Positions 1-64,000 of a stretch of DNA of 64,000 bases are shown here, one piece after another; within the stretch, counting starts at the first letter, position 1; each line of letters starts with the position of its first letter. The stretch covers positions 1-64,000 of the forward strand of contig NZ_JAAOZC010000006.1 of NCBI RefSeq assembly GCF_011761305.1, in the 5' to 3' direction. Made by a program: the position numbers and the translations under genes. The DNA is from Sphingomonas vulcanisoli. Its GTDB lineage: Bacteria; Pseudomonadota; Alphaproteobacteria; Sphingomonadales; Sphingomonadaceae. The notes below the pieces were generated by a model. The model saw only the letters and a program-made list of their open reading frames with translations, did not search any database and was not told where the DNA came from.

Positions 1-76
1 CGGACCGCTTACCCGGCAGCAATGGCTCGATCCGAACCCACTGCACGTCACTCAACTCGTAGCGCTTGATACCCAT
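1..76 (-). CDS. IS5-type transposase, N-terminal fragment cut by the window edge
   Basis: Reading leftward from an ATG at 76, the 25 visible codons begin MGIKRYELSDVQW and run through IEPLLPGKRS. This is the usual opening of IS5-family transposases common in sphingomonads. The gene continues beyond base 1, so whether the element is complete cannot be judged. It sits directly beside other IS debris, which marks the left border of the catabolic island. Confidence 0.75.
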   Translation of the reverse strand, partial: MGIKRYELSDVQWVRIEPLLPGKRS

Positions 77-148
77 GATGCCCCCGCAAATCGCGTACCT
101 CATGAATCAGACATCACGCCAAATGGAAATCCTGAATGTCGATACAGC

Positions 149-371
149 CTAGCTCATGAGGTTTTCCCACTCGGCCTGGGCAGCTGACCGGCGTGCCTTG
201 TAGACGGTTCGATCGATGAGGTGACGTTCAAGAGCGAAGAGATGTGGACGTTGGCGTGACCTTATGGCGGTCTAGTCACGCTCCCTATAAAGGCGCTTAT
301 TGCGTCTTCGGTGCCCACACGACGAGCGCACAATCCCTTAAGGTAGTCCGCCGGCATCATAGATCAACGTT
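149..371 (-). pseudogene. decayed C-terminal part of an IS6-type transposase
   Basis: On the minus strand the last about 30 codons before a TAG at 149-151 read ...FALERHLIDRTVYKARRS... and end AEWENLMS. From memory of the family, this resembles the ERHL...Y/FK..R.AALAEW tail of IS6-family transposases. Just upstream a different frame gives HANVH, which such proteins carry immediately before this tail, so at least one frameshift separates them. Stops interrupt the rest. The N-terminal part of an IS6 transposase on the same strand lies at 1512-1842, on the other side of the IS3 element, so both may be halves of one element. The assignment is by eye and uncertain. Confidence 0.45.
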
Positions 372-421
372 TGAACCGCGCCGGGTTTGTCGGAGGCTCC
401 AACTCCTGAGAAGGTGGAGCC

Positions 422-747
422 ATGACGAGCAAGACAACGAACAAGTTTGCGCCGGAAGTCCGCGAGCGAGCGGTGCGGATGGTTTTCGATCACGAGCGGG
501 ATCACCCGTCCAGATGGGCGACCGTGGTGTCGATCGCGGAGAAGATCGGCTGCGTTCCGCAGACGCGGCATGAGTGGGTGAAGAAGGCGGAGGTCAACAG
601 CGGCGAGCGCGCCGGTGTCCCGACCGAAGTTGCCGACAAGGTGAAGGCGCTGGAACGCGAGGTCCGTGAGTTGCGGCAAGCCAACGAGATTCTGCGCAAG
701 GCGTCAGCATATTTTGCTCAGGCGAAGTTCGACCGCCCGTTCCGGCG

Positions 748-751
<4 letters not shown>
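422..751 (+). CDS. IS3-family transposase OrfA
   Basis: This 109-residue protein has the features of IS3 OrfA: an N-terminal helix-turn-helix (about residues 10-55, with [13 protein letters not shown] and VSIAEKIG) and a C-terminal leucine-rich coiled coil (about residues 70-100, [16 protein letters not shown]). It binds the element ends and dimerises. A good ribosome-binding site (AAGGTGGAG) precedes the ATG. Its stop overlaps the orfB start as ATGA at 748-751. It looks intact, but its partner orfB is broken, so the element should not move by itself. Confidence 0.9.
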
Positions 752-1472
<721 letters not shown>

Positions 1473-1511
1473 CTCACAACCCAACGCCTCCGGCAGACCC
1501 GGCGCAGTTCA

Positions 1512-1842
1512 CTTCGCCCTCATGGTCGACCGCTCGCCAAAGGTAATGCATCTCACCGCCGATTTTCACGTAGACCTCGTCGAGGTGCCATCGCCAATGG
1601 CGAAAACCGCGCATCGCGCTCACACGCTGCCGACGAATGTCACCGGCGAAAAGCGGCCCAAACCTGTTCCACCAGAAGCGTATCGTCTCATGGCTGAGAT
1701 CAATGCCGCGCTCGAACAGCAGGTCCTCGACGTTTCTCAGCGACAGGGGAAAGCGGACATACATCATCACCACGAGGCGGATCACCTCAGGTGATGAATT
1801 GAAGCAGCGAAACGGGCTTTGAGGTTTGCGGTGTCGGGGCAT
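1512..1842 (-). pseudogene. IS6-family transposase, N-terminal half only
   Basis: From an ATG at 1842 the protein reads MPRHRKPQSPFRC and continues with the IS6 N-terminal zinc-finger/HTH region, then DEVYVKI (first catalytic Asp) and WRAVDHEGEV. It breaks at 1512, where the IS3 end begins; frames beyond that are IS3 sequence. About 110 of the usual 235 or so residues remain, and the second Asp and the Glu of the DDE triad are missing. A possible decayed C-terminal part lies on the far side of the IS3 at 149-371. Confidence 0.85.
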
Positions 1843-1997
1843 GCGCCTCGGCTAGCGCTGACATCCTAACGGCCGGTGCATTTGCTCTGACAATGCCTTG
1901 AACCGCTTGTACGGGCTGTCGGGCTTTGGCTCGTAGCGGCGCATCAGGGGCGGCTCGCAGGGCTTGAGAACCCGGGGCAACTTGCTCGGACAAAGCC
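1843..1997 (-). mobile_element. left end of the IS6-type element with its terminal inverted repeat
   Basis: Upstream of the truncated transposase there is non-coding sequence ending at 1976-1997 in GGCTTTGTCCGAGCAAGTTG (read on the minus strand from 1997), the form of an IS6-family terminal repeat (GGCnnTGTn...). The repeat ends one base before the stop codon of the thiolase gene (1999-2001). IS6 ends often carry outward promoter elements, but here any outward reading would oppose the catabolic operon. The other terminal repeat is not found in the window. Confidence 0.65.
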
Positions 1998-1998
1998 C

Positions 1999-3177
1999 TC
2001 AGATCCGTTCGAAGATGGCGGCGATACCCTGGCCGCCGCCGATGCACATGGTGGCCAACCCATAGCGGCCGCCTGTGCGGTGCAGTTCATGGACGAGCTT
2101 GGTGGTGATGATCGCGCCTGTCGCCCCCACCGGATGACCAAGCGAGATACCGCTGCCATTGGGATTGACCTTGGCTGGATCGAAATCGAGCTCGCGCGTC
2201 ACCGCGCAAGCCTGGGCTGCGAATGCTTCGTTGGATTCGATCACATCCAGGTCGGCAACAGTCAACCCGGCCTTCTTGAGCGCGCTGCGCGTCGCCGGCA
2301 CCGGGCCAATGCCCATATAGGCGGGATCAACGCCCGCATGGCCGTAAGCTACAAGCCGCGCCAGAGGCTTCAACCCGCGCGACTGCACCGCTGCTGCACT
2401 GGCAAGAACAACTGCGCTCGCGCCATCGTTGATGCCAGAGGCGTTGCCTGCTGTCACCGTACCGTCCCTTTGGAAGACAGGCTTTAACGTTCCAAGATCC
2501 TCGGCCGACACATTGGCGCGAACGAACTCGTCGGTATCGAAGGCTATCGGGTTGCGACGGACCATAACCTCAACCGGGACGATCTGATCGCGAAAATATC
2601 CTTCCGCGACGGCACGGGAAGCCCGAAGCTGGCTTTCCAAGGCCAGCGCATCCTGATCCTCGCGGGAAATGCCGTAACGCGCCGCGACATTCTCGGCGGT
2701 AACGCCCATGTGGATCATCTGGAAGGGATCGGTGAGGACTCCGGTTAGGCCATCCTGCAGAGCGCCTTCGCCCATCTTCAGGCCCCAACGGGCGCCCGGA
2801 ACAAAATAAGCCGCGCGACTCATGATTTCCGCGCCCGCGCCGATAGCGATCTGGACGTCGCCGAGCAGGATGGATTGTGCCGCGCTGATGATCGCTTGAA
2901 GGCCCGATCCACAAAGGCGGTTGACCGTGAGCGCGGGGCTCTCCTGAGGAAGGCCGGCACCAATAGAGGCGATTCGAGCCGCATATGCGTCGCGCGGCTC
3001 GGTATGAATGACGTTGCCGAGGACGAGCGCCTCCACGCTATCCGCGGTGATGCCTGCGCGCTGGATCGCAGCTTTGGCGATATGCGCGGCAAGTTCACCG
3101 GGCTTCTGGTCTCTAAGCGAACCACCAAAGGAGCCGATCGCGCTTCGCGCTGCGGACACAACAAAAACGTCGGTCAT
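1999..3177 (-). CDS. thiolase (acetyl-CoA C-acyltransferase)
   Basis: The 392-residue protein is a full-length thiolase. Cys89 in LCGSGLQ is the acyl-accepting nucleophile, NEAFA and GHPVGATGA supply the active-site Asn and His, and CIGGGQG near the C-terminus carries the second Cys. Thiolases cleave 3-ketoacyl-CoA to acyl-CoA plus acetyl-CoA (or run in reverse). As the last gene of the minus-strand catabolic block it probably performs the final thiolytic step on the side-chain CoA ester. A 221-bp gap separates it from the next gene upstream, so it may have its own promoter. Its stop codon lies one base from the IS6 end, yet the C-terminus (IAAIFERI) looks complete. Confidence 0.93.
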   Translation of the reverse strand: MTDVFVVSAARSAIGSFGGSLRDQKPGELAAHIAKAAIQRAGITADSVEALVLGNVIHTEPRDAYAARIASIGAGLPQESPALTVNRLCGSGLQAIISAAQSILLGDVQIAIGAGAEIMSRAAYFVPGARWGLKMGEGALQDGLTGVLTDPFQMIHMGVTAENVAARYGISREDQDALALESQLRASRAVAEGYFRDQIVPVEVMVRRNPIAFDTDEFVRANVSAEDLGTLKPVFQRDGTVTAGNASGINDGASAVVLASAAAVQSRGLKPLARLVAYGHAGVDPAYMGIGPVPATRSALKKAGLTVADLDVIESNEAFAAQACAVTRELDFDPAKVNPNGSGISLGHPVGATGAIITTKLVHELHRTGGRYGLATMCIGGGQGIAAIFERI

Positions 3178-3398
3178 TTGATCTCCATTCGAATATTGGC
3201 GCGCAAACAGTCAATTCATTCATCTGCGCCGCTTGATTTATCGCAACGTCCGTGACGCGCTGGAACAATTGCTCTTGATGTTTCGCAGTCACGGCCGAGG
3301 AGGTACTTTACAACCGGTTGAATGACTGTCGGATTGGCTCAATATCCATCGCCCAATTAGCGTAACTCAGAGCACTTTGTGTGACGCTCCGGTCACCA

Positions 3399-4241
3399 TC
3401 ATGAAGGCGCAAAGCCCTCGCCGATTGGGCTGATCAAGGACCGCTCAAGAACGGATTTTGCCCCACGGATTGCTTGACGGATGCGCTCATGGGCAGAAAC
3501 ATTACTTTTCATGGCGGGGTGCTGAGGGACTTCCACCTCGATAGGCGTGCCTTTCGGAACGCTGCGCAACATGGCGACAAGCGGAAGATCACCGCTGCCC
3601 GGCGGCAAACGGTTCGTCAGCGACTCAACACGCAGCTGATCGGGCGCCATATGGGCTGGACCGTCGCATATCTGGACAGTGCCCAGAAGGCTGCCGTCGA
3701 TCGCCGCTATCTGTTCAACGGTTACGCCGGTACGAGCGGCATGAAGGAGGTCGAGGGTAAGGACGGCGTTGCCCTCACCGGCTGTTTCGATCAGATGGAG
3801 CGCGTCCTTCAGTGACTTTATCTTTGCGGTCGACGTAAACTCCAGCGCCAGCAACAACCCATATTCGGCGCAAAGATCGCTGAAAGCCTTGAAAGCATCC
3901 CGCTGCGCTGCCGCATCCTCTATCTGAACATGCGTCGTTGCCTGACGCGCTCCAAGGCCGGCGGCTCTCGACAATCCGGGTCGATAATCTTCGAGGCAGA
4001 CGCCGGTTGTTAACGGGAAATATTCCGCGTTTAGCAGCGTCAAATTTCCTGCCGTCATCCGGCTCCTAAGCGCCCTAACCGATGCTTGATCGGAGACACG
4101 GGGAAAGTCCGCCGGAAGGACGGCCGGTACGTGTGTAAATGTGGATATTGCCTGACAGCCCTGTTTCGCTGCCTCATCCGCTAATTGGCAAGCATCAAGA
4201 TCGGTCGCCGTCATGTGGTGAAGTGACAGTATTTGTGTCAT
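3399..4241 (-). CDS. TIM-barrel sugar-phosphate isomerase/epimerase family protein (1 of 3)
   Basis: A 280-residue xylose-isomerase-like TIM barrel. The metal-ligand pattern is visible: Glu in LALEFTS, Asp and His in LTLDLLHAART, Asp in VQICDGPAH and Glu in IEVEVPQ. An in-frame extension to 4349 exists, but the ATG at 4241 (MTQILSLHHM) is preferred because it starts at the fold's first strand and the extension is basic, polar and overlaps the upstream gene. Members of this superfamily include isomerases, epimerases, dehydratases (3-dehydroshikimate) and lyases, so the reaction is open. A related protein with the same QICD signature is encoded at 15080. It lies 97 bp after the crotonase gene, probably in the same operon. 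Confidence 0.82.
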   Translation of the reverse strand: MTQILSLHHMTATDLDACQLADEAAKQGCQAISTFTHVPAVLPADFPRVSDQASVRALRSRMTAGNLTLLNAEYFPLTTGVCLEDYRPGLSRAAGLGARQATTHVQIEDAAAQRDAFKAFSDLCAEYGLLLALEFTSTAKIKSLKDALHLIETAGEGNAVLTLDLLHAARTGVTVEQIAAIDGSLLGTVQICDGPAHMAPDQLRVESLTNRLPPGSGDLPLVAMLRSVPKGTPIEVEVPQHPAMKSNVSAHERIRQAIRGAKSVLERSLISPIGEGFAPS

Positions 4242-4338
4242 GTTTGACCTGCGACGAAGCTTTCTACCCGTATGTCGCAGAATATATTTGCGGATTTGCT
4301 CTGAATGGATGGATGATTGCGATATATCGTTATCACTA

Positions 4339-5160
4339 TCACGCTCCAATGAAGGTAGGCGGCCTGCGGTCGATTAGTGCTTCAATTCCTTCCTTATGAT
4401 CGGCGCTGTAGTGGGCGAGTGCCTGCGTAGTTGCGGACATTTCAAGAAGCGTGTCGAAGCTCGCAGACTGGCCTGCACGCATTAGGGACTTTGCGATCCG
4501 AAGGGCGTGTGGCGGCATTGACGCAATCTTCTGCGCCAGTCGCTCGGCTTCCGCCGTCAATCTACCGAGTGGGACGACCCGACTGACCAAGCCCCATAAG
4601 GCTGCCGTTTCCGCATCGATCGAGTCTCCCGTGAAAAAGAGTTCTGCGGCACGGCTCATTCCGATAGCCCGAGGCAACAGCCAAGCACCACCATCGCCGG
4701 GAAGCAGGCCCAGCTTCAGAAAGGGCACGGAGAAGGTCGCCGTGGCGGCCGCGATGCGAATATCCGCGAGGCAAACGATATCGCAGCCAAGACCGACGGC
4801 CGGCCCGTTTACCGCCGCGATCAACGGCATATCGAGGGCGTAAAGCGCCCGGACTATTCCATGGACATTGTTTCTATAGGCTTCCCTTAAAGCCATGCCC
4901 GATCCTGCGAACATGCCCTCTTTCGAACGCATGGCATGGATATCGCCACCCGCGGAAAAGGCGCTGCCGTCGCCGGTCAGGATTGCGCAGCGGATCGCGG
5001 GATCGCCGTTAAGTTCATCGCACATTGCTTTCGCAGCGTGGCCATCGCCGGCTAGAGCCAAGGGATTACGCCGTTCCGGCCTGTTTAACCAAATGCGCGC
5101 AATGTTTTGCTCCACCTCCCATCGAAAGGGTGGAGGCGTGGCGGATGTCCCTGCACTCAT
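4339..5160 (-). CDS. enoyl-CoA hydratase/isomerase family protein (crotonase fold)
   Basis: The 273-residue protein has the crotonase oxyanion-hole segments FSAGGDI and GPAVGLGCDI and the LLPGDGGAWLLPR segment. In classical enoyl-CoA hydratase the two catalytic glutamates lie in GGGCE and PEI; here the equivalents appear to be Asp (GLGCD) and Phe (VPFLKLG), so simple hydration may not be its reaction; an isomerase, hydrolase or ring-cleaving role is possible. It starts within the stop of the upstream reductase gene (4-bp overlap), showing translational coupling with the Rieske system. It likely acts on the CoA ester made by the synthetase encoded at 8297. Confidence 0.85.
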   Translation of the reverse strand: MSAGTSATPPPFRWEVEQNIARIWLNRPERRNPLALAGDGHAAKAMCDELNGDPAIRCAILTGDGSAFSAGGDIHAMRSKEGMFAGSGMALREAYRNNVHGIVRALYALDMPLIAAVNGPAVGLGCDIVCLADIRIAAATATFSVPFLKLGLLPGDGGAWLLPRAIGMSRAAELFFTGDSIDAETAALWGLVSRVVPLGRLTAEAERLAQKIASMPPHALRIAKSLMRAGQSASFDTLLEMSATTQALAHYSADHKEGIEALIDRRPPTFIGA

Positions 5161-6125
5161 AGGTCTAGAACCAGCAGGGCGGACTCAGCGCGGGAGCAAC
5201 ACGGCAAAAACTGATCGTTTTTAGCCTTCTCCTCATCGGTCAAGTAAACGTCACGATGCTCCGGAATGCCGTCCAATACTCGGGTAAGGCAAGTGCCGCA
5301 CACACCGCTTTCGCAGGAAATCGGGATTTCGATGCCTTCTGCCGCCAGCGCTTCGGAGACGCTTTTTTCCGCGGGAATATGAATGACGCGATTGCTCGAA
5401 GCGAGCTTGACGTCGAAACTGCCATCGGCGGATTTATCGATCACGCCGCTAGAAAAATATTCCATATGAAGGCGGGAACTGTCCCACCCCGAGCTTCGGG
5501 CTCCATCCAATATCCAGTCCATGAAGCCTTTCGGGCCGCATATATAAAGATGGGTTCCCTCGGGAACCGAAGACAGAACCTTATCGCGATCGAATCGCTG
5601 TTCAGCGGGGCCGTCATCGTGATGTAGGCTGACCTGCGCCGCAAATGGCGCTGCGGCTATCCGCGCGGCAAAGGCCGTTCGTTGGAGATTACGCGTGCAA
5701 TAATGCATCTCGAAATGCGTACCGATCTGCGCAAGTCGCTCTGCCATACAAAGGATCGGCGTGATCCCGATGCCGCCCCCCAACAGCAGATAATGGGGCG
5801 CGTTTGGCATAAGCGGAAAGTGATTCCGCGGCATGCTGATCTCTAATGCGTCGCCTTCGCCAATGTCGTCAGCCAAGGCCCGGGAACCGCCCCGCGACTC
5901 TCCTTCGCGCTGGACGCACAATAGATAGCGATGACTTTCGGCAGGGTCATTACAAATGGAATATTGCCGAATCATGCCGCCCGGAAGGGCGACATCGACA
6001 TGAGATCCGGCGGAAAACGGAGGTAGTGCTTCTCCAGCTCGTGAAACGAGTTCAAAGCTGAAAATATCCTCCGCTTCAACTTGCTTACGCGCGACGATCA
6101 CTGGCAGACTCATGTGCTGGCTCAT
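5157..6125 (-). CDS. VanB/phthalate-dioxygenase-reductase type ferredoxin reductase
   Basis: A 322-residue class IA oxygenase reductase. The order is a flavin-binding barrel (about 1-105, with RQYSICNDP), an NAD-binding domain (about 110-225, GGGIGITPILCMA) and a C-terminal plant-type 2Fe-2S domain (CESGVCGTC plus a later Cys). It passes electrons from NAD(P)H directly to a Rieske oxygenase, so no separate ferredoxin is needed. It overlaps the Rieske gene upstream by 4 bp, making that its obvious partner. As the only reductase in the island, it may also serve the second Rieske enzyme (13782-14897), but this is inference. Confidence 0.93.
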   Translation of the reverse strand: MSQHMSLPVIVARKQVEAEDIFSFELVSRAGEALPPFSAGSHVDVALPGGMIRQYSICNDPAESHRYLLCVQREGESRGGSRALADDIGEGDALEISMPRNHFPLMPNAPHYLLLGGGIGITPILCMAERLAQIGTHFEMHYCTRNLQRTAFAARIAAAPFAAQVSLHHDDGPAEQRFDRDKVLSSVPEGTHLYICGPKGFMDWILDGARSSGWDSSRLHMEYFSSGVIDKSADGSFDVKLASSNRVIHIPAEKSVSEALAAEGIEIPISCESGVCGTCLTRVLDGIPEHRDVYLTDEEKAKNDQFLPCCSRAESALLVLDL

Positions 6126-7387
6126 TCAGTCGGGACTGGATCGGTAATATTCTCGGGCGGATTGAACGCATCTATCGTCGACCAGTCTATTCCCCGATAC
6201 CGCAGTGAAATTCCGCGGATATGGGCATAATCGATGCGATCGGCGGGATCCCGCGAGAGCGTGCCCTCTTCTTGTTCACGCAGCATTTCCAATAGGCGGC
6301 GGCGCGTCTGGGCGATTACGACATCGCTCGTTCCCAGATGCTCTTTCGATCGATCGACGATCGGACCCATGGATTCCGCAATGACGACATCTTCGGTCGG
6401 CACCGTTCCGGGCAGACCCGACCAATGCCCCTGTTCCATTCGCGCCCGATCTTGCCGCCACATGTTTTCGAAGCCGCCGAGACCTGCTGCGAAATTATCA
6501 TAGGTTCCTGGCAGCATGGGTGCGATCGTTTCACCCTCTTCAAGAGGACGATCCGAATGATAATAGAACGTCCACAGTATATGATTATAATCATCGATGG
6601 GAACGTAACAAAAGGTCTGGCTCACCGCCCCAGGCCGCATTGGGATAAAGCTGAAAAACGGCAGCACAATTTCACGAACACGGGTATATTCCGTACCATC
6701 ATTGAATCCCCGGATGGCACCTTCTTTCAGGCCGTATGGAACTCGAACGACTTTAAATACGGGAGGCATATCGAGTGTCAGTCTCAGTTCATCCATGGAG
6801 CTCACATTGGATGCCAAGATCCCACTCTTGTGCAGGATACCAAGATGTGCGGAATCCAGAACCGTCTCAAAGCCTTGTAGCCAATTTGACTTGCACTCGC
6901 CGCGGATCGCTTTGACCTGATTCGCCGGGAGCGAATTGAATTCCCAATCCGGGAATTTAGGCGTCTCACCGCCACCAAAATAGGCCCAGATAACGCCCGC
7001 CGCCTCACGCACGGGAAAATGGCGCACGGGAATATTCTTTATGAACTTTTCTCGGCGCTCGATCGGTTCGGATGGGGCATCCAGCAATTGACCTTCGACG
7101 CCGACCTTCCAACCGTGATAGAGGCAGGTGAGCGCGCAATCTCCGTTACGGGCCAACGCCATCGAAACGCCGCGATGCGGGCAGGCTTCATCGATAAGGC
7201 CAACCCGCCCATCGGTGGCGCGAAACGCGACGAAATTTTCTCCCAGAACACGGATACGTTGCGGCGCTCCGTCGGCAAGAAGCGTTTCGGAGCGCAGGAG
7301 GGGCAGCCAGTAGCTTCGCGCCAGCTTTCCCATCGGCGTCCCCGGTCCAACGCGACAAAGCAGCTCATTTTGTTCATGCGTGAGCAT
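6122..7387 (-). CDS. Rieske non-haem iron oxygenase, alpha subunit (phthalate/phenoxybenzoate dioxygenase type)
   Basis: The 421-residue protein carries the Rieske 2Fe-2S ligands Cys69, His71, Cys88 and His91 (CPHRG...CLYHGW) and mononuclear iron ligands in the DSAHLGILH segment. The opening MLTHEQNELLCRVGPGTPMG is typical of phthalate 4,5-dioxygenase-like enzymes. These add two oxygen atoms to, or O-demethylate, aromatic rings. There is no beta-subunit gene, which is normal for this class. The neighbouring reductase overlaps by 4 bp, and the gene itself overlaps the amidohydrolase gene upstream by 14 bp. The ring substrate cannot be read from sequence. Confidence 0.92.
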   Translation of the reverse strand: MLTHEQNELLCRVGPGTPMGKLARSYWLPLLRSETLLADGAPQRIRVLGENFVAFRATDGRVGLIDEACPHRGVSMALARNGDCALTCLYHGWKVGVEGQLLDAPSEPIERREKFIKNIPVRHFPVREAAGVIWAYFGGGETPKFPDWEFNSLPANQVKAIRGECKSNWLQGFETVLDSAHLGILHKSGILASNVSSMDELRLTLDMPPVFKVVRVPYGLKEGAIRGFNDGTEYTRVREIVLPFFSFIPMRPGAVSQTFCYVPIDDYNHILWTFYYHSDRPLEEGETIAPMLPGTYDNFAAGLGGFENMWRQDRARMEQGHWSGLPGTVPTEDVVIAESMGPIVDRSKEHLGTSDVVIAQTRRRLLEMLREQEEGTLSRDPADRIDYAHIRGISLRYRGIDWSTIDAFNPPENITDPVPTE

Positions 7388-8297
7388 CGGCCTCTCCTTT
7401 GATTTCGTTGGGATCGAACCCGGCCTCGCGAGGAAGACCGTAAAGCCGGGCGGGATTCTCTACAAAGATCGCATGGAGCGCAGCATCGCTTGATGTCCAT
7501 TGACCTATCAGTTCGATCAGCGCTTCTGTGCGCGGCATGAGCGACGGATCGGAAATGGCGACATGAGGCCAATCGCTGCCCCATAGAAGGGATTGGCGGT
7601 GATCTTCGATCAGAGTGGACGCGACCGGGATGGTATCGCGCCAAGGCTCCGCACACAGACGATAGGCGCCAGAAAGTTTTACATAACGATCGCGTTGATC
7701 AAGAATGGCGCGCAGCGCGGCGAACTGAGGGCCATGAATACCCATTGCCATGTCGCAGTCGCCGAAATGCGCGAGGACTACGGGGACCGGCAGAGCGTCA
7801 ATGATCGGCTTCAGTTCGGCGAGCATGTGTCCGGGCACGCCAAACTCGATGTGCCAGCCATAGGGGGCGATGCGTTCGGCGAGCGCCATCGCCGCTTCCG
7901 GTGCCACGCCGCCGCGTGTCAGCGTCAGCAAACGGACCCCGCGGACGCCTGCTTCATGCATTTCGGCCAGCTTGGACTCGCGGATGTCCGGCGCGATCGC
8001 GGCGACGCCTCGGAGCCGATCCGGATGAAGACGCAGGCCTTCGAGGAGCAAATCATTGTTTGTCCCATGCACGCTCACCTGCACAAGCACGCCATATTTG
8101 AGCCCGACCTCGTCGAGCATCCCGATATAGGCGCCGATATCGGCGATCGGTGGATCGTAGTTGCGCGGCGATACCCAGGGAGCCGCCCCGACGACATGGG
8201 CATGGCAATCCCAGGCCTTTGCCGGCAGACGGAGTGCAGGTGTCCGCACAGGCCAGGGCGAAAGGCACGGTATCGGAATGTCGGTGCCGATCTGCAT
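7374..8297 (-). CDS. amidohydrolase-superfamily protein (LigI / 2-pyrone-4,6-dicarboxylate lactonase-like)
   Basis: A 307-residue TIM-barrel hydrolase. Visible metal/catalytic residues are the HxH of WDCHAHVVG, a His in VLAHFGD and the Asp of LLWGSDWPH. This pattern belongs to the group containing LigI lactonase and related decarboxylases. In a catabolic operon it may open a lactone or hydrolyse a ring-cleavage product. Its start overlaps the stop of the acyl-CoA synthetase gene by one base (TGATG), and its end overlaps the Rieske gene, so it is part of the same transcript. Exact substrate unknown. Confidence 0.82.
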   Translation of the reverse strand: MQIGTDIPIPCLSPWPVRTPALRLPAKAWDCHAHVVGAAPWVSPRNYDPPIADIGAYIGMLDEVGLKYGVLVQVSVHGTNNDLLLEGLRLHPDRLRGVAAIAPDIRESKLAEMHEAGVRGVRLLTLTRGGVAPEAAMALAERIAPYGWHIEFGVPGHMLAELKPIIDALPVPVVLAHFGDCDMAMGIHGPQFAALRAILDQRDRYVKLSGAYRLCAEPWRDTIPVASTLIEDHRQSLLWGSDWPHVAISDPSLMPRTEALIELIGQWTSSDAALHAIFVENPARLYGLPREAGFDPNEIKGEADAHA

Positions 8298-9796
8298 CAG
8301 CGAAGATCCGCCACCGATGCATCAAGCGCGGTCAATTCGCCGCGCTGGATCTTCTGTGTCGCCGTTTTCGGGATGACGTCGATGAACCTGACGTAGCGGG
8401 GTAACATATAAGGGGGGAAATGATCCGCCAGGAAGCTGCGGATAGCCGCCGGCTCGATCGGCTCGCCCGCCACGACCACCGCCTTGACCTCCTCTCCCAT
8501 GACGGCGTCCGGGACGCCGACGATGGCGCAGTCTTCGACGCCGGGCATGGTTATGAGGCGCGTTTCCATCTCCACCGGTGAAATCATCTCGCCCCCCCGC
8601 CGGATCAGTTCTTTGATGCGGCCATGGAAATACAGATATCCATCGGCATCGAACGATCCGATATCGCCGGTATGAAACCAAAGATTGCGGGTCGCTTCCA
8701 CAAACTTGTCGGGTTTGTTCCAATATCCGGACATGACCGCAAAAGGCTCGCGTGGGCGGGCGACGATCTCGCCGCGAACGCCTGGGGGGACAGGACGGTC
8801 CTGCGGATCGACTACGCGCAGCTCGATATCCTCCCGGACCCGTCCAACGGAGCCGAACCGCGTATCCTTGAGCGAGTTGGAAGAGGTCCACCCGCCGATC
8901 TCGGTCATGCCGTAGCTCTCGTTGATCGGAAAACCGAAACGCTCCTCGATGGCGCTCCAAACTTCGGGGGCGGCGCCTCCGCCGATACAGAAACGCAGCC
9001 GGTGATCTTTCTGCACGCCGGGATGGCGGTTGACGAGCAGGGCAAGCACCGTCCCTACGAAGGTGCAGCCCGTTGCATCGAACCGGCGGGCATCGTCAAA
9101 GAAGGTCGATGCGTTGAATTTCGGCCGGATGATGATGCTCGCGCCCACAGTGATGGCGCCCATCACCGCAAACATTTGCGGATTGACGTGGAAGAGCGGC
9201 AGGAAAACCAGAATGCGATCTTCGGAATGGAGTCCGACAAGATTAGCGGTGGCCAGCCCGGTGGCCTCATAGGCGTGATAGCTATTCATCACCCCCTTCG
9301 GCAGCCCGGTCGTTCCCGACGTATAAAGGATCGTGGCCGTATCCCATGGCTCCGGGCTCACGGCTTCGATCTGTTCAAAGGGACTCAAGCTTTCGAAAAA
9401 ATCCTCATCGCTGCCGATCAGCACCAGCGGTAATTTGCGCTGATCTTCGGTAAGTTGATTGCCGAGCTTTTCATGCCATGCTCGATCCGCGACGATGATC
9501 TTACTCTCGGACTGATCGACGGTGTAGCGCAGTCCATCGGCGAGCAGCTGGTTGTTCAGCGCGACGAGAACGGCGCCCGTCATGCTGATACCGAACCAGG
9601 CGACGATATAGGCGGCGCTATTGCCCGCCAACAGCGCCACATGATCACCGCGCTGCACGCCTTTCGCTTGAAGGAGCGATCCAAATCGAGCTGCACGATC
9701 GGCGATTTCCGCATAAGTATGGGTGCCGTGATCCGTGATCAAAAACGGCCTATCGCCAAATTTCGCAAGGCGATTGAAGAGCGATTGATCACTCAC
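8297..9796 (-). CDS. AMP-forming acyl-CoA synthetase
   Basis: The 499-residue protein has the adenylate-forming signature ILYTSGTTGLPKG, the A5 motif ESYGMTEIGG, the TGD segment (FHTGDIGSF) and hinge GRIKELIRRGGE, with a C-terminal PKTATQKIQR lysine. It joins a carboxylic acid to CoA via an acyl-AMP. It is translationally coupled to the acyl-CoA dehydrogenase gene upstream (4-bp overlap), so the acid released by the meta-cleavage hydrolase or a side-chain acid is the likely substrate. The length is slightly short of typical (about 510-550) but all domains are present. Confidence 0.93.
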   Translation of the reverse strand: MSDQSLFNRLAKFGDRPFLITDHGTHTYAEIADRAARFGSLLQAKGVQRGDHVALLAGNSAAYIVAWFGISMTGAVLVALNNQLLADGLRYTVDQSESKIIVADRAWHEKLGNQLTEDQRKLPLVLIGSDEDFFESLSPFEQIEAVSPEPWDTATILYTSGTTGLPKGVMNSYHAYEATGLATANLVGLHSEDRILVFLPLFHVNPQMFAVMGAITVGASIIIRPKFNASTFFDDARRFDATGCTFVGTVLALLVNRHPGVQKDHRLRFCIGGGAAPEVWSAIEERFGFPINESYGMTEIGGWTSSNSLKDTRFGSVGRVREDIELRVVDPQDRPVPPGVRGEIVARPREPFAVMSGYWNKPDKFVEATRNLWFHTGDIGSFDADGYLYFHGRIKELIRRGGEMISPVEMETRLITMPGVEDCAIVGVPDAVMGEEVKAVVVAGEPIEPAAIRSFLADHFPPYMLPRYVRFIDVIPKTATQKIQRGELTALDASVADLR

Positions 9797-10935
9797 TTTG
9801 GCATTCTCCCGATAAGAAATTTGGCTATCGTATTTTTAAGAATTTCCGAGGATCCGCCGCCAATTTCGTAAGTCTTGGCGTCCCGAAAGTATCGGCCGAA
9901 CGGCGTGTTCACCGAAGTGCCCCAAGCCCCGCCGATCTGAATGGCCTTGCTTGCCACCTCCGTGGCCACACGGCTTGCGATGAGCTTGGCGGTGCTGGAA
10001 TGACGAGCGATATCTTCGTGATCGTCCAGAGCCCGCGCAGCGCGGTATACGAGCAATCTGGCGGCATCTATGTCCGCCAGCATCTCAGCGAAATACCATT
10101 GGATGCCCTGGAAGCTCGATATCGTCTGATCGAACGCCGTCCGGCCCGTAGCCCGTGCCAACGCACCATCGAAAGCAGCGCGGCCAATTCCGACACTGAT
10201 GGCGGCTGCGAAGGTGCGTGAATAATCGAGAACGGTAACCGCCTGACGAACGCCCTTGCCCTCGGTTCCGATCAAATGATCGAGCGGGAGCCGCACATCA
10301 TTTAGCCGCATGTTGACATGCGGGCCGTTGCGAAGCCCGATCGTTGCCGAGAATTCGCCGACATATTTCTCGCACCCAGGCAAGCCATAGGGCAGCGCAA
10401 ATGCCGAAACCCCGATGTCGGTCTCCGCAAGAATGATCAGGAACTCGGCCGCCGAGCCGGACGTGATGAAGCTCTTTTCGCCGTTTAGAATCCAGCTCTG
10501 TCCGTCGCGCACAGCTTTGGTGTCCAGCGATCGAATATCACTGCCATGGTTCGCTTCCGTCAGCGCATAAGACGCGATCAAGCCCTCGCGGTATTTGGGC
10601 CTATATTCGCTGATCAGGCTGTCCGAGCCAAAAAGGCTGAGCATCGTCAGCGACTGGAATATCGAAATGAGCGACACACCCGTCGCTGCACTGGCGTAGC
10701 CCACCTCCTCAAATAGCGCGGCGACCAGTTCGAACCTGCCCTCACCTCCGAAGTTCTTCGGTAGAAGGATTTCTATAAACCCAGCTTTGGCGAGGCCTCG
10801 AATGATGTCGACGGGATAAAAATCGTCTTTATCGATCGCGTCGGCATGCGGCAAAATCTCGCACGATACGTGATGTCGTATGCGGTTTACGAAGTCCTCA
10901 TCAACTAATGGACGCCATATATCAGGAGAAGACAT
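9793..10935 (-). CDS. acyl-CoA dehydrogenase
   Basis: A 380-residue FAD-dependent acyl-CoA dehydrogenase with the N-terminal helical domain, middle beta domain (ALTEANHGSDI, GEKSFITSG) and C-terminal helical domain ending TYEIGGGSSEILKN, which supplies the Glu usually acting as base in this family. It introduces an alpha,beta double bond into an acyl-CoA, passing electrons to ETF. It begins right after the stop of the hydrolase gene and overlaps the CoA synthetase gene, so all three act in series. Branched or cyclic acyl chains are possible substrates. Confidence 0.92.
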   Translation of the reverse strand: MSSPDIWRPLVDEDFVNRIRHHVSCEILPHADAIDKDDFYPVDIIRGLAKAGFIEILLPKNFGGEGRFELVAALFEEVGYASAATGVSLISIFQSLTMLSLFGSDSLISEYRPKYREGLIASYALTEANHGSDIRSLDTKAVRDGQSWILNGEKSFITSGSAAEFLIILAETDIGVSAFALPYGLPGCEKYVGEFSATIGLRNGPHVNMRLNDVRLPLDHLIGTEGKGVRQAVTVLDYSRTFAAAISVGIGRAAFDGALARATGRTAFDQTISSFQGIQWYFAEMLADIDAARLLVYRAARALDDHEDIARHSSTAKLIASRVATEVASKAIQIGGAWGTSVNTPFGRYFRDAKTYEIGGGSSEILKNTIAKFLIGRMPK

Positions 10936-11814
10936 TTATTCGCTGCTTTTGAGGAAATCGATATGGATCCTATCGAAGAGATCCGTTTCCTCCCACTGTG
11001 GCCAGTGAGCGCTATCGTGCATCACGATGAACTTGCCATTTTCGATATAGGCCATCGCTTCCTTTGCATTGTGCGATTTCAGGCCCGGATTGTGATCTGA
11101 CCAGAGAACGAGCACAGGGCAGCGGATGCGTCGAAGATCTTCTTCATTCGAATATTTCTTACGCCAGTCGGCGTCGAGGAGGCCACCGGCGGACATGAAC
11201 ATGATCCGACGCATGGCTTCCGCTCGAAACGGCTGCCTGTATATATTGTATCGGACGTCGACGAGTTCGTCGGTGACACTCTTGTCCGGATCGAGCATCA
11301 GCCATGCCAGTCGGCTGCGTACCGCATCCTTGGTGACTTCGCCGGTGACCTTCTTGGTACGCTCGAGAAGATCGCGGATGCCGACAAGATCTTCCTCTTT
11401 TCGATCCATGAGCATACCGGTATTCATGACAATGGCGCGCGTTCTATCCGGAAAGCGGATAGCAAAATGAGCCGCGATCATGGCGCCCAGCGACTCACCG
11501 GACAGCGAAACCTTGTCGATCCCCAAAGTATCCACAAAAGCTTTGAGATGATCGATCAACTTATCGAATGTATATTCGATATCCGGTGCATCTGTGTAAC
11601 CATGACCCAGCATGTCGAGAGACATGGTTCGAAAATGCGGCATGTGCGCCCGAAAGTTGCGCGTGAAGGCTTCCGCATGGCCGCCGGTGCCGTGGAGAAA
11701 TATCAGCGCTTCTTTATCAGGATCGCCGCCTTCGATAACACGAGTCCGAATGCCACCGATATCATAGAAGCTCTGACGAACATCAAGATCGGCGAAGTCA
11801 GTCCAAATCGACAT
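10936..11814 (-). CDS. alpha/beta hydrolase, meta-cleavage product hydrolase type
   Basis: A 292-residue alpha/beta hydrolase with oxyanion motif HGTGGH, nucleophile Ser108 in SGESLGA, an Asp in LWSDHNPG and the catalytic His in HDSAHWPQWE. This arrangement is that of HsaD/BphD/CmtE-type C-C bond hydrolases, which split vinylogous 1,5-diketones made by extradiol dioxygenases. It lies directly downstream of the extradiol gene (24 bp between), which strongly supports that role. Products would be a carboxylic acid and 2-hydroxypenta-2,4-dienoate. The 2-hydroxypentadienoate enzymes are encoded at 28.6-31.4 kb. Confidence 0.88.
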   Translation of the reverse strand: MSIWTDFADLDVRQSFYDIGGIRTRVIEGGDPDKEALIFLHGTGGHAEAFTRNFRAHMPHFRTMSLDMLGHGYTDAPDIEYTFDKLIDHLKAFVDTLGIDKVSLSGESLGAMIAAHFAIRFPDRTRAIVMNTGMLMDRKEEDLVGIRDLLERTKKVTGEVTKDAVRSRLAWLMLDPDKSVTDELVDVRYNIYRQPFRAEAMRRIMFMSAGGLLDADWRKKYSNEEDLRRIRCPVLVLWSDHNPGLKSHNAKEAMAYIENGKFIVMHDSAHWPQWEETDLFDRIHIDFLKSSE

Positions 11815-11838
11815 TTCAGGATCCTCAAATCAATAACT

Positions 11839-12774
11839 TTAGTTTGTCGGGACTTCCGAAACTAATATCAGTTCTTCACTTGCAATATCCACGGGGTTAA
11901 ATCGAGGTGGTGGGCAATCCCAATCGTCAATTGAGGAAGGTATCGGCTCCAATAGCCGTGGTGGGCGTGCGTTTATCTCGGGGAACTCCTCCATACCGAA
12001 GCTGTACTCACAGGTTATCCCGTCCGGATCCGTGAAATACAGGAAGATACTGTCCGATGGCGGATGGCGGCCGGGGCCAAAAACGATCGGCACATCGTTC
12101 TTCTGCATTCTCCAAAATGCACGACCGATGTCATCGATGTCGCTCACCATGAAGTTGACATGATGCAATGCGCGATTGGGCCCGAGCCCGATACCGAGCG
12201 AGTGGTGAAACGGATTGGGGAAGCAGCGCATGAACGTCGTGCGGCCATCGATCGTATCGGAAATCGGGAAATTCAAAACATCCCGAAAAAATCCCACTGC
12301 GCGTTTATAATCCGGCGTGCGCAGGACGACGTGGCCCAGGCGCTGGATCTTTGCGACGGTCGGCTCGAAAGCCATCGTATCCTGATCGCGCCGACGGCAA
12401 TAGTACTCCATATGCGCCGACGTGAGCGGTTCCGTGAACCGAATGGTACGGCCTTGACCAAGGTCCTCACATTCGGCCGCGGAAACCTCCTTCACCGGGA
12501 ATTGCCAGGCACGAGCGATTTCTACGATCCGATCGATGTCCCGCTCGCTCTCCATTTGCCACGCTAATCTGCGCAGGCCCGCTCGAGGCGATGGATGAAG
12601 GACGATGTTATGGTGATCCGCGCTGCATCTCAGGAAGACTTCGCCATCAGAACCAAGCCCGTTAAACTCCAACCCAAGGATTTTTTCATAAAAATTCCTT
12701 GAGCGCGTAACGTCGGTCACGTTCAGCGAGACGTAGCCAAGCTTGGAATAGCGGAGCGCCGGACCGTCCATCAT
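11839..12774 (-). CDS. type I extradiol ring-cleavage dioxygenase (two-domain VOC)
   Basis: The 311-residue protein has two glyoxalase-fold (VOC) modules. The C-terminal module carries the iron ligands: His148 (GHVVLRTPD), His205 (HHVNFMVSD) and Glu256 (CEYSFGMEEF). It cleaves catechols next to the hydroxyls. The ORF is open far upstream, but the ATG at 12774 overlaps the previous stop as ATGA and starts at the fold, so it is chosen. Similarity by eye is to the dihydroxybiphenyl/dihydroxy-cumate/HsaC group. With the hydrolase just downstream it forms the ring-opening core of the pathway. Confidence 0.92.
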   Translation of the reverse strand: MMDGPALRYSKLGYVSLNVTDVTRSRNFYEKILGLEFNGLGSDGEVFLRCSADHHNIVLHPSPRAGLRRLAWQMESERDIDRIVEIARAWQFPVKEVSAAECEDLGQGRTIRFTEPLTSAHMEYYCRRRDQDTMAFEPTVAKIQRLGHVVLRTPDYKRAVGFFRDVLNFPISDTIDGRTTFMRCFPNPFHHSLGIGLGPNRALHHVNFMVSDIDDIGRAFWRMQKNDVPIVFGPGRHPPSDSIFLYFTDPDGITCEYSFGMEEFPEINARPPRLLEPIPSSIDDWDCPPPRFNPVDIASEELILVSEVPTN

Positions 12775-13739
12775 GGCGCCTTGTCCGCATTCCCTGCCAT
12801 GGCGGCGCTTAGTTCGGGATGCTCCTCGGCGTAGCGCTCGGCTGCCCGGCGTGCGCTCGGATGGCCTGCGTCCAGTCGCGGTGAGATCAGGTCGGCATAG
12901 ATTTGCGCACCGAGCGCGGCGAGGGGCATCGGCGTGCGCTCGACCTCGGCCGCAGCGAGAGAATCCACTATGTCCTTGCGAAAATGCAAATGGACGAGCT
13001 CGTCGGAGCCGGCTCGAGTGTGGGACATCATGAGATCGTCCATGTAGCCCCAGTGACGAACCATCCAATTCGTACCGGTACTGACACGCGCGATATCAAT
13101 CATCTTGAGCTCATCCACGCCGTAGGCGCGGGCGAGCGACAGTGCTTCGAGAGTGGCGAGATAAGCCATGTGGTACATCGTACCATTGACGAGCTTGCCC
13201 ACCTGACCGAGGCCGACGCCGCCCATATGGAAGACGTTCGCACCCATCGTATCCCATAAGGGCTGCAGCTCTTTGATGAGCGCCTCGTCTCCACCCAATA
13301 TGAAGCTGAGCGTCCCGGCGGCGGCCGCGATATTGGCACCGCTCACAGGCGCGTCGATAACGAGGACGCCGCGTTCGGCTGCTTCCTGCGCATATTTTTG
13401 AACGAGTTTGGGCGGCAGCGTACTGTGAAAGAGAAGAACGGCCCCGGGTCGGGAATGCGCCAATAGCCCTTCGTCGCCATAATAGATGCTGTCGATCTGC
13501 CGCTCGTGAACGAGAGCGATGCTAATGATGTCGCAGCTTGACCCGACCTCTGCGATCGAGCGGGCAACACTCGCCCCCTTTTCGGCGGCCTTGCTCGTCG
13601 CATCCGAGCGCAGATCGAAGACTGTCAGATCGAAGCCAGCTTCGGCCAAGTTGTTGAACATAGGCATTCCAATATTGCCTAGTCCAATGAAGCCGAGCTT
13701 CTTCCCGAAATCCCTATATTTTCCCGGTTGTGCAGGCAA
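12771..13739 (-). CDS. beta-hydroxyacid dehydrogenase (3-hydroxyisobutyrate dehydrogenase family)
   Basis: A 322-residue NAD(P)-dependent dehydrogenase with Rossmann motif GFIGLGNIGMPM at the N-terminus, the substrate motif DAPVSGANIAAAAGT and the catalytic lysine in GKLVNGTMY. Family members oxidise 3-hydroxyisobutyrate, tartronate semialdehyde-type or similar acids. Its stop overlaps the extradiol gene start. In company with an acyl-CoA synthetase, acyl-CoA dehydrogenase and crotonase it would fit the oxidation of an isobutyrate-like side chain, but this is only a hypothesis. The C-terminal extension (about residues 290-322) is longer than in typical family members. Confidence 0.88.
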   Translation of the reverse strand: MPAQPGKYRDFGKKLGFIGLGNIGMPMFNNLAEAGFDLTVFDLRSDATSKAAEKGASVARSIAEVGSSCDIISIALVHERQIDSIYYGDEGLLAHSRPGAVLLFHSTLPPKLVQKYAQEAAERGVLVIDAPVSGANIAAAAGTLSFILGGDEALIKELQPLWDTMGANVFHMGGVGLGQVGKLVNGTMYHMAYLATLEALSLARAYGVDELKMIDIARVSTGTNWMVRHWGYMDDLMMSHTRAGSDELVHLHFRKDIVDSLAAAEVERTPMPLAALGAQIYADLISPRLDAGHPSARRAAERYAEEHPELSAAMAGNADKAP

Positions 13740-13781
13740 GCGGGCTCTCCTTTAATATTCTGTTGAATGTAGAGTCTTGAT

Positions 13782-14897
13782 TTAGCCGTTGACGAGCTGA
13801 CCTGCCCCAAATTTGGCCTCGATCGCATCGTCGCCGGCTTCCTGCCGAGCGGCCTCGGCCACCAAACGGCGCCAACGGATCACCCCGGTATCTGTCTGAG
13901 ACAAACGCTCCGGTGCAGAATAATCCTGTTTTTCAAAGACGATTTTGTCCTGGCCGATGAAGAAACGCAGGAAGATCCATGACGCGATGAAGGCATAGTA
14001 TAGCCTGTAAACGAAGCCGTTGAGTCCGGTGGCATGCCGACTGGTGAACAGAAACGCACGCACATGGTCCGCGTCTACCGGCACCGCCCAGCGTACGTAC
14101 ATCAAATCGGAAAACCCGATCCGAACGACGCCGGGGAGACGCAATTCCGTTTTTGGATATTGCCCGGGGCGCGGCGAATTTATCTTGAAGCGTCGCCACC
14201 AGACTTGCCGCGGATATTTGCCGACAGTCTCATATTCGGCTTGGGCAGGGCCCATTTTGTCGTAGCGTATATCGACGCCCCGACCATCATCAGTCAGCGA
14301 AACACCGACCGTCGCCCAAGAGGGGAGCTTCCGGAAGAGATAGAATAGCGAGCGCCGGTGCACGAAGATATCGTGGGAATCTTGGAGATTCTCAAGGGCC
14401 GGCATCCAGCTGCAGTTCCACTCCTCAATATGAGTATGGACGATATTTGAGGTAGTCATGAGCTCCTCGGGAATATCCTCTTCAAGAGGACGTGGCTCCT
14501 TATTCCCCATATATACGAATATTACGCCGTTGATTTCGGCGGTCGGATAAGACCTGACCTTGACCCGACCCGGAATGCTGGACTGAGGCCCTTCGTTCAA
14601 AGCCGCCACGCACTCGCCGGCGGTATTGAACGTCCATCCATGGTAAAGGCAGGTCAACGTCCCCGGGAATTCGCGGCGCCCGCACGACAAGGGCAAACCG
14701 CGATGGGGGCATCGATTATAGAGCGCGTAAACCTTGCCGTCATCGCGGAAGAAGGCGATCTCTTCTCCCAGCATCTTTATCGGGACGGGCTTCTTTCCCA
14801 CTTTTTTGGAAAGGAGTGCCGGATACCAGAATTCCCGTAGACCAAGGGTAGGCAGCGCTGCCTTTGAACCGGGCAAAGCTTGTTGCGGCGCGTTCAT
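13782..14897 (-). CDS. second Rieske non-haem iron oxygenase, alpha subunit
   Basis: A 371-residue oxygenase with Rieske ligands Cys63, His65, Cys83 and His86 (CPHRG...CLYHGW) and an iron-site segment LQDSHDIFVHR. The ATG at 14897 follows a strong AGGAGAG site; upstream in-frame codons to 14954 lack such a site and precede no fold element. It differs clearly from the other Rieske protein (6122-7387), so it acts on another intermediate or substrate. No reductase or ferredoxin gene adjoins it. The C-terminal part has hydrophobic stretches (FVYRLYYAFIASWIFLRFF) that may contact a lipophilic substrate or the membrane. Confidence 0.92.
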   Translation of the reverse strand: MNAPQQALPGSKAALPTLGLREFWYPALLSKKVGKKPVPIKMLGEEIAFFRDDGKVYALYNRCPHRGLPLSCGRREFPGTLTCLYHGWTFNTAGECVAALNEGPQSSIPGRVKVRSYPTAEINGVIFVYMGNKEPRPLEEDIPEELMTTSNIVHTHIEEWNCSWMPALENLQDSHDIFVHRRSLFYLFRKLPSWATVGVSLTDDGRGVDIRYDKMGPAQAEYETVGKYPRQVWWRRFKINSPRPGQYPKTELRLPGVVRIGFSDLMYVRWAVPVDADHVRAFLFTSRHATGLNGFVYRLYYAFIASWIFLRFFIGQDKIVFEKQDYSAPERLSQTDTGVIRWRRLVAEAARQEAGDDAIEAKFGAGQLVNG

Positions 14898-14985
14898 ATT
14901 CTCTCCTGTTCCACGAATGGCGATGATTTCGGACGTAGACCAAGGTCTCGCCACCGCCTTAACTGGGCGGAACAGTCACCATTCG

Positions 14986-15005
14986 CGATATCTTCCCCGA
15001 TATCG
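14986..15005. promoter_or_regulatory. inverted repeat upstream of the second Rieske gene, candidate operator
   Basis: CGATATC at 14986 and GATATCG ending at 15005 form a perfect 7-bp inverted repeat around TTCCCC. It lies in the 182-bp gap between the TIM-barrel gene and the Rieske gene, about 90 bp from the Rieske start. The position suits a regulator site, possibly for the LysR protein encoded nearby. No promoter boxes were assigned with confidence. Confidence 0.35.
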
Positions 15006-15079
15006 TCTCCTCAATCTTGCTGGGCAAATCCGTTTTGACGAACGATGCGTACTGTGCCGGCAAACAGCGAGGCCGGCTG

Positions 15080-15850
15080 TCAGGCGTCGCTGTAATGGCG
15101 CGCTAAAAAGGCGCGGGTCGCTTGAGCGACGCGGCATGCCCTCCGCAGGGGATCAGGCTCTGCCGCGTAAAGCGTCGGCGATCTGAGTTCCACGCTCAGC
15201 GGGATGCCGGGCGGTAGTGCAGAAAGAAAGTCGCCCAGTGGAAGTACTCCTTCACCGGGCAGCGCGCGATCAATAAGACCCAGTCCATCCGGACCCACCA
15301 TCGCATCGCAGATTTGCGCATAGGAAAGCTTTTCCTTGGCAGTGGATTGCACGTCCGCCAGCACCCCACCTGTACGGAACAGATGATAAGGATCGAAGAG
15401 CAACGCCGCTTCCGGTTGTCGCACCTCCGCCAAGATCGCTCGCGCCTGTTCGAACGTCGAAATATCGGCAAACGGGCCGAATTCCAGGTTGATACGGATC
15501 GGTGCTCCCGCGGCGTGATCGCAGAGCTCGGCAAATTTATCCGCTGAGGCGGAGATATCAGGATCCGAGCTCACCACCAGCGCATTGGCGGCGCCGAGTC
15601 TGATGCCGATATCGACGGCGCGGCGTGCCGTATCGGGTAATCGTCCTGGTCTCAGCCAAATCGCTTCGACATCGATAAGACCAAGGCCGGTATCGCGCAG
15701 CGCTGCGGCCGCGTTCCGCTGAAGCGCCGGATCCCAATTCTGTGGCTCTATCCAAAGGCCGACGGCGTCAAAACCGGCGGCGGCGGCGGCCGAGATCGTT
15801 GCGAGCGGGTCTAATTCCGGAACGACGCCGGAAGCCATTGCGAGCGTCAT
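15080..15850 (-). CDS. TIM-barrel sugar-phosphate isomerase/epimerase family protein (2 of 3)
   Basis: A 256-residue xylose-isomerase-like barrel. Likely metal ligands are Glu in INLEFGPF, Asp/His in LLFDPYHLFRTGG, Asp in AQICDAMVG and Glu in LSVELRSP. The QICD and FRTGG/ARTG segments match the protein encoded at 3399, suggesting related function. It begins one base after the LysR stop and so is co-transcribed with the regulator and the amidohydrolase. The reaction is not predictable; isomerisation, dehydration or lyase chemistry on a ring-fission product are all possible. Confidence 0.8.
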   Translation of the reverse strand: MTLAMASGVVPELDPLATISAAAAAGFDAVGLWIEPQNWDPALQRNAAAALRDTGLGLIDVEAIWLRPGRLPDTARRAVDIGIRLGAANALVVSSDPDISASADKFAELCDHAAGAPIRINLEFGPFADISTFEQARAILAEVRQPEAALLFDPYHLFRTGGVLADVQSTAKEKLSYAQICDAMVGPDGLGLIDRALPGEGVLPLGDFLSALPPGIPLSVELRSPTLYAAEPDPLRRACRVAQATRAFLARHYSDA

Positions 15851-15851
15851 A

Positions 15852-16754
15852 TCAGCTTTCGTCCTCGTCTTTCACAAGCAGCTCATTGACGAAGTCGCGC
15901 GCAAATGCGGGGAGTGCCTTGAAGCGCCGGGCAACAATTCGCTCCGTCAGCTCCATCGCAGGCCCCTCAAGCGGTATGATGCAAATATTGGCGGACCTGG
16001 CGATCCTTCGCGCAGAAGGCTCCGGCACAAGACCGACGCCCACACCCGCTTCCACAAGGCGGCAGCAGGCATCAACATTCACCGCCCGCACACGAGTCCG
16101 GATTGGGGTATGCAGTTCGAGGGCGGTCCGATGAAGCAGCGAGTGGGTCGGACTGGTCTCATGAAAGTCGACAAAGTCATATTGGAGCGTTTCGCCCAGC
16201 GTCGTCTTTTCGATGGATGCGAGCGGGTGGTCGGGTGCGGTAATGACGACCAAAGGGATAGTCCGATGTTCGATTGTCTCGAGATCTTCCATCCGAAGCT
16301 CGCCGGAAACAATGCCGAGGTCGGCTGTACCCGCTAGCACATCGCGAACGATTTCGCCGCTGAACCGTTCGCGCAAACCTAGACTTACATCGGGGTGACG
16401 CGGGAGATATCGCGCGAGCACGGACGGCAAGAATTCCGTCATAGCGGTAGGGTTTGCCGTCAGCCGCAGATGCCCTTTGACGCTCTTGGCATATTCTTCG
16501 AGATCGCTCTTCAATTCCTCCAGTTGGCCCAATACGAGTTTAGCGTGGTGGAGGAAGGCCTGACCCGATGGAGTCAAACTAACACCCCTGCTGCTTCGCA
16601 TGAGTAATTTGGTGCCCGTTCGAACTTCGAGATTGGCGATGCGCGCGCTGGCGGCCGGTGCCGAGAGACAGGCTCTTTCGGCACCCTGTCGCAGACTGTT
16701 CGCTTCCGCGATTTGCACGAACAATCTGAAATCCACCATATCAAGATGCGTCAT
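15852..16754 (-). CDS. LysR-family transcriptional regulator
   Basis: A 300-residue LysR regulator: an N-terminal winged HTH (about residues 5-65, NSLRQGAERACLSAPAASARI) and a periplasmic-binding-like effector domain (about 90-290). Such proteins sense a pathway intermediate and switch on nearby operons. Unusually it is not divergent from its target but sits inside an operon, overlapping the amidohydrolase gene by 4 bp and followed after one base by a TIM-barrel gene. It is the only obvious regulator in the island, so it probably controls several of the island promoters and is subject to feedback through its own operon. Confidence 0.92.
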   Translation of the reverse strand: MTHLDMVDFRLFVQIAEANSLRQGAERACLSAPAASARIANLEVRTGTKLLMRSSRGVSLTPSGQAFLHHAKLVLGQLEELKSDLEEYAKSVKGHLRLTANPTAMTEFLPSVLARYLPRHPDVSLGLRERFSGEIVRDVLAGTADLGIVSGELRMEDLETIEHRTIPLVVITAPDHPLASIEKTTLGETLQYDFVDFHETSPTHSLLHRTALELHTPIRTRVRAVNVDACCRLVEAGVGVGLVPEPSARRIARSANICIIPLEGPAMELTERIVARRFKALPAFARDFVNELLVKDEDES

Positions 16755-17764
16755 GCCTCACCTTCCAGATCAATCCCGAGGTAGCGACGGGGATTTATAC
16801 GTTCGACCATGCCGATGTCGGAAGCGGAGAGGCCCGCTCTTTCCAAGAGGCCGGTGGGATGACGTTCGTAGCCGCCGAAGGGAAAATCCGATCCCAGCAT
16901 CAATCGTTCGATGCCGAACGTCTCTGCAATAAGATGAATCAAGCCTGGCTCGAAGACTGCGGAATCAAAGTAGAGGCGGCGGGCGGTCTCGATCGGGGAC
17001 TCGACCAGCGTTTCGGCGAACTTCGGCAACGCCGACCAAAAATGCTGCATTCGCGCGCAAATCGCCAAGACCGATCCTCCTCCATGGCTGAAGGCGATGC
17101 GAAGCCTGGGGCGGCGCGCCAGCGTTCCGCTCGCGATGAGCCCTCCGATGGTCAACCCTATTTCGCCGGGAAATGCGATAATCTGTTCCAGCATCGGCAG
17201 CCCGATCAGCCGATCCTTGCCCACAGCGCGAATGGCGTGAACGAAGATCGGGATATCAAGCGCTTCCGCCGCCTCGAAAAATGGCTCGAAACGGGGATCT
17301 GCCAGAGGCACTCCGTTGATATTGCTGCCGATCTCTACGCCTTTTAGGCCGAAATTCTCTACCGCGTAGCGCAGTTCGGTGACGGCCTTGCCGACATCTT
17401 GAAGGGGAATTGCGGCCAGTCCGATCATGCGATCAGGCGCCGCGGAGACCATGACCGCAATCTCGGCGTTCACATGGCGTAATAAATCGACCGCGGCGGC
17501 CGTCGGCAGCCAGTAAGACAGCAACTCCGGCATCGGTGAAATGACCTGAATATGGGTCTGCATTTCCTCCATGGCGGCCAGGCGGCAGCCGACGTCCCAC
17601 GCCGCTTGTTGAACAGTCCGGAATGGCTTTCCGGCAATGTTGATCATGGCGTGCCCGCAGCCGTCATGGACCATCTGCGGCCAAGGAACATCCGCGATCG
17701 TACCGGAATAAGCCGGGAACGACCCCGGCACGATGTGGGTGTGAACGTCTATCGAGCCTATCAT
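16751..17764 (-). CDS. amidohydrolase-family decarboxylase (ACMSD / resorcylate decarboxylase-like)
   Basis: The 337-residue protein has the metal-binding HxH in DVHTHIVPG, a His in IFVHAIRA, a His in AFSHGGGS and the Asp of MLGSDFPFGG. This is the pattern of ACMSD-type decarboxylases, which remove CO2 from aromatic acids or ring-cleavage semialdehydes, though hydrolases share it. It is the first gene of the minus-strand block and shares a 77-bp AT-rich divergent region with the hydrolase gene at 17842. In a meta pathway, a decarboxylase for a carboxylated ring-cleavage product is a sensible role. Confidence 0.82.
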   Translation of the reverse strand: MIGSIDVHTHIVPGSFPAYSGTIADVPWPQMVHDGCGHAMINIAGKPFRTVQQAAWDVGCRLAAMEEMQTHIQVISPMPELLSYWLPTAAAVDLLRHVNAEIAVMVSAAPDRMIGLAAIPLQDVGKAVTELRYAVENFGLKGVEIGSNINGVPLADPRFEPFFEAAEALDIPIFVHAIRAVGKDRLIGLPMLEQIIAFPGEIGLTIGGLIASGTLARRPRLRIAFSHGGGSVLAICARMQHFWSALPKFAETLVESPIETARRLYFDSAVFEPGLIHLIAETFGIERLMLGSDFPFGGYERHPTGLLERAGLSASDIGMVERINPRRYLGIDLEGEA

Positions 17765-17841
17765 CTAAATATACCACTTGACGTTGAAGATAAGCTTTTC
17801 CAGGCCTGTGTCATCATCGTGCCTTGTGAAGGAGTCTAGAA
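17765..17841. promoter_or_regulatory. divergent promoter region
   Basis: This 77-bp AT-rich gap separates the leftward amidohydrolase-LysR operon from the rightward hydrolase gene, so it must hold both promoters or parts of them. A TTGACG-like box lies at 17778. The plus-strand gene has a GGAG ribosome-binding site at 17831 and a GTG start. No LysR box could be singled out. Confidence 0.5.
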
Positions 17842-18570
17842 GTGCCATACCATCAAAGAGGCGATATAAGCATATATTATGAAATTCACGGTAGTGGATA
17901 TCCATTGCTATTGATGCCGCCGGGAGGAATGGATGCAACGATAGACTTTTGGCAGCGTACCGCCTTCAATCCCGTTTCTATCTTCTCCGAAGACTTCCGT
18001 GTCATAGCAATTGATCAACGTAATTCCGGTAAATCAAAAGGTCCTATAAACGAAAACGACCCTTGGGCTGATTATCTGAGCGACCATATTAAACTTCTTG
18101 ATCATCTAGGGATTGATCGATGTCTTCTGTTGGGATGTTGTATCGGCGCCTCTTATGCTCTGCGCCTGATGGTGTCTGCTCCGGAGCGAGTGGCCGCGGC
18201 TGTTCTGGAGCAGCCTGTGGGTGTGGATGAATCCAATCGCAAGTCGATGCCGAACAACTGGGAACCTTGGGCCAAGGCGCTCTCGGATACCCGTTCCGAC
18301 CTCGATCCTGAGAGCTTGGCGGCCTACGGTCGGAGAATGTGGGAAAAAGACTTTGTCCTGAGCGTGAGCCGCGAGGATGTGGCGGCATGCAGCGTGCCGA
18401 TGCTCGTGCTGCCGGGCATCGATAGCTTGCATCCGACGGAGATCGGGAACGAAATCGCCGCGCTTGCGCCACATTCTCAACTCCTCAGCCCATGGAAAGA
18501 ACCAACAGAATTGGTGCCAAAGACTGTAAAACGAATTCGGGAGTTTCTACTGCACCACGCTTCAAATTGA
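17842..18570 (+). CDS. alpha/beta hydrolase with a cysteine at the nucleophile elbow
   Basis: A 242-residue alpha/beta hydrolase starting at GTG 17842 (GGAG seven bases upstream). The nucleophile elbow reads LLGCCIGASYAL, placing Cys100 where Ser is usual; an Asp follows in LPGIDSLHPTE. The C-terminal region (LLSPWKEPTEL) lacks the obvious late His of active hydrolases, so the triad is unclear. Cys nucleophiles occur in dienelactone hydrolase and in some enol-lactone or C-C hydrolases. The first 200 bases are AT-rich compared with neighbours. It could open a lactone or thioester in the pathway, or be a non-hydrolytic member. Confidence 0.8.
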   Translation: MPYHQRGDISIYYEIHGSGYPLLLMPPGGMDATIDFWQRTAFNPVSIFSEDFRVIAIDQRNSGKSKGPINENDPWADYLSDHIKLLDHLGIDRCLLLGCCIGASYALRLMVSAPERVAAAVLEQPVGVDESNRKSMPNNWEPWAKALSDTRSDLDPESLAAYGRRMWEKDFVLSVSREDVAACSVPMLVLPGIDSLHPTEIGNEIAALAPHSQLLSPWKEPTELVPKTVKRIREFLLHHASN

Positions 18571-18574
18571 TGAT

Positions 18575-19414
18575 TCAGAGGCATGCGTCGAAATCGCGCA
18601 AGGCTTGCAGGGCCGCTTTCTCGCCTTCAATACCTGGTTTGCTCGGGAATATCTCATATTCGATCAAACCAGGAAATCTTTGGTCAGAAAAATGCCGGAG
18701 CACGGTTCGCCAGTTCACCTCACCAATTCCGATCTCGGTTCGATTAGGAACGTCGGCGATCTGAGCGATGGCGACATTATCCCAGACCTGAGAGAGATTA
18801 TAAAGGATGTTGCCATCCATCATCTGGACATGAAACACATCGAGCAGAAGCTTCACCGCTGGGCTGTCAACTGCCAAGGCGATGGTGTTCGCATCGGCGA
18901 TATGATGGAGCAACTGACCCGGTAAACGCGGTTCGCTCGTCATCTCGATGCACAGGATCATACCTTCGCGCTCAGCCAGCGGGGCGAGCCGTCGCATATG
19001 CTTGATCAGCGCCGCCATTTGATACGACACAGGAGCTCGAAGGTCGCGGGGAGGCGCAACGACGATATAACGTCCGCCCGCTCGCTTCACAGCCTCGATC
19101 GAGCATGCGATTTCGGCATCGACCGCGGCGCATGCTTCCGCATCATCACGGATCCAGGCGGTATTCGGTACGACCGAACTCAAGACGCACCCAAGTTCAA
19201 GACCGAAGCGTGCGAACGCATCTCCCATTCGGCTCTGCTCGCTGGGATCCCGGGTCTTGAAAAAATTATCTTCGACGCCTGCGAAGCCCTGCTCAGCCGC
19301 AAAGGCAATATGGTCGATCGGGTCGAGGCTGCCGACAGTGGCGGCAAACAAAGGTTCGTGCGTGCCGCGGATGCCGAGATGGGAGGCGTAGCGTAACTTG
19401 AATCGACCGCCCAT
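18575..19414 (-). CDS. TIM-barrel sugar-phosphate isomerase/epimerase family protein (3 of 3), hydroxypyruvate isomerase-like
   Basis: A 279-residue barrel whose motifs resemble hydroxypyruvate isomerase/IolE: Glu in CIEMTSEP, LLLDVFHVQMM (Asp, His), ADVPNRTEIGIGEVNW and a late Glu in IEYEIFPS. All metal ligands appear present. Of the three TIM barrels in the island this one looks closest to sugar-acid isomerases and differs from the other two. Its gene directly follows the SDR gene (adjacent stop and start), converging with the hydrolase gene at 17842-18570, with only 4 bp between the ends. A combined SDR/isomerase step on a hydroxy-keto acid is conceivable. Confidence 0.82.
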   Translation of the reverse strand: MGGRFKLRYASHLGIRGTHEPLFAATVGSLDPIDHIAFAAEQGFAGVEDNFFKTRDPSEQSRMGDAFARFGLELGCVLSSVVPNTAWIRDDAEACAAVDAEIACSIEAVKRAGGRYIVVAPPRDLRAPVSYQMAALIKHMRRLAPLAEREGMILCIEMTSEPRLPGQLLHHIADANTIALAVDSPAVKLLLDVFHVQMMDGNILYNLSQVWDNVAIAQIADVPNRTEIGIGEVNWRTVLRHFSDQRFPGLIEYEIFPSKPGIEGEKAALQALRDFDACL

Positions 19415-20161
19415 TTACCGTCCCTCGACAGGGGGACCCACCAAGCCATAACCGCCGTTTGCCTGCAAAATCTCGCCGGTGATGAAGCAATCGTCACTTG
19501 CCAGGTAGGCAACCGCCGAGGCGATCTCGTCCGTCCGCGCCAGCCTCCGCATCGGACTACGCTGGGCCGCGCGATCCAGCAGCGTCTCGAGGCCGACCAT
19601 CATCGGCGTCGGCGTCGGTCCGGGTGCGACGGCATTCACGCGAATGCCCCGCGATCCGAATTCAGCAGCAAGGCAGCGAACAATCTGGTCGATACCCGCT
19701 TTGGTGCCTTGGTACACGGCATGATCGTTGATCACGATTTTGGCGGTAACCGAACTCAAAGTGATGATCGAGCCGCCATCCTTCATGGCGGCGATCATCG
19801 TCTGAAAAAAATAGATCGGACCGATGAACTGGAGGCGGACTATTCGCTCGATGTCCTCAACGCTGTTGTTGAGAAACTTTTCCAAATATCCTTCGCCGGT
19901 TGATTGCACCGCGATGTCGATTTTACCGAACTCGCGAAGCGCCTCGTCCGCCAGCGCGGCAACGGATCCTTTTTGGCTAATATCGCATGCCGCGGCGGTA
20001 GCGCCGATCTCTTCGGCGAAAGCAGTCACTCGTTCTTTCGATCGCGCGGTGACCATAACGTGCGCGCCTTCGGCGCGTAGCCGCCGTGCAATCGCTCGGC
20101 CGATATTCCCATCGCCGCCGCATCCCAAAACTAGTGCGGCCTTTCCTTGCAGTGAAGGCAT
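19415..20161 (-). CDS. short-chain dehydrogenase/reductase with atypical motifs
   Basis: A 248-residue SDR. The cofactor loop reads LGCGGDGNIGRA rather than TGxxxGxG, and the usual NNAG is replaced by QSTGEG. The catalytic Ser (TLSSVTAK) and YxxxK (YQGTK) are present, so it is probably active. It is the first gene of a two-gene leftward unit with the third TIM barrel, and is divergent from the HsaA-like monooxygenase gene. A role as alcohol or cis-diol dehydrogenase in the pathway is likely; cis-dihydrodiol oxidation after a Rieske dioxygenase is one option. Confidence 0.87.
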   Translation of the reverse strand: MPSLQGKAALVLGCGGDGNIGRAIARRLRAEGAHVMVTARSKERVTAFAEEIGATAAACDISQKGSVAALADEALREFGKIDIAVQSTGEGYLEKFLNNSVEDIERIVRLQFIGPIYFFQTMIAAMKDGGSIITLSSVTAKIVINDHAVYQGTKAGIDQIVRCLAAEFGSRGIRVNAVAPGPTPTPMMVGLETLLDRAAQRSPMRRLARTDEIASAVAYLASDDCFITGEILQANGGYGLVGPPVEGR

Positions 20162-20407
20162 CGATGATCCTCTCCGGCAGTTTATCTTTCGTTCTTGACC
20201 GGATTAGCTTACCGTCAATGCGCTGCTCCAGCGTTCAAAACTGCAATACACGCTGTTCGATCGCGCTGTTCTGCCGTTTCACGCGATCGCACGCCGCATT
20301 CCGAACTTTGGAATTGAGCCCCGGCGGCGCTTGGCGCACCATCATCAAAATTCCTGCCGATGGCATAAAGCAAATTGCGCACAGGGCAGGCTGCTGGAGA
20401 GATCTGA
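20162..20407. promoter_or_regulatory. divergent intergenic region between SDR and HsaA-like monooxygenase genes
   Basis: These 246 bp separate two oppositely directed operons and should hold both promoters. A GGAGAG ribosome-binding site precedes the plus-strand ATG at 20408. The stretch contains palindromic GCGATCGC-like sequence near 20285 but no site I can assign. No reading frame within it looks like a gene. Confidence 0.45.
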
Positions 20408-21637
20408 ATGAGTATAGCATCGTCCGCGCATCTGCTACAGGACAACACGCTGGCAGATCTTCCAAATTCGCCCGATGAGGCGGTTGCGCGTGCAGCTTAT
20501 CTGCACGCCGGCATCGCGAAACGAACTGTTGAGAATGAGACTCAACGCCTTGTCTCGCCCGATTCCATTTCCGAGCTTATGAGCGCCGGCCTGTTCGGGG
20601 TTATGGGCGCGCGCCGTTATGGCGGCAGCGACCTCGGGCTGGAAGCGCTGGTGCGGACGACGATCGAGATCGCAACCGCGTGCGGCTCCACCGGCTGGGT
20701 GTACGGTGTGCTGGCGGGCCATAGCTGGATGTTGAATCTCTTTCCCGCCGAAGCGCAGGAAGAGGTCGCGAGCGACCCTCAGGCGTTAACCGCTACGGTG
20801 TTTCGTTTAGGCGGCGACATCGTGCCGGTCGACGGTGGCTATCGGCTTACTGGCGGCACCGGGAAGTTCTGCAGCGGCATTGACCACTCCAAATGGATCA
20901 TCGCCGGTAACGCCGTCCAGCGGGAAGGCGAGCCGCCGGAGCCGAGATTCTTTCTAATTCCGAGAGAAGATGTCGAAATCGTCGACGATTGGTTCACCGT
21001 CGGCATGCGCGCGACGGGCAGCCGGTCGGTTCGCGTGGATGACGCCTTCATCCCGGAATACCGTACCGTGCGCGTCGCAGATATGCTCGCGGGTACGTCG
21101 CCGGGCGCCAAGCATCACGGCGCGCCATTCCTGCGAATGAATTTCTATGAGATCACTCCCTATTCGATCGTTGGTGCTCCCTTGGGAATGGCTCGCGCCG
21201 CCGTCAGCCTTTTCACCGCCGATTATCGGAAGGCTATCCAGGCGGGCGCCAGTGACACTGAGGCGAATTTGCTGCGTCTGACCAAGGCGGCCACAGCTAT
21301 CGAAGCTGGTATTGCACTCGTGCTGTCGGACGTGCGTCGCATAGACTATCTGGGCGCCCCCGAACGGTTTTCTTTGGCAGATCGCAAGGAATGGGTGAGA
21401 AATTGGTGTTGGGCGGTGCAAACCGCTCGAAATGCCGTCAACTCGATTTACGAGATCGCCGGTGGATCTACGATATACAATTCGTCGTCCATTCAGCGGA
21501 TTTGGCGTGATATCAATTCGGCCGCACAGCATTTTGCCCTTACCGAAGATAAGGCGATGCTGGACTATGGTCGTGCGCTTATGGGGCTGGATACCGCGAC
21601 CTTCAATATCAAAAAGCCGACACCTCTGCCGAAGTGA
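20408..21637 (+). CDS. flavin-dependent monooxygenase, oxygenase component (HsaA-like, acyl-CoA dehydrogenase fold)
   Basis: The 409-residue protein has the acyl-CoA dehydrogenase fold but resembles the class D two-component monooxygenases (HsaA, HpaH/C2, DszC): ELMSAGLFGVMGARRYGG, GSTGWVYGVLAGHSWML, an RATGSRSV segment and a C-terminal IYNSSSIQRIWRD helix instead of the dehydrogenase catalytic Glu loop. Such enzymes use reduced flavin and O2 to hydroxylate a phenol ortho to its OH, giving the catechol for an extradiol dioxygenase. The flavin reductase gene follows after 45 bp, confirming the pair. The strong parallel is HsaA-HsaB in steroid breakdown, but many phenolic substrates are possible. 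Confidence 0.88.
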   Translation: MSIASSAHLLQDNTLADLPNSPDEAVARAAYLHAGIAKRTVENETQRLVSPDSISELMSAGLFGVMGARRYGGSDLGLEALVRTTIEIATACGSTGWVYGVLAGHSWMLNLFPAEAQEEVASDPQALTATVFRLGGDIVPVDGGYRLTGGTGKFCSGIDHSKWIIAGNAVQREGEPPEPRFFLIPREDVEIVDDWFTVGMRATGSRSVRVDDAFIPEYRTVRVADMLAGTSPGAKHHGAPFLRMNFYEITPYSIVGAPLGMARAAVSLFTADYRKAIQAGASDTEANLLRLTKAATAIEAGIALVLSDVRRIDYLGAPERFSLADRKEWVRNWCWAVQTARNAVNSIYEIAGGSTIYNSSSIQRIWRDINSAAQHFALTEDKAMLDYGRALMGLDTATFNIKKPTPLPK

Positions 21638-21682
21638 GGCATGCCGAACGGTCCAACAATTTGACTGTCTCATTGTTTCGAT

Positions 21683-22162
21683 ATGATCTCTGATCCGGCC
21701 ACCTTCCGCCATGTCTTGGGGCATTATCCAACGGGTGTCTGCGTGGTCACGGCGCGCGAGGCGGATGGCTGCCAGATCGGCATGACCGTAGGCTCTTTCA
21801 CGTCGGTTTCCCTTGATCCGCCGCTTGTCGGCTTTCTGCCAAGCGCGCGGTCACATCGGTGGGCACGGATTTCAAGCGTCGGGAAGTTCTGTGTGAATGT
21901 CCTCGCCCATGATCAAGTCCTGATCTCCCGCGCATTGGCGGCAGCGGGCGAGCTGGACGATCTCAGTACAGGCAGTTCGCCGGCAGGATCGCCAATCCTG
22001 GAAGGGGTTGTGGCATGGATCGATTGTGATCTGCACGGGACGCACCCGGCCGGAGACCATATCTTCGTGACGGGCCTGGTTCGCGCAATGGAGGTGGAAC
22101 GACCGCACGGGCCGCTTCTTTTCCTTCAGGGAGATTATGGCACGTTCGCCCCACCTTCATAG
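21683..22162 (+). CDS. flavin reductase, partner of the monooxygenase (HsaB/HpaC-like)
   Basis: A 159-residue split-barrel flavin reductase with the usual segments HYPTGVCVVTA, GMTVGSFTSVSLDPPLVGF and FCVNVLAHDQ. It uses NAD(P)H to reduce FMN or FAD, which diffuses to the oxygenase encoded just upstream. Length and motifs are typical. A hairpin with a T-rich tail follows at 22193, so the two genes probably form one transcription unit. Confidence 0.93.
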   Translation: MISDPATFRHVLGHYPTGVCVVTAREADGCQIGMTVGSFTSVSLDPPLVGFLPSARSHRWARISSVGKFCVNVLAHDQVLISRALAAAGELDDLSTGSSPAGSPILEGVVAWIDCDLHGTHPAGDHIFVTGLVRAMEVERPHGPLLFLQGDYGTFAPPS

Positions 22163-22192
22163 CAGCCTTTGGACCGGAGGGACGATGGCGGA

Positions 22193-22226
22193 GGCAGCGG
22201 CAGTGGGCTGTTGCTGCCTTTAGTTT
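22193..22226 (+). terminator. probable rho-independent terminator after the flavin reductase gene
   Basis: GGCAGCGGCAG (22193-22203) pairs imperfectly with CTGTTGCTGCC (22208-22218) around TGGG, and TTTAGTTT follows. It is placed 30 bp after the reductase stop. Confidence 0.5.
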
Positions 22227-22384
22227 GAGATGGCGTAGCTCGCTCGATCTTGTTCAGGAACGAAGACTGGTTCTGACAATATCTGAGACCTTACGGCCTC
22301 GATTTTGTCCTTTTCGCATCAAACTAGCAAATATCAACGCCTGCCGGAGGCTAGACTGGAGCCTACGATTAATCGGGGTAAATC

Positions 22385-23770
22385 ATGAGGGACATATCAG
22401 ACAAGGACTATGACGTCATAGTCGTTGGCGGTGGCGGCGCCGGCCTCGCTGTGGCCAATGAAGCCAGTAGCCGCGGCAGGTCTGTTCTCTTGTTGGAAGC
22501 GGCGGACCGGATCGGAGGATCGACCGCATTATCACATGGCGTTTTCTATGCTGCCGGATCGCATGTTCAGGCGGCGGCAGGCATCGACGATAATGGCGAC
22601 GCCATGTTCCGATACGCCATGGCGCTCAATCAATGCAGAATGGAATCGGCGGTTGTACACCGTTATTGCAAGTCTTGCGGAAGTGCTCTTGATTGGCTTA
22701 GCCAATTGGGCGTCGAATTCCCGCGATTGGCGTGCGTGGACGTATCGGGGGTCGCGCGATCCCACTTCGCCGAGGGGCGAGGCGTTGCTATCGTAGATGC
22801 GCTGCATGCGGCCTTATCAGGTAGAGAAGTCGATATTGCCGTCCGGTCTCGGGTCGACGGATTATGCGTTGAGGACGGCCAGGTTACAGGCGTGCGCGTG
22901 GGTGGCGAAACCGTCTCTGCTCATTCCGTTGTGATCACCACCGGCGGCTTTGGTGGGAACCCAGATTTGGTAGATACTCTGATTCCATCCACGCGCCGTA
23001 AGCGAGACCGATTATGGTATATCGGCGCCAAGCAATGCGTCGGTGACGGTTTGCTGATGGCTCAGCAAGCCGGCGCGGCAATCGCGGGCTTTGATCGGGC
23101 GCTTTTTCAACCCACGCCCGGCTTCCAGCAAATCCTCGAGCAACCGCCGGCATGGCTGATTTTGGTCAACAAGGACGGGCGCCGGTTTTGTGACGAATCG
23201 GTCGCCTATTGTGTTTTGGACAGCCTCATCGGATCACAGCCCGATCAAGAGGCCTACGGCATCTTCGACGCCGATACGTTTGCAAATCCCCCGCGCGATT
23301 TGAGATACGCCGCAGCAATAGCGGCGGGCCACTCTTCGACAGCCTGGACCAACGATGTTTTGCGATCGGAGGTCAATGGAGAACGGTTGAAGTCAGCTTC
23401 CACAATTGAAGAGTTGGCCGAAAATCTCGGAATAAACAAGGAAGCTCTCAGATTTACCATTGAACAACAGAACATCTGGTGTGAGAAAAAGCAAGACAGG
23501 TCTTTTGGAAAACCCGGCGAGTATTTGCGAGCGATAACACAGCTGCCTTTCTTTGGCGCCATCTTCCGCAACGAGACCCTGTGCATCACTTTGACAGGCC
23601 TTAAAATAGACGAGAGCTGCCGTGTGCTGCAAAACGATGGCAGGGCAATCCCCGGCCTTTTTGCAGCTGGAGAAGTGACCGGCAGCGTGATGGGCGAGCG
23701 CTATATCGGCTCGGGAAATTCGATCTCGCAGGGTATCACCATGGGCCGCATCGCCGGCCAAATCGTTTGA
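22385..23770 (+). CDS. FAD-dependent dehydrogenase, KstD / fumarate-reductase flavoprotein family
   Basis: The 461-residue protein begins with the dinucleotide motif VVVGGGGAGLAVANEA and ends with LFAAGEVTGSVMGERYIGSGNSISQG, the FAD-binding closing segment of the FRD_2 family. This family includes 3-ketosteroid dehydrogenases (delta-1 and delta-4) and urocanate/fumarate reductases. It would introduce or remove a ring double bond next to a ketone. Its presence beside HsaA/HsaB-like genes hints at a hydroaromatic or terpenoid/steroid-like substrate, but cofactor-site resemblance alone cannot define it. It is about 30-100 residues shorter than most KstD proteins. Confidence 0.82.
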   Translation: MRDISDKDYDVIVVGGGGAGLAVANEASSRGRSVLLLEAADRIGGSTALSHGVFYAAGSHVQAAAGIDDNGDAMFRYAMALNQCRMESAVVHRYCKSCGSALDWLSQLGVEFPRLACVDVSGVARSHFAEGRGVAIVDALHAALSGREVDIAVRSRVDGLCVEDGQVTGVRVGGETVSAHSVVITTGGFGGNPDLVDTLIPSTRRKRDRLWYIGAKQCVGDGLLMAQQAGAAIAGFDRALFQPTPGFQQILEQPPAWLILVNKDGRRFCDESVAYCVLDSLIGSQPDQEAYGIFDADTFANPPRDLRYAAAIAAGHSSTAWTNDVLRSEVNGERLKSASTIEELAENLGINKEALRFTIEQQNIWCEKKQDRSFGKPGEYLRAITQLPFFGAIFRNETLCITLTGLKIDESCRVLQNDGRAIPGLFAAGEVTGSVMGERYIGSGNSISQGITMGRIAGQIV

Positions 23771-24147
23771 TTGCTTGCCATGCGGCGTCTGGATTTGCGC
23801 TCCGGATTGAGTCTCTGCTTCCTGACCAATCGCCCGGTAAGACATACCGTTTCGATGCGGGGTCTGGTGAGACGGCGCTTGTGATGGCCCCAGGACAGAG
23901 GGTACGAACCAATCTCTCGGCCACATTGCGCAAGCTCGACGTCAAGTTCCCACGCGACACTCCGCAACGGGAGAGATAAGTCGGCAATATAATGCAGAAA
24001 TGAACGCGCTTTGGCGCCGACGATGTGAAGCACTGTTTGGAAGTGCCGAACGCGCCATTCGGGTAAATTCGATTGTGAAGAGACCGGAAGCCCATCATCA
24101 GCGAACATAAGAACCGAAAGTGTTCTAGCTGTTAGAGGGAGGGGTTT
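23771..24147. other. 377-bp intergenic region upstream of the TonB-dependent receptor gene
   Basis: No frame here looks like a real gene: the open frames on either strand (for example 23767-23979 plus and 23736-24098 minus) have no recognisable motifs. It presumably carries the receptor promoter and leader. The ribosome-binding site GAGGGAGGGG precedes the ATG at 24148. I see no cobalamin-riboswitch-like or Fur-box-like sequence. Confidence 0.5.
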
Positions 24148-26364
24148 ATGATCTCGCAAAAGGGTATACTGTTGTGCTGCACGGCATCGATGGCGACGAT
24201 GGCTACGTCTGCGCTTGCGCAAGCTAGTCCACCGTCCGATCCGCCATCGGCCCAAGCAGGTGCAGCCGTCTCCGCCACATCAAAGCCCGGCGTAAATGAT
24301 ACCTCCGCTCTTGAGGATATTATCGTAACTGCACAGCGGCGTTCCGAGAACGTCCAAAAAGTCCCGATCTCTATCACAACGCTGAGCGCCAAGACGCTCT
24401 CTGTCGCTGGAGTGGCGTCAACCGATGCTTTGGTCACGGTCACACCCGGCCTTACCTTCACGCAACAGATCAGGGGATCGGCTCCCTACATCCGCGGCGT
24501 CGGGTCTCCGACCGCTCAGCCAGGCCTAGAGAGCCCTGTCGCCGTATACGTCGACGGCGTATATTATCCCTCGCCCACCGGATTGATTTTTCAGTTCAAC
24601 AATATCGAGCGCGTAGAGGTGATTAAGGGGCCGCAAGGCACGTTGTTCGGCCGCAACGCCACCGGCGGTCTTATCAGCGTCGTTACACGGACACCTAAGG
24701 CAGACCCTTCAATCGAGGGATCGATCTCATACGGCAACTACAAGACGGTCGATGGTTCGCTCTACGCCACAGGAGGTAACGACAAGATAAAGGCCGATAT
24801 TTCGCTTAAATATACTAAGCAGAACGATGGCTATGGGATAAACCTGAATTCAGGAGCGGATGTCAATCGGCAGAATACGTGGGGCGTTCGTTCGAAGTTG
24901 CTATGGACCCCAAGCAGCCTGGATACCTTCACGCTCGGTTTTGATTATGTCAAAGACCGTTCCGATTTGGGTGTCTCACGAAACGTGGTCAACGGATCGA
25001 AGCTCCTCGGGGGGGTAACCTTTAAAGGCACGATTTATGACACGCAGGCAGGAAGCAACCCGGACGTCAATCACGACAGCTATGGCGCAAATTTGCGGTA
25101 TGAACGTGATCTTGGCGACGCGCGGCTGTCATCTTTGACCGCTTTTAGGTCTCAAAACCTTTATACCTTCTTTGATCAGGACAATACCCCGGCAAGGATT
25201 GTCGATGTCACCTTGACGGAAAAATACCGCAGCCTGCAGCAGGAAATTGTACTCGTCGGAAAAACAGGACGATTGGATTACACGGCGGGCGTCTTTTACC
25301 TGGACATCAGCGCCAAATACGATCCATCGTTCATCGGTAGTTCGGTAATACCTGCTCAGAACTACGAAAGACAGGCCGATCAGGAAACACAGTCTTATGC
25401 AGGCTTCGCGCAAGGCACCTATGCGCTGACCAATTCGACAAAATTCACGGCGGGCTTACGGTATACCGTGGACAAGCGCAATTTCAGTGGCCTTCAGACG
25501 GCAACCGCGGGAAATTCCGTACCTGTGGGTACGATATTGATAAATGCCTATGGGTCACGGACGTACCCAAAGCTGACTTGGAGATTTGCTTTGGATCAGC
25601 AAATCACTTCAAGCATATTGGCTTACGCAAGCTACAATCGAGGCTTTAAGAGCGGATCGTTCAACAGCGCCAACATTAATCAGGCACCCGTCAACCCCGA
25701 AGTGATCGATGCTTACGAAGCGGGCGTCAAGTCCGAGCTCTTCGATCGTCTTGTTCGCATCAATGTGGCGGGATTTCATTACAATTACTCAGGCATTCAG
25801 TTGACTAGGCTGGACGGCCCAACCGCAATTCTTTTCAATGCCGCGAAGGGCCGCGTTAACGGTGCGGAAGCGGAGATCCAAGTCGCCCCCCGGCTCGGCA
25901 CGGGAGAGCTGCATCTGGGCAGCGGACTGGCGTATACCGACGCCAAATATGTCAGCTTTCCCAATGGTCCGATTTCCGTTCCTTCGGCGGCCGGCGGAAA
26001 TGCGTCGGTGCCGGGCGATCTCGCCGGCAATCGTATGATCCGGACTCCAAAGTTCACCATTTCCGCCACAGCTGATTATGCCGTTCCCGTAGGTGCCAAC
26101 GAGTTGGAGCTCAGCGCCACTTATTATCACAACAGCGGCTTTTACTGGGATCCGGATAACAGGTTGAAGCAGACCCCTTACGGCCTGCTAAGTGCGCAAG
26201 CCTCTCTGCACTTTGGACGGCTGCACAATTATACGGTGCGCGCGTTCGGCAAGAATCTGACCAATCAGCACTACTTTTCTTACGTGACCGCCGGCTCGCT
26301 CGGCGATGTTGCTGCCGCCGCTCCCCCGCGGACCTACGGCGTGGCTTTTGATTTCAAGTTTTAG
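24148..26364 (+). CDS. TonB-dependent outer-membrane receptor, probably for substrate uptake
   Basis: A 738-residue receptor with a signal peptide (about residues 1-27, ending ALAQA), a TonB-box-like EDIIVTAQRR segment, a plug domain (about 60-170, PQGTLFGRNATGG) and a C-terminal beta-barrel closing with FDFKF. The terminal aromatic residue is typical. Sphingomonad catabolic clusters often encode such receptors for import of hydrophobic or bulky substrates. Its location inside the island, between the flavoprotein and P450 genes and away from iron genes, favours that role over siderophore uptake. Confidence 0.93.
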   Translation: MISQKGILLCCTASMATMATSALAQASPPSDPPSAQAGAAVSATSKPGVNDTSALEDIIVTAQRRSENVQKVPISITTLSAKTLSVAGVASTDALVTVTPGLTFTQQIRGSAPYIRGVGSPTAQPGLESPVAVYVDGVYYPSPTGLIFQFNNIERVEVIKGPQGTLFGRNATGGLISVVTRTPKADPSIEGSISYGNYKTVDGSLYATGGNDKIKADISLKYTKQNDGYGINLNSGADVNRQNTWGVRSKLLWTPSSLDTFTLGFDYVKDRSDLGVSRNVVNGSKLLGGVTFKGTIYDTQAGSNPDVNHDSYGANLRYERDLGDARLSSLTAFRSQNLYTFFDQDNTPARIVDVTLTEKYRSLQQEIVLVGKTGRLDYTAGVFYLDISAKYDPSFIGSSVIPAQNYERQADQETQSYAGFAQGTYALTNSTKFTAGLRYTVDKRNFSGLQTATAGNSVPVGTILINAYGSRTYPKLTWRFALDQQITSSILAYASYNRGFKSGSFNSANINQAPVNPEVIDAYEAGVKSELFDRLVRINVAGFHYNYSGIQLTRLDGPTAILFNAAKGRVNGAEAEIQVAPRLGTGELHLGSGLAYTDAKYVSFPNGPISVPSAAGGNASVPGDLAGNRMIRTPKFTISATADYAVPVGANELELSATYYHNSGFYWDPDNRLKQTPYGLLSAQASLHFGRLHNYTVRAFGKNLTNQHYFSYVTAGSLGDVAAAAPPRTYGVAFDFKF

Positions 26365-26394
26365 GATGATGAAAAGCCCTTGCGGAGACCCAAG

Positions 26395-27657
26395 ATGAAC
26401 GCGCCGGTCCAAATAAATCCTGATCTCTTCTCAGACGAAATATTGTCGGAGCCTAATCCCTTTTATAGCGAGACCATTCCGCACTCGCCGGTCGTTTATG
26501 TGCCGTCGCGGCAGTTATATGCGGTGCTTTCTTACGATCTTGTCGTTCAGGTGGCTGACGACCATATCAACTTCTCAAGCCAGTTCGGCGAGCTTCTGAA
26601 GGGATTAGGCGCGACCGACCCGGAGATCATGGCGGTTTTGAGCGAGGGCTGGCCTCTCACCGACTCCCTCATTTCAAATGATCCACCGCTTCATGGCCGG
26701 TTTCGCCGCCTCGTCAGCCGGGCCTTCACGATGCCGCGTGTCGCGGCGATGGAAGCGGAAATCCGTAACACCGCCCGTGAGCTGGTTGACGCAATCGAGC
26801 GGAGAGGGGCCTGCGATTTCGTAACGAACTTCGCTATTCCCCTGCCGATCCTCGTCATATCCCGGCTTTTGGGCAGCGGTGAAGTGCCTGTTCAGACCGT
26901 TAAGGAATGGTCGGATGCTTTTGTCCATTTGTTTGGTGGTAAGGCGTCGCGGGATGTCCAGCTTGCGAGCGCTCACCTCATAGTGGCCTTTCAGCGTCAC
27001 TTCATCGGAAAGATCGCAGAGCGCCGGGCGGATCGCACGATCGAAGATATCATCGCCAGCTTGGTGCACGCCCGAACAGAAGATGACGAGCCATTGTCGG
27101 ACGCTGAAATTCTTTCGGTGATCCAGGCTCTGCTTATTGCGGGAAATGAAACGACGACGAGTACGCTTGCGGAAGGGATGAAGCTTTTCATCGAGCATCC
27201 GCAGCAGGTTGAGAAGGTACTCCGCAATCCAAAACTTTTCGGCGACATGGTGGAGGAAATCCTCAGGCTAACGTCGCCGGCGGCAGGGCTTTGGCGCATC
27301 GCTGCGAACGATACTCAGCTGGGGGAAGTCGCCATACCCAAAGGCGCACTGCTCAATCTGCGTTTTGCTGCAGCCAATCGCGATCCAGGCCATTTCCCGG
27401 ATCCCAACAAGTTCGACGTCGAGCGGCCGAACGCAAGAACCCATCTCGCGTTCGGACGCGGCATCCATATGTGCATCGGCAATATGTTGGCCCGCAAGGA
27501 ACTGGTTATCGGGTTTGAAGAACTGCTCACTCGGTTGACCGATTTCCGGATAACTGATCGAGCGGCCTTAAACTACCCACCTAATATGGTGACGCGAGGC
27601 TTATCAGCCTTGCCAATCAGCTTCCGGCGCCAGTTAGAGCGTGCCGATGCACTCTAG
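26395..27657 (+). CDS. cytochrome P450
   Basis: A 420-residue soluble bacterial P450. The I-helix oxygen-binding motif is AGNETT (249-254), the K-helix ExxR is EILR (288-291) and the haem ligand is Cys360 in FGRGIHMCIGN. The ATG at 26395 with GGAGAC upstream is preferred over an in-frame TTG at 26380. P450s of this type hydroxylate unactivated carbons or aromatic rings and need a ferredoxin and reductase, none of which is encoded nearby. It lies 30 bp after the receptor gene, so the two are probably co-transcribed and the P450 may make the first attack on the imported compound. Confidence 0.94.
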   Translation: MNAPVQINPDLFSDEILSEPNPFYSETIPHSPVVYVPSRQLYAVLSYDLVVQVADDHINFSSQFGELLKGLGATDPEIMAVLSEGWPLTDSLISNDPPLHGRFRRLVSRAFTMPRVAAMEAEIRNTARELVDAIERRGACDFVTNFAIPLPILVISRLLGSGEVPVQTVKEWSDAFVHLFGGKASRDVQLASAHLIVAFQRHFIGKIAERRADRTIEDIIASLVHARTEDDEPLSDAEILSVIQALLIAGNETTTSTLAEGMKLFIEHPQQVEKVLRNPKLFGDMVEEILRLTSPAAGLWRIAANDTQLGEVAIPKGALLNLRFAAANRDPGHFPDPNKFDVERPNARTHLAFGRGIHMCIGNMLARKELVIGFEELLTRLTDFRITDRAALNYPPNMVTRGLSALPISFRRQLERADAL

Positions 27658-27750
27658 TATCGTAGAGCGTGCGACGATTACGGCTAATCCCGGCTTTTAA
27701 GCAATCACCGAGCCATCGACCACGATCGTATCGGTTGAAGAGGACATAAT

Positions 27751-28503
27751 ATGAGTAGATTGCGCGGCAGAGTCGCGATCGTTACCGGATCTGCGGCGGG
27801 CCTCGGGAAAGCGATGGCCGTGCGGTTCGCGGCTGAAGGCGCCTCTCTGGTATTGGCCGATCGCGACGATGCAGGTTCCGTCGTAGAAACGATCGAAGCC
27901 AGTGGCGGCGTTGCAATAGCTACGCGCACCGACGTTTCCCGTCCTGAAGACGTCGATTCTATGATCGAAACCGCCATGCAGCGGTTCGGCAAGATCGACA
28001 TCTTGGTAAATAATGCCGCGATAGCAAGCACTCTTGTCCCGCGGCCTTTTGAGGAAATTGACCTTTCAGAGTGGAACCGCGTTCTTAACGTCAACATCAT
28101 GGGGACCGTGCTGCCGTGCCGAGCAGTGTCACCCATCATGCGCGGTCAGGGTTACGGCCGTATCCTAAACTTCGGTTCCAACACCGCAGTGCGTGGCGCA
28201 CCCAATCTTCTTCAATATGTTGCGAGCAAAGGTGCGGTCCAGGCCCTTTCGATGTCGCTGGCGCAGGAATTGGGCGGCGACGGCATAACGGTAAATGTTA
28301 TTGCGCCCGGTTATATTGAAACCGATAACAATTTGGCCAACTCGGCCATGGTCGACAATATCCGCGAATTGGCGGCGCGCCGCCGTGCAATATCGCGGGC
28401 GGCGGTTCCGGAAGATGTCGTAGAAACTGCGCTCTTTTTGATATCCGAAGGTGCGGGTTTTGTATCGAGCCAAGTGATTGTTGTTAATGGTGGACCAGCT
28501 TGA
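27751..28503 (+). CDS. short-chain dehydrogenase/reductase
   Basis: A classical 250-residue SDR: TGSAAGLGKAMA cofactor motif, NNAAIAS, active-site Ser in NFGSNTAV and YxxxK as YVASK. AGAGGA precedes the ATG. It likely oxidises an alcohol made by the P450 or by ring reduction, or acts on a cis-diol. Substrate unknown. It is followed after 121 bp by the hydratase-dehydrogenase-aldolase trio on the same strand. Confidence 0.9.
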   Translation: MSRLRGRVAIVTGSAAGLGKAMAVRFAAEGASLVLADRDDAGSVVETIEASGGVAIATRTDVSRPEDVDSMIETAMQRFGKIDILVNNAAIASTLVPRPFEEIDLSEWNRVLNVNIMGTVLPCRAVSPIMRGQGYGRILNFGSNTAVRGAPNLLQYVASKGAVQALSMSLAQELGGDGITVNVIAPGYIETDNNLANSAMVDNIRELAARRRAISRAAVPEDVVETALFLISEGAGFVSSQVIVVNGGPA

Positions 28504-28624
28504 GCTCCGGAGTATCCGCCGGTCATTCTGACATGGCTGCGCGATACCGTCTCGGATGGCTGCGGCGTTCCATTGGCGAAGTCGCGACATGGTTATCCTC
28601 AAACCGAGCATTGGACGATCATCG

Positions 28625-29419
28625 ATGACCCGGACGACGCACGAGCAGCTCGCGCGTCGCCTGCGCGACGCTTACTCGCGTGGGCCGGTGTCCCCGTTGC
28701 GCGACGGGCTCGATCCTCTTGATGCCGACGGCGCCTATGCGGTGCAGATGATCAACAATCGCTATTGGGAAGCGCAAGGTCGTCGGATGGTCGGCCGCAA
28801 GGCGGGGCTGACGGCAAAGGCGGTCCAGGCCCAACTCGGTGTCGATCAGCCCGATTTCGGCGTGCTGTTTGCCGACATGGAGATTGCCGACGGTGGCCGG
28901 CTTGATCCCCACCGCGTGCTTCAACCCAAGGCGGAGGCTGAGATCGCCTTCGTGCTCGGTGCCGACCTGCCCGATCCCGATACTTCGCCGGAACAAGCCG
29001 CCGCCGCCGTCAAGACCGTGCATGCCGCTATCGAAATCGTCGACAGCCGGATCGCCGATTGGAAGATAACCTTCGCCGACACAGTCGCGGACAACGGATC
29101 ATCGGCTTTTTTTGTTCTCGCCGAAACGGGGAGGCCGCTTGACGGAATTGATCTCGAAGGCGCCGCGATGACGATGCGGTTCAACAACGAAACGGTTTCG
29201 ACGGGCGTCGGCGCGGCGGCGCTCGGAAACCCGCTCAATGCAGCGGCCTGGCTCGCGCGGACACTGGCCGGACGCGGCGAACCGCTGAAGGCTGGTGATG
29301 TGCTGCTTGCCGGTGCGCTGGGGCCGATGGTCGCGCTGAAGGCCGGGGACAATGTTCGCGCCTCGATCGACGGGATCGGTGAAGTTGGCTTTGCTTACGC
29401 GGAGGTATCAGAGGCATGA
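28625..29419 (+). CDS. 2-hydroxypenta-2,4-dienoate hydratase (2-keto-4-pentenoate hydratase)
   Basis: A 264-residue FAH-fold hydratase. The metal-binding ExE is seen in [12 protein letters not shown], with a later DSRIADWK segment. It adds water to 2-hydroxypentadienoate to give 4-hydroxy-2-oxovalerate. The ATG at 28625 gives the family length; the longer frame from 28556 adds residues of no known fold. It overlaps the acetaldehyde dehydrogenase gene by 4 bp. Decarboxylases of the 4-oxalocrotonate branch are close relatives, but the neighbours favour the hydratase role. Confidence 0.9.
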
Positions 29420-30369
29420 GTAAAACGCGCGTCGCCATTATCGGATCTGGCAACATCGGCACAGACTTGATGATCAAGATCATGCGGCTCTCCAATATTC
29501 TAGAGATGGGCGCGTTCGTCGGGATCGATCCCGATAGTGACGGACTCAAGCGCGCCGCGAGGATGGGAGTGGCGACCACGGCCGAAGGTGTGGAAGGGCT
29601 GATCAAGTTACGGGAATTCGCCGACATCTCAATTGTCTTCGACGCCACCTCTGCCGGAGCCCACAAGCGCCACGATGCGCTGCTGCGGCAGCATGGAAAG
29701 CGCGTGATCGATCTTACCCCTGCCGCGATTGGTCCATACACTGTGCCGCCGGTTAACGGCGATGCGAACCTAGATGCAGCAAACGTCAATATGGTGACAT
29801 GCGGCGGCCAGGCGACAATCCCCATCGTGGCAGCCGTCGCCCGCGTGACGAAGGTGCATTATGGCGAGATCGTTGCTTCGATCGCCTCAAAAAGCGCCGG
29901 TCCCGGGACGCGCGCGAATATCGACGAGTTCACCGAGACAACCAGCCGTGCGATCGTTGAAGTGGGCGGCGCTTCTCGCGGCAAAGCGATCATCGTCCTC
30001 AATCCGGCCGAGCCGCCGCTGATCATGCGTGATACCGTATATTGCTTGGCCAACGACGCGGACCGCGAGGCTATCCGACGTAGTATCGAAGACATGGTGG
30101 CCGAGGTGCAGACCTACGTTCCGGGCTATCGTCTGAAGCAGGCGGTGCAGTTCGAGGCGATTGGCGACAACAATCCGTTGCACATTCCCGAAATGGCCGA
30201 CTTGGGCGAAACCCGATTCACGGGGCTGAAAGTGACGGTCCTCCTGGAGGTGGAGGGTGCCGCCCATTATTTGCCTGCTTATGCCGGCAACCTCGACATA
30301 ATGACTTCTGCGGCCCTTCGGACCGCAGAGAAGATGGCGGTCCGGATGCTCAAAAAGGAAGCGGCATGA
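29416..30369 (+). CDS. acetaldehyde dehydrogenase (acylating)
   Basis: The 317-residue protein has an N-terminal NAD motif ([12 protein letters not shown]) and the catalytic Cys in [10 protein letters not shown]. It converts acetaldehyde (or propanal) and CoA to acyl-CoA with NAD+ and works in a tunnelled complex with the aldolase whose gene overlaps it by 4 bp. Length and order match the conserved hydratase-dehydrogenase-aldolase module of meta pathways (BphJ/HsaG/XylQ type). Confidence 0.96.
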
Positions 30370-31400
30370 CCTTCGATCCGACGAGCACCAAGCTCTACAT
30401 TCAAGACGTAACGCTCCGCGATGGTATGCACGCGATCCGGCACCAGTACGGCCTGGACCATGTCCAGCAAATCGCGCGCGCACTCGATCGGGCGAAGGTC
30501 GATGCAATAGAGGTCGCTCATGGCGATGGCTTGCAGGGATCGTCTTTCAACTACGGCTTTGGTGCCCACCGCGATGTGGATTGGATCGCGGCAGTGGCCG
30601 AGGTTCTCGAACATTCGGTACTCACCACGCTTCTGCTGCCCGGCATTGGAACAGTGCATGATCTCAAGCATGCGTATGAGTTAGGGGTGCGATCGGTAAG
30701 AATTGCGACCCACTGCACCGAAGCGGACGTCTCGAAGCAGCATATCGAAGCGGCGCGCGGTTTGGGCATGGATGTGTCGGGCTTCCTGATGATGAGCCAC
30801 ATGAACACGCCGGAGGGGCTCGCCCAGCAGGCGAAGCTGATGGAGAGCTATGGGGCCCATTGCGTCTATGTCACCGACAGCGGCGGCGCGATGAGCATGG
30901 AGGACTATGCGGCGCGACTTCGTGCCTATGATCGGGTGCTGAAGCCCGAAACGCAACGCGGCGTGCATGCCCATCATAATCTGTCCCTCGGCGTCGCCAA
31001 CTCGATCGTCGCGGTGCAAAATGGTGCGGTTCGGGTTGATGCGAGCTTGGCCGGCATGGGGGCTGGCGCCGGGAATGCACCTCTTGAAGTCTTTATCGCT
31101 GCGGCGGACCGCTACGGGTGGAACCATGGCTGCGATCTTTATGCCTTGATGGACGCCGCTGAAGACCTGGTCCGCCCGCTGCAAGATCGTCCGGTGCGCG
31201 TTGATCGCGAGACACTAACCCTCGGCTACGCCGGGGTGTATTCGAGTTTTTTACGGCATGCCGAAAAGGCGGCCAAAGATTACGGTATCGACACAAGATC
31301 GATCCTTGCCGAGGTCGGACGCCGAAAGATGGTTGGCGGGCAAGAGGATATGATCATCGACGTCGCACTCGATCTGCAAGCGACCCACAGGCGGCGATAA
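30366..31400 (+). CDS. 4-hydroxy-2-oxovalerate aldolase
   Basis: A 344-residue class II aldolase of the DRE-TIM family. [10 protein letters not shown] near the N-terminus carries the catalytic Arg and a metal-binding Asp, and HAHHNLSLG supplies two metal-binding His. It splits 4-hydroxy-2-oxovalerate to pyruvate and acetaldehyde, which is channelled to the partner dehydrogenase. It is the last gene of the plus-strand block; no clear terminator follows. Confidence 0.96.
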
Positions 31401-31479
31401 TAGCCGAAGTTCAGCGAGCTTTGACTGAAATCACCTGCTTCGGTCATTGTCCTTAAGCAGAGCGCTGCTTTCGAACGCG

Positions 31480-31552
31480 ATCAAGCTACGCTCAGGACTT
31501 ATTGCTTGATCCAGAGGATGATGGTTGCGGCGATTCAGATGCGGACATGAAG
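31480..31552 (-). other. possible transposase C-terminal remnant beside the IS3 element
   Basis: Reading leftward from the IS3 end, one frame gives HVRI, a stop, then IAATIILWIKQ and a stop. Such IAA..I.W. endings are common at the C-terminus of IS5-like transposases. The fragment is only about 20 codons, so the call is weak. If correct, the right IS3 element also inserted into or beside older IS material. Confidence 0.25.
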
Positions 31553-31578
31553 TGACGTGCTCCCCTGATTGTTACCAG

Positions 31579-32469
31579 TCAGAGGTAGAGTCCGGCTCCT
31601 TCATGATGATTGGTTGAGGTGATGCCAACCTGTCTGGGGGCATGCCCCCAGACAGGTTGGCCGGCGATCTCGGCGGGGGTTCTCCCGCCCAGTTTCGAGT
31701 GTGGTCTGACGTGGTTGTAGTCGTGTCGCCAGGCATCGAGCACGAAGCGGGCGTGCGGCAGCGACGTGAACAGCGTCTCGTTGAGGCATTCATCCCGCAG
31801 GCGCCCGTTGAAGCTCTCGACAAAGCCATTCTGCATTGGCTTGCCCGGTGCGATGTAATGCCACTCGACCCGCCGCTCCTGCGACCAGCGCAGGATGGCC
31901 GACGAGGTCAGTTCGGTGCCGTTATCGCTGACCACCATATGCGGCTTGCCGCGTATCCCGATCAGCCGCGTCAGTTCCCGCGCGACCCGCATGCCCGATA
32001 GCGACGTGTCCGCCACCAGCGCTAGGCATTCTCGCGTATAGTCGTCCACCACGCACAGGATGCGGAACCGCCGGCTGCACGTCAGGGTGTCGGAGACGAA
32101 GTCGAGCGACCAGCGCTGGTTCGGGCCATCGGGCAACACCATCGGCGTCCGTGTGCCCAGGGCGCGCTTGCGGCCACCGCGACGACGGACCCGCAAGTTC
32201 TCCTCGCGATAGACCCGCAGCAGCTTCTTGTGGTTGGGCGTCATGCCCTCCCGCGCCAACAGATAGCCAAGGCGTCGGTAGCCGAACCGCCGACGTTCAG
32301 CTGCCAGCTCGCGCAGTCGTTGCCGCAGCGGACCATCGTCTGGCCGCGACGATCGATACCGGATCACTCGCCGGCTCACGCCGACCAGGTTACACGCCCG
32401 ACGCTCGCTCAAGCCGTGATGCTCACGGGCATGGGCGACGGCATCCCGCTTAGCGCCGGGCGTCACCAT
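31579..32469 (-). CDS. IS3-family transposase OrfB, catalytic part
   Basis: A 296-residue integrase-core protein with the DDE residues visible: Asp in WSLDFVSD, Asp in [10 protein letters not shown] and Glu in [15 protein letters not shown], and an HTH_21-type N-terminal region ([12 protein letters not shown]). It is made as an OrfAB fusion by frameshifting and cuts and joins the element ends. The frame is complete, so the transposase may be active. Confidence 0.95.
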
Positions 32470-32729
32470 TTTTTTGATGCCAGATCCTTCAGCACCACGT
32501 TATCGAGCATCGCCTCGGCCAGCAGCTTCTTCAGCCGGCTGTTCTCTTCCTCGAGCGTGCGCAGGCGCCGGGCCTCGGACACCTCCAGGCCGCCATACCT
32601 CGACTTCCACTTGTAGAACGTCGCCGAGCTGATCCCGTGGCGGCGGCACACATCCGCCGTCGCCATCCCGGCCTCCTGCTCCTTCAAGATCGCGATGATC
32701 TGCTCTTCGCTGAACCTGCTCCGCTTCAT
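32463..32729 (-). CDS. IS3-family transposase OrfA
   Basis: The 88-residue protein starts [18 protein letters not shown], has the helix-turn-helix [20 protein letters not shown] and a leucine-zipper-like tail ([20 protein letters not shown]). Near its end seven A residues (complement of T at 32469-32475) precede TGGTGA; a -1 slip on this run joins OrfA to OrfB, whose frame opens at ATG right there. This is the usual programmed frameshift of IS3 elements. Confidence 0.95.
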
Positions 32730-32793
32730 CTTCGTCCGACTCCTTCGCGTCGGACTCTACTTAAAATCGGTCACATTTCAGGGGAGCACGTCA

Positions 32794-34658
32794 GGACCGA
32801 TCACCAGATATTCGCCACTGGAAAATCTGTGGTGACCGACGAGATCATTCCCATCCGTGGCGAACCACGGCTTTTCCAGACCGTAAAAGTACCTTGGGTT
32901 GTCGGCGGAGACATCCGCGGCGTGATTGGCGTATCGCGCGACATTACAGCTCGGAAGGCAGAAGAAGATCGCGTTCGCGAGAGCGAGATGCTCTACCGCA
33001 GCGTATTGGAGGCAAGCGCCGATTGCATCGTGGTTATATCTCTCGACGGGCGGCTGGAACTCATCAATCAGCCCGGCTGCAACATCATGGGGATTGGCAA
33101 TCCGGACGTCGGGCGTGGCAGACAATGGACTGATTTCTGGCCAAAGCGGGTTAGATCAAAGATTGCCTCGGCCCTTGATGCAGCGCGTTCCGGCCAAGCC
33201 GCGCGCTTTAGCGCAAAGCGGCCGGGAAACGGCGGCGAAGCGAAGTGGTGGGACGTCTTGGTCACACCGATCAAGGATCGGCAGGGCCGCGTATCGCGTA
33301 TTCTGTCAATCTGTCGCGATATCACCGAAAGCAAGGCTGCCGCCAATCGGTTGAAATGGACAAGTGAGCATGATGCGCTCACAACCCTGGCCAACCGCAG
33401 TGCGTTTCAGGCGCATTTAGAGTCCGCCACTATTCGATCAAAGCGGACGGGCGTGCCTTTCGGACTGCTTCTGCTCGACCTTGATCATTTCAAGCACGTC
33501 AACGATACACTCGGCCACGCCGCGGGCGATCAACTGCTACAGGCGGTCGCCCATCGTCTGCAGATCGGCACTCGACCAACCGACTTTACCGCGCGGTTGG
33601 GAGGGGACGAATTCGCGATCATCGTTGAACAGTCATGTGACGAGAGCGTGTTGCGAACAACAGGGGATGCTATCGCTGGCCGCCTCAATCAACCGGTCGC
33701 CATAGGTAAACGGCTTATAAGCGCTGGTGTGAGCATCGGCGGAGCCCTGTTCCCGCGCGATGGGGCAACCGCGCTCGAAGTCTTCAATAACGCCGATACT
33801 GCTCTGTACGCGCTCAAGACGTCGGGACGCGGCGGTTTGAGCGTGTTCCGCAACGAATTGCGGCAACAGGCTCAGCGTACGGCGTCTCAGTTGAGCCTCG
33901 CTCGCGTGGCTCTCCACCAGGACAGCGTGGTTCCTCATTATCAACCTAAGATCGATCTGCGGACGGGGCAGATCATTGGGTATGAGGCTCTTTTGCGATG
34001 GATACATCCTACGCGAGGCCTTCAGGGGCCGGACACAGTGTCGGAAGCCTTCAAGGACTATGAGCTAGCTTCCAAAATCGGAGACCTTGTCCGACGTCAT
34101 GTCATCGACGACGTCCGCGGCTGGCTTGATCGAGGCGTAACGTTCGGGCGTGTTGCGGTCAACGCGGCCCCCGTCGAGTTCCTGCGCGACGACTATGCGG
34201 AACGCCTGTTGGGTCAGGCTGCTGTTGTCAGTGTCCCACCTTCGTGCCTAGAAGTTGAGGTTACCGAGCATGTATTTTGCGAGCGTGGGGCCGACTATGT
34301 CGTCCGGGCGCTGAGCCTACTCAACCGCGCAGGGGTCAGCATCGCGCTTGACGACTTTGGAACGGGGTACTCATCGCTCGCACATCTCCGCGACTTCCCC
34401 GTGAACGTCGTCAAGATCGATCGTTCCTTCGTCCAACGCATGACGAAGGATGCGGAAATCTCAGCAATCATTGGCCTAGCCAAAAGTCTCTCATTGGATG
34501 TCGTTGCTGAAGGCGTGGAAACCGAGACCCAGCGCCAAGTCTTGCTGCAGAAAGGGTGCAGCCACGGGCAAGGCTATTTGTTCGGCGCAGCGGCCGACCG
34601 CGAGTCAGTGATCCGTGCCGGATATGGCTCGACAATCAATAAGCGAGCAATCACGTGA
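32794..34658 (+). pseudogene. PAS-GGDEF-EAL cyclic-di-GMP signalling protein, 5' end lost at the IS3 element
   Basis: The frame is open from inside the IS3 end (ATG 32637) to 34658, but gene-like sequence begins at 32794. It keeps the last half of one PAS domain (ending GVIGVSRDITARK), a complete second PAS (about 33000-33330), a GGDEF domain with intact GGDEF and an RPTD inhibitory site five residues before it, and an EAL domain with YEALLRW, DDFGTGYSS and AEGVETE. Both catalytic halves look active. The N-terminal sensor part and native start are missing. An IS-derived start (32637) or an internal ATG (32988) could still allow a shorter product. Confidence 0.85.
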
Positions 34659-34825
34659 AACCCAGGCCAGCGCTCTTGCTGGGCAGTCGGAGATTCGAAA
34701 TCTGGATACTGTTTTGATGCAAATTCCGATTCCGTACTGGCTGAAGTATCTCCGGAGAATATGCCAAGAATAAATGGCAAATATAGGTCCAGGATATTCT
34801 CTGCAGTACCAAGTAAATAATGAAA

Positions 34826-34859
34826 GGTGCGGCTCCGCGCCAAATAACCCCGAAGGGTT
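34826..34859 (-). terminator. terminator hairpins downstream of tRNA-Ser
   Basis: On the minus strand, just after the tRNA, AACCC-TTCG-GGGTT forms a stem with a stable UUCG tetraloop (34846-34859), followed by ATTT and then a second hairpin GGCGCGG/CCGCACC (34826-34841) with TTTCATT after it. Together they form a convincing tRNA terminator. Confidence 0.65.
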
Positions 34860-34886
34860 TTACTTCTCTTTTATTTTGGAAATACT

Positions 34887-34976
34887 TGGCGGAGACGGAG
34901 AGATTCGAACTCTCGGTACGGTTGCCCGTACGACGCTTTAGCAAAGCGTTGGTTTCAGCCACTCACCCACGTCTCC
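34887..34976 (-). tRNA. tRNA-Ser(GCU)
   Basis: The minus strand folds as a class II tRNA. The acceptor stem GGAGACG/CGTCTCC ends in discriminator G and encoded CCA (34887-34889). The anticodon loop CTTTGCTAAAG gives anticodon GCT. A long variable arm (CGTACGGGCAACCGTACG) and the T-arm GAGAGTTCGAATCTCTC are present. It lies at the boundary between the island-side debris and core genes, a common integration landmark. Confidence 0.97.
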
Positions 34977-35094
34977 GGGAAAGGCCGTTGGGGCAGGCTA
35001 TAGCGAGGCCGTCAGGGCGGATCAATCGTTCCGGGCGCTATTCATCGGCAGGAAAGGGCGAATTGCGCTAGAGAGGCGTGAACGGGAGGATGAT

Positions 35095-35853
35095 ATGGCG
35101 GGCGTGAAGCAGATTTCGGGTTGGGCGGCGGCGCTGCTGCTGGCGGGGGCGGCGAGCGCGCAGGTCGAGACGATCGATCCGAACACGGCGGCATCCCGCG
35201 CGAGTCAGGCGCCCGCGCGGCCCGCGCCGCATCCCGCCGAAAGCGGGCCGCCGCCGGCCGGCAATGGCCAGGCTCCGATCGCATCGTCGACGACCACGAC
35301 AACCACCACAACCGTCACCGCACCTCAACAGGACGCCGCCGCGCTCGCCAGTCAGGCGTCTTCCAACACCGGCACCTATCAGCAGGATGACGTGCTCGCC
35401 GCTGCCGAAGGCGTGTTCGGGCGCGGGGCGGAGGGGCTCGCCAAGGTCATCGAGAATACATTCAAGAAGAACGGCCGCCCCGATGGTTATATCGTCGGGC
35501 GCGAGGCGGGTGGGGCGATCGTCGCGGGCGTGCGCTATGGATCGGGGACTTTGTTTCACAAGGTGGAGGGGCAGCGGCCGGTGTTCTGGCAGGGGCCCTC
35601 GGTGGGCTTCGATCTCGGCGCCAACGGCTCCAAGACCTTCATCCTCGTCTACCATCTCTACGATACGCAGGAACTCTACAAGCGCTTCCCGGCGGTGGAG
35701 GGCAGCGCTTATGTGATCGGCGGCTTCACGGCTTCCTATCTACGCTGGCATGATGTCGTGCTGGTGCCGATCCGGCTGGGCGTCGGCTGGCGGCTGGGCG
35801 CGAACCTCGGCTACATGCGGTTCACCGAGAAGCGGAAGTGGTCGCCGTTTTAG
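35095..35853 (+). CDS. DUF1134 / EipA-family envelope protein
   Basis: A 252-residue secreted protein. A signal peptide (about residues 1-22, ending ASAQ) is followed by a low-complexity linker rich in Pro, Ala and Thr (a run of eight Thr near residue 65) and then a DUF1134 domain (about 95-250; motifs GYIVGREAGGAIVAG and YLRWHDVVLVPIRLGVGWR). In Brucella the DUF1134 protein EipA supports cell-envelope integrity; a similar periplasmic role is likely. It stands alone, on the opposite strand to the adjacent genes. Confidence 0.88.
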   Translation: MAGVKQISGWAAALLLAGAASAQVETIDPNTAASRASQAPARPAPHPAESGPPPAGNGQAPIASSTTTTTTTTVTAPQQDAAALASQASSNTGTYQQDDVLAAAEGVFGRGAEGLAKVIENTFKKNGRPDGYIVGREAGGAIVAGVRYGSGTLFHKVEGQRPVFWQGPSVGFDLGANGSKTFILVYHLYDTQELYKRFPAVEGSAYVIGGFTASYLRWHDVVLVPIRLGVGWRLGANLGYMRFTEKRKWSPF

Positions 35854-35913
35854 GATTGGCGTAGCCGGCTCTGGTGACAACGTGGCACAGCATGCCATGC
35901 GTCCGTTAGCAGC

Positions 35914-36675
35914 CTACGCGGTTATCCCGATCAGCGAGAACTGCCGCCCATACCCCGGCTCGCCGCGATGCGTGGCGCGGCGGAAGCTGAAGAAATCGGG
36001 TTCGTTGGCGTAGGTGTCGAGGCCGAGCAGTTCCACCTGCGCCACGCCCGCGGCGGCGAGGCGGGCGGCGACATAGCCCTCGATATCGAACTGGTAGTGG
36101 CCGGGGCGGCCGTCGGTGAAGAAGCGGTCGTTTTCCGGATCGGCTTTGGCGAAGCGGCGGAAGAAAGCTTCGTCCACTTCGTAGGAGGTGCGCGCTATGC
36201 AGGGGCCGATTGCGGCGACTATTGCCTCGCGGTTGGCACCCAATTCCTCCATCCGCGCGACGGCCGCATCCGTGACGCCGCCGATCGCGCCCTTCCAGCC
36301 GGCGTGCGCCGCGCCGACGACGCCCGCCGCCTTGTCCGCCAGCAAGACGGGTACGCAATCGGCGGTGAGGATGCCGATCAGTGTGCCTGGACGATCGGTG
36401 ACGATGGCATCGGCGTGGGGGCGCTGATCGTCGGGCCAGATGTCCGCGATCACGGCGTCGGCGGAATGGACCTGGTGGAGCGAGGCGAGGGTGGCGCCGG
36501 GCAGCACGGCCTCTACCGCCAGCCGCCGGTTTTCGAGAATCGCCGCGCGATCGTCATCAGAGCCGAGGCCGACGTTGAGGCCGGCATACAGCCCGGTCGA
36601 GACGCCGCCCTTCCGCCCAAGAAAGCCGTGCGGCACGCCGTCGAGCAGCCCCGATCGGAAGGGGCGGACGCTCAA
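35914..36675 (-). CDS. pgeF: peptidoglycan editing factor PgeF (laccase-domain, YfiH family)
   Basis: The protein is about 253 residues when started at TTG 36675, which overlaps the upstream stop as TTGA; the longer open frame to 36849 overlaps the methyltransferase gene and is not expected. Motifs of the family are GFLGRKGGVSTG, LHQVHSAD, LTADCVPVLL and GAAHAGWKG, carrying the His/Cys zinc-site residues. PgeF removes wrongly incorporated Ser/Gly from peptidoglycan precursors in E. coli; family members were earlier called polyphenol oxidases. It is the last gene of an lgt-midA-pgeF operon, an order seen in many alphaproteobacteria. Confidence 0.9.
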   Translation of the reverse strand: MSVRPFRSGLLDGVPHGFLGRKGGVSTGLYAGLNVGLGSDDDRAAILENRRLAVEAVLPGATLASLHQVHSADAVIADIWPDDQRPHADAIVTDRPGTLIGILTADCVPVLLADKAAGVVGAAHAGWKGAIGGVTDAAVARMEELGANREAIVAAIGPCIARTSYEVDEAFFRRFAKADPENDRFFTDGRPGHYQFDIEGYVAARLAAAGVAQVELLGLDTYANEPDFFSFRRATHRGEPGYGRQFSLIGITA

Positions 36676-37718
36676 AACCCCGCCAGGCGGGGCCAGCTGG
36701 AGGCGTGAATGCCGAGCACCTTGAACAATTCGCCCATCTCCTCCGCGTCGGTCAACCTCCGATAGGCGGCGCGTATCTCCTCCGCGCGATGCGGCGCACC
36801 GCGGGTCAGTGCCGCCGCGCGATCCGAGATGCCGAGGCGCACCAGCCATTGCCCCTGCTCGATCGGCCCTGAGAGATGCGCGCCGCCCTTGCGCGCTGCC
36901 TTCGCCAGCGCGGTGAAATCGACGTGCGCGGAAAGATCGCTGCTGCCCGGCCGCGCGAAGGGATCGGCGTAGGCATGGGCGTGGAGCGCCTGCAGCGTAT
37001 CGCCCGCTTCATGCCCATGGTGGCCATAATCGATCGCCAGCATCGCGCCGCCCTGGGCCGCCAGCCGCGCGCCGAGCGCCTTCATGATCGCCGCCGCCGT
37101 CGGGTTGCGTTCGACGATGCCGCCGGGATCGCCGTCGACGAGATGGTCGGGGATCTGCTTTTCCATCGGCTCATCGCCGGCCGTCGCCGCAAAACCCTCG
37201 GCGCCCCAGCCCACCATTCGCTCGCGCCAGCCCGAAAAGGTGCGGATGAACTGGCGCAGCGGCAGCGCATCGAAGAATTCGTTGGCGACGATCAGCAGCG
37301 GCAGATCGGTGGGCAGCGTCTCGATCGTCTCGTGCCATAAGGCGTTCGGTACGGCCCTGGCCTGCTTGTCGCGCAGCAGTGGGCTCGTTTCGATGAAATG
37401 CACCGGCGGCGCGAGGCCCGCCACCTCCATCGCCCTCAGTGCATCCTCGGCCAGCGTCCCGCGCCCCGGCCCCAGCTCGACATAAACGCAGTCCGGGCGC
37501 CCCGCCCGCTGCCAGGTATCGGCCAGCGCCAACCCGACGATCTCGCCGAACATCTGGCTGATCTCGGGCGCGGTGATGAAATCGCCCTTTTGCCCCAGCG
37601 GATCGCGCGTGGCATAATAACGGGCGTTGGCGAGCGCCATGAAGCGCTCGACCGTCATCGGCCCCTCCGCCTGGATCAGGCTGGCGATCTCGGCGGCAAT
37701 GTCAGACGACGGGGTCAC
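36672..37718 (-). CDS. class I SAM-dependent methyltransferase, MidA/NDUFAF7 family
   Basis: A 348-residue protein with N-terminal [15 protein letters not shown] and the SAM-binding glycine motif [13 protein letters not shown]. The mitochondrial homologue NDUFAF7 methylates an arginine of complex I; the bacterial role is probably similar but less known. It overlaps lgt by 4 bp upstream and pgeF by 4 bp downstream, so the three genes are translated together. Confidence 0.9.
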
Positions 37719-38584
37719 TCCGTGAAAGGCTCGATCCGGACCTTTCGCTTATATGCAGTTAAAATGAAATAAACGCCGGCGATGACCATCGGCGCGGAGA
37801 GCGTCTGCCCCATGCTCAGGCCCCAGGGCAGGATGCCGAGCTGAACATCAGGTTCGCGCACGAATTCCAGCGCGAAACGGATCAGACCATAGCCGAGCAG
37901 GAAGGTGCCGAGCAGCAGGCCGGGCTTGTACCGGGCGTCGGTCCGCCAGAAGAGCCAGTTGAGCACCGCGAACAGCAGCAGGCCCTCCAGCGCGGCCTCG
38001 TAAAGCTGGCTCGGGTGGCGGGGGTAGGGGCCCGCATCGGCGCCGGGGAAGACGATCGCCCAGTGCACATCGGTGATCCGCCCCCATAGCTCGCCATTGA
38101 TGAAATTGGCGATCCGCACGAAAAACAGGCCGAAGGGCGCGCAGCACACCGAATAATCGCAGAAGCGCAACACCGAGAGTCCGTTGCGCCGCGCCACCCA
38201 GAACACCGCCAGCAACGATCCCACTGCGCCGCCGTGGAAGCTCATGCCGCCGTCCCACAGCCGGAAGGCCTGCAGCGGATCCTTGAGCATCCAGGGATCG
38301 TAGAACAGCACATATCCGATGCGTCCGCCGAGGATGATGCCGAGCGTGAGATAGAAAACGAAATCGTCGGCATGGCGCTTGGCCATCGGCGCGCCGGGCT
38401 GATCGAGCATCCTGGTCAGCCACCACCAGCCGAGCAGGATGCCGCCGATATAGCCGAGCGAATACCAGCGCACCTGAAGCGGGCCGACATGGAAGGCCAC
38501 CGGCGAGAGGCCGAGATTGACGAAATGGGTATAGCCCGCGCCGGGCGCTGCGGTGACGAGGCTGGCGAGGGCGAGGAGGCTCAT
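37715..38584 (-). CDS. lgt: prolipoprotein diacylglyceryl transferase
   Basis: A 289-residue polytopic membrane enzyme with about seven hydrophobic segments. The Lgt signatures [12 protein letters not shown] and [13 protein letters not shown] contain the conserved His and the Arg/Asn/Glu residues. It transfers diacylglycerol from phosphatidylglycerol to the lipobox Cys of prolipoproteins. It is the first gene of the operon with midA and pgeF; a large inverted repeat lies upstream. Confidence 0.96.
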
Positions 38585-38631
38585 GCGCGTCCACTAGCGG
38601 AGCGGGGGAGGGGCGGCAATTCGGCGAAATC

Positions 38632-38711
38632 CTGTGCTCCGGCGAAGGCCGGAGCGTTGGCGGCTATGTCGCGCTCTATCCGCCAGCGCTCCGGCCTTCG
38701 CCGGAGCACGG
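38632..38711. repeat. long intergenic inverted repeat (two 32-bp arms)
   Basis: The arm at 38632-38663 (CTGTGCTCCGGCGAAGGCCG...) is complementary, with few mismatches, to the arm at 38680-38711; each arm also contains its own internal palindrome CTCCGGCGAAGGCCGGAG. It sits between the PiuC-like gene and lgt, both leftward. It could be a REP-type element that also acts as a terminator for the upstream operon. Confidence 0.75.
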
Positions 38712-38718
38712 GGTCATT

Positions 38719-39390
38719 TTATAGCTCGGCCCATTGCCGCAGCAGATTGTGATACACTCCGGTCAGCCGGATGATGGCCTGATCGTCCTGGCCTTGCGCG
38801 CCCGCCAGCGCCTGGATCGATTGATCGAGGTCGAACAGGATCGCTCGTTTTCCCTCATCGCGCACCATCGACTGAATCCAGAAGAAGCAGGCCACCCGCT
38901 CGCCGCGCGTGATCGGGCTGACGTGGTGCAGCGTCGTCGCAGGGTAGAGGATCATGTCGCCCATGCCGAGCTTCACCGGCGCGCGCCCTTCGGCGACCAG
39001 TTCGCCGCCATCGTAACTCTCGGGATCGGAGAGGAAGAGCGTCGCGGAAAGATCGGTGCGGATGCGGAAATCGCTGCCCCGGCGGTGACGGACCGCACCG
39101 TCGATATGCGTATCGAAGGCGTCGCCGGGCCCGTAGCGGTTGAACAGGGGCGGAAAGACCTTGAACGGCAGCGCCGCCGCCACGAACACGGGCGATCGGC
39201 CGAGCGCGTCGAGCACTTTGCCGCCCAGTTCGATCGCCAGCGGAGCATCCTCCGGCAATTGGCGGTTGCGCTTGGCCAGTGCCGATTGGTGGCCCGAAGT
39301 GGCGTTGCCGTCGATCCAGTCTGCCGCGTCGAGCGCCGCGCGCATCGCCGATGCCTCTTCGGGGCTGAGCAGGGCGGGAATGACGATCAT
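38719..39390 (-). CDS. PKHD-type Fe(II)/2-oxoglutarate oxygenase, PiuC/YbiX-like
   Basis: About 223 residues from ATG 39390 ([13 protein letters not shown]), which overlaps the upstream stop as ATGA; the extension to 39438 reads out of the neighbouring gene. Iron ligands are His and Asp in FDTHIDGAV and a later His in [10 protein letters not shown], with the 2-oxoglutarate Arg in GERVACFFW. PiuC-like proteins are encoded beside catecholate siderophore receptors and are induced by iron shortage. Here it is the third gene after such a receptor and a Sel1 protein, exactly that context. Confidence 0.92.
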
Positions 39391-40118
39391 CGCTCGATCG
39401 ATCCTGATGCCATGAGGGTGGGCTGCGCCTGCAGCCACTGCTGGACCTGCGCCCTGAAACGCGGATTGCCCGCTTCGATCGCGCGGTCAATCCACGGCTT
39501 TGCGTCCTCAAGGCGGCCCGCATCGATCAGCATCCGCGCGTGATTGAACATCCCCCGAAAATCCCCGCCCTCCGCCGCCTGCGCATAGCAGCGCGCCGCC
39601 TCCGCCATGTCGCGCTCCACCACCCAGCCATCCTCGTGAAAGCTGCCGATGAAGTTGATCGCCTTGGGATTGCCGGTGAGGTCCACCGCCTTGCGGAACA
39701 GCGCCAGCGCCGCAGGCCGATCCTCGGCCACGCCATGCCCCAGCGCCAGCAGGGTGCCGAGATTGTACATCGCCCAATCGAGGCCCCTATCGGCGGCGGC
39801 GCGATACCATTCGGCGGCGCGCGCCTTATCCACCGCCACGCCCCAACCGAGATCATAGCAGCGCCCGATCATGTTGATCGCCATGACGTGGCCCTGATTG
39901 GCGGCCTTCCAGAACCAGCCGACGGCAGCCTGCTCGTCCTTCAATACGCCGTCGCCATCCAGAAGCATCTGGCCGTAGATTGCCTGCGCCTCTGACAGAC
40001 CCGCTTTCGCCGCCGCCAACACAAAGGCGGCCCGCTGGTGAGGCGGGCCGCTAAGCCGGCGGGCGATTTCGTCCGCCGGCAGGGCATCGAGTGCGTCTAG
40101 GGAGGGGTCTGCACTCAA
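39387..40118 (-). CDS. Sel1-like tetratricopeptide repeat protein
   Basis: A 243-residue protein made of Sel1-type repeats (for example [20 protein letters not shown] and [22 protein letters not shown], about six copies between residues 35 and 210). Such solenoids bind partner proteins. Sel1 proteins are often encoded between a Fiu-like receptor and PiuC in proteobacteria, and both gene junctions here overlap by 4 bp. No signal peptide is evident, so it may be cytoplasmic. Function in iron uptake is unknown. Confidence 0.9.
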
Positions 40119-42634
40119 TAGTGGAAGCTCAGCGTCGCGAAGGCCGAGCGGCCCGGCGCCTCGGTCGCATAGTGCGAGCTGTAGGCCTGGCTGAAGTAGC
40201 GTTTGTTGGCCAGATTGTTGATGTTGACGCTGAGATCGAGCTGCTTGGTGAGCTTGGCGCCGACGCGGGCATCGAAGCGCCAGTAGCCGGGGACCGATCG
40301 CGCGATCGTGCTGGTGGCGGGCGTCACGGTGATCACCCCGGCGGGGGTCTGCGATGCCTTGGTGTTGTTCGCATAGCCGCCATAGACGCGGCTGGTGTAG
40401 AAGGCGCCGCCGCCCAGGCTGAAGCGCTTGGTCAGCTGATAATTGGTCCAGATCGTGAAATTGTGCTTGGCGGTCTGCGGGAATTGCTTGCCGGTATTGA
40501 CCGAGGGCACCGCGATCGTGGTCGCCGCCGCAGCGCCGTTGGCGGCAACGGTCAGCGAGGTGAAGCCGCCGTCACGGATCTTGGCGTCCAGATAGGAATA
40601 GCCGCCGAAGATCGCCCAATCCCTGGTGACGTTGCCGTTGAAGCCGATCTCGAAACCCTGGCTGCGGCGCTTGCCGATGAAGGCGACGGTGTTGGCGTCG
40701 ATGGTGACGCGCGCATTGGTCGTCTCGGTGCGGAAGATAGCGGTGTTGAGCGCGAGGGCGTTGTCGAGCAATTCGATCTTGCCGCCGGCCTCCAGCGTCT
40801 TGCTCCGCTCCACCTTGAGCGAGTTGAAGATCGCCAGCGCGGTGGCCGTCGTCGTCGTGCCCAGGCTGTTCTGCTCCTGGCCTTCACCCACCAGACTGTT
40901 CGGCGGCGTCGCAGAGGTAGCGTAGGTCACATAGAGGCTGCTGTTCCTGGTCGGCTTGAAGATACCCGCAGTCTGATAGGTCCAGAAATCGTCCTTGCGC
41001 GCGAGGAAGATCGGCGCCGAGGTCAGTGTGCCGCCGGTCTTCACGCTCGATCGGAAATTATCGTAGCGCAGCCCCAGGTTGAGAATGAATTTCTCGCCAA
41101 ACTCGATCGAATCGAAGGCATAAGCGGCCTTGGTCGTGCCCTTCGTGGTCGTATCGGCATAGTTGGGGCTCTTCACGATCGGCGTGGTCACCGTCGAGGT
41201 GTCGCTCGTGTAGTTCACCCAGGGATCGTCGGGATTCGGGTTGAACACGCTCGTGCAATAATAGCGCGCGATCGTAGTGGTGTTGCAGCGCGGGCTGATC
41301 GTGGAGCCGGTCGCCAGCACATAGGTGCCGCGCCGCGCGGTCTCCTGATTATATTCCAGCCCGGCGGCGATGCTGTGGCGGGCGATGCCGGTCTTGAACT
41401 TGGCGGTCAGGTCGATCGCATCGGCCAGCGTATCGGTCTTGCCCTGGCGCGTGTTGGCGCGCCGCCAGACATAGCCGCCATTGGTGAAGTTGGTCACGCC
41501 AGCGGTGGTCGTGTTGGTGGCCGTGGTGCCGGTGACGTTGCCCTGGCTGTCATCGGGCTGGGTGTAACTGTAGCCCTGCCAGGTGTGATCGAAGCGCGCG
41601 GTGTTGCGGATCGTGATGCGGTTGGTGATGTCATGCTCGATGCGCAGCGTCGCCTGATCCTGATTGGATTTGCGGAAATCGCGATCCTTCAGGCCATAGA
41701 AGGTGTTGGGCGAGACCTTGCCCGTCACCCCGCCCAGCGTGGTGAGCGTGCCCACCGTCGCCGGCTGGCTGTAGCTGTATCCGGCAGGTGCGTTGCAGAC
41801 GGTCGCCGAGCAGACTGTGGCATAGGGCATGCCGCTATCGGGCAGTTCATTGCTGTGCAGGTGATAGTAAGAGGCGGTCAGCCGAGTCGGCGTATCGAGG
41901 CCCACGGTGATCGAGGGCGATACGCCCCAGCGCCTCTGCCAGATCGCATCGCGGCCGGCGACGTCCTGATCGTGAACCATCGCCGCCAACCGCACGCCGA
42001 CCGTCGGCGCGATTAGCTGGTTCACGTCGAGCGTGGCGCGCTTGTAATCGGCGGTGCCGAAGCTGCCGTCGGCCTTGTAGAAATTTCCGGTCAAGGGCAG
42101 CTTGCTGACGATGTTGATCGTGCCGCCAGCCGAGCCGCGGCCGCCCAGCGTCGAATCCGAGCCGCGCACGACCTGGATCTGGTCGACTGCGAACACCTCG
42201 CGCGTCTGCGCGCCGATCGATCGGACGCCGTCGACATAGGTCGATCCCTGGCTGTCGAAGCCGCGGATGAAAGGGCGGTCGCCGATCGGATTGCCCCCCT
42301 CGGCCGCGCCGAAGGTGATGCCGGGCACGGTGCGCAGCGCATCGACCAGGCTGGCGGATCCGGTCTCCTTGATCACCTGCTCGCCGATCACGACGATCGA
42401 ACGCGGCGTATCGATCAGTGGCGCGACGAACTTCGGATTGACCGCCTCGGCCTTGTAGCCGCTGGTATCGATCGCCGTGTCGGTCACGGTAACGCCCTGA
42501 AGCTCCACCTCTTTCTTGGCGGGTTCGGTCTGCGGCGCGGTCTGCGCCAGGCCGGGTGCCGAGGCGATGAATCCGATGCAGGATAGCGCAAGCAAGCTGG
42601 CGCCGCTCTGGGCGGCTACGGCACGGTCTTCCAC
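40115..42634 (-). CDS. TonB-dependent siderophore receptor (Fiu-like)
   Basis: An 839-residue outer-membrane receptor. A signal peptide (ending about residue 31, GLAQT) is followed by a plug domain with RSIVVIGEQVIKETGS and RGFDSQGSTYVDGVR, and a beta-barrel ending FATLSFHY. It imports ferric siderophores using TonB energy. It heads an operon with the Sel1 and PiuC-like genes, the typical Fiu-PiuC order. A Fur-box-like sequence at 42681-42700, about 50 bp upstream, suggests induction by iron shortage. Confidence 0.95.
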   Translation of the reverse strand: MEDRAVAAQSGASLLALSCIGFIASAPGLAQTAPQTEPAKKEVELQGVTVTDTAIDTSGYKAEAVNPKFVAPLIDTPRSIVVIGEQVIKETGSASLVDALRTVPGITFGAAEGGNPIGDRPFIRGFDSQGSTYVDGVRSIGAQTREVFAVDQIQVVRGSDSTLGGRGSAGGTINIVSKLPLTGNFYKADGSFGTADYKRATLDVNQLIAPTVGVRLAAMVHDQDVAGRDAIWQRRWGVSPSITVGLDTPTRLTASYYHLHSNELPDSGMPYATVCSATVCNAPAGYSYSQPATVGTLTTLGGVTGKVSPNTFYGLKDRDFRKSNQDQATLRIEHDITNRITIRNTARFDHTWQGYSYTQPDDSQGNVTGTTATNTTTAGVTNFTNGGYVWRRANTRQGKTDTLADAIDLTAKFKTGIARHSIAAGLEYNQETARRGTYVLATGSTISPRCNTTTIARYYCTSVFNPNPDDPWVNYTSDTSTVTTPIVKSPNYADTTTKGTTKAAYAFDSIEFGEKFILNLGLRYDNFRSSVKTGGTLTSAPIFLARKDDFWTYQTAGIFKPTRNSSLYVTYATSATPPNSLVGEGQEQNSLGTTTTATALAIFNSLKVERSKTLEAGGKIELLDNALALNTAIFRTETTNARVTIDANTVAFIGKRRSQGFEIGFNGNVTRDWAIFGGYSYLDAKIRDGGFTSLTVAANGAAAATTIAVPSVNTGKQFPQTAKHNFTIWTNYQLTKRFSLGGGAFYTSRVYGGYANNTKASQTPAGVITVTPATSTIARSVPGYWRFDARVGAKLTKQLDLSVNINNLANKRYFSQAYSSHYATEAPGRSAFATLSFHY

Positions 42635-42680
42635 GTCTTCCCCTTGAATATGTCAGGTCTGAATTGTTCGTGGAGCCGCT

Positions 42681-42700
42681 ATTGCAAGTCATTCTCATTA
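42681..42700. promoter_or_regulatory. candidate Fur box upstream of the siderophore receptor operon
   Basis: ATTGCAAGTCATTCTCATTA (reverse complement TAATGAGAATGACTTGCAAT) resembles the Fur consensus with its TGAGAAT and TTGCA halves. It lies 47 bp before the receptor ATG, right for blocking the promoter. A Fur-family gene is encoded at 50651. Confidence 0.65.
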
Positions 42701-42729
42701 GTGTCAACCCCGCCGAGCCGACTTTGTCA

Positions 42730-42753
42730 TCGCGATATGGGCGACCTTACTGA
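42730..42753 (+). repeat. 24-nt dispersed repeat, copy 1
   Basis: TCGCGATATGGGCGACCTTA plus CTGA occurs here on the plus strand and, identically, on the minus strand at 58343-58366. This copy lies 3 bp beyond the stop codon of the ribbon-helix-helix gene. The shared part contains ATGGGCGACCTTACTGA, the start of a tiny frame. Its meaning is unknown. Confidence 0.85.
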
Positions 42754-42755
42754 AG

Positions 42756-43004
42756 TTATCGGGGAGGGTGCTCGTCCCGCGCTTTTTCGAACAGCCAGAC
42801 GCGAAGCGCGCTTGCCAGATTGGCGGGCTCGGGATCCAATATCCGCTCGGCGTCGATCCGCGCGACCAGCGCACTCAAGGGCAGCCGCTCGGTCTCGGCC
42901 GCCGTGCGCAATGCGTCCCAGAAGATCGGCTCAAGGCTGATCGATGTGGCATGGCCCGCGATCATCACCGATCGCTTGATCGGTCCGTTGCGCGCCGCCG
43001 CCAT
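42756..43004 (-). CDS. ribbon-helix-helix domain protein
   Basis: An 82-residue small protein with the RHH-type pattern KRSVMIAGHATSISLEPIFWDAL and LSALVARIDAER, similar to the ribbon-helix-helix (RHH_4) family of alphaproteobacteria. It probably binds DNA as a dimer or acts as a regulator; no toxin partner is adjacent. The gene starts 3 bp after the phaB stop, so the two may be co-transcribed. Confidence 0.85.
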   Translation of the reverse strand: MAAARNGPIKRSVMIAGHATSISLEPIFWDALRTAAETERLPLSALVARIDAERILDPEPANLASALRVWLFEKARDEHPPR

Positions 43005-43007
43005 CGA

Positions 43008-43730
43008 TCAATACATGTGCTGGCCGCCGTTGATCGACAGCGTCGATCCGGTGACGAAACCGGCATTCTCCGAGCACAGGAAGGCGACGCCGCGTGCGAT
43101 CTCATGCGCCTGCCCCAGCCGGCCAACCGGCACGCGCGCGACGATCTTTTCCAGCACCTCGGGCGGCACCGCGGCGACCATATCGGTGTCGATATAGCCC
43201 GGCGCGATCGCGTTGACCGTCACGCCGAACTTCGCGCCCTCCTGCGCCAGCGCCTTTGTGAAACCGTGGATGCCGGATTTGGCGGCGGCATAATTGACCT
43301 GGCCATATTGGCCCGCCTGTCCGTTGATTGATCCGATATTGACGATCCGCCCCCATTTGCGCTCGCGCATCCCCGCAAAGGTTGCCTTGGCCATGTTGAA
43401 GCAGCCGCCGAGATTGGTGTCGATTACCGCCTTCCAATCGGCATAGCTCATCTTCATCATCACCGCGTCGCGGGTGATGCCGGCGTTGTTGACGACGATG
43501 TCGATCGGCCCAAGCTCGGCTTCCACCTTCGCTACGCCGGCCTGGACCGCGTCGGGATCGGCCACATCCCATTTGAACGCGGCGATGCCCGTGCGATCGG
43601 TGAAGGCCCGCGCCTTCTCGTCATTGCCCGCATAATTAGCGGCGACCGAGACGCCCTGCTCCTTCAGCGCCATGCTGATCGCCTCGCCAATGCCCCGCGT
43701 GCCGCCGGTGACGATTGCTACTCGTGTCAT
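43008..43730 (-). CDS. phaB: acetoacetyl-CoA reductase
   Basis: A 240-residue SDR matching PhaB: cofactor motif TGGTRGIGEA, NNAGITRD, catalytic Ser in NIGSINGQAGQ and YxxxK as YAAAK, and the C-terminal GGQHMY typical of PhaB. It reduces acetoacetyl-CoA to (R)-3-hydroxybutyryl-CoA with NADPH for polyhydroxyalkanoate synthesis. phaA and phaC are not adjacent; the thiolase at 1999 belongs to the island. Confidence 0.94.
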   Translation of the reverse strand: MTRVAIVTGGTRGIGEAISMALKEQGVSVAANYAGNDEKARAFTDRTGIAAFKWDVADPDAVQAGVAKVEAELGPIDIVVNNAGITRDAVMMKMSYADWKAVIDTNLGGCFNMAKATFAGMRERKWGRIVNIGSINGQAGQYGQVNYAAAKSGIHGFTKALAQEGAKFGVTVNAIAPGYIDTDMVAAVPPEVLEKIVARVPVGRLGQAHEIARGVAFLCSENAGFVTGSTLSINGGQHMY

Positions 43731-43774
43731 TTACCCTCTCCCGTTGGCCGTTGCGCAAGGCTCAGCGCCTATGC

Positions 43775-44782
43775 CTAAGGAGCCGCGATCCAGCCTGCAA
43801 GCTCCCGGCGCAACAGCGTCTCGATCATCGCGATCCCTGTTGCGCCGTCGTTGAGGCACGGGAGGTAGGCAAAGCGTTGCCCGCCTGCGTCCAGGAAGCT
43901 CTCCTTTCCGCGGATCGCCAGCTCTTCGAGCGTCTCCAGGCAATCGGCGGAGAAGCCGGGCGCGACGATCGCGATATCGCGGATCCCGCTTTCGGCCAGC
44001 GCGGCCAGCGTTTTGTCGGTCGGGGGCTCCAGCCACTTTGCGCGGCCGAAGCGCGATTGGAAGGTAACGGTCACTTCACGCCCCAGCGCCTCGCCGAGCA
44101 GCCGCGCGGTTTTCTGGCAATGGCAATGATAGGGATCACCCAGCTCGAGTGTCCGCTGCGGCATACCGTGGAAGCTGAGGATCAGCGTCTCGGGCGCGAA
44201 ATCGAGCGTGGCGAGCGAAGCCTCGATACTCTCTTTGAGGGCCGTGATGTAGGCGGGATCGTCATAATAAGGCGGGAACGTACGGATCGCCGGCTGCCAG
44301 CGCATTCCTGCCAGAACCGCGAACGCGGCATCATTGGCGGTGGCGGTCGTCGCCGCGCAATAGTGCGGATAGAGCGGCGCGATCAGGATGCGCTCGCACC
44401 CGGCCGCCTTCATCGCGGCCAGCCGATCGGGGATCGCCGGCGATCCGTAGCGCATCGCATGATCGACGATCACGCCGTCGCCCGCGAGCCGCTCCGCTAA
44501 TGCTACGGCCTGCGCACGGGTGATCGCGGCGAGCGGCGAGCCGTCCTCGCGCCAGACCTGCGCATAGGCGTGCGCCGATTTCTTGGGCCGGGTGTTCAGG
44601 ATGATCCCGCGCAGGATCGGCTGCCAGAGCAGATCGGGGATTTCGACCACGCGCTTGTCCGACAGAAACTCGCCCAGATAGCGCCGCACCGCCTTGGGGC
44701 TGGCATCGTCCGGCGTGCCGAGGTTGATCAGCAGCACGCCGATCTTTGGTGCGGGGACGATGGGATGATCGGCGGGCTTCAT
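43775..44782 (-). CDS. hemH: ferrochelatase
   Basis: About 335 residues from ATG 44782, which overlaps the upstream stop as ATGA; the much longer frame to 45088 is an overlap with the neighbouring gene. Motifs VLLINLGTPDDA, the metal-site His in SFHGMPQR and GFSADCLETLEE (conserved Glu) identify HemH. It inserts Fe2+ into protoporphyrin IX in the last step of haem synthesis. Coupling to a molybdenum hydroxylase gene is unusual. Confidence 0.97.
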   Translation of the reverse strand: MKPADHPIVPAPKIGVLLINLGTPDDASPKAVRRYLGEFLSDKRVVEIPDLLWQPILRGIILNTRPKKSAHAYAQVWREDGSPLAAITRAQAVALAERLAGDGVIVDHAMRYGSPAIPDRLAAMKAAGCERILIAPLYPHYCAATTATANDAAFAVLAGMRWQPAIRTFPPYYDDPAYITALKESIEASLATLDFAPETLILSFHGMPQRTLELGDPYHCHCQKTARLLGEALGREVTVTFQSRFGRAKWLEPPTDKTLAALAESGIRDIAIVAPGFSADCLETLEELAIRGKESFLDAGGQRFAYLPCLNDGATGIAMIETLLRRELAGWIAAP

Positions 44783-46974
44783 CCGAGCCTCAGGGGCAGG
44801 CTGCGTAGCCGCTTGCCCGTTGCCGAGGCGATGGCGTTGGCGATGGCCGGGGCCACGGCGGGGACGCCGAGCTCGGCGACGCCGCCCGGCGCCTCGCCGC
44901 TTGGGATGATCTCGACCGTGATCTCGGGGCAGTCGGCCAAGAGCGGCAAAGCCAGATCCTTGAGGGTGCGCTGGTCGATCACGCCGCGCGTATAGCTGAC
45001 CGCATCGCCCAGCGCAGCCGCCATTCCCCAGATCAACCCACCTTCGATCTGTTGGCGGACGATGTCGGGGTTGATCACCCGCCCGCAATCGATCGCCGCA
45101 GTAAGCTTGCTCACCTTGACGGCGTCTCCTTCCGCCGCCGCCTCGGCCAGCACCGCGACATGGCTGCCGAAGGCCGAATGGACCGCTATGCCCTGGCCCG
45201 CGCCCGCTTCACCGCTCCAGCCGCCGATGGCGGGGACGCGGGTAAGGCACCGCGCGAGGCGGGGGGCCTGCCCGAGCTGGGTCATACGGAACGAGAGGGG
45301 ATCGGCGCCCGACTTGGCTGCCAGTTCATCGATGAAGCTTTCGGTGAAGAAACAGGTGTAGCTGTGCGCCATCGCTTTCCACAGCCCGGTCGCGATGTCG
45401 ATATCCGCCGGCGCGTGCGCAAGCGAGACGGCGGGAATCGCGTAGGGCGGCAATGCGCCCTCGATCGCGGCATGTTCGGCACCTGAGCCGCCGCGCCCGA
45501 TCAGCCTTTGTTCCAGTTCGCCCATCGTCGCGGGCGCGGCGATCACCGCTTGCCAGCCCGTGATGCGCTGCCCTTCGAGGCGGGCGGAGAGCTTCGCCTT
45601 GGCCGGGGGGCGATGCGGTGCGCGCTGCATCTCCTCGGCCCGGCTCCACATCAGGCTAACCGGGCGCTTCGATCGGACTGCCAACACCGCCGCCTCGATC
45701 GCCGCGTCATTCTCAATCTTGCGCCCGAAGCCGCCACCGACCTGCATCGGATAGACGGTCACCCGGCCAGTTGACATGCCGGTCGCGGCCGCCACCGCCG
45801 CGCGGGTCAGGCTCGGCGCCTGTGTCGGCACCCACACTTCCAGCCGATCGCCGTTGACGTGCGCGGCCGCCACCAGCGGCTCGATCGCGGCATGCGCGGC
45901 GAGCGGCACGGCATAGTCCGCGGTCAGAGTCGGCGTGCCGATCGCACCGCCCTGGCTGAACAGCGTCTTGCCGCCGCCGGCCAGCGCTGCATCCAGCGCC
46001 TTGTCGACCAAAGCCGCGTCCGGCAGCGCGCCATCGGTGGCGAAGCGCGGCGCAATGACATCGAGCGCACGATCCGCCGCCCACCAAGTGTTCGCCAGCA
46101 CCGCTATCCACGCGGGATCCTCGATCACCGCGATCACGCCCGGCACCTGCTCCGCTTTCGCCTTGTCGCTGCCCGCCAGCCTGGTCTCGCCGAGCGGCCC
46201 GTGGCGGATCGAGGCGAAGACGATGCCCGGCAGGCGCACGTCGCCCGCATAGCGTGTGCTGCCATCGACCTTGGCGGGGAGATCGAGCCGCGGCAGCGCT
46301 TGCCCTGATAGACCACCCTCGCCGGGCTTGCGCAGAGGAGGCGGGGAGGGCGGCGCGAAGCCCGCCGCGTCCGCCGCGAGATCGCCGAAGCGCAATTTGT
46401 CGTTACCGCGGACGACGAAGCCCTGTGCGGTATCACACGCCCGCCAGTCCGCGCCGATCCGCTTGCCCGCCGCCATGCACAGCAGCGCCCGCGCCGTCGC
46501 CCCGGCATCGCGGAAGCGCTGCTCGAATGCGCGGATCGAGGTGGAGCCTGCCGTGACCATCAGCGACTCGCGGGTCGCAAATTCATGCGTTGCCCAGCGA
46601 CCGACGCCGCCGAGAAATGCCGGCCATCGGTTAATCTCCGCCTCCTCCGCCAAAAGCCTATTGGCATAGAGAGGGCCGATCGGCGCGGGCTCGACCGCGA
46701 TCTGCCGCCAGTCGGCGCCTAGCTCGTCGGCGAGGATCTGCGGCAGTGCCGTCCAGACACCTTGGCCCATCTCGATCTGGGGCACGACGACGGTGACGTG
46801 ACCGTCCTCGCCGATTTTGAGGAAGGCGTTGAGCACCGTCTCGCCCGGCGCGGCGGCGAGATTCGGCGCGTAGGCGCGAGGCCACAGGCCCCAGGCGAGG
46901 ATCAGGCCCGCGCCCGCGCCGCCGCCGATCAGAATCGAACGGCGAGAGAGGCGGTGCGGCGGGTCGGCGATCAT
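44779..46974 (-). CDS. molybdopterin-binding xanthine-oxidase-family subunit (isoquinoline 1-oxidoreductase beta-like)
   Basis: A 731-residue large subunit with a twin-arginine signal (SRRSILIGGGAGAGLILAW), so it is probably exported folded to the periplasm. Segments VPQIEMGQGVWT, YPMQVGGGFGRK and AHAAIEPL are typical of IorB-type CO/xanthine dehydrogenases, which hydroxylate heteroaromatics or oxidise aldehydes. The usual small 2Fe-2S subunit gene is not adjacent, nor is a cytochrome, which is odd; a partner must lie elsewhere. It overlaps hemH by 4 bp and is divergent from tonB. Confidence 0.88.
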   Translation of the reverse strand: MIADPPHRLSRRSILIGGGAGAGLILAWGLWPRAYAPNLAAAPGETVLNAFLKIGEDGHVTVVVPQIEMGQGVWTALPQILADELGADWRQIAVEPAPIGPLYANRLLAEEAEINRWPAFLGGVGRWATHEFATRESLMVTAGSTSIRAFEQRFRDAGATARALLCMAAGKRIGADWRACDTAQGFVVRGNDKLRFGDLAADAAGFAPPSPPPLRKPGEGGLSGQALPRLDLPAKVDGSTRYAGDVRLPGIVFASIRHGPLGETRLAGSDKAKAEQVPGVIAVIEDPAWIAVLANTWWAADRALDVIAPRFATDGALPDAALVDKALDAALAGGGKTLFSQGGAIGTPTLTADYAVPLAAHAAIEPLVAAAHVNGDRLEVWVPTQAPSLTRAAVAAATGMSTGRVTVYPMQVGGGFGRKIENDAAIEAAVLAVRSKRPVSLMWSRAEEMQRAPHRPPAKAKLSARLEGQRITGWQAVIAAPATMGELEQRLIGRGGSGAEHAAIEGALPPYAIPAVSLAHAPADIDIATGLWKAMAHSYTCFFTESFIDELAAKSGADPLSFRMTQLGQAPRLARCLTRVPAIGGWSGEAGAGQGIAVHSAFGSHVAVLAEAAAEGDAVKVSKLTAAIDCGRVINPDIVRQQIEGGLIWGMAAALGDAVSYTRGVIDQRTLKDLALPLLADCPEITVEIIPSGEAPGGVAELGVPAVAPAIANAIASATGKRLRSLPLRLG

Positions 46975-47021
46975 TTTCCGGCTCTAAGCCGGAGAAGACC
47001 GTCCGTCCACGATAGCCATGA

Positions 47022-47040
47022 TTTGCGATTGCCTCGCAAT
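47022..47040. promoter_or_regulatory. inverted repeat upstream of tonB, possible alphaproteobacterial Fur site
   Basis: TTGCGA-TTGCC-TCGCAA forms a perfect 6-bp inverted repeat inside the 104-bp divergent region, about 40 bp before the tonB start. Alphaproteobacterial Fur sites are often TGCGA-like inverted repeats, and tonB is commonly iron-regulated. Assignment is by pattern only. Confidence 0.4.
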
Positions 47041-47078
47041 AACATTTCGCTTAGGCAATAGCGCGGAAAGGTCGATGG

Positions 47079-47834
47079 ATGTTCGAAGCGCAAACCGCCG
47101 AGCCCTTTACTGATGATCTGATCGGCTATGAGGAGCCGCGTCGGCCGCTATCCGGCCAGCCGGCTTCGGAAGCCGCCGTCGAGGCGGCTTACACGCCATC
47201 GCACTACGCAGCCAAGGGCAACCGCAGCCTGCTTTGGCTGGTGATCGCCGGACATGTTTTGGCCTTTTGGGCGATCGTCCAATTCGATGTCGTCGGCCAT
47301 CATCGCCCCCGTCAGCGTCTCGAGGTCCAGCTGGTGCCGCTCGATGTCGTGCCGCCACCGAAAATAGCCCCCCCGCCAGAGGCTGCGGACGTCAAGGTGC
47401 AGACCCCGATCGTCGCGCCGCCGCCGATCGTGCAGCAGCCGGTAGCGATCCAGCAGCCGGTGATCAGCGCACCGATCCCGGTTACGTCCGCCCCGCCGCC
47501 GGTCACCGCCGCGCCGGCTGCGCCGATCGTGGCGGAGGCTGCGCCGATCATTCCGCCCGATGGCATGGCCGCCACCCTCGGCAATCCCGCACCCCGTTAC
47601 CCAATGGAATCGCGGCGCAATCATGAGGAGGGCACGGTGCGGCTGCGCGTGCTGATCTCCTCCCAGGGGACGGTCGAGGACATAAAGGTCGCCAAGTCGA
47701 GCGGTTTCGATCGGCTGGACGATGCGGCGTTGTCGGCGGTGCGCAAATGGCGTTTCCGGCCCGGAACGCAGGCGGGCGTGCCCGTCGAGGCGGTGGGCTT
47801 CCTTTCGATACCGTTCAAGCTCACGCGATCGTAA
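47079..47834 (+). CDS. tonB: energy transducer TonB
   Basis: A 251-residue TonB: one N-terminal membrane helix (LLWLVIAGHVLAFWAIV, about residues 50-66), a long Pro/Ala/Val-rich periplasmic linker (about 90-165) and a C-terminal TonB domain (PRYPMESRRNHEEGTVRLRV, FDRLDDAALSAVRKWRF). It carries energy from ExbB-ExbD to outer-membrane receptors such as those at 24148 and 40115. GGAAAGG precedes the start. exbB/exbD are not in the window. The N-terminal cytoplasmic part (about 48 residues) is longer than in E. coli. Confidence 0.95.
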   Translation: MFEAQTAEPFTDDLIGYEEPRRPLSGQPASEAAVEAAYTPSHYAAKGNRSLLWLVIAGHVLAFWAIVQFDVVGHHRPRQRLEVQLVPLDVVPPPKIAPPPEAADVKVQTPIVAPPPIVQQPVAIQQPVISAPIPVTSAPPPVTAAPAAPIVAEAAPIIPPDGMAATLGNPAPRYPMESRRNHEEGTVRLRVLISSQGTVEDIKVAKSSGFDRLDDAALSAVRKWRFRPGTQAGVPVEAVGFLSIPFKLTRS

Positions 47835-47874
47835 CGGGTAGCGAATCCCGCCGCTTTGGGCCAAGGCCCGCGCC

Positions 47875-49464
47875 ATGACCGATATCAAGATTCGCCGCGC
47901 GCTGCTTTCCGTTTCCGATAAGGCAGGGCTGGTCGAGTTCGGCCGGGCTCTGGCCGGCTACGGCGTCGAGCTCGTGTCAACCGGCGGCACCGCCAAAGCC
48001 TTGCGCGAAGCGGGACTTGAGGTGCGCGATGTCTCGGATCTCACCGGCTTTCCGGAGATGATGGACGGCCGCGTCAAGACCTTACACCCGATGGTGCACG
48101 GCGGTCTGCTATGCGTCCGCGACGATCCCGAGCATGCCAAGGCGATGGCCGATCACGGGATTGGCGCGATCGATCTCGTTGTCGTCAATCTCTATCCCTT
48201 CGCCGCGACCGTCGCCAAGGGCGCGGAGCGCGACGAGGTGGTTGAGAATATTGATATCGGTGGACCCTCGATGGTGCGCTCGGCGGCGAAGAACCACGCT
48301 TATGTGGCGATCGTCACGGATGCCGCCGATTACGCCGTGCTAACCGCCGAACTCGCCGAAACCGGCGGCGCCACCCGCATCGAAACCCGCAAGCGCCTCG
48401 CCGCCAAGGCCTTTGCGCTGACCGCCGAATATGATGCGACAATCGCCAGCTGGTTCGCCTTCGCCGATCAGGGCGAACGCTTTCCGGCAGCGCTGTCGGT
48501 GCCGCTCAAGCGCGCCGAGGAATTGCGGTATGGTGAGAATCCGCATCAGGCGGCGGCGCTCTATCTCCCCGCTGGCCCCGGCGCGCGCGGCATCGCGCAG
48601 GCGAAGCAGATCCAGGGCAAAGAACTCAGCTACAACAATTACAACGATGCCGATGCCGCGCTGGAGTTGGTCAGCGAGTTTCGCGACGGGCCGCCGACCG
48701 TGGTGATCGTCAAGCACGCCAACCCGTGCGGCGTGGCAACGGCGGACACATTAATCGAGGCTTATCAGGCGGCTCTGGCCTGTGACAGCGTCTCGGCATT
48801 CGGCGGCATCATCGCGGTCAACCGCCCGCTCGATGGCCCGACCGCCGAGGCGATCAGCACCATCTTCACCGAAGTCGTCGCCGCGCCCGATGCCGATGAT
48901 GCCGCGAAAGCGGTGTTCGCCAGGAAGAAGAACCTCCGCCTCCTGCTGACCGGTGATTTGCCCGATCCGAAGCGACCGGGCCTCTCGCTCAAGTCGATCG
49001 CGGGCGGGATGCTGGTGCAATCCCGCGACAATGGCGCGATCTCCAGCGGCGATCTCAAGGTCGTGACTAAGCGCGCGCCCAGCGAACAGGAGCTTGCCGA
49101 TTGCCTGTTTGCGTGGACGGTCGCCAAGCATGTCAAATCCAACGCGATTGTCTACGCCAAGGGCGGCGCGACTGCCGGCGTCGGCGCGGGCCAGATGAAC
49201 CGCCTCGAGAGCGCGCGCATCGCCGCCTGGAAGGCGAGGGATGCCGCCGAGAAAGCCGGCTGGGAGCAACCGCGCACGATCGGCTCGGCGGTCGCATCGG
49301 ACGCTTTCTTCCCCTTCGCCGATGGATTGCTGACCGCAGTCGAGGCGGGCGCCACGGCGGTGATCCAGCCCGGCGGCTCAATTCGCGACGAGGAAGTGAT
49401 CGCCGCTGCCGATCAGGCCGGGCTGGCGATGGTGTTCACGGGAATGCGCCACTTCCGGCATTGA
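47875..49464 (+). CDS. purH: bifunctional AICAR formyltransferase / IMP cyclohydrolase
   Basis: A 529-residue two-domain enzyme. The N-terminal MGS-like cyclohydrolase domain (about 1-200; [25 protein letters not shown]) and the C-terminal formyltransferase domain (about 205-529; [26 protein letters not shown]) are complete. It catalyses the last two steps of IMP synthesis. Full length and typical. It follows tonB by 40 bp, an unlikely functional pair. Confidence 0.98.
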
Positions 49465-49466
49465 TC

Positions 49467-49489
49467 CTCCCTTTTTGCAGGGAAGGGAG
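49467..49489. terminator. hairpin between convergent purH and merC-like genes
   Basis: CTCCCTT at 49467 pairs with AAGGGAG ending at 49489. No clear T-run follows on either side, so termination is only probable from its position between two convergent genes. Confidence 0.4.
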
Positions 49490-49867
49490 TCAGCCCGCGC
49501 AGATACGGCGGTGGCGCCAGTTGATAAGATGGGCGGCGGCGATGGTAAGACTACCCGCGATGGTCAGCGGCACTTCGGCGCGCGTTTCGCCGTAAGTCAG
49601 CACACCGATTGCCAGCAAGGCCAGTCCACAGAGACCTGCCAACAACGGCTGCCAGGTGCCGTGGTGCCGGTAGCCGATAATCAGCGCGAACAAAGTTGTC
49701 GGGACGGCGAACAGCAACAGCATGATGTGAAATTCGGTCGGGATCGGCACCACGCTTGCCAGCGCGGGGAGGGCGGCGATCACCAGGGGCAGCGCCAGAC
49801 AATGCGCGAGGCAAGCCACCGCACCCGCGATCGCCATGCTCTCGATAAGGTCAGAGGTGCGCGCCAT
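49490..49867 (-). CDS. MerC-domain membrane protein
   Basis: About 125 residues from ATG 49867; a longer frame begins at TTG 49903 but would start inside the palindrome upstream. It has four hydrophobic helices and the MerC-like Cys pair region AVACLAHCLALP. MerC proteins carry mercuric or other soft metal ions across the inner membrane; outside mer operons the substrate is uncertain. A palindrome resembling a zinc-uptake-regulator site lies just upstream, pointing to metal control. Confidence 0.82.
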   Translation of the reverse strand: MARTSDLIESMAIAGAVACLAHCLALPLVIAALPALASVVPIPTEFHIMLLLFAVPTTLFALIIGYRHHGTWQPLLAGLCGLALLAIGVLTYGETRAEVPLTIAGSLTIAAAHLINWRHRRICAG

Positions 49868-49899
49868 CGATCGCCAGATGGGACGGGCGCCGGCAAAGT

Positions 49900-49922
49900 G
49901 CAATGATATATTATTTCATTGC
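49900..49922. promoter_or_regulatory. palindrome resembling a Zur box upstream of the MerC-domain gene
   Basis: GCAATGA at 49900-49906 and TCATTGC at 49916-49922 are perfect inverted arms around an AT-only centre (TATATTATT). The shape matches Zur/Fur-family operators (AATG-ATAT-CATT). It is 33 bp from the MerC-domain start and close to the end of the plsC-like gene. Confidence 0.55.
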
Positions 49923-49936
49923 GACCAAAAAGAACG

Positions 49937-50644
49937 TCAGCTCAACGCCCCGACCACCGCGCCATGCGCCTCCACAGCAAGCGCCTTGCGGTCCAGCGTT
50001 CCGGCATCGAGCGGTGGCAAAAAGCGGATCGTCACCGGCAGCTTCCCATGCCGATTGATCAGCCGTTTGGCCTCGGGCCCGAAGCTTTGGCCGCTCGGCC
50101 AGGCAAGCCGTCCGCGGTTCGGTCCGTAATCGATCGCCACCGGCTGCACCGCCGCACCGGCCTCCACCGCGGAGGCGAACAGTGAAGCGCGGAAGGGTGT
50201 GACGGTGACACCGTCGCCTGTGCCGCCCTCGGCGAACAGCACCACCGGGTGCGGCTCGTGCAGCGCTGTGGTGACGGCATCGGCCTGCGCGCGCGCCGCG
50301 CTCCGCCGGTCGCGGGCCACGAACACCGCCCTGCCGAGCGCGGCCAGCCAGCCGACCAGCGGCCAGCGCGCGATCTCCGATTTGGCGATGAAGCGGCACG
50401 GCACCTCGCCGCCCAACGCCAGGATATCGAGCCAGCTGATGTGATTGGCGACGATCAGCACCGCGCCGCGCACCGGAACACCTTCGGTCCGCACGCGCAA
50501 ACCGAGAAGACGGCCGAGACTTCCGAGAAACGACATAACCACCATTTGCTCGCGACCGAACAGGCGGGCGATGGCCCAGAAAAGCAGATGGACGATCAAA
50601 AGTGGTGCGGCCGCGATCAGCCGCAGGATGCCGCGCAGCGTCAT
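49937..50644 (-). CDS. 1-acyl-sn-glycerol-3-phosphate acyltransferase family protein
   Basis: A 235-residue PlsC-type acyltransferase with an N-terminal hydrophobic segment, the catalytic NHISWLD (HX4D) motif and the FAEGGTGDG substrate-binding motif. It transfers an acyl chain to lysophosphatidic acid or another lysolipid such as ornithine lipid. It lies 6 bp downstream of the Fur-family gene, in a row of leftward genes from tsaB. Confidence 0.92.
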   Translation of the reverse strand: MTLRGILRLIAAAPLLIVHLLFWAIARLFGREQMVVMSFLGSLGRLLGLRVRTEGVPVRGAVLIVANHISWLDILALGGEVPCRFIAKSEIARWPLVGWLAALGRAVFVARDRRSAARAQADAVTTALHEPHPVVLFAEGGTGDGVTVTPFRASLFASAVEAGAAVQPVAIDYGPNRGRLAWPSGQSFGPEAKRLINRHGKLPVTIRFLPPLDAGTLDRKALAVEAHGAVVGALS

Positions 50645-50650
50645 GGGACT

Positions 50651-51073
50651 TTAATGATCGCGGTTGAGTGGCACGCCGTAGAGCTCCATCCGATGATCGA
50701 CGAGGCGGAAGCCCAGCCGTTCGGCGATCTTCTTCTGCAGCGCCTCGATCTCCGCGTCGATGAACTCGATCACGCGGCCCGTTTCGACGTCGATCAGATG
50801 ATCGTGATGTCCCTCGGCAGCCGCCTCATAGCGCGCGCGCCCGTCGCCGAAGTCGTGCCGCTCCAGGATGCCCGCATCCTCGAACAGGCGTACCGTGCGA
50901 TAGACGGTGGCGATCGAGATGCCGCTATCGATGGCCGAAGCACGCTCGTGCAGCGCCTCGACATCGGGATGGTCCTCGGATTCGGAGAGCACACGCGCGA
51001 TCACCCGGCGCTGCTCGGTAATTCGCAGGCCCTTCTCCGCGCAGAGGGCTTCGATATCGATCTTGCGATTCAT
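50651..51073 (-). CDS. fur: Fur-family transcriptional regulator
   Basis: A 140-residue Fur protein: winged helix (about 10-80; LRITEQRRVIARVL, ISIATVYRTVRLFEDAGIL) and a dimerisation/metal domain with HHDHLIDVETGRVIEF. The HHDH cluster provides metal ligands; C-terminal CxxC zinc sites are absent, as in many alphaproteobacterial Fur proteins. It likely represses iron-uptake genes such as the receptor operon at 40115-42634. Mur or Irr would be alternatives, but Irr has a haem motif not seen here. Confidence 0.9.
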   Translation of the reverse strand: MNRKIDIEALCAEKGLRITEQRRVIARVLSESEDHPDVEALHERASAIDSGISIATVYRTVRLFEDAGILERHDFGDGRARYEAAAEGHHDHLIDVETGRVIEFIDAEIEALQKKIAERLGFRLVDHRMELYGVPLNRDH

Positions 51074-51076
51074 CGG

Positions 51077-51613
51077 TCAGCTCGCCTGTGATTTCGGCTG
51101 TTGTAGGAGCTCGCTCGCCGCGAAGGAAGCATCCTCGGCGACGGAGCGCAATGAGCGGCGCATCGTCAGCGCGTCGTGCAATCGCCCATCGCGTCCGCGA
51201 TAATAGGCCTTGCGGCGGCCCACCACGGTGAAGCCGCTATGCTCGTAGAGGCGGCCCGCCGAATTACCCTCGCGCATTTCCAGGATCAGTTTGGTCGCGC
51301 GCCGCGATCGGGCATCGGCGGCGCAGCGCTCGACAAGCTCGCGGCCGATCCCCTGGCCACGCGAGACGGGCTCGACCGCCAGCAGCAGAAGCTCGGCCTC
51401 GTCTTCCGCGCGGCGCGCCAGCGTGAAGCCGCAAACATGGCCGTCAGCTAGCCTGGCGAGCGTGAGCCAGACGTCGGGAAGCGACAGGATGCCTAGACAC
51501 TGGCCGCGCGTCCAAGCCTCGCCGAACGCCGGATCGAAGGCGCTGTCCATTACGGGCATCAGGCTTTCGACGTCCGCGGCCGCGCCGGGTGCAAGGACGA
51601 GGCCCTCGGTCAT
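51077..51613 (-). CDS. rimI: ribosomal-protein-alanine N-acetyltransferase
   Basis: A 178-residue GNAT acetyltransferase. The acetyl-CoA loop reads VEPVSRGQGIGRELVE, and the C-terminal LEMREGNSAGRLYEHSGF is typical of RimI. It acetylates the N-terminus of ribosomal protein S18. It overlaps tsaB by 4 bp, the usual tsaB-rimI pairing, and lies 3 bp before fur. Confidence 0.92.
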   Translation of the reverse strand: MTEGLVLAPGAAADVESLMPVMDSAFDPAFGEAWTRGQCLGILSLPDVWLTLARLADGHVCGFTLARRAEDEAELLLLAVEPVSRGQGIGRELVERCAADARSRRATKLILEMREGNSAGRLYEHSGFTVVGRRKAYYRGRDGRLHDALTMRRSLRSVAEDASFAASELLQQPKSQAS

Positions 51614-52215
51614 CCCGGCAGCCGCGCATCCGGCGCGCGGCCGTAGATTGGGCGGGGCGGGAGGTTTGCCGCATCGGCCGGCAACCAGCGCGCCGCGGCG
51701 GCATCGGGCAGCAAAGGGACGGCGGTACCGCCGCCGCGCGCCGTGGTGAGAGCCGCGGCGCCCTCCCCGAATACCGGGTCTTCGTGAACGAAACGCGCCG
51801 CTTCGGCCGGGGCGAGAGAGACCAGCGGCCCCAACGGCGTCACCGGATCCATGAAGCGCTGCACGAAAAGTTCGCCATGACCGCCCGGGATTGCCACGGC
51901 ACGCGGCCCTTGGCCAGCCGCCATGCGGGCGAGCAGCACCAGCGAGCTATAGCCCTTGACCGGCACGCTCCACGCCAGCCCAAACGCCCGTGCCGCTGCC
52001 AGCCCGACGCGGACGCCGGTAAAGCTGCCTGGCCCGACATCGACGAGCACCGCATCCGGCCGCTCGCGCCGCTCGATCAGTTCGCCGATCATCGGCACCA
52101 GCCGCTCGGCATGTCCGCGCCCGACGATCTCGTGGATATTGGCGAGCAGCCGATCGCTCTCGATCAGCGCGACCGAGCAGGCGGCCGTCGCCGTATCGAT
52201 GACCAGTGTCGCCAT
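51610..52215 (-). CDS. tsaB: tRNA threonylcarbamoyladenosine biosynthesis protein TsaB
   Basis: A 201-residue ASKHA-fold protein with the N-terminal LVIDTATAACSVAL and the VDVGPGSFTGVRVGLAAARAF segment typical of TsaB. With TsaD and TsaE it completes the t6A37 modification of tRNAs decoding ANN codons. The gene is 3 bp from the nitroreductase gene upstream and coupled to rimI downstream. Confidence 0.95.
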   Translation of the reverse strand: MATLVIDTATAACSVALIESDRLLANIHEIVGRGHAERLVPMIGELIERRERPDAVLVDVGPGSFTGVRVGLAAARAFGLAWSVPVKGYSSLVLLARMAAGQGPRAVAIPGGHGELFVQRFMDPVTPLGPLVSLAPAEAARFVHEDPVFGEGAAALTTARGGGTAVPLLPDAAAARWLPADAANLPPRPIYGRAPDARLPG

Positions 52216-52218
52216 CCG

Positions 52219-52809
52219 CTATAGGATCTGGTTGGCCTCTTCGAAGGCGAAGCGCGGCAGGCGATCGAAGATCGTCGCCGGATCGCCATAGCCCAAAGTG
52301 GAGATGAAATTGGAGCGGATCGTGGTGCCCGCGAAGAAATCCGCATCCACCTTGGCGTTATCGAAGCCCGACATCGGCCCGGTATCGAGGCCCAGCGCGC
52401 GCGCCGCGAGGATGAAATAGGCGCCCTGCAGGCTGCTGTTACGCAGCGCCGCCGGCTCGCGCCCCGCCTGATCGGGATACCAGGCCTTCACGCCGGGGTT
52501 GTGCGGGAAGAGGAAATCGAACTTCTCATGAAAGTCCACGTCCATGCCTAGGATGGCGGTAACGGGCGCCTTCACGATCTTGGCCGCGTTGGTGCTGCTG
52601 GCGTGGCCCGCGATACGCGCCTTGGCTTCGTCGCTGACGCACCAAACGATGCGCGCGGGCGACATGTTGGCCGACGTCGGCCCCCACTTCATCAGATCAT
52701 AGATGGCATGAAGCTGATCCTCGCCAACAGGTTTGTCGAGGAAACCATTATAAGAGCGCGCGGTGCGGAAAAGCTGATCGAGCGCGGCATCGTCGAGCGG
52801 GGCGGCCAT
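52219..52809 (-). CDS. malonic-semialdehyde-reductase/nitroreductase family protein (RutE-like)
   Basis: A 196-residue FMN-dependent nitroreductase with [24 protein letters not shown] and the C-terminal GYGDP segments of the RutE/HadB group. RutE reduces malonic semialdehyde to 3-hydroxypropionate in pyrimidine breakdown; other members detoxify quinones or halogenated phenols. No rut genes are nearby, so the physiological role is open. It lies 39 bp downstream of nfu. Confidence 0.88.
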
Positions 52810-52848
52810 GGCGGGTCTTTCGTCGGTCGTGGAGCAGGAAGGGCGCCG

Positions 52849-53427
52849 TCAGGCGGCGCGGACTTCGGTGACTTCGGGCACGTAATGCTTGAGCAATTGC
52901 TCGATGCCTTGCTTCAGCGTCGCGGTGGAGGAGGGGCAGCCCGCGCAGGCGCCGTGCATTGCCAGATAGACCGTACCCGCACGAAAGCCGCGATAGACGA
53001 TATCGCCGCCATCGTTCGCCACCGCCGGGCGGATGCGCGTCTCGATGAGATCCTTGATCTGGTCGACGATCTCGGCATCGGCGGGATCGTCGCCGAAATC
53101 CTCCTCATCGACGTGGATGCCGTCCGCGCTGCCCGGGTTGAACAGCGGCGCATGCGCGGCGAAATGATCGTGGAGGATGCCGAGCACATTGGGCTTGGCC
53201 TGCCGCCAGTCCGCGCCCTCGCCGATCGTCACCGAGATGAAATCGCGACCGTAGAAAACGCCTTCGACATCGCCCAGCGAGAACAGCGCCGAGGCCAGCG
53301 GCGAGGCCTCCGCCTCCTCCGGATTGGCGAAATCGCGCGTACCCGCCTCCATCACCGCCTGTCCCGGCAGGAACTTGAGCGTGGCGGGATTGGGGGTGGA
53401 TTCTGTCTCGATTAGCATGGTTGCCAT
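52849..53427 (-). CDS. NifU-family Fe-S scaffold/carrier protein
   Basis: A 192-residue Nfu protein: an N-terminal Nfu_N domain (about 1-90; IETESTPNPATLKFLPGQ) and a C-terminal NifU-like domain (about 105-185) with the cluster-binding CAGC motif in GACAGCPSS. It carries 4Fe-4S clusters to target enzymes. Length and layout match the alphaproteobacterial/mitochondrial Nfu1 type. Confidence 0.94.
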   Translation of the reverse strand: MATMLIETESTPNPATLKFLPGQAVMEAGTRDFANPEEAEASPLASALFSLGDVEGVFYGRDFISVTIGEGADWRQAKPNVLGILHDHFAAHAPLFNPGSADGIHVDEEDFGDDPADAEIVDQIKDLIETRIRPAVANDGGDIVYRGFRAGTVYLAMHGACAGCPSSTATLKQGIEQLLKHYVPEVTEVRAA

Positions 53428-53682
53428 GTGGGCCGAACAGACCCTTGGATCAAGGCTTAGCCTCCCACCTTGATTATTCCGCGGAGATCGACGATATGGC
53501 CGTCAGGCGCGATGCTTTGAGCATTGGGCCGGACAGCGTGAACTCTCGCGGCTTGTAGGCTGCGGTCGTGTCCGGCAGAGGCGCTTTAGCCCCAGGCTTC
53601 CCTTTTCACGCGGGTCGTCTTTACGAACCCGCTTGCCCCGGCATGCGCAAAGCGCTGCCGTGCGAGCATCTGAAAGCATATC

Positions 53683-54999
53683 ATGACTCAATTCAATCAA
53701 CTCGGCCTGGCCGAGCCGATCCTGCAGGCGTTGACCGCCAAGGGATATACCGTGCCGACGCCGATCCAGGCGCAGGCCATTCCGCCCGTTCTCCAGGGCC
53801 GCGATCTGTGCGGCATTGCGCAGACGGGCACTGGCAAGACCGCCGCCTTCGCGCTGCCCTCGCTGACCCGCCTCGCCGCCGATGCCAAGATCCGCAAGCC
53901 CAAGAGCTGCCGGATGCTGGTTCTGGCGCCGACGCGCGAGCTCGCCAGCCAGATCGCCGAGAGCTTCGTCCAATATGGCAAGGGCCTGCGCCTCTCCGTG
54001 CTGACCATCTTCGGCGGCGTGCCGATCCCGCGCCAGATCCGCGCGATGCAGGCGGGCGTCGATATCGTCGTCGCCACGCCGGGCCGTCTGCTCGATCTGA
54101 TCGATCAGCATGCCATGACGCTGCGCGATATCGAGATCCTCGTCCTCGATGAGGCCGATCAGATGCTCGATCTCGGCTTCATCCATGCGCTGAAGCGAAT
54201 CCATCGCCTCGTGCCGCAGAAGCGCCAGACCTTGTTCTTTTCGGCGACGATGCCGAAGACGATCGCGGAGCTGGGCAACGCTTTCCTTACCGACGCTGTC
54301 CAGGTTTCGGTGGCACCGCCGTCGACCACCGCAGAGCGCGTCGATCAGCGCGTCATCTTCGTCAATCAGGCGGAGAAGCAGGCGCTGCTGACGATGAAGC
54401 TGAAATCCGAGGTCGTTGATCGTGCTTTGGTGTTCAGCCGCACCAAGCATGGCGCTGACCGCGTCGTTAAGAACCTCATCGCCGCCGGCATCGGTGCCAA
54501 CGCGATCCATGGCAACAAGAGCCAGCCGCAGCGCGAGCGCGCGCTCGCTGAGTTCCGCTCCGGCCAGTCGCCGATCCTCGTCGCCACCGATATCGCCGCG
54601 CGCGGCATCGATGTCGGCGGTGTCAGCCACGTCTTCAATTTCGAGCTGCCCAACGTCGCCGAGCAATATGTCCACCGCATCGGCCGCACCGCGCGCGCCG
54701 GCAAGACGGGCATCGCAATCAGCTTCGTCAGCGATGGTGACGAGAAGAATTACCTGCGCCAGATCGAGAAGCTGACCCGCGTGAAGCTCGGTGTCGATCC
54801 GCTGCCGGAGAACTTCCTGGCCGAAGCGGCGAAGATGCCGAAGCCCGCACCGGAAACGCGCAGCGAGCGTCCCTCGCATGGCCGTCGCCATGATGGCGAG
54901 CGTCCCGCTGGCAGCCCACCCAAGCGCCGCTTCCCGCAGCGCAAGCCCGGCGGCGTCGGCGCGCACAAGAGCGCGGTCCGCCGGACCGGCGGGCGGTAA
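53683..54999 (+). CDS. DEAD-box RNA helicase (RhlE-type)
   Basis: A 438-residue helicase: Q motif (FNQLGLAEPILQALTAKGYTVPTPIQ), Walker A AQTGTGKTAA, PTRELA, DEAD (VLDEADQML), SAT and the C-terminal HRIGRTARAGKTG, followed by a basic tail (from about residue 385) rich in Arg, Pro and Gly. It unwinds structured RNA in ribosome assembly or cold adaptation. The 255-bp leader upstream is long and contains a GCGGGT/ACCCGC hairpin near 53608, which may regulate translation. Confidence 0.95.
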   Translation: MTQFNQLGLAEPILQALTAKGYTVPTPIQAQAIPPVLQGRDLCGIAQTGTGKTAAFALPSLTRLAADAKIRKPKSCRMLVLAPTRELASQIAESFVQYGKGLRLSVLTIFGGVPIPRQIRAMQAGVDIVVATPGRLLDLIDQHAMTLRDIEILVLDEADQMLDLGFIHALKRIHRLVPQKRQTLFFSATMPKTIAELGNAFLTDAVQVSVAPPSTTAERVDQRVIFVNQAEKQALLTMKLKSEVVDRALVFSRTKHGADRVVKNLIAAGIGANAIHGNKSQPQRERALAEFRSGQSPILVATDIAARGIDVGGVSHVFNFELPNVAEQYVHRIGRTARAGKTGIAISFVSDGDEKNYLRQIEKLTRVKLGVDPLPENFLAEAAKMPKPAPETRSERPSHGRRHDGERPAGSPPKRRFPQRKPGGVGAHKSAVRRTGGR

Positions 55000-55010
55000 A
55001 AAGCACCTCG

Positions 55011-55160
55011 CCTCCCTGCGTGCGGGGAGGGGATCAAGGGGTGGGTGCGCGCGTCTGCGCGCCCAAAAGACTCCGACCGCACCTCGGAAGCTACGCTCAG
55101 GGGCATCGAGCCCCTTCGCTTCGCAACCCACCCCTAACCCCTCCCTTGCAGGGAGGGGAA
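55011..55160. repeat. imperfect inverted repeat between convergent helicase and DedA genes
   Basis: CCTCCCTGCGTGCGGGGAGG near 55011 and AACCCCTCCCTTGCAGGGAG near 55136 are each hairpins and also pair with one another through the GGGGTGGGT/ACCCACCCC segments. Together they bracket about 80 bp. This is a common GC-rich repeat of sphingomonad intergenic regions and could end transcription from both sides. Confidence 0.6.
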
Positions 55161-55164
55161 TTGG

Positions 55165-55809
55165 TCAAGCGCGCCGCTTCTTGCGCTGGTGGAGCACGAA
55201 CCACACGAACGCCGCCGCCAGGGCCAAGACAACTACCGCATCGCCATAGTGGAGGATATGCCCGAGGCGCGGATCGGTCCGCCACGCCGCGCCCAGCTTC
55301 ATCCCCACCCAAGCCAGCGCAAAGCACCACGGCCACGAGCCGATGAAGGTGTAGAGGTGGAAGCGGACAAGGTTCATCCGCGCCACGCCCGCCGGGAAGG
55401 CGATGAAGCTGCGCACCAGCGGCAATAACCGACAGACCAGCACGGTGATGCTGCCAAACCGCGCGAAGAACGCTTCGGCGCGATCAAGATCGTGCAGGTT
55501 GAGCAGCACATATTTGCCGAACCGCTCGACGAACGGCCGCCCGCCGCGCTTGCCCACTTCATAAGCGACGATCGATCCGAGGTTGCAGCCGATCGCGCCC
55601 GCGGTCGCCACAGCAAAGAGATTGAAGCGCCCGATCGAAACGAGATAGCCCGCGAAGGGCATGATGATCTCGCTCGGCAGCGGGATGCACGCGCTTTCGA
55701 TCGCCATCAGCAAGGCGACACCGCCATAGCCCACGGCAGAAATGACCGCGATGATCCAGGCGGCGACGGGCGCGAGCAGCTGCTCAGTGAAGGAGACATG
55801 CGGCGTCAT
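55165..55809 (-). CDS. DedA-family membrane protein
   Basis: About 214 residues from ATG 55809 (MTPHVSFTEQL); in-frame sequence to 55884 is probably not translated. It has the DedA signatures IPLPSEIIMPFAGYL and FARFGSITVLVCRLLPLVRSFIAFPAG with four to five membrane helices. DedA proteins act in lipid (undecaprenyl phosphate) recycling and membrane homeostasis. It sits between the helicase and a hydrolase-like gene, not obviously in an operon. Confidence 0.92.
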   Translation of the reverse strand: MTPHVSFTEQLLAPVAAWIIAVISAVGYGGVALLMAIESACIPLPSEIIMPFAGYLVSIGRFNLFAVATAGAIGCNLGSIVAYEVGKRGGRPFVERFGKYVLLNLHDLDRAEAFFARFGSITVLVCRLLPLVRSFIAFPAGVARMNLVRFHLYTFIGSWPWCFALAWVGMKLGAAWRTDPRLGHILHYGDAVVVLALAAAFVWFVLHQRKKRRA

Positions 55810-55913
55810 TGGGCGATCGCCATCCGCACCAAACCGATCAATCCCTGCACGTGCGTCTCTCCGATGAAGCAAAGCGGATGCCACGGCGGCGCGCGGATCG
55901 CCAGCCGTTGCTT

Positions 55914-57005
55914 TCAGGCACCCAGCAGCACCCTTCGACCGATGGAGGGTGCGAGGCGATCAAGCCGCAGGCGTCGCCTCAGGGCCAGGATGCGGAGCTT
56001 GCGCCGCAGCTGCGGGGAGCGCGGGTAGCGGCGCAGGCCTTCGCGAGCGATGCGCTCCGCTTCGCCTTCCTGGCCGAGCGCGACATGGTGCGCCATCAGG
56101 TTCCAGAAGGCGGCAGGGTTCGGATCGGGATGCGCGCAGGCAAGACGGTGAATCGCCAAGGCTTCGCTGTGCCGGCCGCACTGGTCCAGCAAGGCAGCAT
56201 AATGGCTCTGATAGACGGGGACGCCCGTGTCGCTTGCCAGCTTTGCCACGGCGAGTTTGGAGCGGAGCCTGCGCATCGGAATCCGCCGCGCCAGCCCGAA
56301 CAGATATTGGCCCGAGCTTCTCCGTCCGGCGCGCAGCCGGGCGATCATCTCGGCGGCCAGATGGGAATCATCGTCGTCTGTCACCAGCCGGTCGATAAGC
56401 GCCCGCAGCACGCCCGTCTCGTTGAGGAACGCGCCGACGGGATGGCCGCCGTGGCGCGCCGGGATCAGCACGGTCGGGGAGCGATCGGCGAACAGCGCGG
56501 CATGGCGTGCGTCGGCGGCATCGGCGGGATCGAAGGCGATGAACTGGCGGGGCAGGGGCGGGGCGCGATCGGGCTTGAGGAAGCGGATGCGTCTGATGTC
56601 GGCGCGCCAGCGGCTTTCGAACGGCGCCACTTTGGGGTCGACCGAATATTGCGGCGAGAGCGCAAGGCCGATGTGCGCGCCGAGCAGGCTGCCATAAGCG
56701 AGCGCCGCGAACCCGCCCATGCTCGATCCGTAGACGACGACCTTTCGGTAGCCGGCCAGATGCGGGCGGAGCGCCGCGAGCGCTTCAGGCAGCTCGGGAT
56801 GCTGGAACCAGTGGTTGCGGCGGTGGAGGATATGGAAGGCGGGGATGCCGAGCGCCTCGAAAAAGACCTCTCCGAAACCCGGGCGATCGACCGTGTCTTG
56901 CTCGGTGTAGCAATCGAACGAAACGAAGGCCACGTCACCCCCGCCCGCGACGCCGCGGATGAGTAGATCGGGGGAGCGGAAAATGGCGTCGCTTCGCTCT
57001 ATCAC
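55914..57005 (-). CDS. alpha/beta-hydrolase-like protein with C-terminal TPR-like helices
   Basis: A 363-residue protein of unknown function. The N-terminal half has an alpha/beta hydrolase elbow VVVYGSSMGGFAALAYGS (Ser about 95) and a candidate His in ARHGGHPVGAF. The C-terminal part (about residues 250-345) reads as helical repeats (YAALLDQCGRHSEALAIHRLA, NLMAHHVALGQEGEAERIA), like TPR. Similar proteins occur in polysaccharide-related loci, but no such genes are here. It lies 20 bp after hslU, so read-through is possible. Confidence 0.7.
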   Translation of the reverse strand: MIERSDAIFRSPDLLIRGVAGGGDVAFVSFDCYTEQDTVDRPGFGEVFFEALGIPAFHILHRRNHWFQHPELPEALAALRPHLAGYRKVVVYGSSMGGFAALAYGSLLGAHIGLALSPQYSVDPKVAPFESRWRADIRRIRFLKPDRAPPLPRQFIAFDPADAADARHAALFADRSPTVLIPARHGGHPVGAFLNETGVLRALIDRLVTDDDDSHLAAEMIARLRAGRRSSGQYLFGLARRIPMRRLRSKLAVAKLASDTGVPVYQSHYAALLDQCGRHSEALAIHRLACAHPDPNPAAFWNLMAHHVALGQEGEAERIAREGLRRYPRSPQLRRKLRILALRRRLRLDRLAPSIGRRVLLGA

Positions 57006-57025
57006 GCGGAGAGCCTGACCGCTGC

Positions 57026-58324
57026 CTAGAGGACGTATTTCGATAGATCGGTGTTGCGCGCCACTTCGGCCAGCTGGGCATCGACGTAGGCGCCGTCCAC
57101 CGTCACCGTGCTGCCCATCCGATCCTCGGCGTTGAAGCTGACCTCTTCGAGCAGCTTTTCCATTACCGTCGAAAGCCGGCGAGCGCCGATATTCTCGATG
57201 CTGGCGTTCACTTCGGCGGCGATGCGCGCGATGGCGGCGATGCCGTCTTCGGTGAAGCCGATCTCGACGCCCTCGGTGGCGATCAGCGCGCGATATTGCT
57301 CGGTGAGGCTGGCGCGCGTGTCCGAGAGGATGCGGACGAAATCCGCCTCGGTCAGCGCCTGTAGCTCGACGCGGATCGGCAGGCGGCCCTGCAACTCGGG
57401 CAGCAGGTCGCTCGGCTTGGCGACGTGGAACGCGCCTGATGCGATGAACAGGATATGGTCGGTCTTGAGCGGGCCATATTTGGTGGCGACGGTGGTGCCT
57501 TCGATCAGCGGCAACAGATCGCGCTGGACGCCTTCGCGCGAGACGGAGCCGCCGCGCACATCGGAGACCGCGATCTTGTCGATCTCATCGAGGAAGACGA
57601 TGCCGTTGCTCTCGGCATCGGCCAAAGCGACGCGCGCGACATCCTCCTGATCGAGGCGCTTGTCGGCCTCCTCCTCGACCAATTTGGTCCAGGCCGAACG
57701 TACCGGCAGCTTGCGCTTCTTGGTGCGCCCGCCGCCCAGCTTGCCCATGATCTCGGTAAGGTTGATCATGCCGACGCCGCCGGGCATGCCCGGGATCTCC
57801 ATCGGCATGCCGCCGGTGTCCTCGACCTCGATCTCGATCTCCTTGTCATCGAGATGGCCGTCCTCGAAGCGCTGGCGGAAGGAGGTGCGGGTGGCTTCGC
57901 TGGCGTCCTTGCCGACGAGCGCATCGATCAGCCGCGCCATCGCCGCTTCCTCGGCCTTATCCTTCACGGCGGCGCGGCGGCGCTCCTTCTCGAGCCGGAT
58001 CGCCTCCTCGACCAGATCGCGGGCGATCTGCTCGACGTCGCGGCCGACATAGCCGACCTCGGTGAACTTGGTCGCCTCCACCTTGACGAAAGGCGCATCG
58101 GCGAGCTTGGCGAGGCGGCGGCTGATCTCGGTTTTGCCGCAGCCGGTTGGCCCGATCATCAGGATGTTCTTGGGGCTGACCTCATCGCGCAGGTCGGGCG
58201 CGAGCTTCTGGCGGCGCCAGCGGTTGCGCAGCGCGACGGCGACAGCGCGCTTGGCGTCATCCTGGCCGACGATGTGGGCATCGAGGGCGGCAACGATGGC
58301 TTTGGGAGTGAGGGCGTCGTTCAT
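57026..58324 (-). CDS. hslU: ATP-dependent protease ATPase subunit HslU
   Basis: A 432-residue AAA+ unfoldase with Walker [12 protein letters not shown], Walker [22 protein letters not shown] pore motif and the C-terminal sensor region ending in DLSKYVL, the tail that docks into HslV. It unfolds substrates for HslV. Its ATG (58324-58322) overlaps the stop of an 11-codon frame (TAATG), so translation may depend on that small frame. hslV lies upstream. Confidence 0.98.
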
Positions 58325-58359
58325 TAATGTCCGTTCATAAACTCAGTAAGGTCGCCCAT
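58324..58359 (-). CDS. possible 11-residue leader peptide [11 protein letters not shown] before hslU
   Basis: An ATG at 58359 opens a frame of 11 codons ending TAA at 58326-58324, sharing one base with the hslU start (TAATG). The first six codons fall in the 24-nt repeat that recurs at 42730. Whether it is translated is unknown; no strong ribosome-binding site precedes it. Confidence 0.3.
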
Positions 58360-58366
58360 ATCGCGA
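58343..58366 (-). repeat. 24-nt dispersed repeat, copy 2
   Basis: The minus strand carries TCGCGATATGGGCGACCTTA plus CTGA, identical over 24 bases to the plus strand at 42730-42753. It lies in the 75-bp hslV-hslU gap. The central ATCGCGA part is near-palindromic, which would suit a protein binding site. Confidence 0.85.
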
Positions 58367-58399
58367 CAGTGAAGTTGAAACGTAACGGGTCGGAAACGA

Positions 58400-58966
58400 T
58401 CAGGCGGCGGCCGCGTCGTCGATCGTCTCGAGGGTGAGGTTGCCGTTGGTAAAGACGCAGACGTCGGCGGCGATCGCCATCGCCTTGCGGCAGATCGTCT
58501 CGGGATCATCTTCATAGTCGACCAACGCGCGGGCGGCGGCGAGCGCGTAATTGCCGCCCGATCCGATCGCGGCGACGCCCGCCACCGGCTCCAGCACATC
58601 GCCGTTGCCCGTCAGGATCAGGGTGATATCCTTATCGGCGACGATCATCAGCGCTTCGAGATTGCGGAGATATTTGTCCGTCCGCCAATCCTTGGCGAGC
58701 TCGACTGCGGCGCGCAGTAATTGGCCGCGATGCTGCTCCAGCTTGCGCTCCAGCCGCTCGAACAAGGTGAAGGCGTCGGCGGTGGCGCCGGCGAAGCCCG
58801 CCATCACCGATCCGTCGCCGATGCGGCGCACCTTGCGGGCGTTGGGCTTCATAACGGTGTTGCCCATCGAAACCTGGCCATCGCCCGCGATCACCACCTT
58901 GCCGCCTTTGCGCACGGACAGGATCGTCGTCCCGTGCCAGCCGATCTTGTCTTCGCTCATCTGCAT
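58400..58966 (-). CDS. hslV: ATP-dependent protease peptidase subunit HslV
   Basis: A 188-residue proteasome-type peptidase. The N-terminal nucleophile Thr lies in [14 protein letters not shown] after a propeptide of about 12 residues, an extended form usual in this group. GDGQVSMG and [14 protein letters not shown] are typical. It forms the double hexameric chamber that HslU feeds. A 75-bp gap with the dispersed repeat separates it from hslU. Confidence 0.97.
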
Positions 58967-59029
58967 CCCGCTCGTTGAGCCGGCGATATGGGGAGGGGGC
59001 GGGGGGTGTGCAATCTGTTGATAGGGTTC

Positions 59030-59082
59030 GCCGCTTTCGGTCCGTTGCGGTTTTCCGTCGATGGCCTTTAATAAGCGACCAC
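59030..59082 (+). repeat. 53-bp direct repeat, left copy, bordering the restriction-modification module
   Basis: GCCGCTTTCGGTCCGTTGCG...AATAAGCGACCAC matches 61236-61288 with a single mismatch (T for C after GATGGCC). The two copies bracket the 2.2-kb methyltransferase/endonuclease unit. Confidence 0.92.
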
Positions 59083-59188
59083 GGTGCTCTCGCGCTTCGC
59101 TAGACCTAGTGGCATCTGAAGCCGAACCTGTCGCCGCAACGAAGCTGTTGCCCAGAAAAGAAGACGGTGGAAATCACCGGCATTAGGA

Positions 59189-59992
59189 TTAAGCGGGCGA
59201 TAGCAGCCGCTCTAAGATATAGGTAACTTGCTCGCGGATCAGCGGCGCATTGCGCTCAAAGAATTTGGTCAGCGAATAGCCAATTACGGTTTCAAAGAAT
59301 GCGTAAGTACTTCGCGTATCGTCCTTGGTTAAATTACCTGTTAGGACAAGTAGCTTATTTTGACGATAACGTTCTATTACGACGGAGCTGACTTGGGTTG
59401 AAATCACAAGGATGACAGGCAAATACGCTTCATCGTAAGCGGCCAATCCAAAGCGAAGGTCGGCATTTTGGCGTTTGGAATCAGCACTTTTATACCCTTG
59501 CCTGACTTCGAATACGGCGCCCCTCGTGTCACGGTGCTGATTCACGTACTCGCTGGATCGTTTCAGCCAGGCCTTCAGCCGTTCGACGGCTTGGGGGTCG
59601 CCCAAGTGATCGCTGTCGATGCGGGCATCCAACGTCAGCCGTTGTTGGCGTCCATCCGATCGCAAGGAATCGTAACCCCAACGCACCTGCGTATCATCCA
59701 GCGATAACGAGTCCTGAATGACCCCCCGAACCAGGCGTTCGCAGCCGATGCCAATTTGCCGATAGATTGAAGTCATGCCACCGGCCGCTTTGTGGGCAGC
59801 GTACATCAACGGCGAATTGAGGCCCAACCAGCTATAGAGCGGGTCCGCGTCAAACAGACGGCGGAATCCGTCGAGCGTGATTTCCTCTTCGCCTCTGGCG
59901 GTGCCGAAGGCCGGTCGATAATTCGCGCAGACCCTGACGGGCTCCAACAAAAGTTCGCGATATCGCGCATCCGCCTCCGTCGCTCTGCTCAC
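59189..59992 (-). CDS. probable type II restriction endonuclease partner of the cytosine methyltransferase
   Basis: A 267-residue protein with no certain family assignment. The segment VFEVRQGYKSADSKRQNADL (about 160-180) with Glu162 and Lys168, preceded by LTLDARI (Asp122), could be a PD-(D/E)xK-like nuclease core, and LPVILVISTQ is a following strand. The main argument is context: it overlaps the C5-methyltransferase gene by 4 bp in the same orientation, and the pair lies in a direct-repeat-flanked insertion. Codon use is less GC-rich than neighbours. Confidence 0.6.
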   Translation of the reverse strand: MSRATEADARYRELLLEPVRVCANYRPAFGTARGEEEITLDGFRRLFDADPLYSWLGLNSPLMYAAHKAAGGMTSIYRQIGIGCERLVRGVIQDSLSLDDTQVRWGYDSLRSDGRQQRLTLDARIDSDHLGDPQAVERLKAWLKRSSEYVNQHRDTRGAVFEVRQGYKSADSKRQNADLRFGLAAYDEAYLPVILVISTQVSSVVIERYRQNKLLVLTGNLTKDDTRSTYAFFETVIGYSLTKFFERNAPLIREQVTYILERLLSPA

Positions 59993-61095
59993 GATGCAAA
60001 CCGTAACTTCGGCAACGCTTGCTCTCTGACACTTTCGAGAAAATTGACGATCGACTTTGTTACAGCATGCCCCACAATGGGGGGCACCGCATTACCAATA
60101 AGGATGACGTTCGGTCCTGCTGCGAACGGGAAAACAAACTCGTCGGGAAATGACTGTAAACGAGCCAGCTCGCGGACCGTCAAGCGCCGTTCCAACTCAT
60201 AGTGAAAATGGATGCGGGCTTTGGCATTTGCGCGAACCGCATAGCCTACCTTACCGCGTTCCGAAGTCTGATCGCCTTGGCCTGCGCCAGCCGTCGCCTT
60301 GGTCGCGACAAAATATTGCGATTGGTTGGGAACGGATTCATCGGTGATGTCAATCAGATCATCAATCGCTTCATCAATCGATACATGCCGCATCACATGC
60401 GATGCCTGCGGTGCGGCAGGAAACCCGGGGATATCGTTCCGCACACAAATGATGAAGATGCGGCGGCGTGACGCTGGCAAGCCGTAATCGGGACAGTTCA
60501 GAAACCAATACTTCACCCGATACCCAACGTTCGTAAGATCACGAACGATCTGGTCAAGCAGAGCGCCTTCCTTCATACCCTTCAAAAGAGGCACATTCTC
60601 GCCGACAACGATCTTCGGCTGATGGATTTTCATGTAATCCACCATCTTCTGATACAGCATCCCGCGAGGTCCGGCGAAGCCTTGCTTATGGCCGCAACTG
60701 GAAAAATCCTGGCACGGGAAACCGCCGAACAAAATGTCTGCGGCCGGAACTTTCCTCATGTCGACCTTTGTTAGATCAGCGACATGGGCGTGATCTGAGA
60801 TGTTGAGCTTGTAGGCTGCAACGGCCTTCGGATCGTTGTCGTATGCCGCCAAGATGTTAAACGGTTGCGGCTCGTAATATCGGTTGTGGTAAGTAAAGCC
60901 ACCCAATGCCCCAAGATCCAAACCGCCGCATCCCGCGAAGAAGCTGACAACCGAATATGTGTCGGCAGGGAAGCCTTGCAGCGTGAGCATCGGATTCAGT
61001 TGATTGAATAGCGCCGGGTTATTGCGCATCCCATATGTGAAGTCCGGCATCCTGCGAAGCGACTTGCGTTTCGGCAGTCCAGATTTCGGCCGCAT
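59989..61095 (-). CDS. DNA cytosine-5 methyltransferase
   Basis: A 368-residue C5-MTase with SAM motif I (FFAGCGGLDLGAL), motif IV GGFPCQDFSSCG carrying the catalytic Cys128, motif VI VVGENVPLLKG, and the late motif IX/X NAVPPIVGHAV. It methylates C5 of cytosine in a short target to protect against the co-encoded nuclease. The target-recognition region (about residues 230-310) is short. AT content and IS-free direct repeats on both sides suggest horizontal gain. Confidence 0.95.
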   Translation of the reverse strand: MRPKSGLPKRKSLRRMPDFTYGMRNNPALFNQLNPMLTLQGFPADTYSVVSFFAGCGGLDLGALGGFTYHNRYYEPQPFNILAAYDNDPKAVAAYKLNISDHAHVADLTKVDMRKVPAADILFGGFPCQDFSSCGHKQGFAGPRGMLYQKMVDYMKIHQPKIVVGENVPLLKGMKEGALLDQIVRDLTNVGYRVKYWFLNCPDYGLPASRRRIFIICVRNDIPGFPAAPQASHVMRHVSIDEAIDDLIDITDESVPNQSQYFVATKATAGAGQGDQTSERGKVGYAVRANAKARIHFHYELERRLTVRELARLQSFPDEFVFPFAAGPNVILIGNAVPPIVGHAVTKSIVNFLESVREQALPKLRFAS

Positions 61096-61235
61096 TCACC
61101 ATCCCTTTGCTTTGACACCAGACCTATGGCCCCAACGGCCACCTCGCCGCAACCGCGCGGCCAAGCAGTCATACCCCATTAAGCCGTGAATCCCTAAGTC
61201 GCCCTCCGCATCCTGCGTGTGTATACTTAGGCTCG

Positions 61236-61288
61236 GCCGCTTTCGGTCCGTTGCGGTTTTCCGTCGATGGCCCTTAATAAGCGACCAC
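61236..61288 (+). repeat. 53-bp direct repeat, right copy
   Basis: Second copy of the repeat at 59030-59082, with one mismatch. It ends 20 bp before the small membrane-protein gene, so this copy probably forms its upstream region, and the other copy arose by insertion or recombination. Confidence 0.92.
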
Positions 61289-61308
61289 AGTCATCGGCGA
61301 GGTAGGTG

Positions 61309-61494
61309 ATGCAGGGGAAATATACTGCGTGGGGTCTCTACCGCGACCCCGACGATCCGCGCCTGATCGTGCCCAAGCCCATTCCGGCGATGGGCTGGAC
61401 GATCAACGTCGGGCATCGGTTTGGCCCCCTCGTCCTGCTGGCGACCGGCGTTGGCGCCGTCGCTGCCGTCGGCATGACAATGCTTTACGGGTGA
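61309..61494 (+). CDS. small membrane protein with a GWTxN motif (DUF5808-like)
   Basis: A 61-residue protein from ATG 61309 (a GTG three bases earlier is in frame); GAGGTAGG lies just upstream. The first half reads YRDPDDPRLIVPKPIPAMGWTIN, close to the DUF5808 pattern, and the second half is one membrane helix (LVLLATGVGAVAAVGMTML). Function unknown. The gene stands directly after the right direct repeat. Confidence 0.65.
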   Translation: MQGKYTAWGLYRDPDDPRLIVPKPIPAMGWTINVGHRFGPLVLLATGVGAVAAVGMTMLYG

Positions 61495-61845
61495 TGCGTC
61501 CGAGGTGGCGGCGGCCGACCCGTTCGGATTTCCGTGACGGAGGATTGTTCTCGAAAAACGACAAAAAAGCCGCTGGCCATTCGACCAGCGGCTTCCCCCC
61601 CCCCCAACCCTCTGTAATCGCTACGCTAACTCATACTCTATTTTGTGTTGGTATTCCTTATAGCGCGCCCCCGGCGGCTATGACGGTGCTTTACCGCGCG
61701 ATTAAGGCCCCGTCGATGACGAATCCGTACAAAAGGCCTGAGATTCCGCCATATCGGCATAGGAACCAGCGCGTACGATCCCGCTGACGGCCCCAGCCCT
61801 TTCGTGGCGGTCGCCATGTGGCGATCCGTTCGCTAATCCGGCCTG
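61495..61845. other. 351-bp intergenic stretch with hairpin and C tract
   Basis: Apart from a perfect 10-bp hairpin (61567-61594) and an 11-base C run (61595-61605), I see no gene here; open frames on both strands lack motifs. The final part should contain the AraC-family gene promoter. Confidence 0.5.
61567..61594. terminator. terminator-like hairpin next to an 11-base C run
   Basis: AAGCCGCTGG pairs perfectly with CCAGCGGCTT around CCATTCGA. On the minus strand the stem is followed by a T run (complement of AAAAAA), the form of a rho-independent terminator in that direction. On the plus strand it ends in 11 C residues instead of T, placed about 70 bp after the small membrane-protein gene. 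Confidence 0.6.
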
Positions 61846-62781
61846 ATGATCAGAAGCGGCAGCCTCGTCCCCGGCACCGATCCGGCCGCCTTTGGTCTGC
61901 CCGCCGGCACCGCTTTGCGGTACGAGCGCCCTGACCCGGTTCTGCAGCCGTTGTTGCCGAGCTATGCCGTGCTCGATTCCGATCCCGCCGTCTGGAAGGG
62001 GCCCGACGCTTGGGTGCTTCCGGGCTGGGGGCAGCTGTGGATCGTGCTGACCAGCGGCACCGTGACCGTCCGGACCCGCAAACGCCAGCCCACCCGGCTC
62101 GGCTCTGTCGTGCTGTACGGCAACAGCAGCCGCGCGATGCCGGTTACGTCTCAGGGCGGGGTGACGGTGGTCGTCGATCTTAGCCCTGCGGGATGGGCGC
62201 GTTTGATCGATCGGCCCGCGGACGACTTCCGCGATCAGATCGTGCCGCTCGATCGGTTTTGGCCCCCTGATCGTGTTCAGGACCTGCTGAGCCGCCTGCA
62301 TGCCTCCGATCGGGGCGAAGGCGTCAAGGCGATCCTCGATGATTTCTTCCTATCGCAATTGCCCGAGCCGCATCGCGATGAGCCGGCGCTGGCGGATATC
62401 AGCCGGTGGGTGAGGGAGGTCGATACGCCGCCGGTCAGCGCGATGGTGAAACAGCTCGGCATATCGCAGAGCGCGCTGCTGCGTGTTGCCAACCGTCATC
62501 TCGGCTATCCGCCGAAGTTATTGATGCGCCGAACGCGCTTCCTGCGCGCGCTCACCGGGATGATGATGGCCGAGAGCCCCCCAGCCCAGGCGGGCATCCC
62601 GTCAGGCTATCACGATGTTCCGCATTTCCTGCGCGATGCGAACGAATTCCTTGGGACGACGCCCCGCCGCTTTCTCGCGCTGCCCATGCCCTATCTTCGA
62701 TCGGTTTTGCGCGCGAGAGCGATGGTCATCGGCGCGCCATTACCGTTGCTTGATCCAGCGGATGCCCGGCGGAATCGTTAA
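61846..62781 (+). CDS. AraC-family transcriptional regulator
   Basis: A 311-residue regulator with an N-terminal cupin-like sensing region (about 30-150; GQLWIVLTSGTVTVRTR) and a C-terminal AraC-type double HTH (about 195-285; VSAMVKQLGISQSALLRVANRHLGYPP and GYHDVPHFLRDANEFLGTTPRRF). It likely responds to a small molecule, perhaps controlling nearby hydrolase genes. It is convergent with the dienelactone hydrolase gene. Confidence 0.9.
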   Translation: MIRSGSLVPGTDPAAFGLPAGTALRYERPDPVLQPLLPSYAVLDSDPAVWKGPDAWVLPGWGQLWIVLTSGTVTVRTRKRQPTRLGSVVLYGNSSRAMPVTSQGGVTVVVDLSPAGWARLIDRPADDFRDQIVPLDRFWPPDRVQDLLSRLHASDRGEGVKAILDDFFLSQLPEPHRDEPALADISRWVREVDTPPVSAMVKQLGISQSALLRVANRHLGYPPKLLMRRTRFLRALTGMMMAESPPAQAGIPSGYHDVPHFLRDANEFLGTTPRRFLALPMPYLRSVLRARAMVIGAPLPLLDPADARRNR

Positions 62782-62918
62782 CCGAAAGCCGCCGTTCGGC
62801 TTCGGAAAGCAGGATCGCCACCCGCGCTTGCCGCGCGGCAGGAAGCGGCGATGGCCATTGCCGCCGTCTTGAACAGGTCCGAACAGAACGGCAGGAGCGG
62901 GCCATCGCCGCGCCCGCT

Positions 62919-63659
62919 TTATCCGATCGTGCGCTTGAACAGCGCGATCAGTTCGCGCCAGTGGCGATCGTCGGCTTCTTTGTTGTAGATCGGGAAATCG
63001 GTCTGGGTCCAGCCATGGCCCGCGCCTTCATAAAGCTCGTGCGTATAGGTCACGCCCGCCGCATCGGCGGCCTGCTTGAAGCGCTCCTGCATTTCGAACG
63101 GATAGCTGTGATCCTTCTCCGCGGCACCGACGTAAAGTTCGGCATCGATCCGGGGCAGAAGGAGGTGGGGGCTATCGGCATCGTCGGTGGCGAGATTGCC
63201 TGCATGAAACGCGCCGGCCGCGCCGATGCGATCGGGATAGGTGCCCGCCGCGACGATCGCGACGCCGCCGCCGAAACAATAGCCGGTGACGCCGATCTTG
63301 CCCGGCTTGACGTCGGCGCGCGCGGTCAGCGCATCGAGGTAGAAAAGCGTATCGTCGGCAGCCTGCTGCTTGTTCACCGCAGCGCGCATCGGCGCCGCCA
63401 CTTCGGCGAAATTGCCGGAGGCGAAGGCGGGCTTGGGATCGATCGGGGCGTAGGGGCCGCGGCGATAGAAGAGATCGGGCAGCAGCACGACATAGCCATA
63501 AGAGGCGAGCCGCTCGGCAAATTCGATCGTCGCGGGCCGCATGCCCAAAATGTCGGTATAGATGATCGCGCCGGGCCAGGGGCCGGTGCCATCCGGCGCA
63601 AAGACATGGGCCGGGCAGGTGCCGTCGTTGGTTTTGATATCGAGCGTTTCGTGAGTCAT
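62919..63659 (-). CDS. dienelactone hydrolase family protein
   Basis: About 246 residues from ATG 63659, with GAGGAGAC upstream; the open frame to 63956 is antisense to the metallophosphoesterase gene. The alpha/beta fold has the Cys nucleophile in GYCFGGGVA and the His in YEGAGHGW; the acid is likely in AEKDHSYP. DLH opens dienelactones in chloroaromatic routes, but most genomic copies are general esterases of unknown substrate. Confidence 0.9.
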   Translation of the reverse strand: MTHETLDIKTNDGTCPAHVFAPDGTGPWPGAIIYTDILGMRPATIEFAERLASYGYVVLLPDLFYRRGPYAPIDPKPAFASGNFAEVAAPMRAAVNKQQAADDTLFYLDALTARADVKPGKIGVTGYCFGGGVAIVAAGTYPDRIGAAGAFHAGNLATDDADSPHLLLPRIDAELYVGAAEKDHSYPFEMQERFKQAADAAGVTYTHELYEGAGHGWTQTDFPIYNKEADDRHWRELIALFKRTIG

Positions 63660-63744
63660 GGGGGTCTCCTCGCCGCGCCTATTTAGGCAGTACGGGAACG
63701 AGGTCCAGCGCGGAACCGCGCACGCGGGCATACGCTTGGCAGGG

Positions 63745-64000
63745 ATGACGGTGCGCATCTTCCATGTCTCGGACCTGCATTTCGGCCGGGAGGACGCGGC
63801 GGCGATCGCGGGTTTCGCCGAGATCGTCCGCGCGGAACGGCCCGACGTCGTCGTCTGCACCGGCGATCTGACGATGCGCGCGCGCCGGCGGGAGTTCGCC
63901 GCGGCGGGGGCGTGGCTGAAAAGCCTGGGCGTGCCAGTGACGATCGAGCCGGGCAATCATGATCTGCCCTATTTCAATCCGGTCCAGCGGCTGCTCGACC
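63745..64000 (+). CDS. metallophosphoesterase, N-terminal part cut by the window edge
   Basis: From ATG 63745 the frame stays open to the edge. It shows the calcineurin-like motifs FHVSDLHFG (DxH), VVCTGDLTMR (GD) and IEPGNHDLPYF (GNHD) in order and spacing, so about 85 residues of a metal-dependent phosphoesterase are visible. The rest is outside the window. It is divergent from the dienelactone hydrolase gene. Confidence 0.92.
   Translation, partial: MTVRIFHVSDLHFGREDAAAIAGFAEIVRAERPDVVVCTGDLTMRARRREFAAAGAWLKSLGVPVTIEPGNHDLPYFNPVQRLLD

Follow-up and report, generated by a model that had tools for sequence, protein, structure and literature searches.

Probable cumate-type meta-cleavage in a candidate catabolic island at a tRNA-Ser gene of Sphingomonas vulcanisoli

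A dense block of catabolic genes in Sphingomonas vulcanisoli raises the question of which compound it breaks down and by what route. The window, which is the whole stretch of 64,000 nucleotides analysed here, contains 27 frames between 1999 and 31400 (w01 to w27; Table 1), all 27 free of internal stops. Pfam and NCBIfam scans locate in them two alpha-only Rieske oxygenases, a reductase, a P450, an HsaA/HsaB-like pair, a type I extradiol dioxygenase, a C-C hydrolase, the hydratase/acetaldehyde dehydrogenase/aldolase trio, an acyl-CoA ligase, an acyl-CoA dehydrogenase, an enoyl-CoA hydratase, a thiolase, three AP_endonuc_2 TIM barrels, a TonB receptor and a LysR regulator. The families named by an earlier, sequence-only reading are thus present. 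The block also holds genes beyond that list: an ACMSD-type decarboxylase, an amidohydrolase resembling PDC hydrolase, a 3-hydroxyisobutyrate-dehydrogenase-like gene, two SDRs and a second alpha/beta hydrolase. In agreement with the earlier reading, no single textbook route known to us combines all of these parts.

Table 1. Coordinates of the features in and around the catabolic block
Feature	Position	Strand	Remark
IS3 orfA	422-751	+	left IS debris
IS3 orfB fragment	1089-1436	+	left IS debris
IS240-type DDE fragment	1474-1842	-	left IS debris
w01 thiolase, BktB type	1999-3177	-	PRK09051 659.9 bits, cut-off 565
w02 TIM barrel A (AP_endonuc_2)	3399-4349	-	true start probably inside ORF, near 4241
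w03 enoyl-CoA hydratase family	4339-5160	-	
w04 flavin/2Fe-2S oxygenase reductase	5157-6125	-	61% to gene in locus L058
w05 Rieske oxygenase, LigXa_C / phthalate 4,5-dioxygenase type	6122-7387	-	
w06 amidohydrolase, 2-pyrone-4,6-dicarboxylate hydrolase-like	7374-8297	-	
w07 acyl-CoA ligase	8297-9796	-	
w08 acyl-CoA dehydrogenase	9793-10935	-	
w09 C-C (meta-cleavage product) hydrolase	10936-11814	-	
w10 type I extradiol dioxygenase	11839-12774	-	start from our gene caller
w11 3-hydroxyisobutyrate-dehydrogenase-like	12771-13739	-	184.8 bits, under cut-off 291.6
w12 Rieske oxygenase, CarAa-like, alpha only	13782-14954	-	
w13 TIM barrel B	15080-15850	-	
w14 LysR regulator	15852-16754	-	
w15 ACMSD-type decarboxylase	16751-17764	-	155.4 bits to ACMSD structures
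w16 alpha/beta hydrolase	17842-18570	+	
w17 TIM barrel C	18575-19414	-	
w18 SDR 1	19415-20161	-	
w19 HsaA-like monooxygenase	20408-21637	+	248.7 of 450 bits
w20 HsaB-like flavin reductase	21683-22162	+	144.2 of 230 bits
w21 FAD dehydrogenase, fumarate reductase / KstD superfamily	22385-23770	+	
w22 TonB-dependent receptor	24148-26364	+	
w23 cytochrome P450	26380-27657	+	
w24 SDR 2	27751-28503	+	
w25 2-hydroxypenta-2,4-dienoate hydratase	28556-29419	+	start perhaps 28625
w26 acetaldehyde dehydrogenase (acylating)	29416-30369	+	
w27 4-hydroxy-2-oxovalerate aldolase	30366-31400	+	
IS3 orfB transposase	31579-32469	-	right of catabolic genes
GGDEF-EAL gene	32637-34658	+	within foreign segment, beyond congeners' shared stretch
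tRNA-Ser(GCT)	34887-34976	-	3' end is right edge of foreign segment

The IS debris on the left and the IS3 element on the right, both described before, are found at 422-1842 and 31579-32469. The right border had been set too early at 31400 and the IS3 element, as the foreign segment extends to the 3' end of tRNA-Ser(GCT) at 34887. Matches to congeners begin at query base 2337 or 2338 (window 34886/34887) in 6 of 6 congeners, and the same edge recurs in the four fetched congener stretches that hold the tRNA. The genus varies at this tRNA-Ser 3' end. No left edge can be placed, because base 1 of the window is also base 1 of the contig. Genes called by our own script have a mean GC3 of 0.64 inside the island (27 genes) and of 0.80 to the right of 34600 (26 genes). 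Acquisition is supported both by this low GC3 and by the sharpness of the tRNA edge, and an acquired catabolic island of about 27 genes at a tRNA-Ser hotspot is the best explanation of the segment as a whole. A search for an operator common to the intergenic stretches of the island, which carries the LysR gene w14, found none. Promoter-like sites between 15000 and 24200 number 5 (4.0 expected) and terminator-like sites 16 (9.0 expected); they play no role in the argument.

The decarboxylase w15 scores 155.4 bits against ACMSD structures and at most 62.8 against the other structures compared. Its linkage to w10 was followed in 84 loci, made up of 80 w10-relative loci kept from 192 in a collection of 84,980 species and four plasmid loci. 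In 45 of the 84 loci the w10 relative has a w15-like gene no more than 5 kb away, and in 39 it has none within that distance; 60 loci have 5 kb on both sides and 24 fall short on one or both. In an alignment of 11 sequences, H140, H197, E248, H229 and Y238 of w10 fall in conserved columns, and these residues presumably have metal-binding and second-sphere roles. The hydrolase w09, the hydratase w25, the aldolase w27 and the acylating dehydrogenase w26 are all present. The characterised OpaC/OpaD pair acts on 2,3-dihydroxybenzoate by ring cleavage followed by decarboxylation, and OpaC shares 51% identity with a 2,3-dihydroxy-p-cumate dioxygenase (PMC6362003). This precedent and the linkage in relatives suggest a cumate / 2,3-dihydroxybenzoate-type route, for which w15 appears to supply the decarboxylase. 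The lower half of the island thus probably cleaves a carboxylated catechol and decarboxylates and hydrolyses the product. The pathway class had been regarded as unrecognisable, but the extradiol enzyme, the ACMSD-type decarboxylase, the hydrolase and the trio together fit this kind of meta-cleavage. Against this, the w10 tree does not resolve the position of w10, and its best relatives by identity among the 80 of 192 retained from a single scan of the 84,980 species are those of L046 and L047, at 59%, both in loci with beta subunits.

The opa cluster of Pseudomonas sp. PTH10, for meta-cleavage of o-phthalate / 2,3-dihydroxybenzoate, resembles the island in its cumate-dioxygenase-related extradiol enzyme, ACMSD-family decarboxylase, hydrolase and trio but relies on a four-component alpha-beta dioxygenase together with a dihydrodiol dehydrogenase, whereas the island is without the beta kind (PMC6362003). 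Beyond opa, the island has HsaAB, a P450, w21, the TIM barrels and a beta-oxidation set. The p-cumate (cmt) clusters of Burkholderia xenovorans LB400 and Pseudomonas putida F1 share with it a carboxylated catechol, an extradiol enzyme, decarboxylation, a hydrolase and the trio (PMC5224996, PMC4097962). The island differs from cmt in its ACMSD-type decarboxylase and in having no CmtA-type beta subunit. CmtD is presumably of the class II aldolase kind. It has about 244 residues (PMC5224996, PMC4097962), and its relative DhbB is placed in the aldolase class (PMC6362003).

An HMM built from the sequences of five relatives found no Rieske beta subunit in the window at E values up to 10. Because the alpha-beta Rieske dioxygenase that, with a cis-diol dehydrogenase, marks the cumate class is thus incomplete here, we do not file the island with cmt or opa despite its class-like downstream part. 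Among the 84 loci, a Rieske beta subunit occurs in 47 and an HsaA-like gene in 10 (one of them, L081, weak at 83 bits), both together in only one locus; the decarboxylase is also present in 8 of the 10 HsaA-like loci. Because the window has HsaAB and no beta subunit, a salicylate-type phenol is indicated as the input to the lower route, for which we see about an even chance. Against this, w19 sits on a long branch of the HsaA tree, apart from the clade that groups the extradiol-linked HsaA proteins (96/99 support), and an HsaA relative, IppA1A2, is reported to hydroxylate para instead of ortho (PMC12442392).

The input may instead be aromatic from the outset, such as an alkyl- or aryl-substituted benzoate or phenol derived from a plant phenolic, a lignin fragment or a xenobiotic. 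One Rieske oxygenase would then demethylate or hydroxylate it, HsaAB would complete the catechol, leaving w21, the SDRs and the TIM barrels to act only on a side chain or second ring. This alternative is somewhat doubtful: the type of w05, a 47% relative of w05 near an extradiol gene and an ACMSD-like gene in Novosphingobium EMRT-2, and the benzoate-type dioxygenases accompanying many w10 relatives are consistent with it, but it gives no clear task to w21, the three TIM barrels or the two SDRs, and the missing beta subunit also argues against it.

The comparison has brought to light a four-gene module of Burkholderiales (L022, L079, L080, L090, L092, L097, L099, L108), in which ACMSD-like, HsaA-like, extradiol and HsaB-like genes match w15, w19, w10 and w20 by kind; L091 is without the decarboxylase. 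The module extradiols are about 49-53% identical to w10. In contrast to the island, the module has no TIM-barrel, w21 or w06 relative within 5 kb, and w19 lies outside its HsaA clade.

Members of the HsaA, HsaB, HsaD and KstD superfamilies occur together in the island, which would suit a 9,10-seco steroid (HsaABCD/KstD) route. We reject this class as very improbable, since all scores fall under the curated cut-offs (HsaA 248.7/450, HsaB 144.2/230, HsaC 98.4/450, HsaD 106.3/400) and the decarboxylase has no task in such a route. A Caballeronia comparison cluster reaches 379.9 for HsaA and 587 for the KstD model NF005882, being itself under the cut-offs and not a full positive control. At E <= 1e-60, the KstD model NF009478 has no match in this genome and matches in 16 of 59 genomes, none above the cut-off. 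KstD identity of w21 is likewise rejected (176.9 of 789 bits with NF009478), and its best model is flavocytochrome c (214.8 of 285.45 bits). However, w21 retains the C-terminal motif V-M-G-x-x-Y-x-G-x-G common to KstD-like rows, which are themselves under the KstD cut-off, so that its earlier description as KstD-like holds for the motif and not for the score. The Tyr and Gly of this motif presumably bind a ketone. The insertion of the KstD-like rows is absent from w21.

The TIM barrel w13 aligns with 5hmq at the Glu, Asp, Gln, Glu metal site of QuiC1. E123, D153 and E221 are kept in 8 rows, position 179 being Gln or His, and these four positions may be metal ligands; w02 and w17 were compared with this site by eye only. 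Isomerases show the same metal-site pattern as TIM barrels of the 3-dehydroshikimate dehydratase kind. Genes like w13 lie near w21-like flavoproteins on three of seven plasmids and near w18-like SDRs on three of seven, the w18 relatives being 46-47% identical on two plasmids and 44% on a third. We suggest, tentatively, as a possibility below even chance, that the upper part aromatises a non-aromatic ring.

At the thresholds used, none of the 84 w10 loci has a relative of w21, the TIM barrels or w06 within 5 kb, so that a link between the upper and lower parts is not seen outside the island. This would also fit a composite in which IS elements joined at least two unrelated routes, one set for meta-cleavage and another for a hydroaromatic compound or a side chain, as would the IS remains on both sides, the two divergent gene blocks, and the lack of w10 relatives beside the w13 and w18 relatives on the TIM-barrel plasmid stretches inspected. 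Such a composite is unlikely, however, as the 27 genes scanned show no IS remnant between the blocks, lower-route parts lie in both, and a single compact minus-strand block mixes TIM barrel, Rieske, extradiol and hydrolase genes.

Our best overall explanation, to which we give about an even chance, is an acquired island with a cumate / 2,3-dihydroxybenzoate-type lower half, a catechol made by HsaAB-like hydroxylation and a phenol that probably derives from an alicyclic ketone. Comparison shows the gene content, the linkage of extradiol and decarboxylase genes, the absence of a beta subunit and the island edge; the individual reactions, the aromatising upper part and the substrate are inferred. 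In its boldest form this would be a self-contained island in which an alicyclic terpenoid-type ring is aromatised with the help of a short KstD-type dehydrogenase and dehydratase-like TIM barrels, the resulting salicylate is hydroxylated by HsaAB, and cumate-type meta-cleavage follows with an ACMSD-family decarboxylase; taken with all its parts, this form is rather doubtful. The substrate would be, as a best guess, an alicyclic compound that forms a ketone, such as a p-menthane terpenoid. The P450 or an alpha-only Rieske oxygenase would hydroxylate the precursor and an SDR would oxidise it to the ketone; w21 would desaturate next to the ketone, and the TIM barrels would eliminate water or isomerise to give a phenol. 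Without use of an alpha-beta Rieske dioxygenase, w19/w20 would hydroxylate this salicylate-type phenol to a catechol bearing a carboxyl beside one hydroxyl, which w10 would open. Next, w15 would decarboxylate the ring-fission product and w09 would split it into 2-hydroxypenta-2,4-dienoate, which w25, w27 and w26 would convert to pyruvate and acetyl-CoA, and a carboxylic acid, which w07, w08, w03, w01 and perhaps w11 would use. An isopropyl-type substituent of a p-menthane-like ring would end as isobutyrate or 3-hydroxyisobutyrate. Such a union of steroid-style and cumate-style logic was not found in the loci examined. If true, one mobile unit would take an alicyclic natural product all the way to central metabolism by way of an aromatic intermediate. 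Two markers may help to sort unassigned catabolic clusters: an extradiol gene with an ACMSD-type decarboxylase, and HsaAB replacing a Rieske beta subunit.

Two further classes were rejected. The enzyme w12 is nearest to CarAa structures (122.6 bits), yet the own ferredoxin and LigB-type extradiol of the carbazole 1,9a-dioxygenase (CarA) system were not found; among the 27 island proteins, Rieske domains occur only in w05 and w12 and Fer2 only in w04, and LigB has no match. LigXa_C in w05 (97.5 bits, cut-off 27) indicates a LigXa-type oxygenase, but for the lignin biphenyl route (LigXa, LigZ, LigY) neither LigB-type LigZ nor LigY was found, w15 scoring 45.8 bits to LigY versus 155.4 to ACMSD. 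Comparison with known clusters thus goes against the steroid, carbazole and lignin biphenyl routes, and for cumate it holds in the downstream part but not in the alpha-beta Rieske part.

A near-identical characterised cluster, named earlier as decisive against the sequence-only reading, was looked for and not found in plasmids, genomes and the 84,980-species scan, although the plasmid and species scans may omit records from the genome of the window itself or from one very near to it. Queries with w10 or w12 in a sample of 397 family genomes (E 1e-40 for w12) and with w12 in a sample of 385 class genomes (E 1e-60) gave no close cluster, and the open-licence literature searched showed none like the island. 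Plasmid DNA matches to 8000-32500 comprise 35 records, of which the 20 listed cover the trio or IS only; the two matching 1999-14000 both lie on the thiolase.

In one sphingomonad genome (G114), TIM-barrel, HsaAB and w21 matches are absent from the eight 20-kb stretches searched. Genes were called there with a codon-score script trained on island genes, which may overlook those whose composition differs. A 55% w12 relative there accompanies a P450, SDRs and adjoining w09- and w11-like genes, and w10 relatives (56-57%) lie at other places, one with a w15-like gene; the parts are at separate sites, unlike in the island, and CoA transferases are present (by eye). The w09- and w11-like genes are thus neighbours in both genomes. 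The island gene w11 is an extra member of the HIBADH family, as canonical HIBADH and MMSDH are also present on contig C1.

The island comprises 27 genes at 1999-31400, arranged as a minus-strand block (w15 through w01) and a plus-strand one (w19 through w27), between which lie w16 (plus) and then w17-w18 (minus). The 27 reading frames contain no internal stop. Family scans of the island genes bear out the enzyme parts listed in the sequence-only reading and also give several parts beyond that list. The near-identical cluster named there beforehand as contrary evidence did not appear, no close relative of the island being found in the collections and samples searched. DNA-level matches to plasmids (72,556 records) fall on the trio, IS or thiolase stretch among the records listed (20 of 35; 2 of 2). 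The catabolic island is real, acquired, probably of the cumate / 2,3-dihydroxybenzoate class and unusual in make-up; it is apparently complete.

In the lower route, the decarboxylase w15 scores 155 bits to ACMSD structures and 62.8 to the best other amidohydrolase. Relatives of the extradiol dioxygenase w10 were collected at 84 loci (80 kept of 192 from one scan of genome contigs, plus four plasmid loci), 45 of which carry a w15-like gene within 5 kb. In Pseudomonas PTH10, 2,3-dihydroxybenzoate is cleaved by OpaC, with a product observed at 343 nm, and OpaD then decarboxylates the cleavage product, OpaC being 51% identical to 2,3-dihydroxy-p-cumate dioxygenase and OpaD 30% to an ACMSD (PMC6362003). 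The cmt route has an equal reaction order, and its end products are isobutyrate, pyruvate and acetyl-CoA (PMC5224996). The C-C hydrolase (w09) and the entire hydratase/dehydrogenase/aldolase trio are present in the island. We take it that the island's catechol bears a carboxyl group.

Within 5 kb of the extradiol gene, a Rieske beta subunit is found at 47 of the 84 loci, an HsaA-like gene at 10, both at a single locus (L081, whose HsaA match scores weakly) and neither at 28. No Rieske beta subunit was found in the window; the HsaAB pair (w19/w20) is present instead. By analogy, the island may hydroxylate a salicylate-type phenol to yield its catechol. Several points count against such a substrate: w19 falls outside the clade of extradiol-linked HsaA proteins, the tree leaves the position of w10 open, the closest w10 relatives by identity among the 80 kept of 192 (L046 and L047, 59%) are both accompanied by beta subunits, and one HsaA relative is described as hydroxylating in para position (PMC12442392). 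A Burkholderiales module of four genes (ACMSD-like, HsaA-like, extradiol, HsaB-like) occurs at L022, L079, L080, L090, L092, L097, L099 and L108, and without the decarboxylase at L091; an MFS gene adjoins it at L022, L079 and L091. We know of no description of this four-gene module.

By score the FAD dehydrogenase w21 is no KstD (176.9 of 789 bits), and it lacks the insertion of the KstD-like rows. It shares with those rows a C-terminal V-M-G-x-x-Y-x-G-x-G motif, whose Tyr and Gly presumably bind the ketone, and a Tyr after a D/N-E-S stretch. Four aligned w21 relatives (42-46%) have SDRs or acyl-CoA ligases as neighbours within the extent of the stretches, and one has a choline-dehydrogenase-type gene nearby. 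TIM barrel B (w13) aligns with QuiC1 at the putative metal-ligand positions. On seven plasmids with w13 relatives, w21-like flavoproteins lie near on three and w18-like SDRs on three. Because no relative of the TIM barrels, w21 or the amidohydrolase w06 was found within 5 kb of the extradiol gene at the 84 loci at the thresholds used, the case for a possible aromatising upper part comes from the island's make-up and the plasmid pairings and not from any recurring linkage with the lower route. Our best guess for the substrate is an alicyclic compound that forms a ketone, for example a p-menthane terpenoid. The Novosphingobium plasmids L133, L150 and L168 have in common an AMP ligase, a gene weakly similar to Rieske proteins (27-28% to w05) and a TIM barrel with about 47% identity to w13; on the two plasmids that are annotated, the next gene is of the EthD kind.

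The acyl-CoA ligase w07, acyl-CoA dehydrogenase w08, enoyl-CoA hydratase w03 and thiolase w01 are a set activating and beta-oxidising an acid. The genome has six matches to the HIBADH family, among which the HIBADH-like w11 ranks third with 184.8 bits. Contig C1 carries the canonical HIBADH (404.2) and, at a distance of 3 kb, the canonical MMSDH (641.7). In the sphingomonad genome G114, w09- and w11-like genes are also adjacent, and a 55% relative of the Rieske oxygenase w12 lies at a distance of about 5-7 kb. We infer that an isopropyl-type ring substituent would yield isobutyrate or, if hydroxylated first, 3-hydroxyisobutyrate, which would give w11 a role.

The window covers bases 1-64000 of contig C6, and the left edge is thus an assembly end within IS debris. 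On the right, congener matches to 32550-36700 begin at 34886 or 34887 in all six cases, the 3' end of tRNA-Ser(GCT). Short scattered matches elsewhere in this query, seen in some of the six, we interpret as either repeats or further GGDEF genes. The tRNA is present in four of the five congener stretches fetched, all with the same match start; the fifth, L167, is the end of a contig. Past the tRNA the called genes vary among the congener genomes, and in one genome, G254, two ORFs in this place carry integrase domains. GC3 averages 0.64 over the 27 island genes and 0.80 over 26 flank genes. We interpret the segment as acquired DNA that occupies a tRNA hotspot and extends to 34886, with the IS3 element and a GGDEF-EAL gene inside. 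In the window and in L163-L166, this tRNA is a variable site in the genus, congener homology ending at its 3' end.

Coordinates of further features in the window
Feature	Position	Strand	Remark
tRNA-Ser(GCT)	34887-34976		variable site in genus
Segment with 64-bp direct repeats	59022-61291		GC dip
ORF without Pfam match	59189-59992	-	between 64-bp repeats
C-5 cytosine methylase gene	59989-61050	-	between 64-bp repeats

The 64-bp repeats, 92% alike, flank two ORFs, and the segment is perhaps a small restriction-modification insertion. The genome holds 16 matches to the Rieske domain, only two in the island, eight on C9 (L033-L037) and two on C15 (L032), together with a w10 relative (44%) that shows an in-frame TGA in its match.
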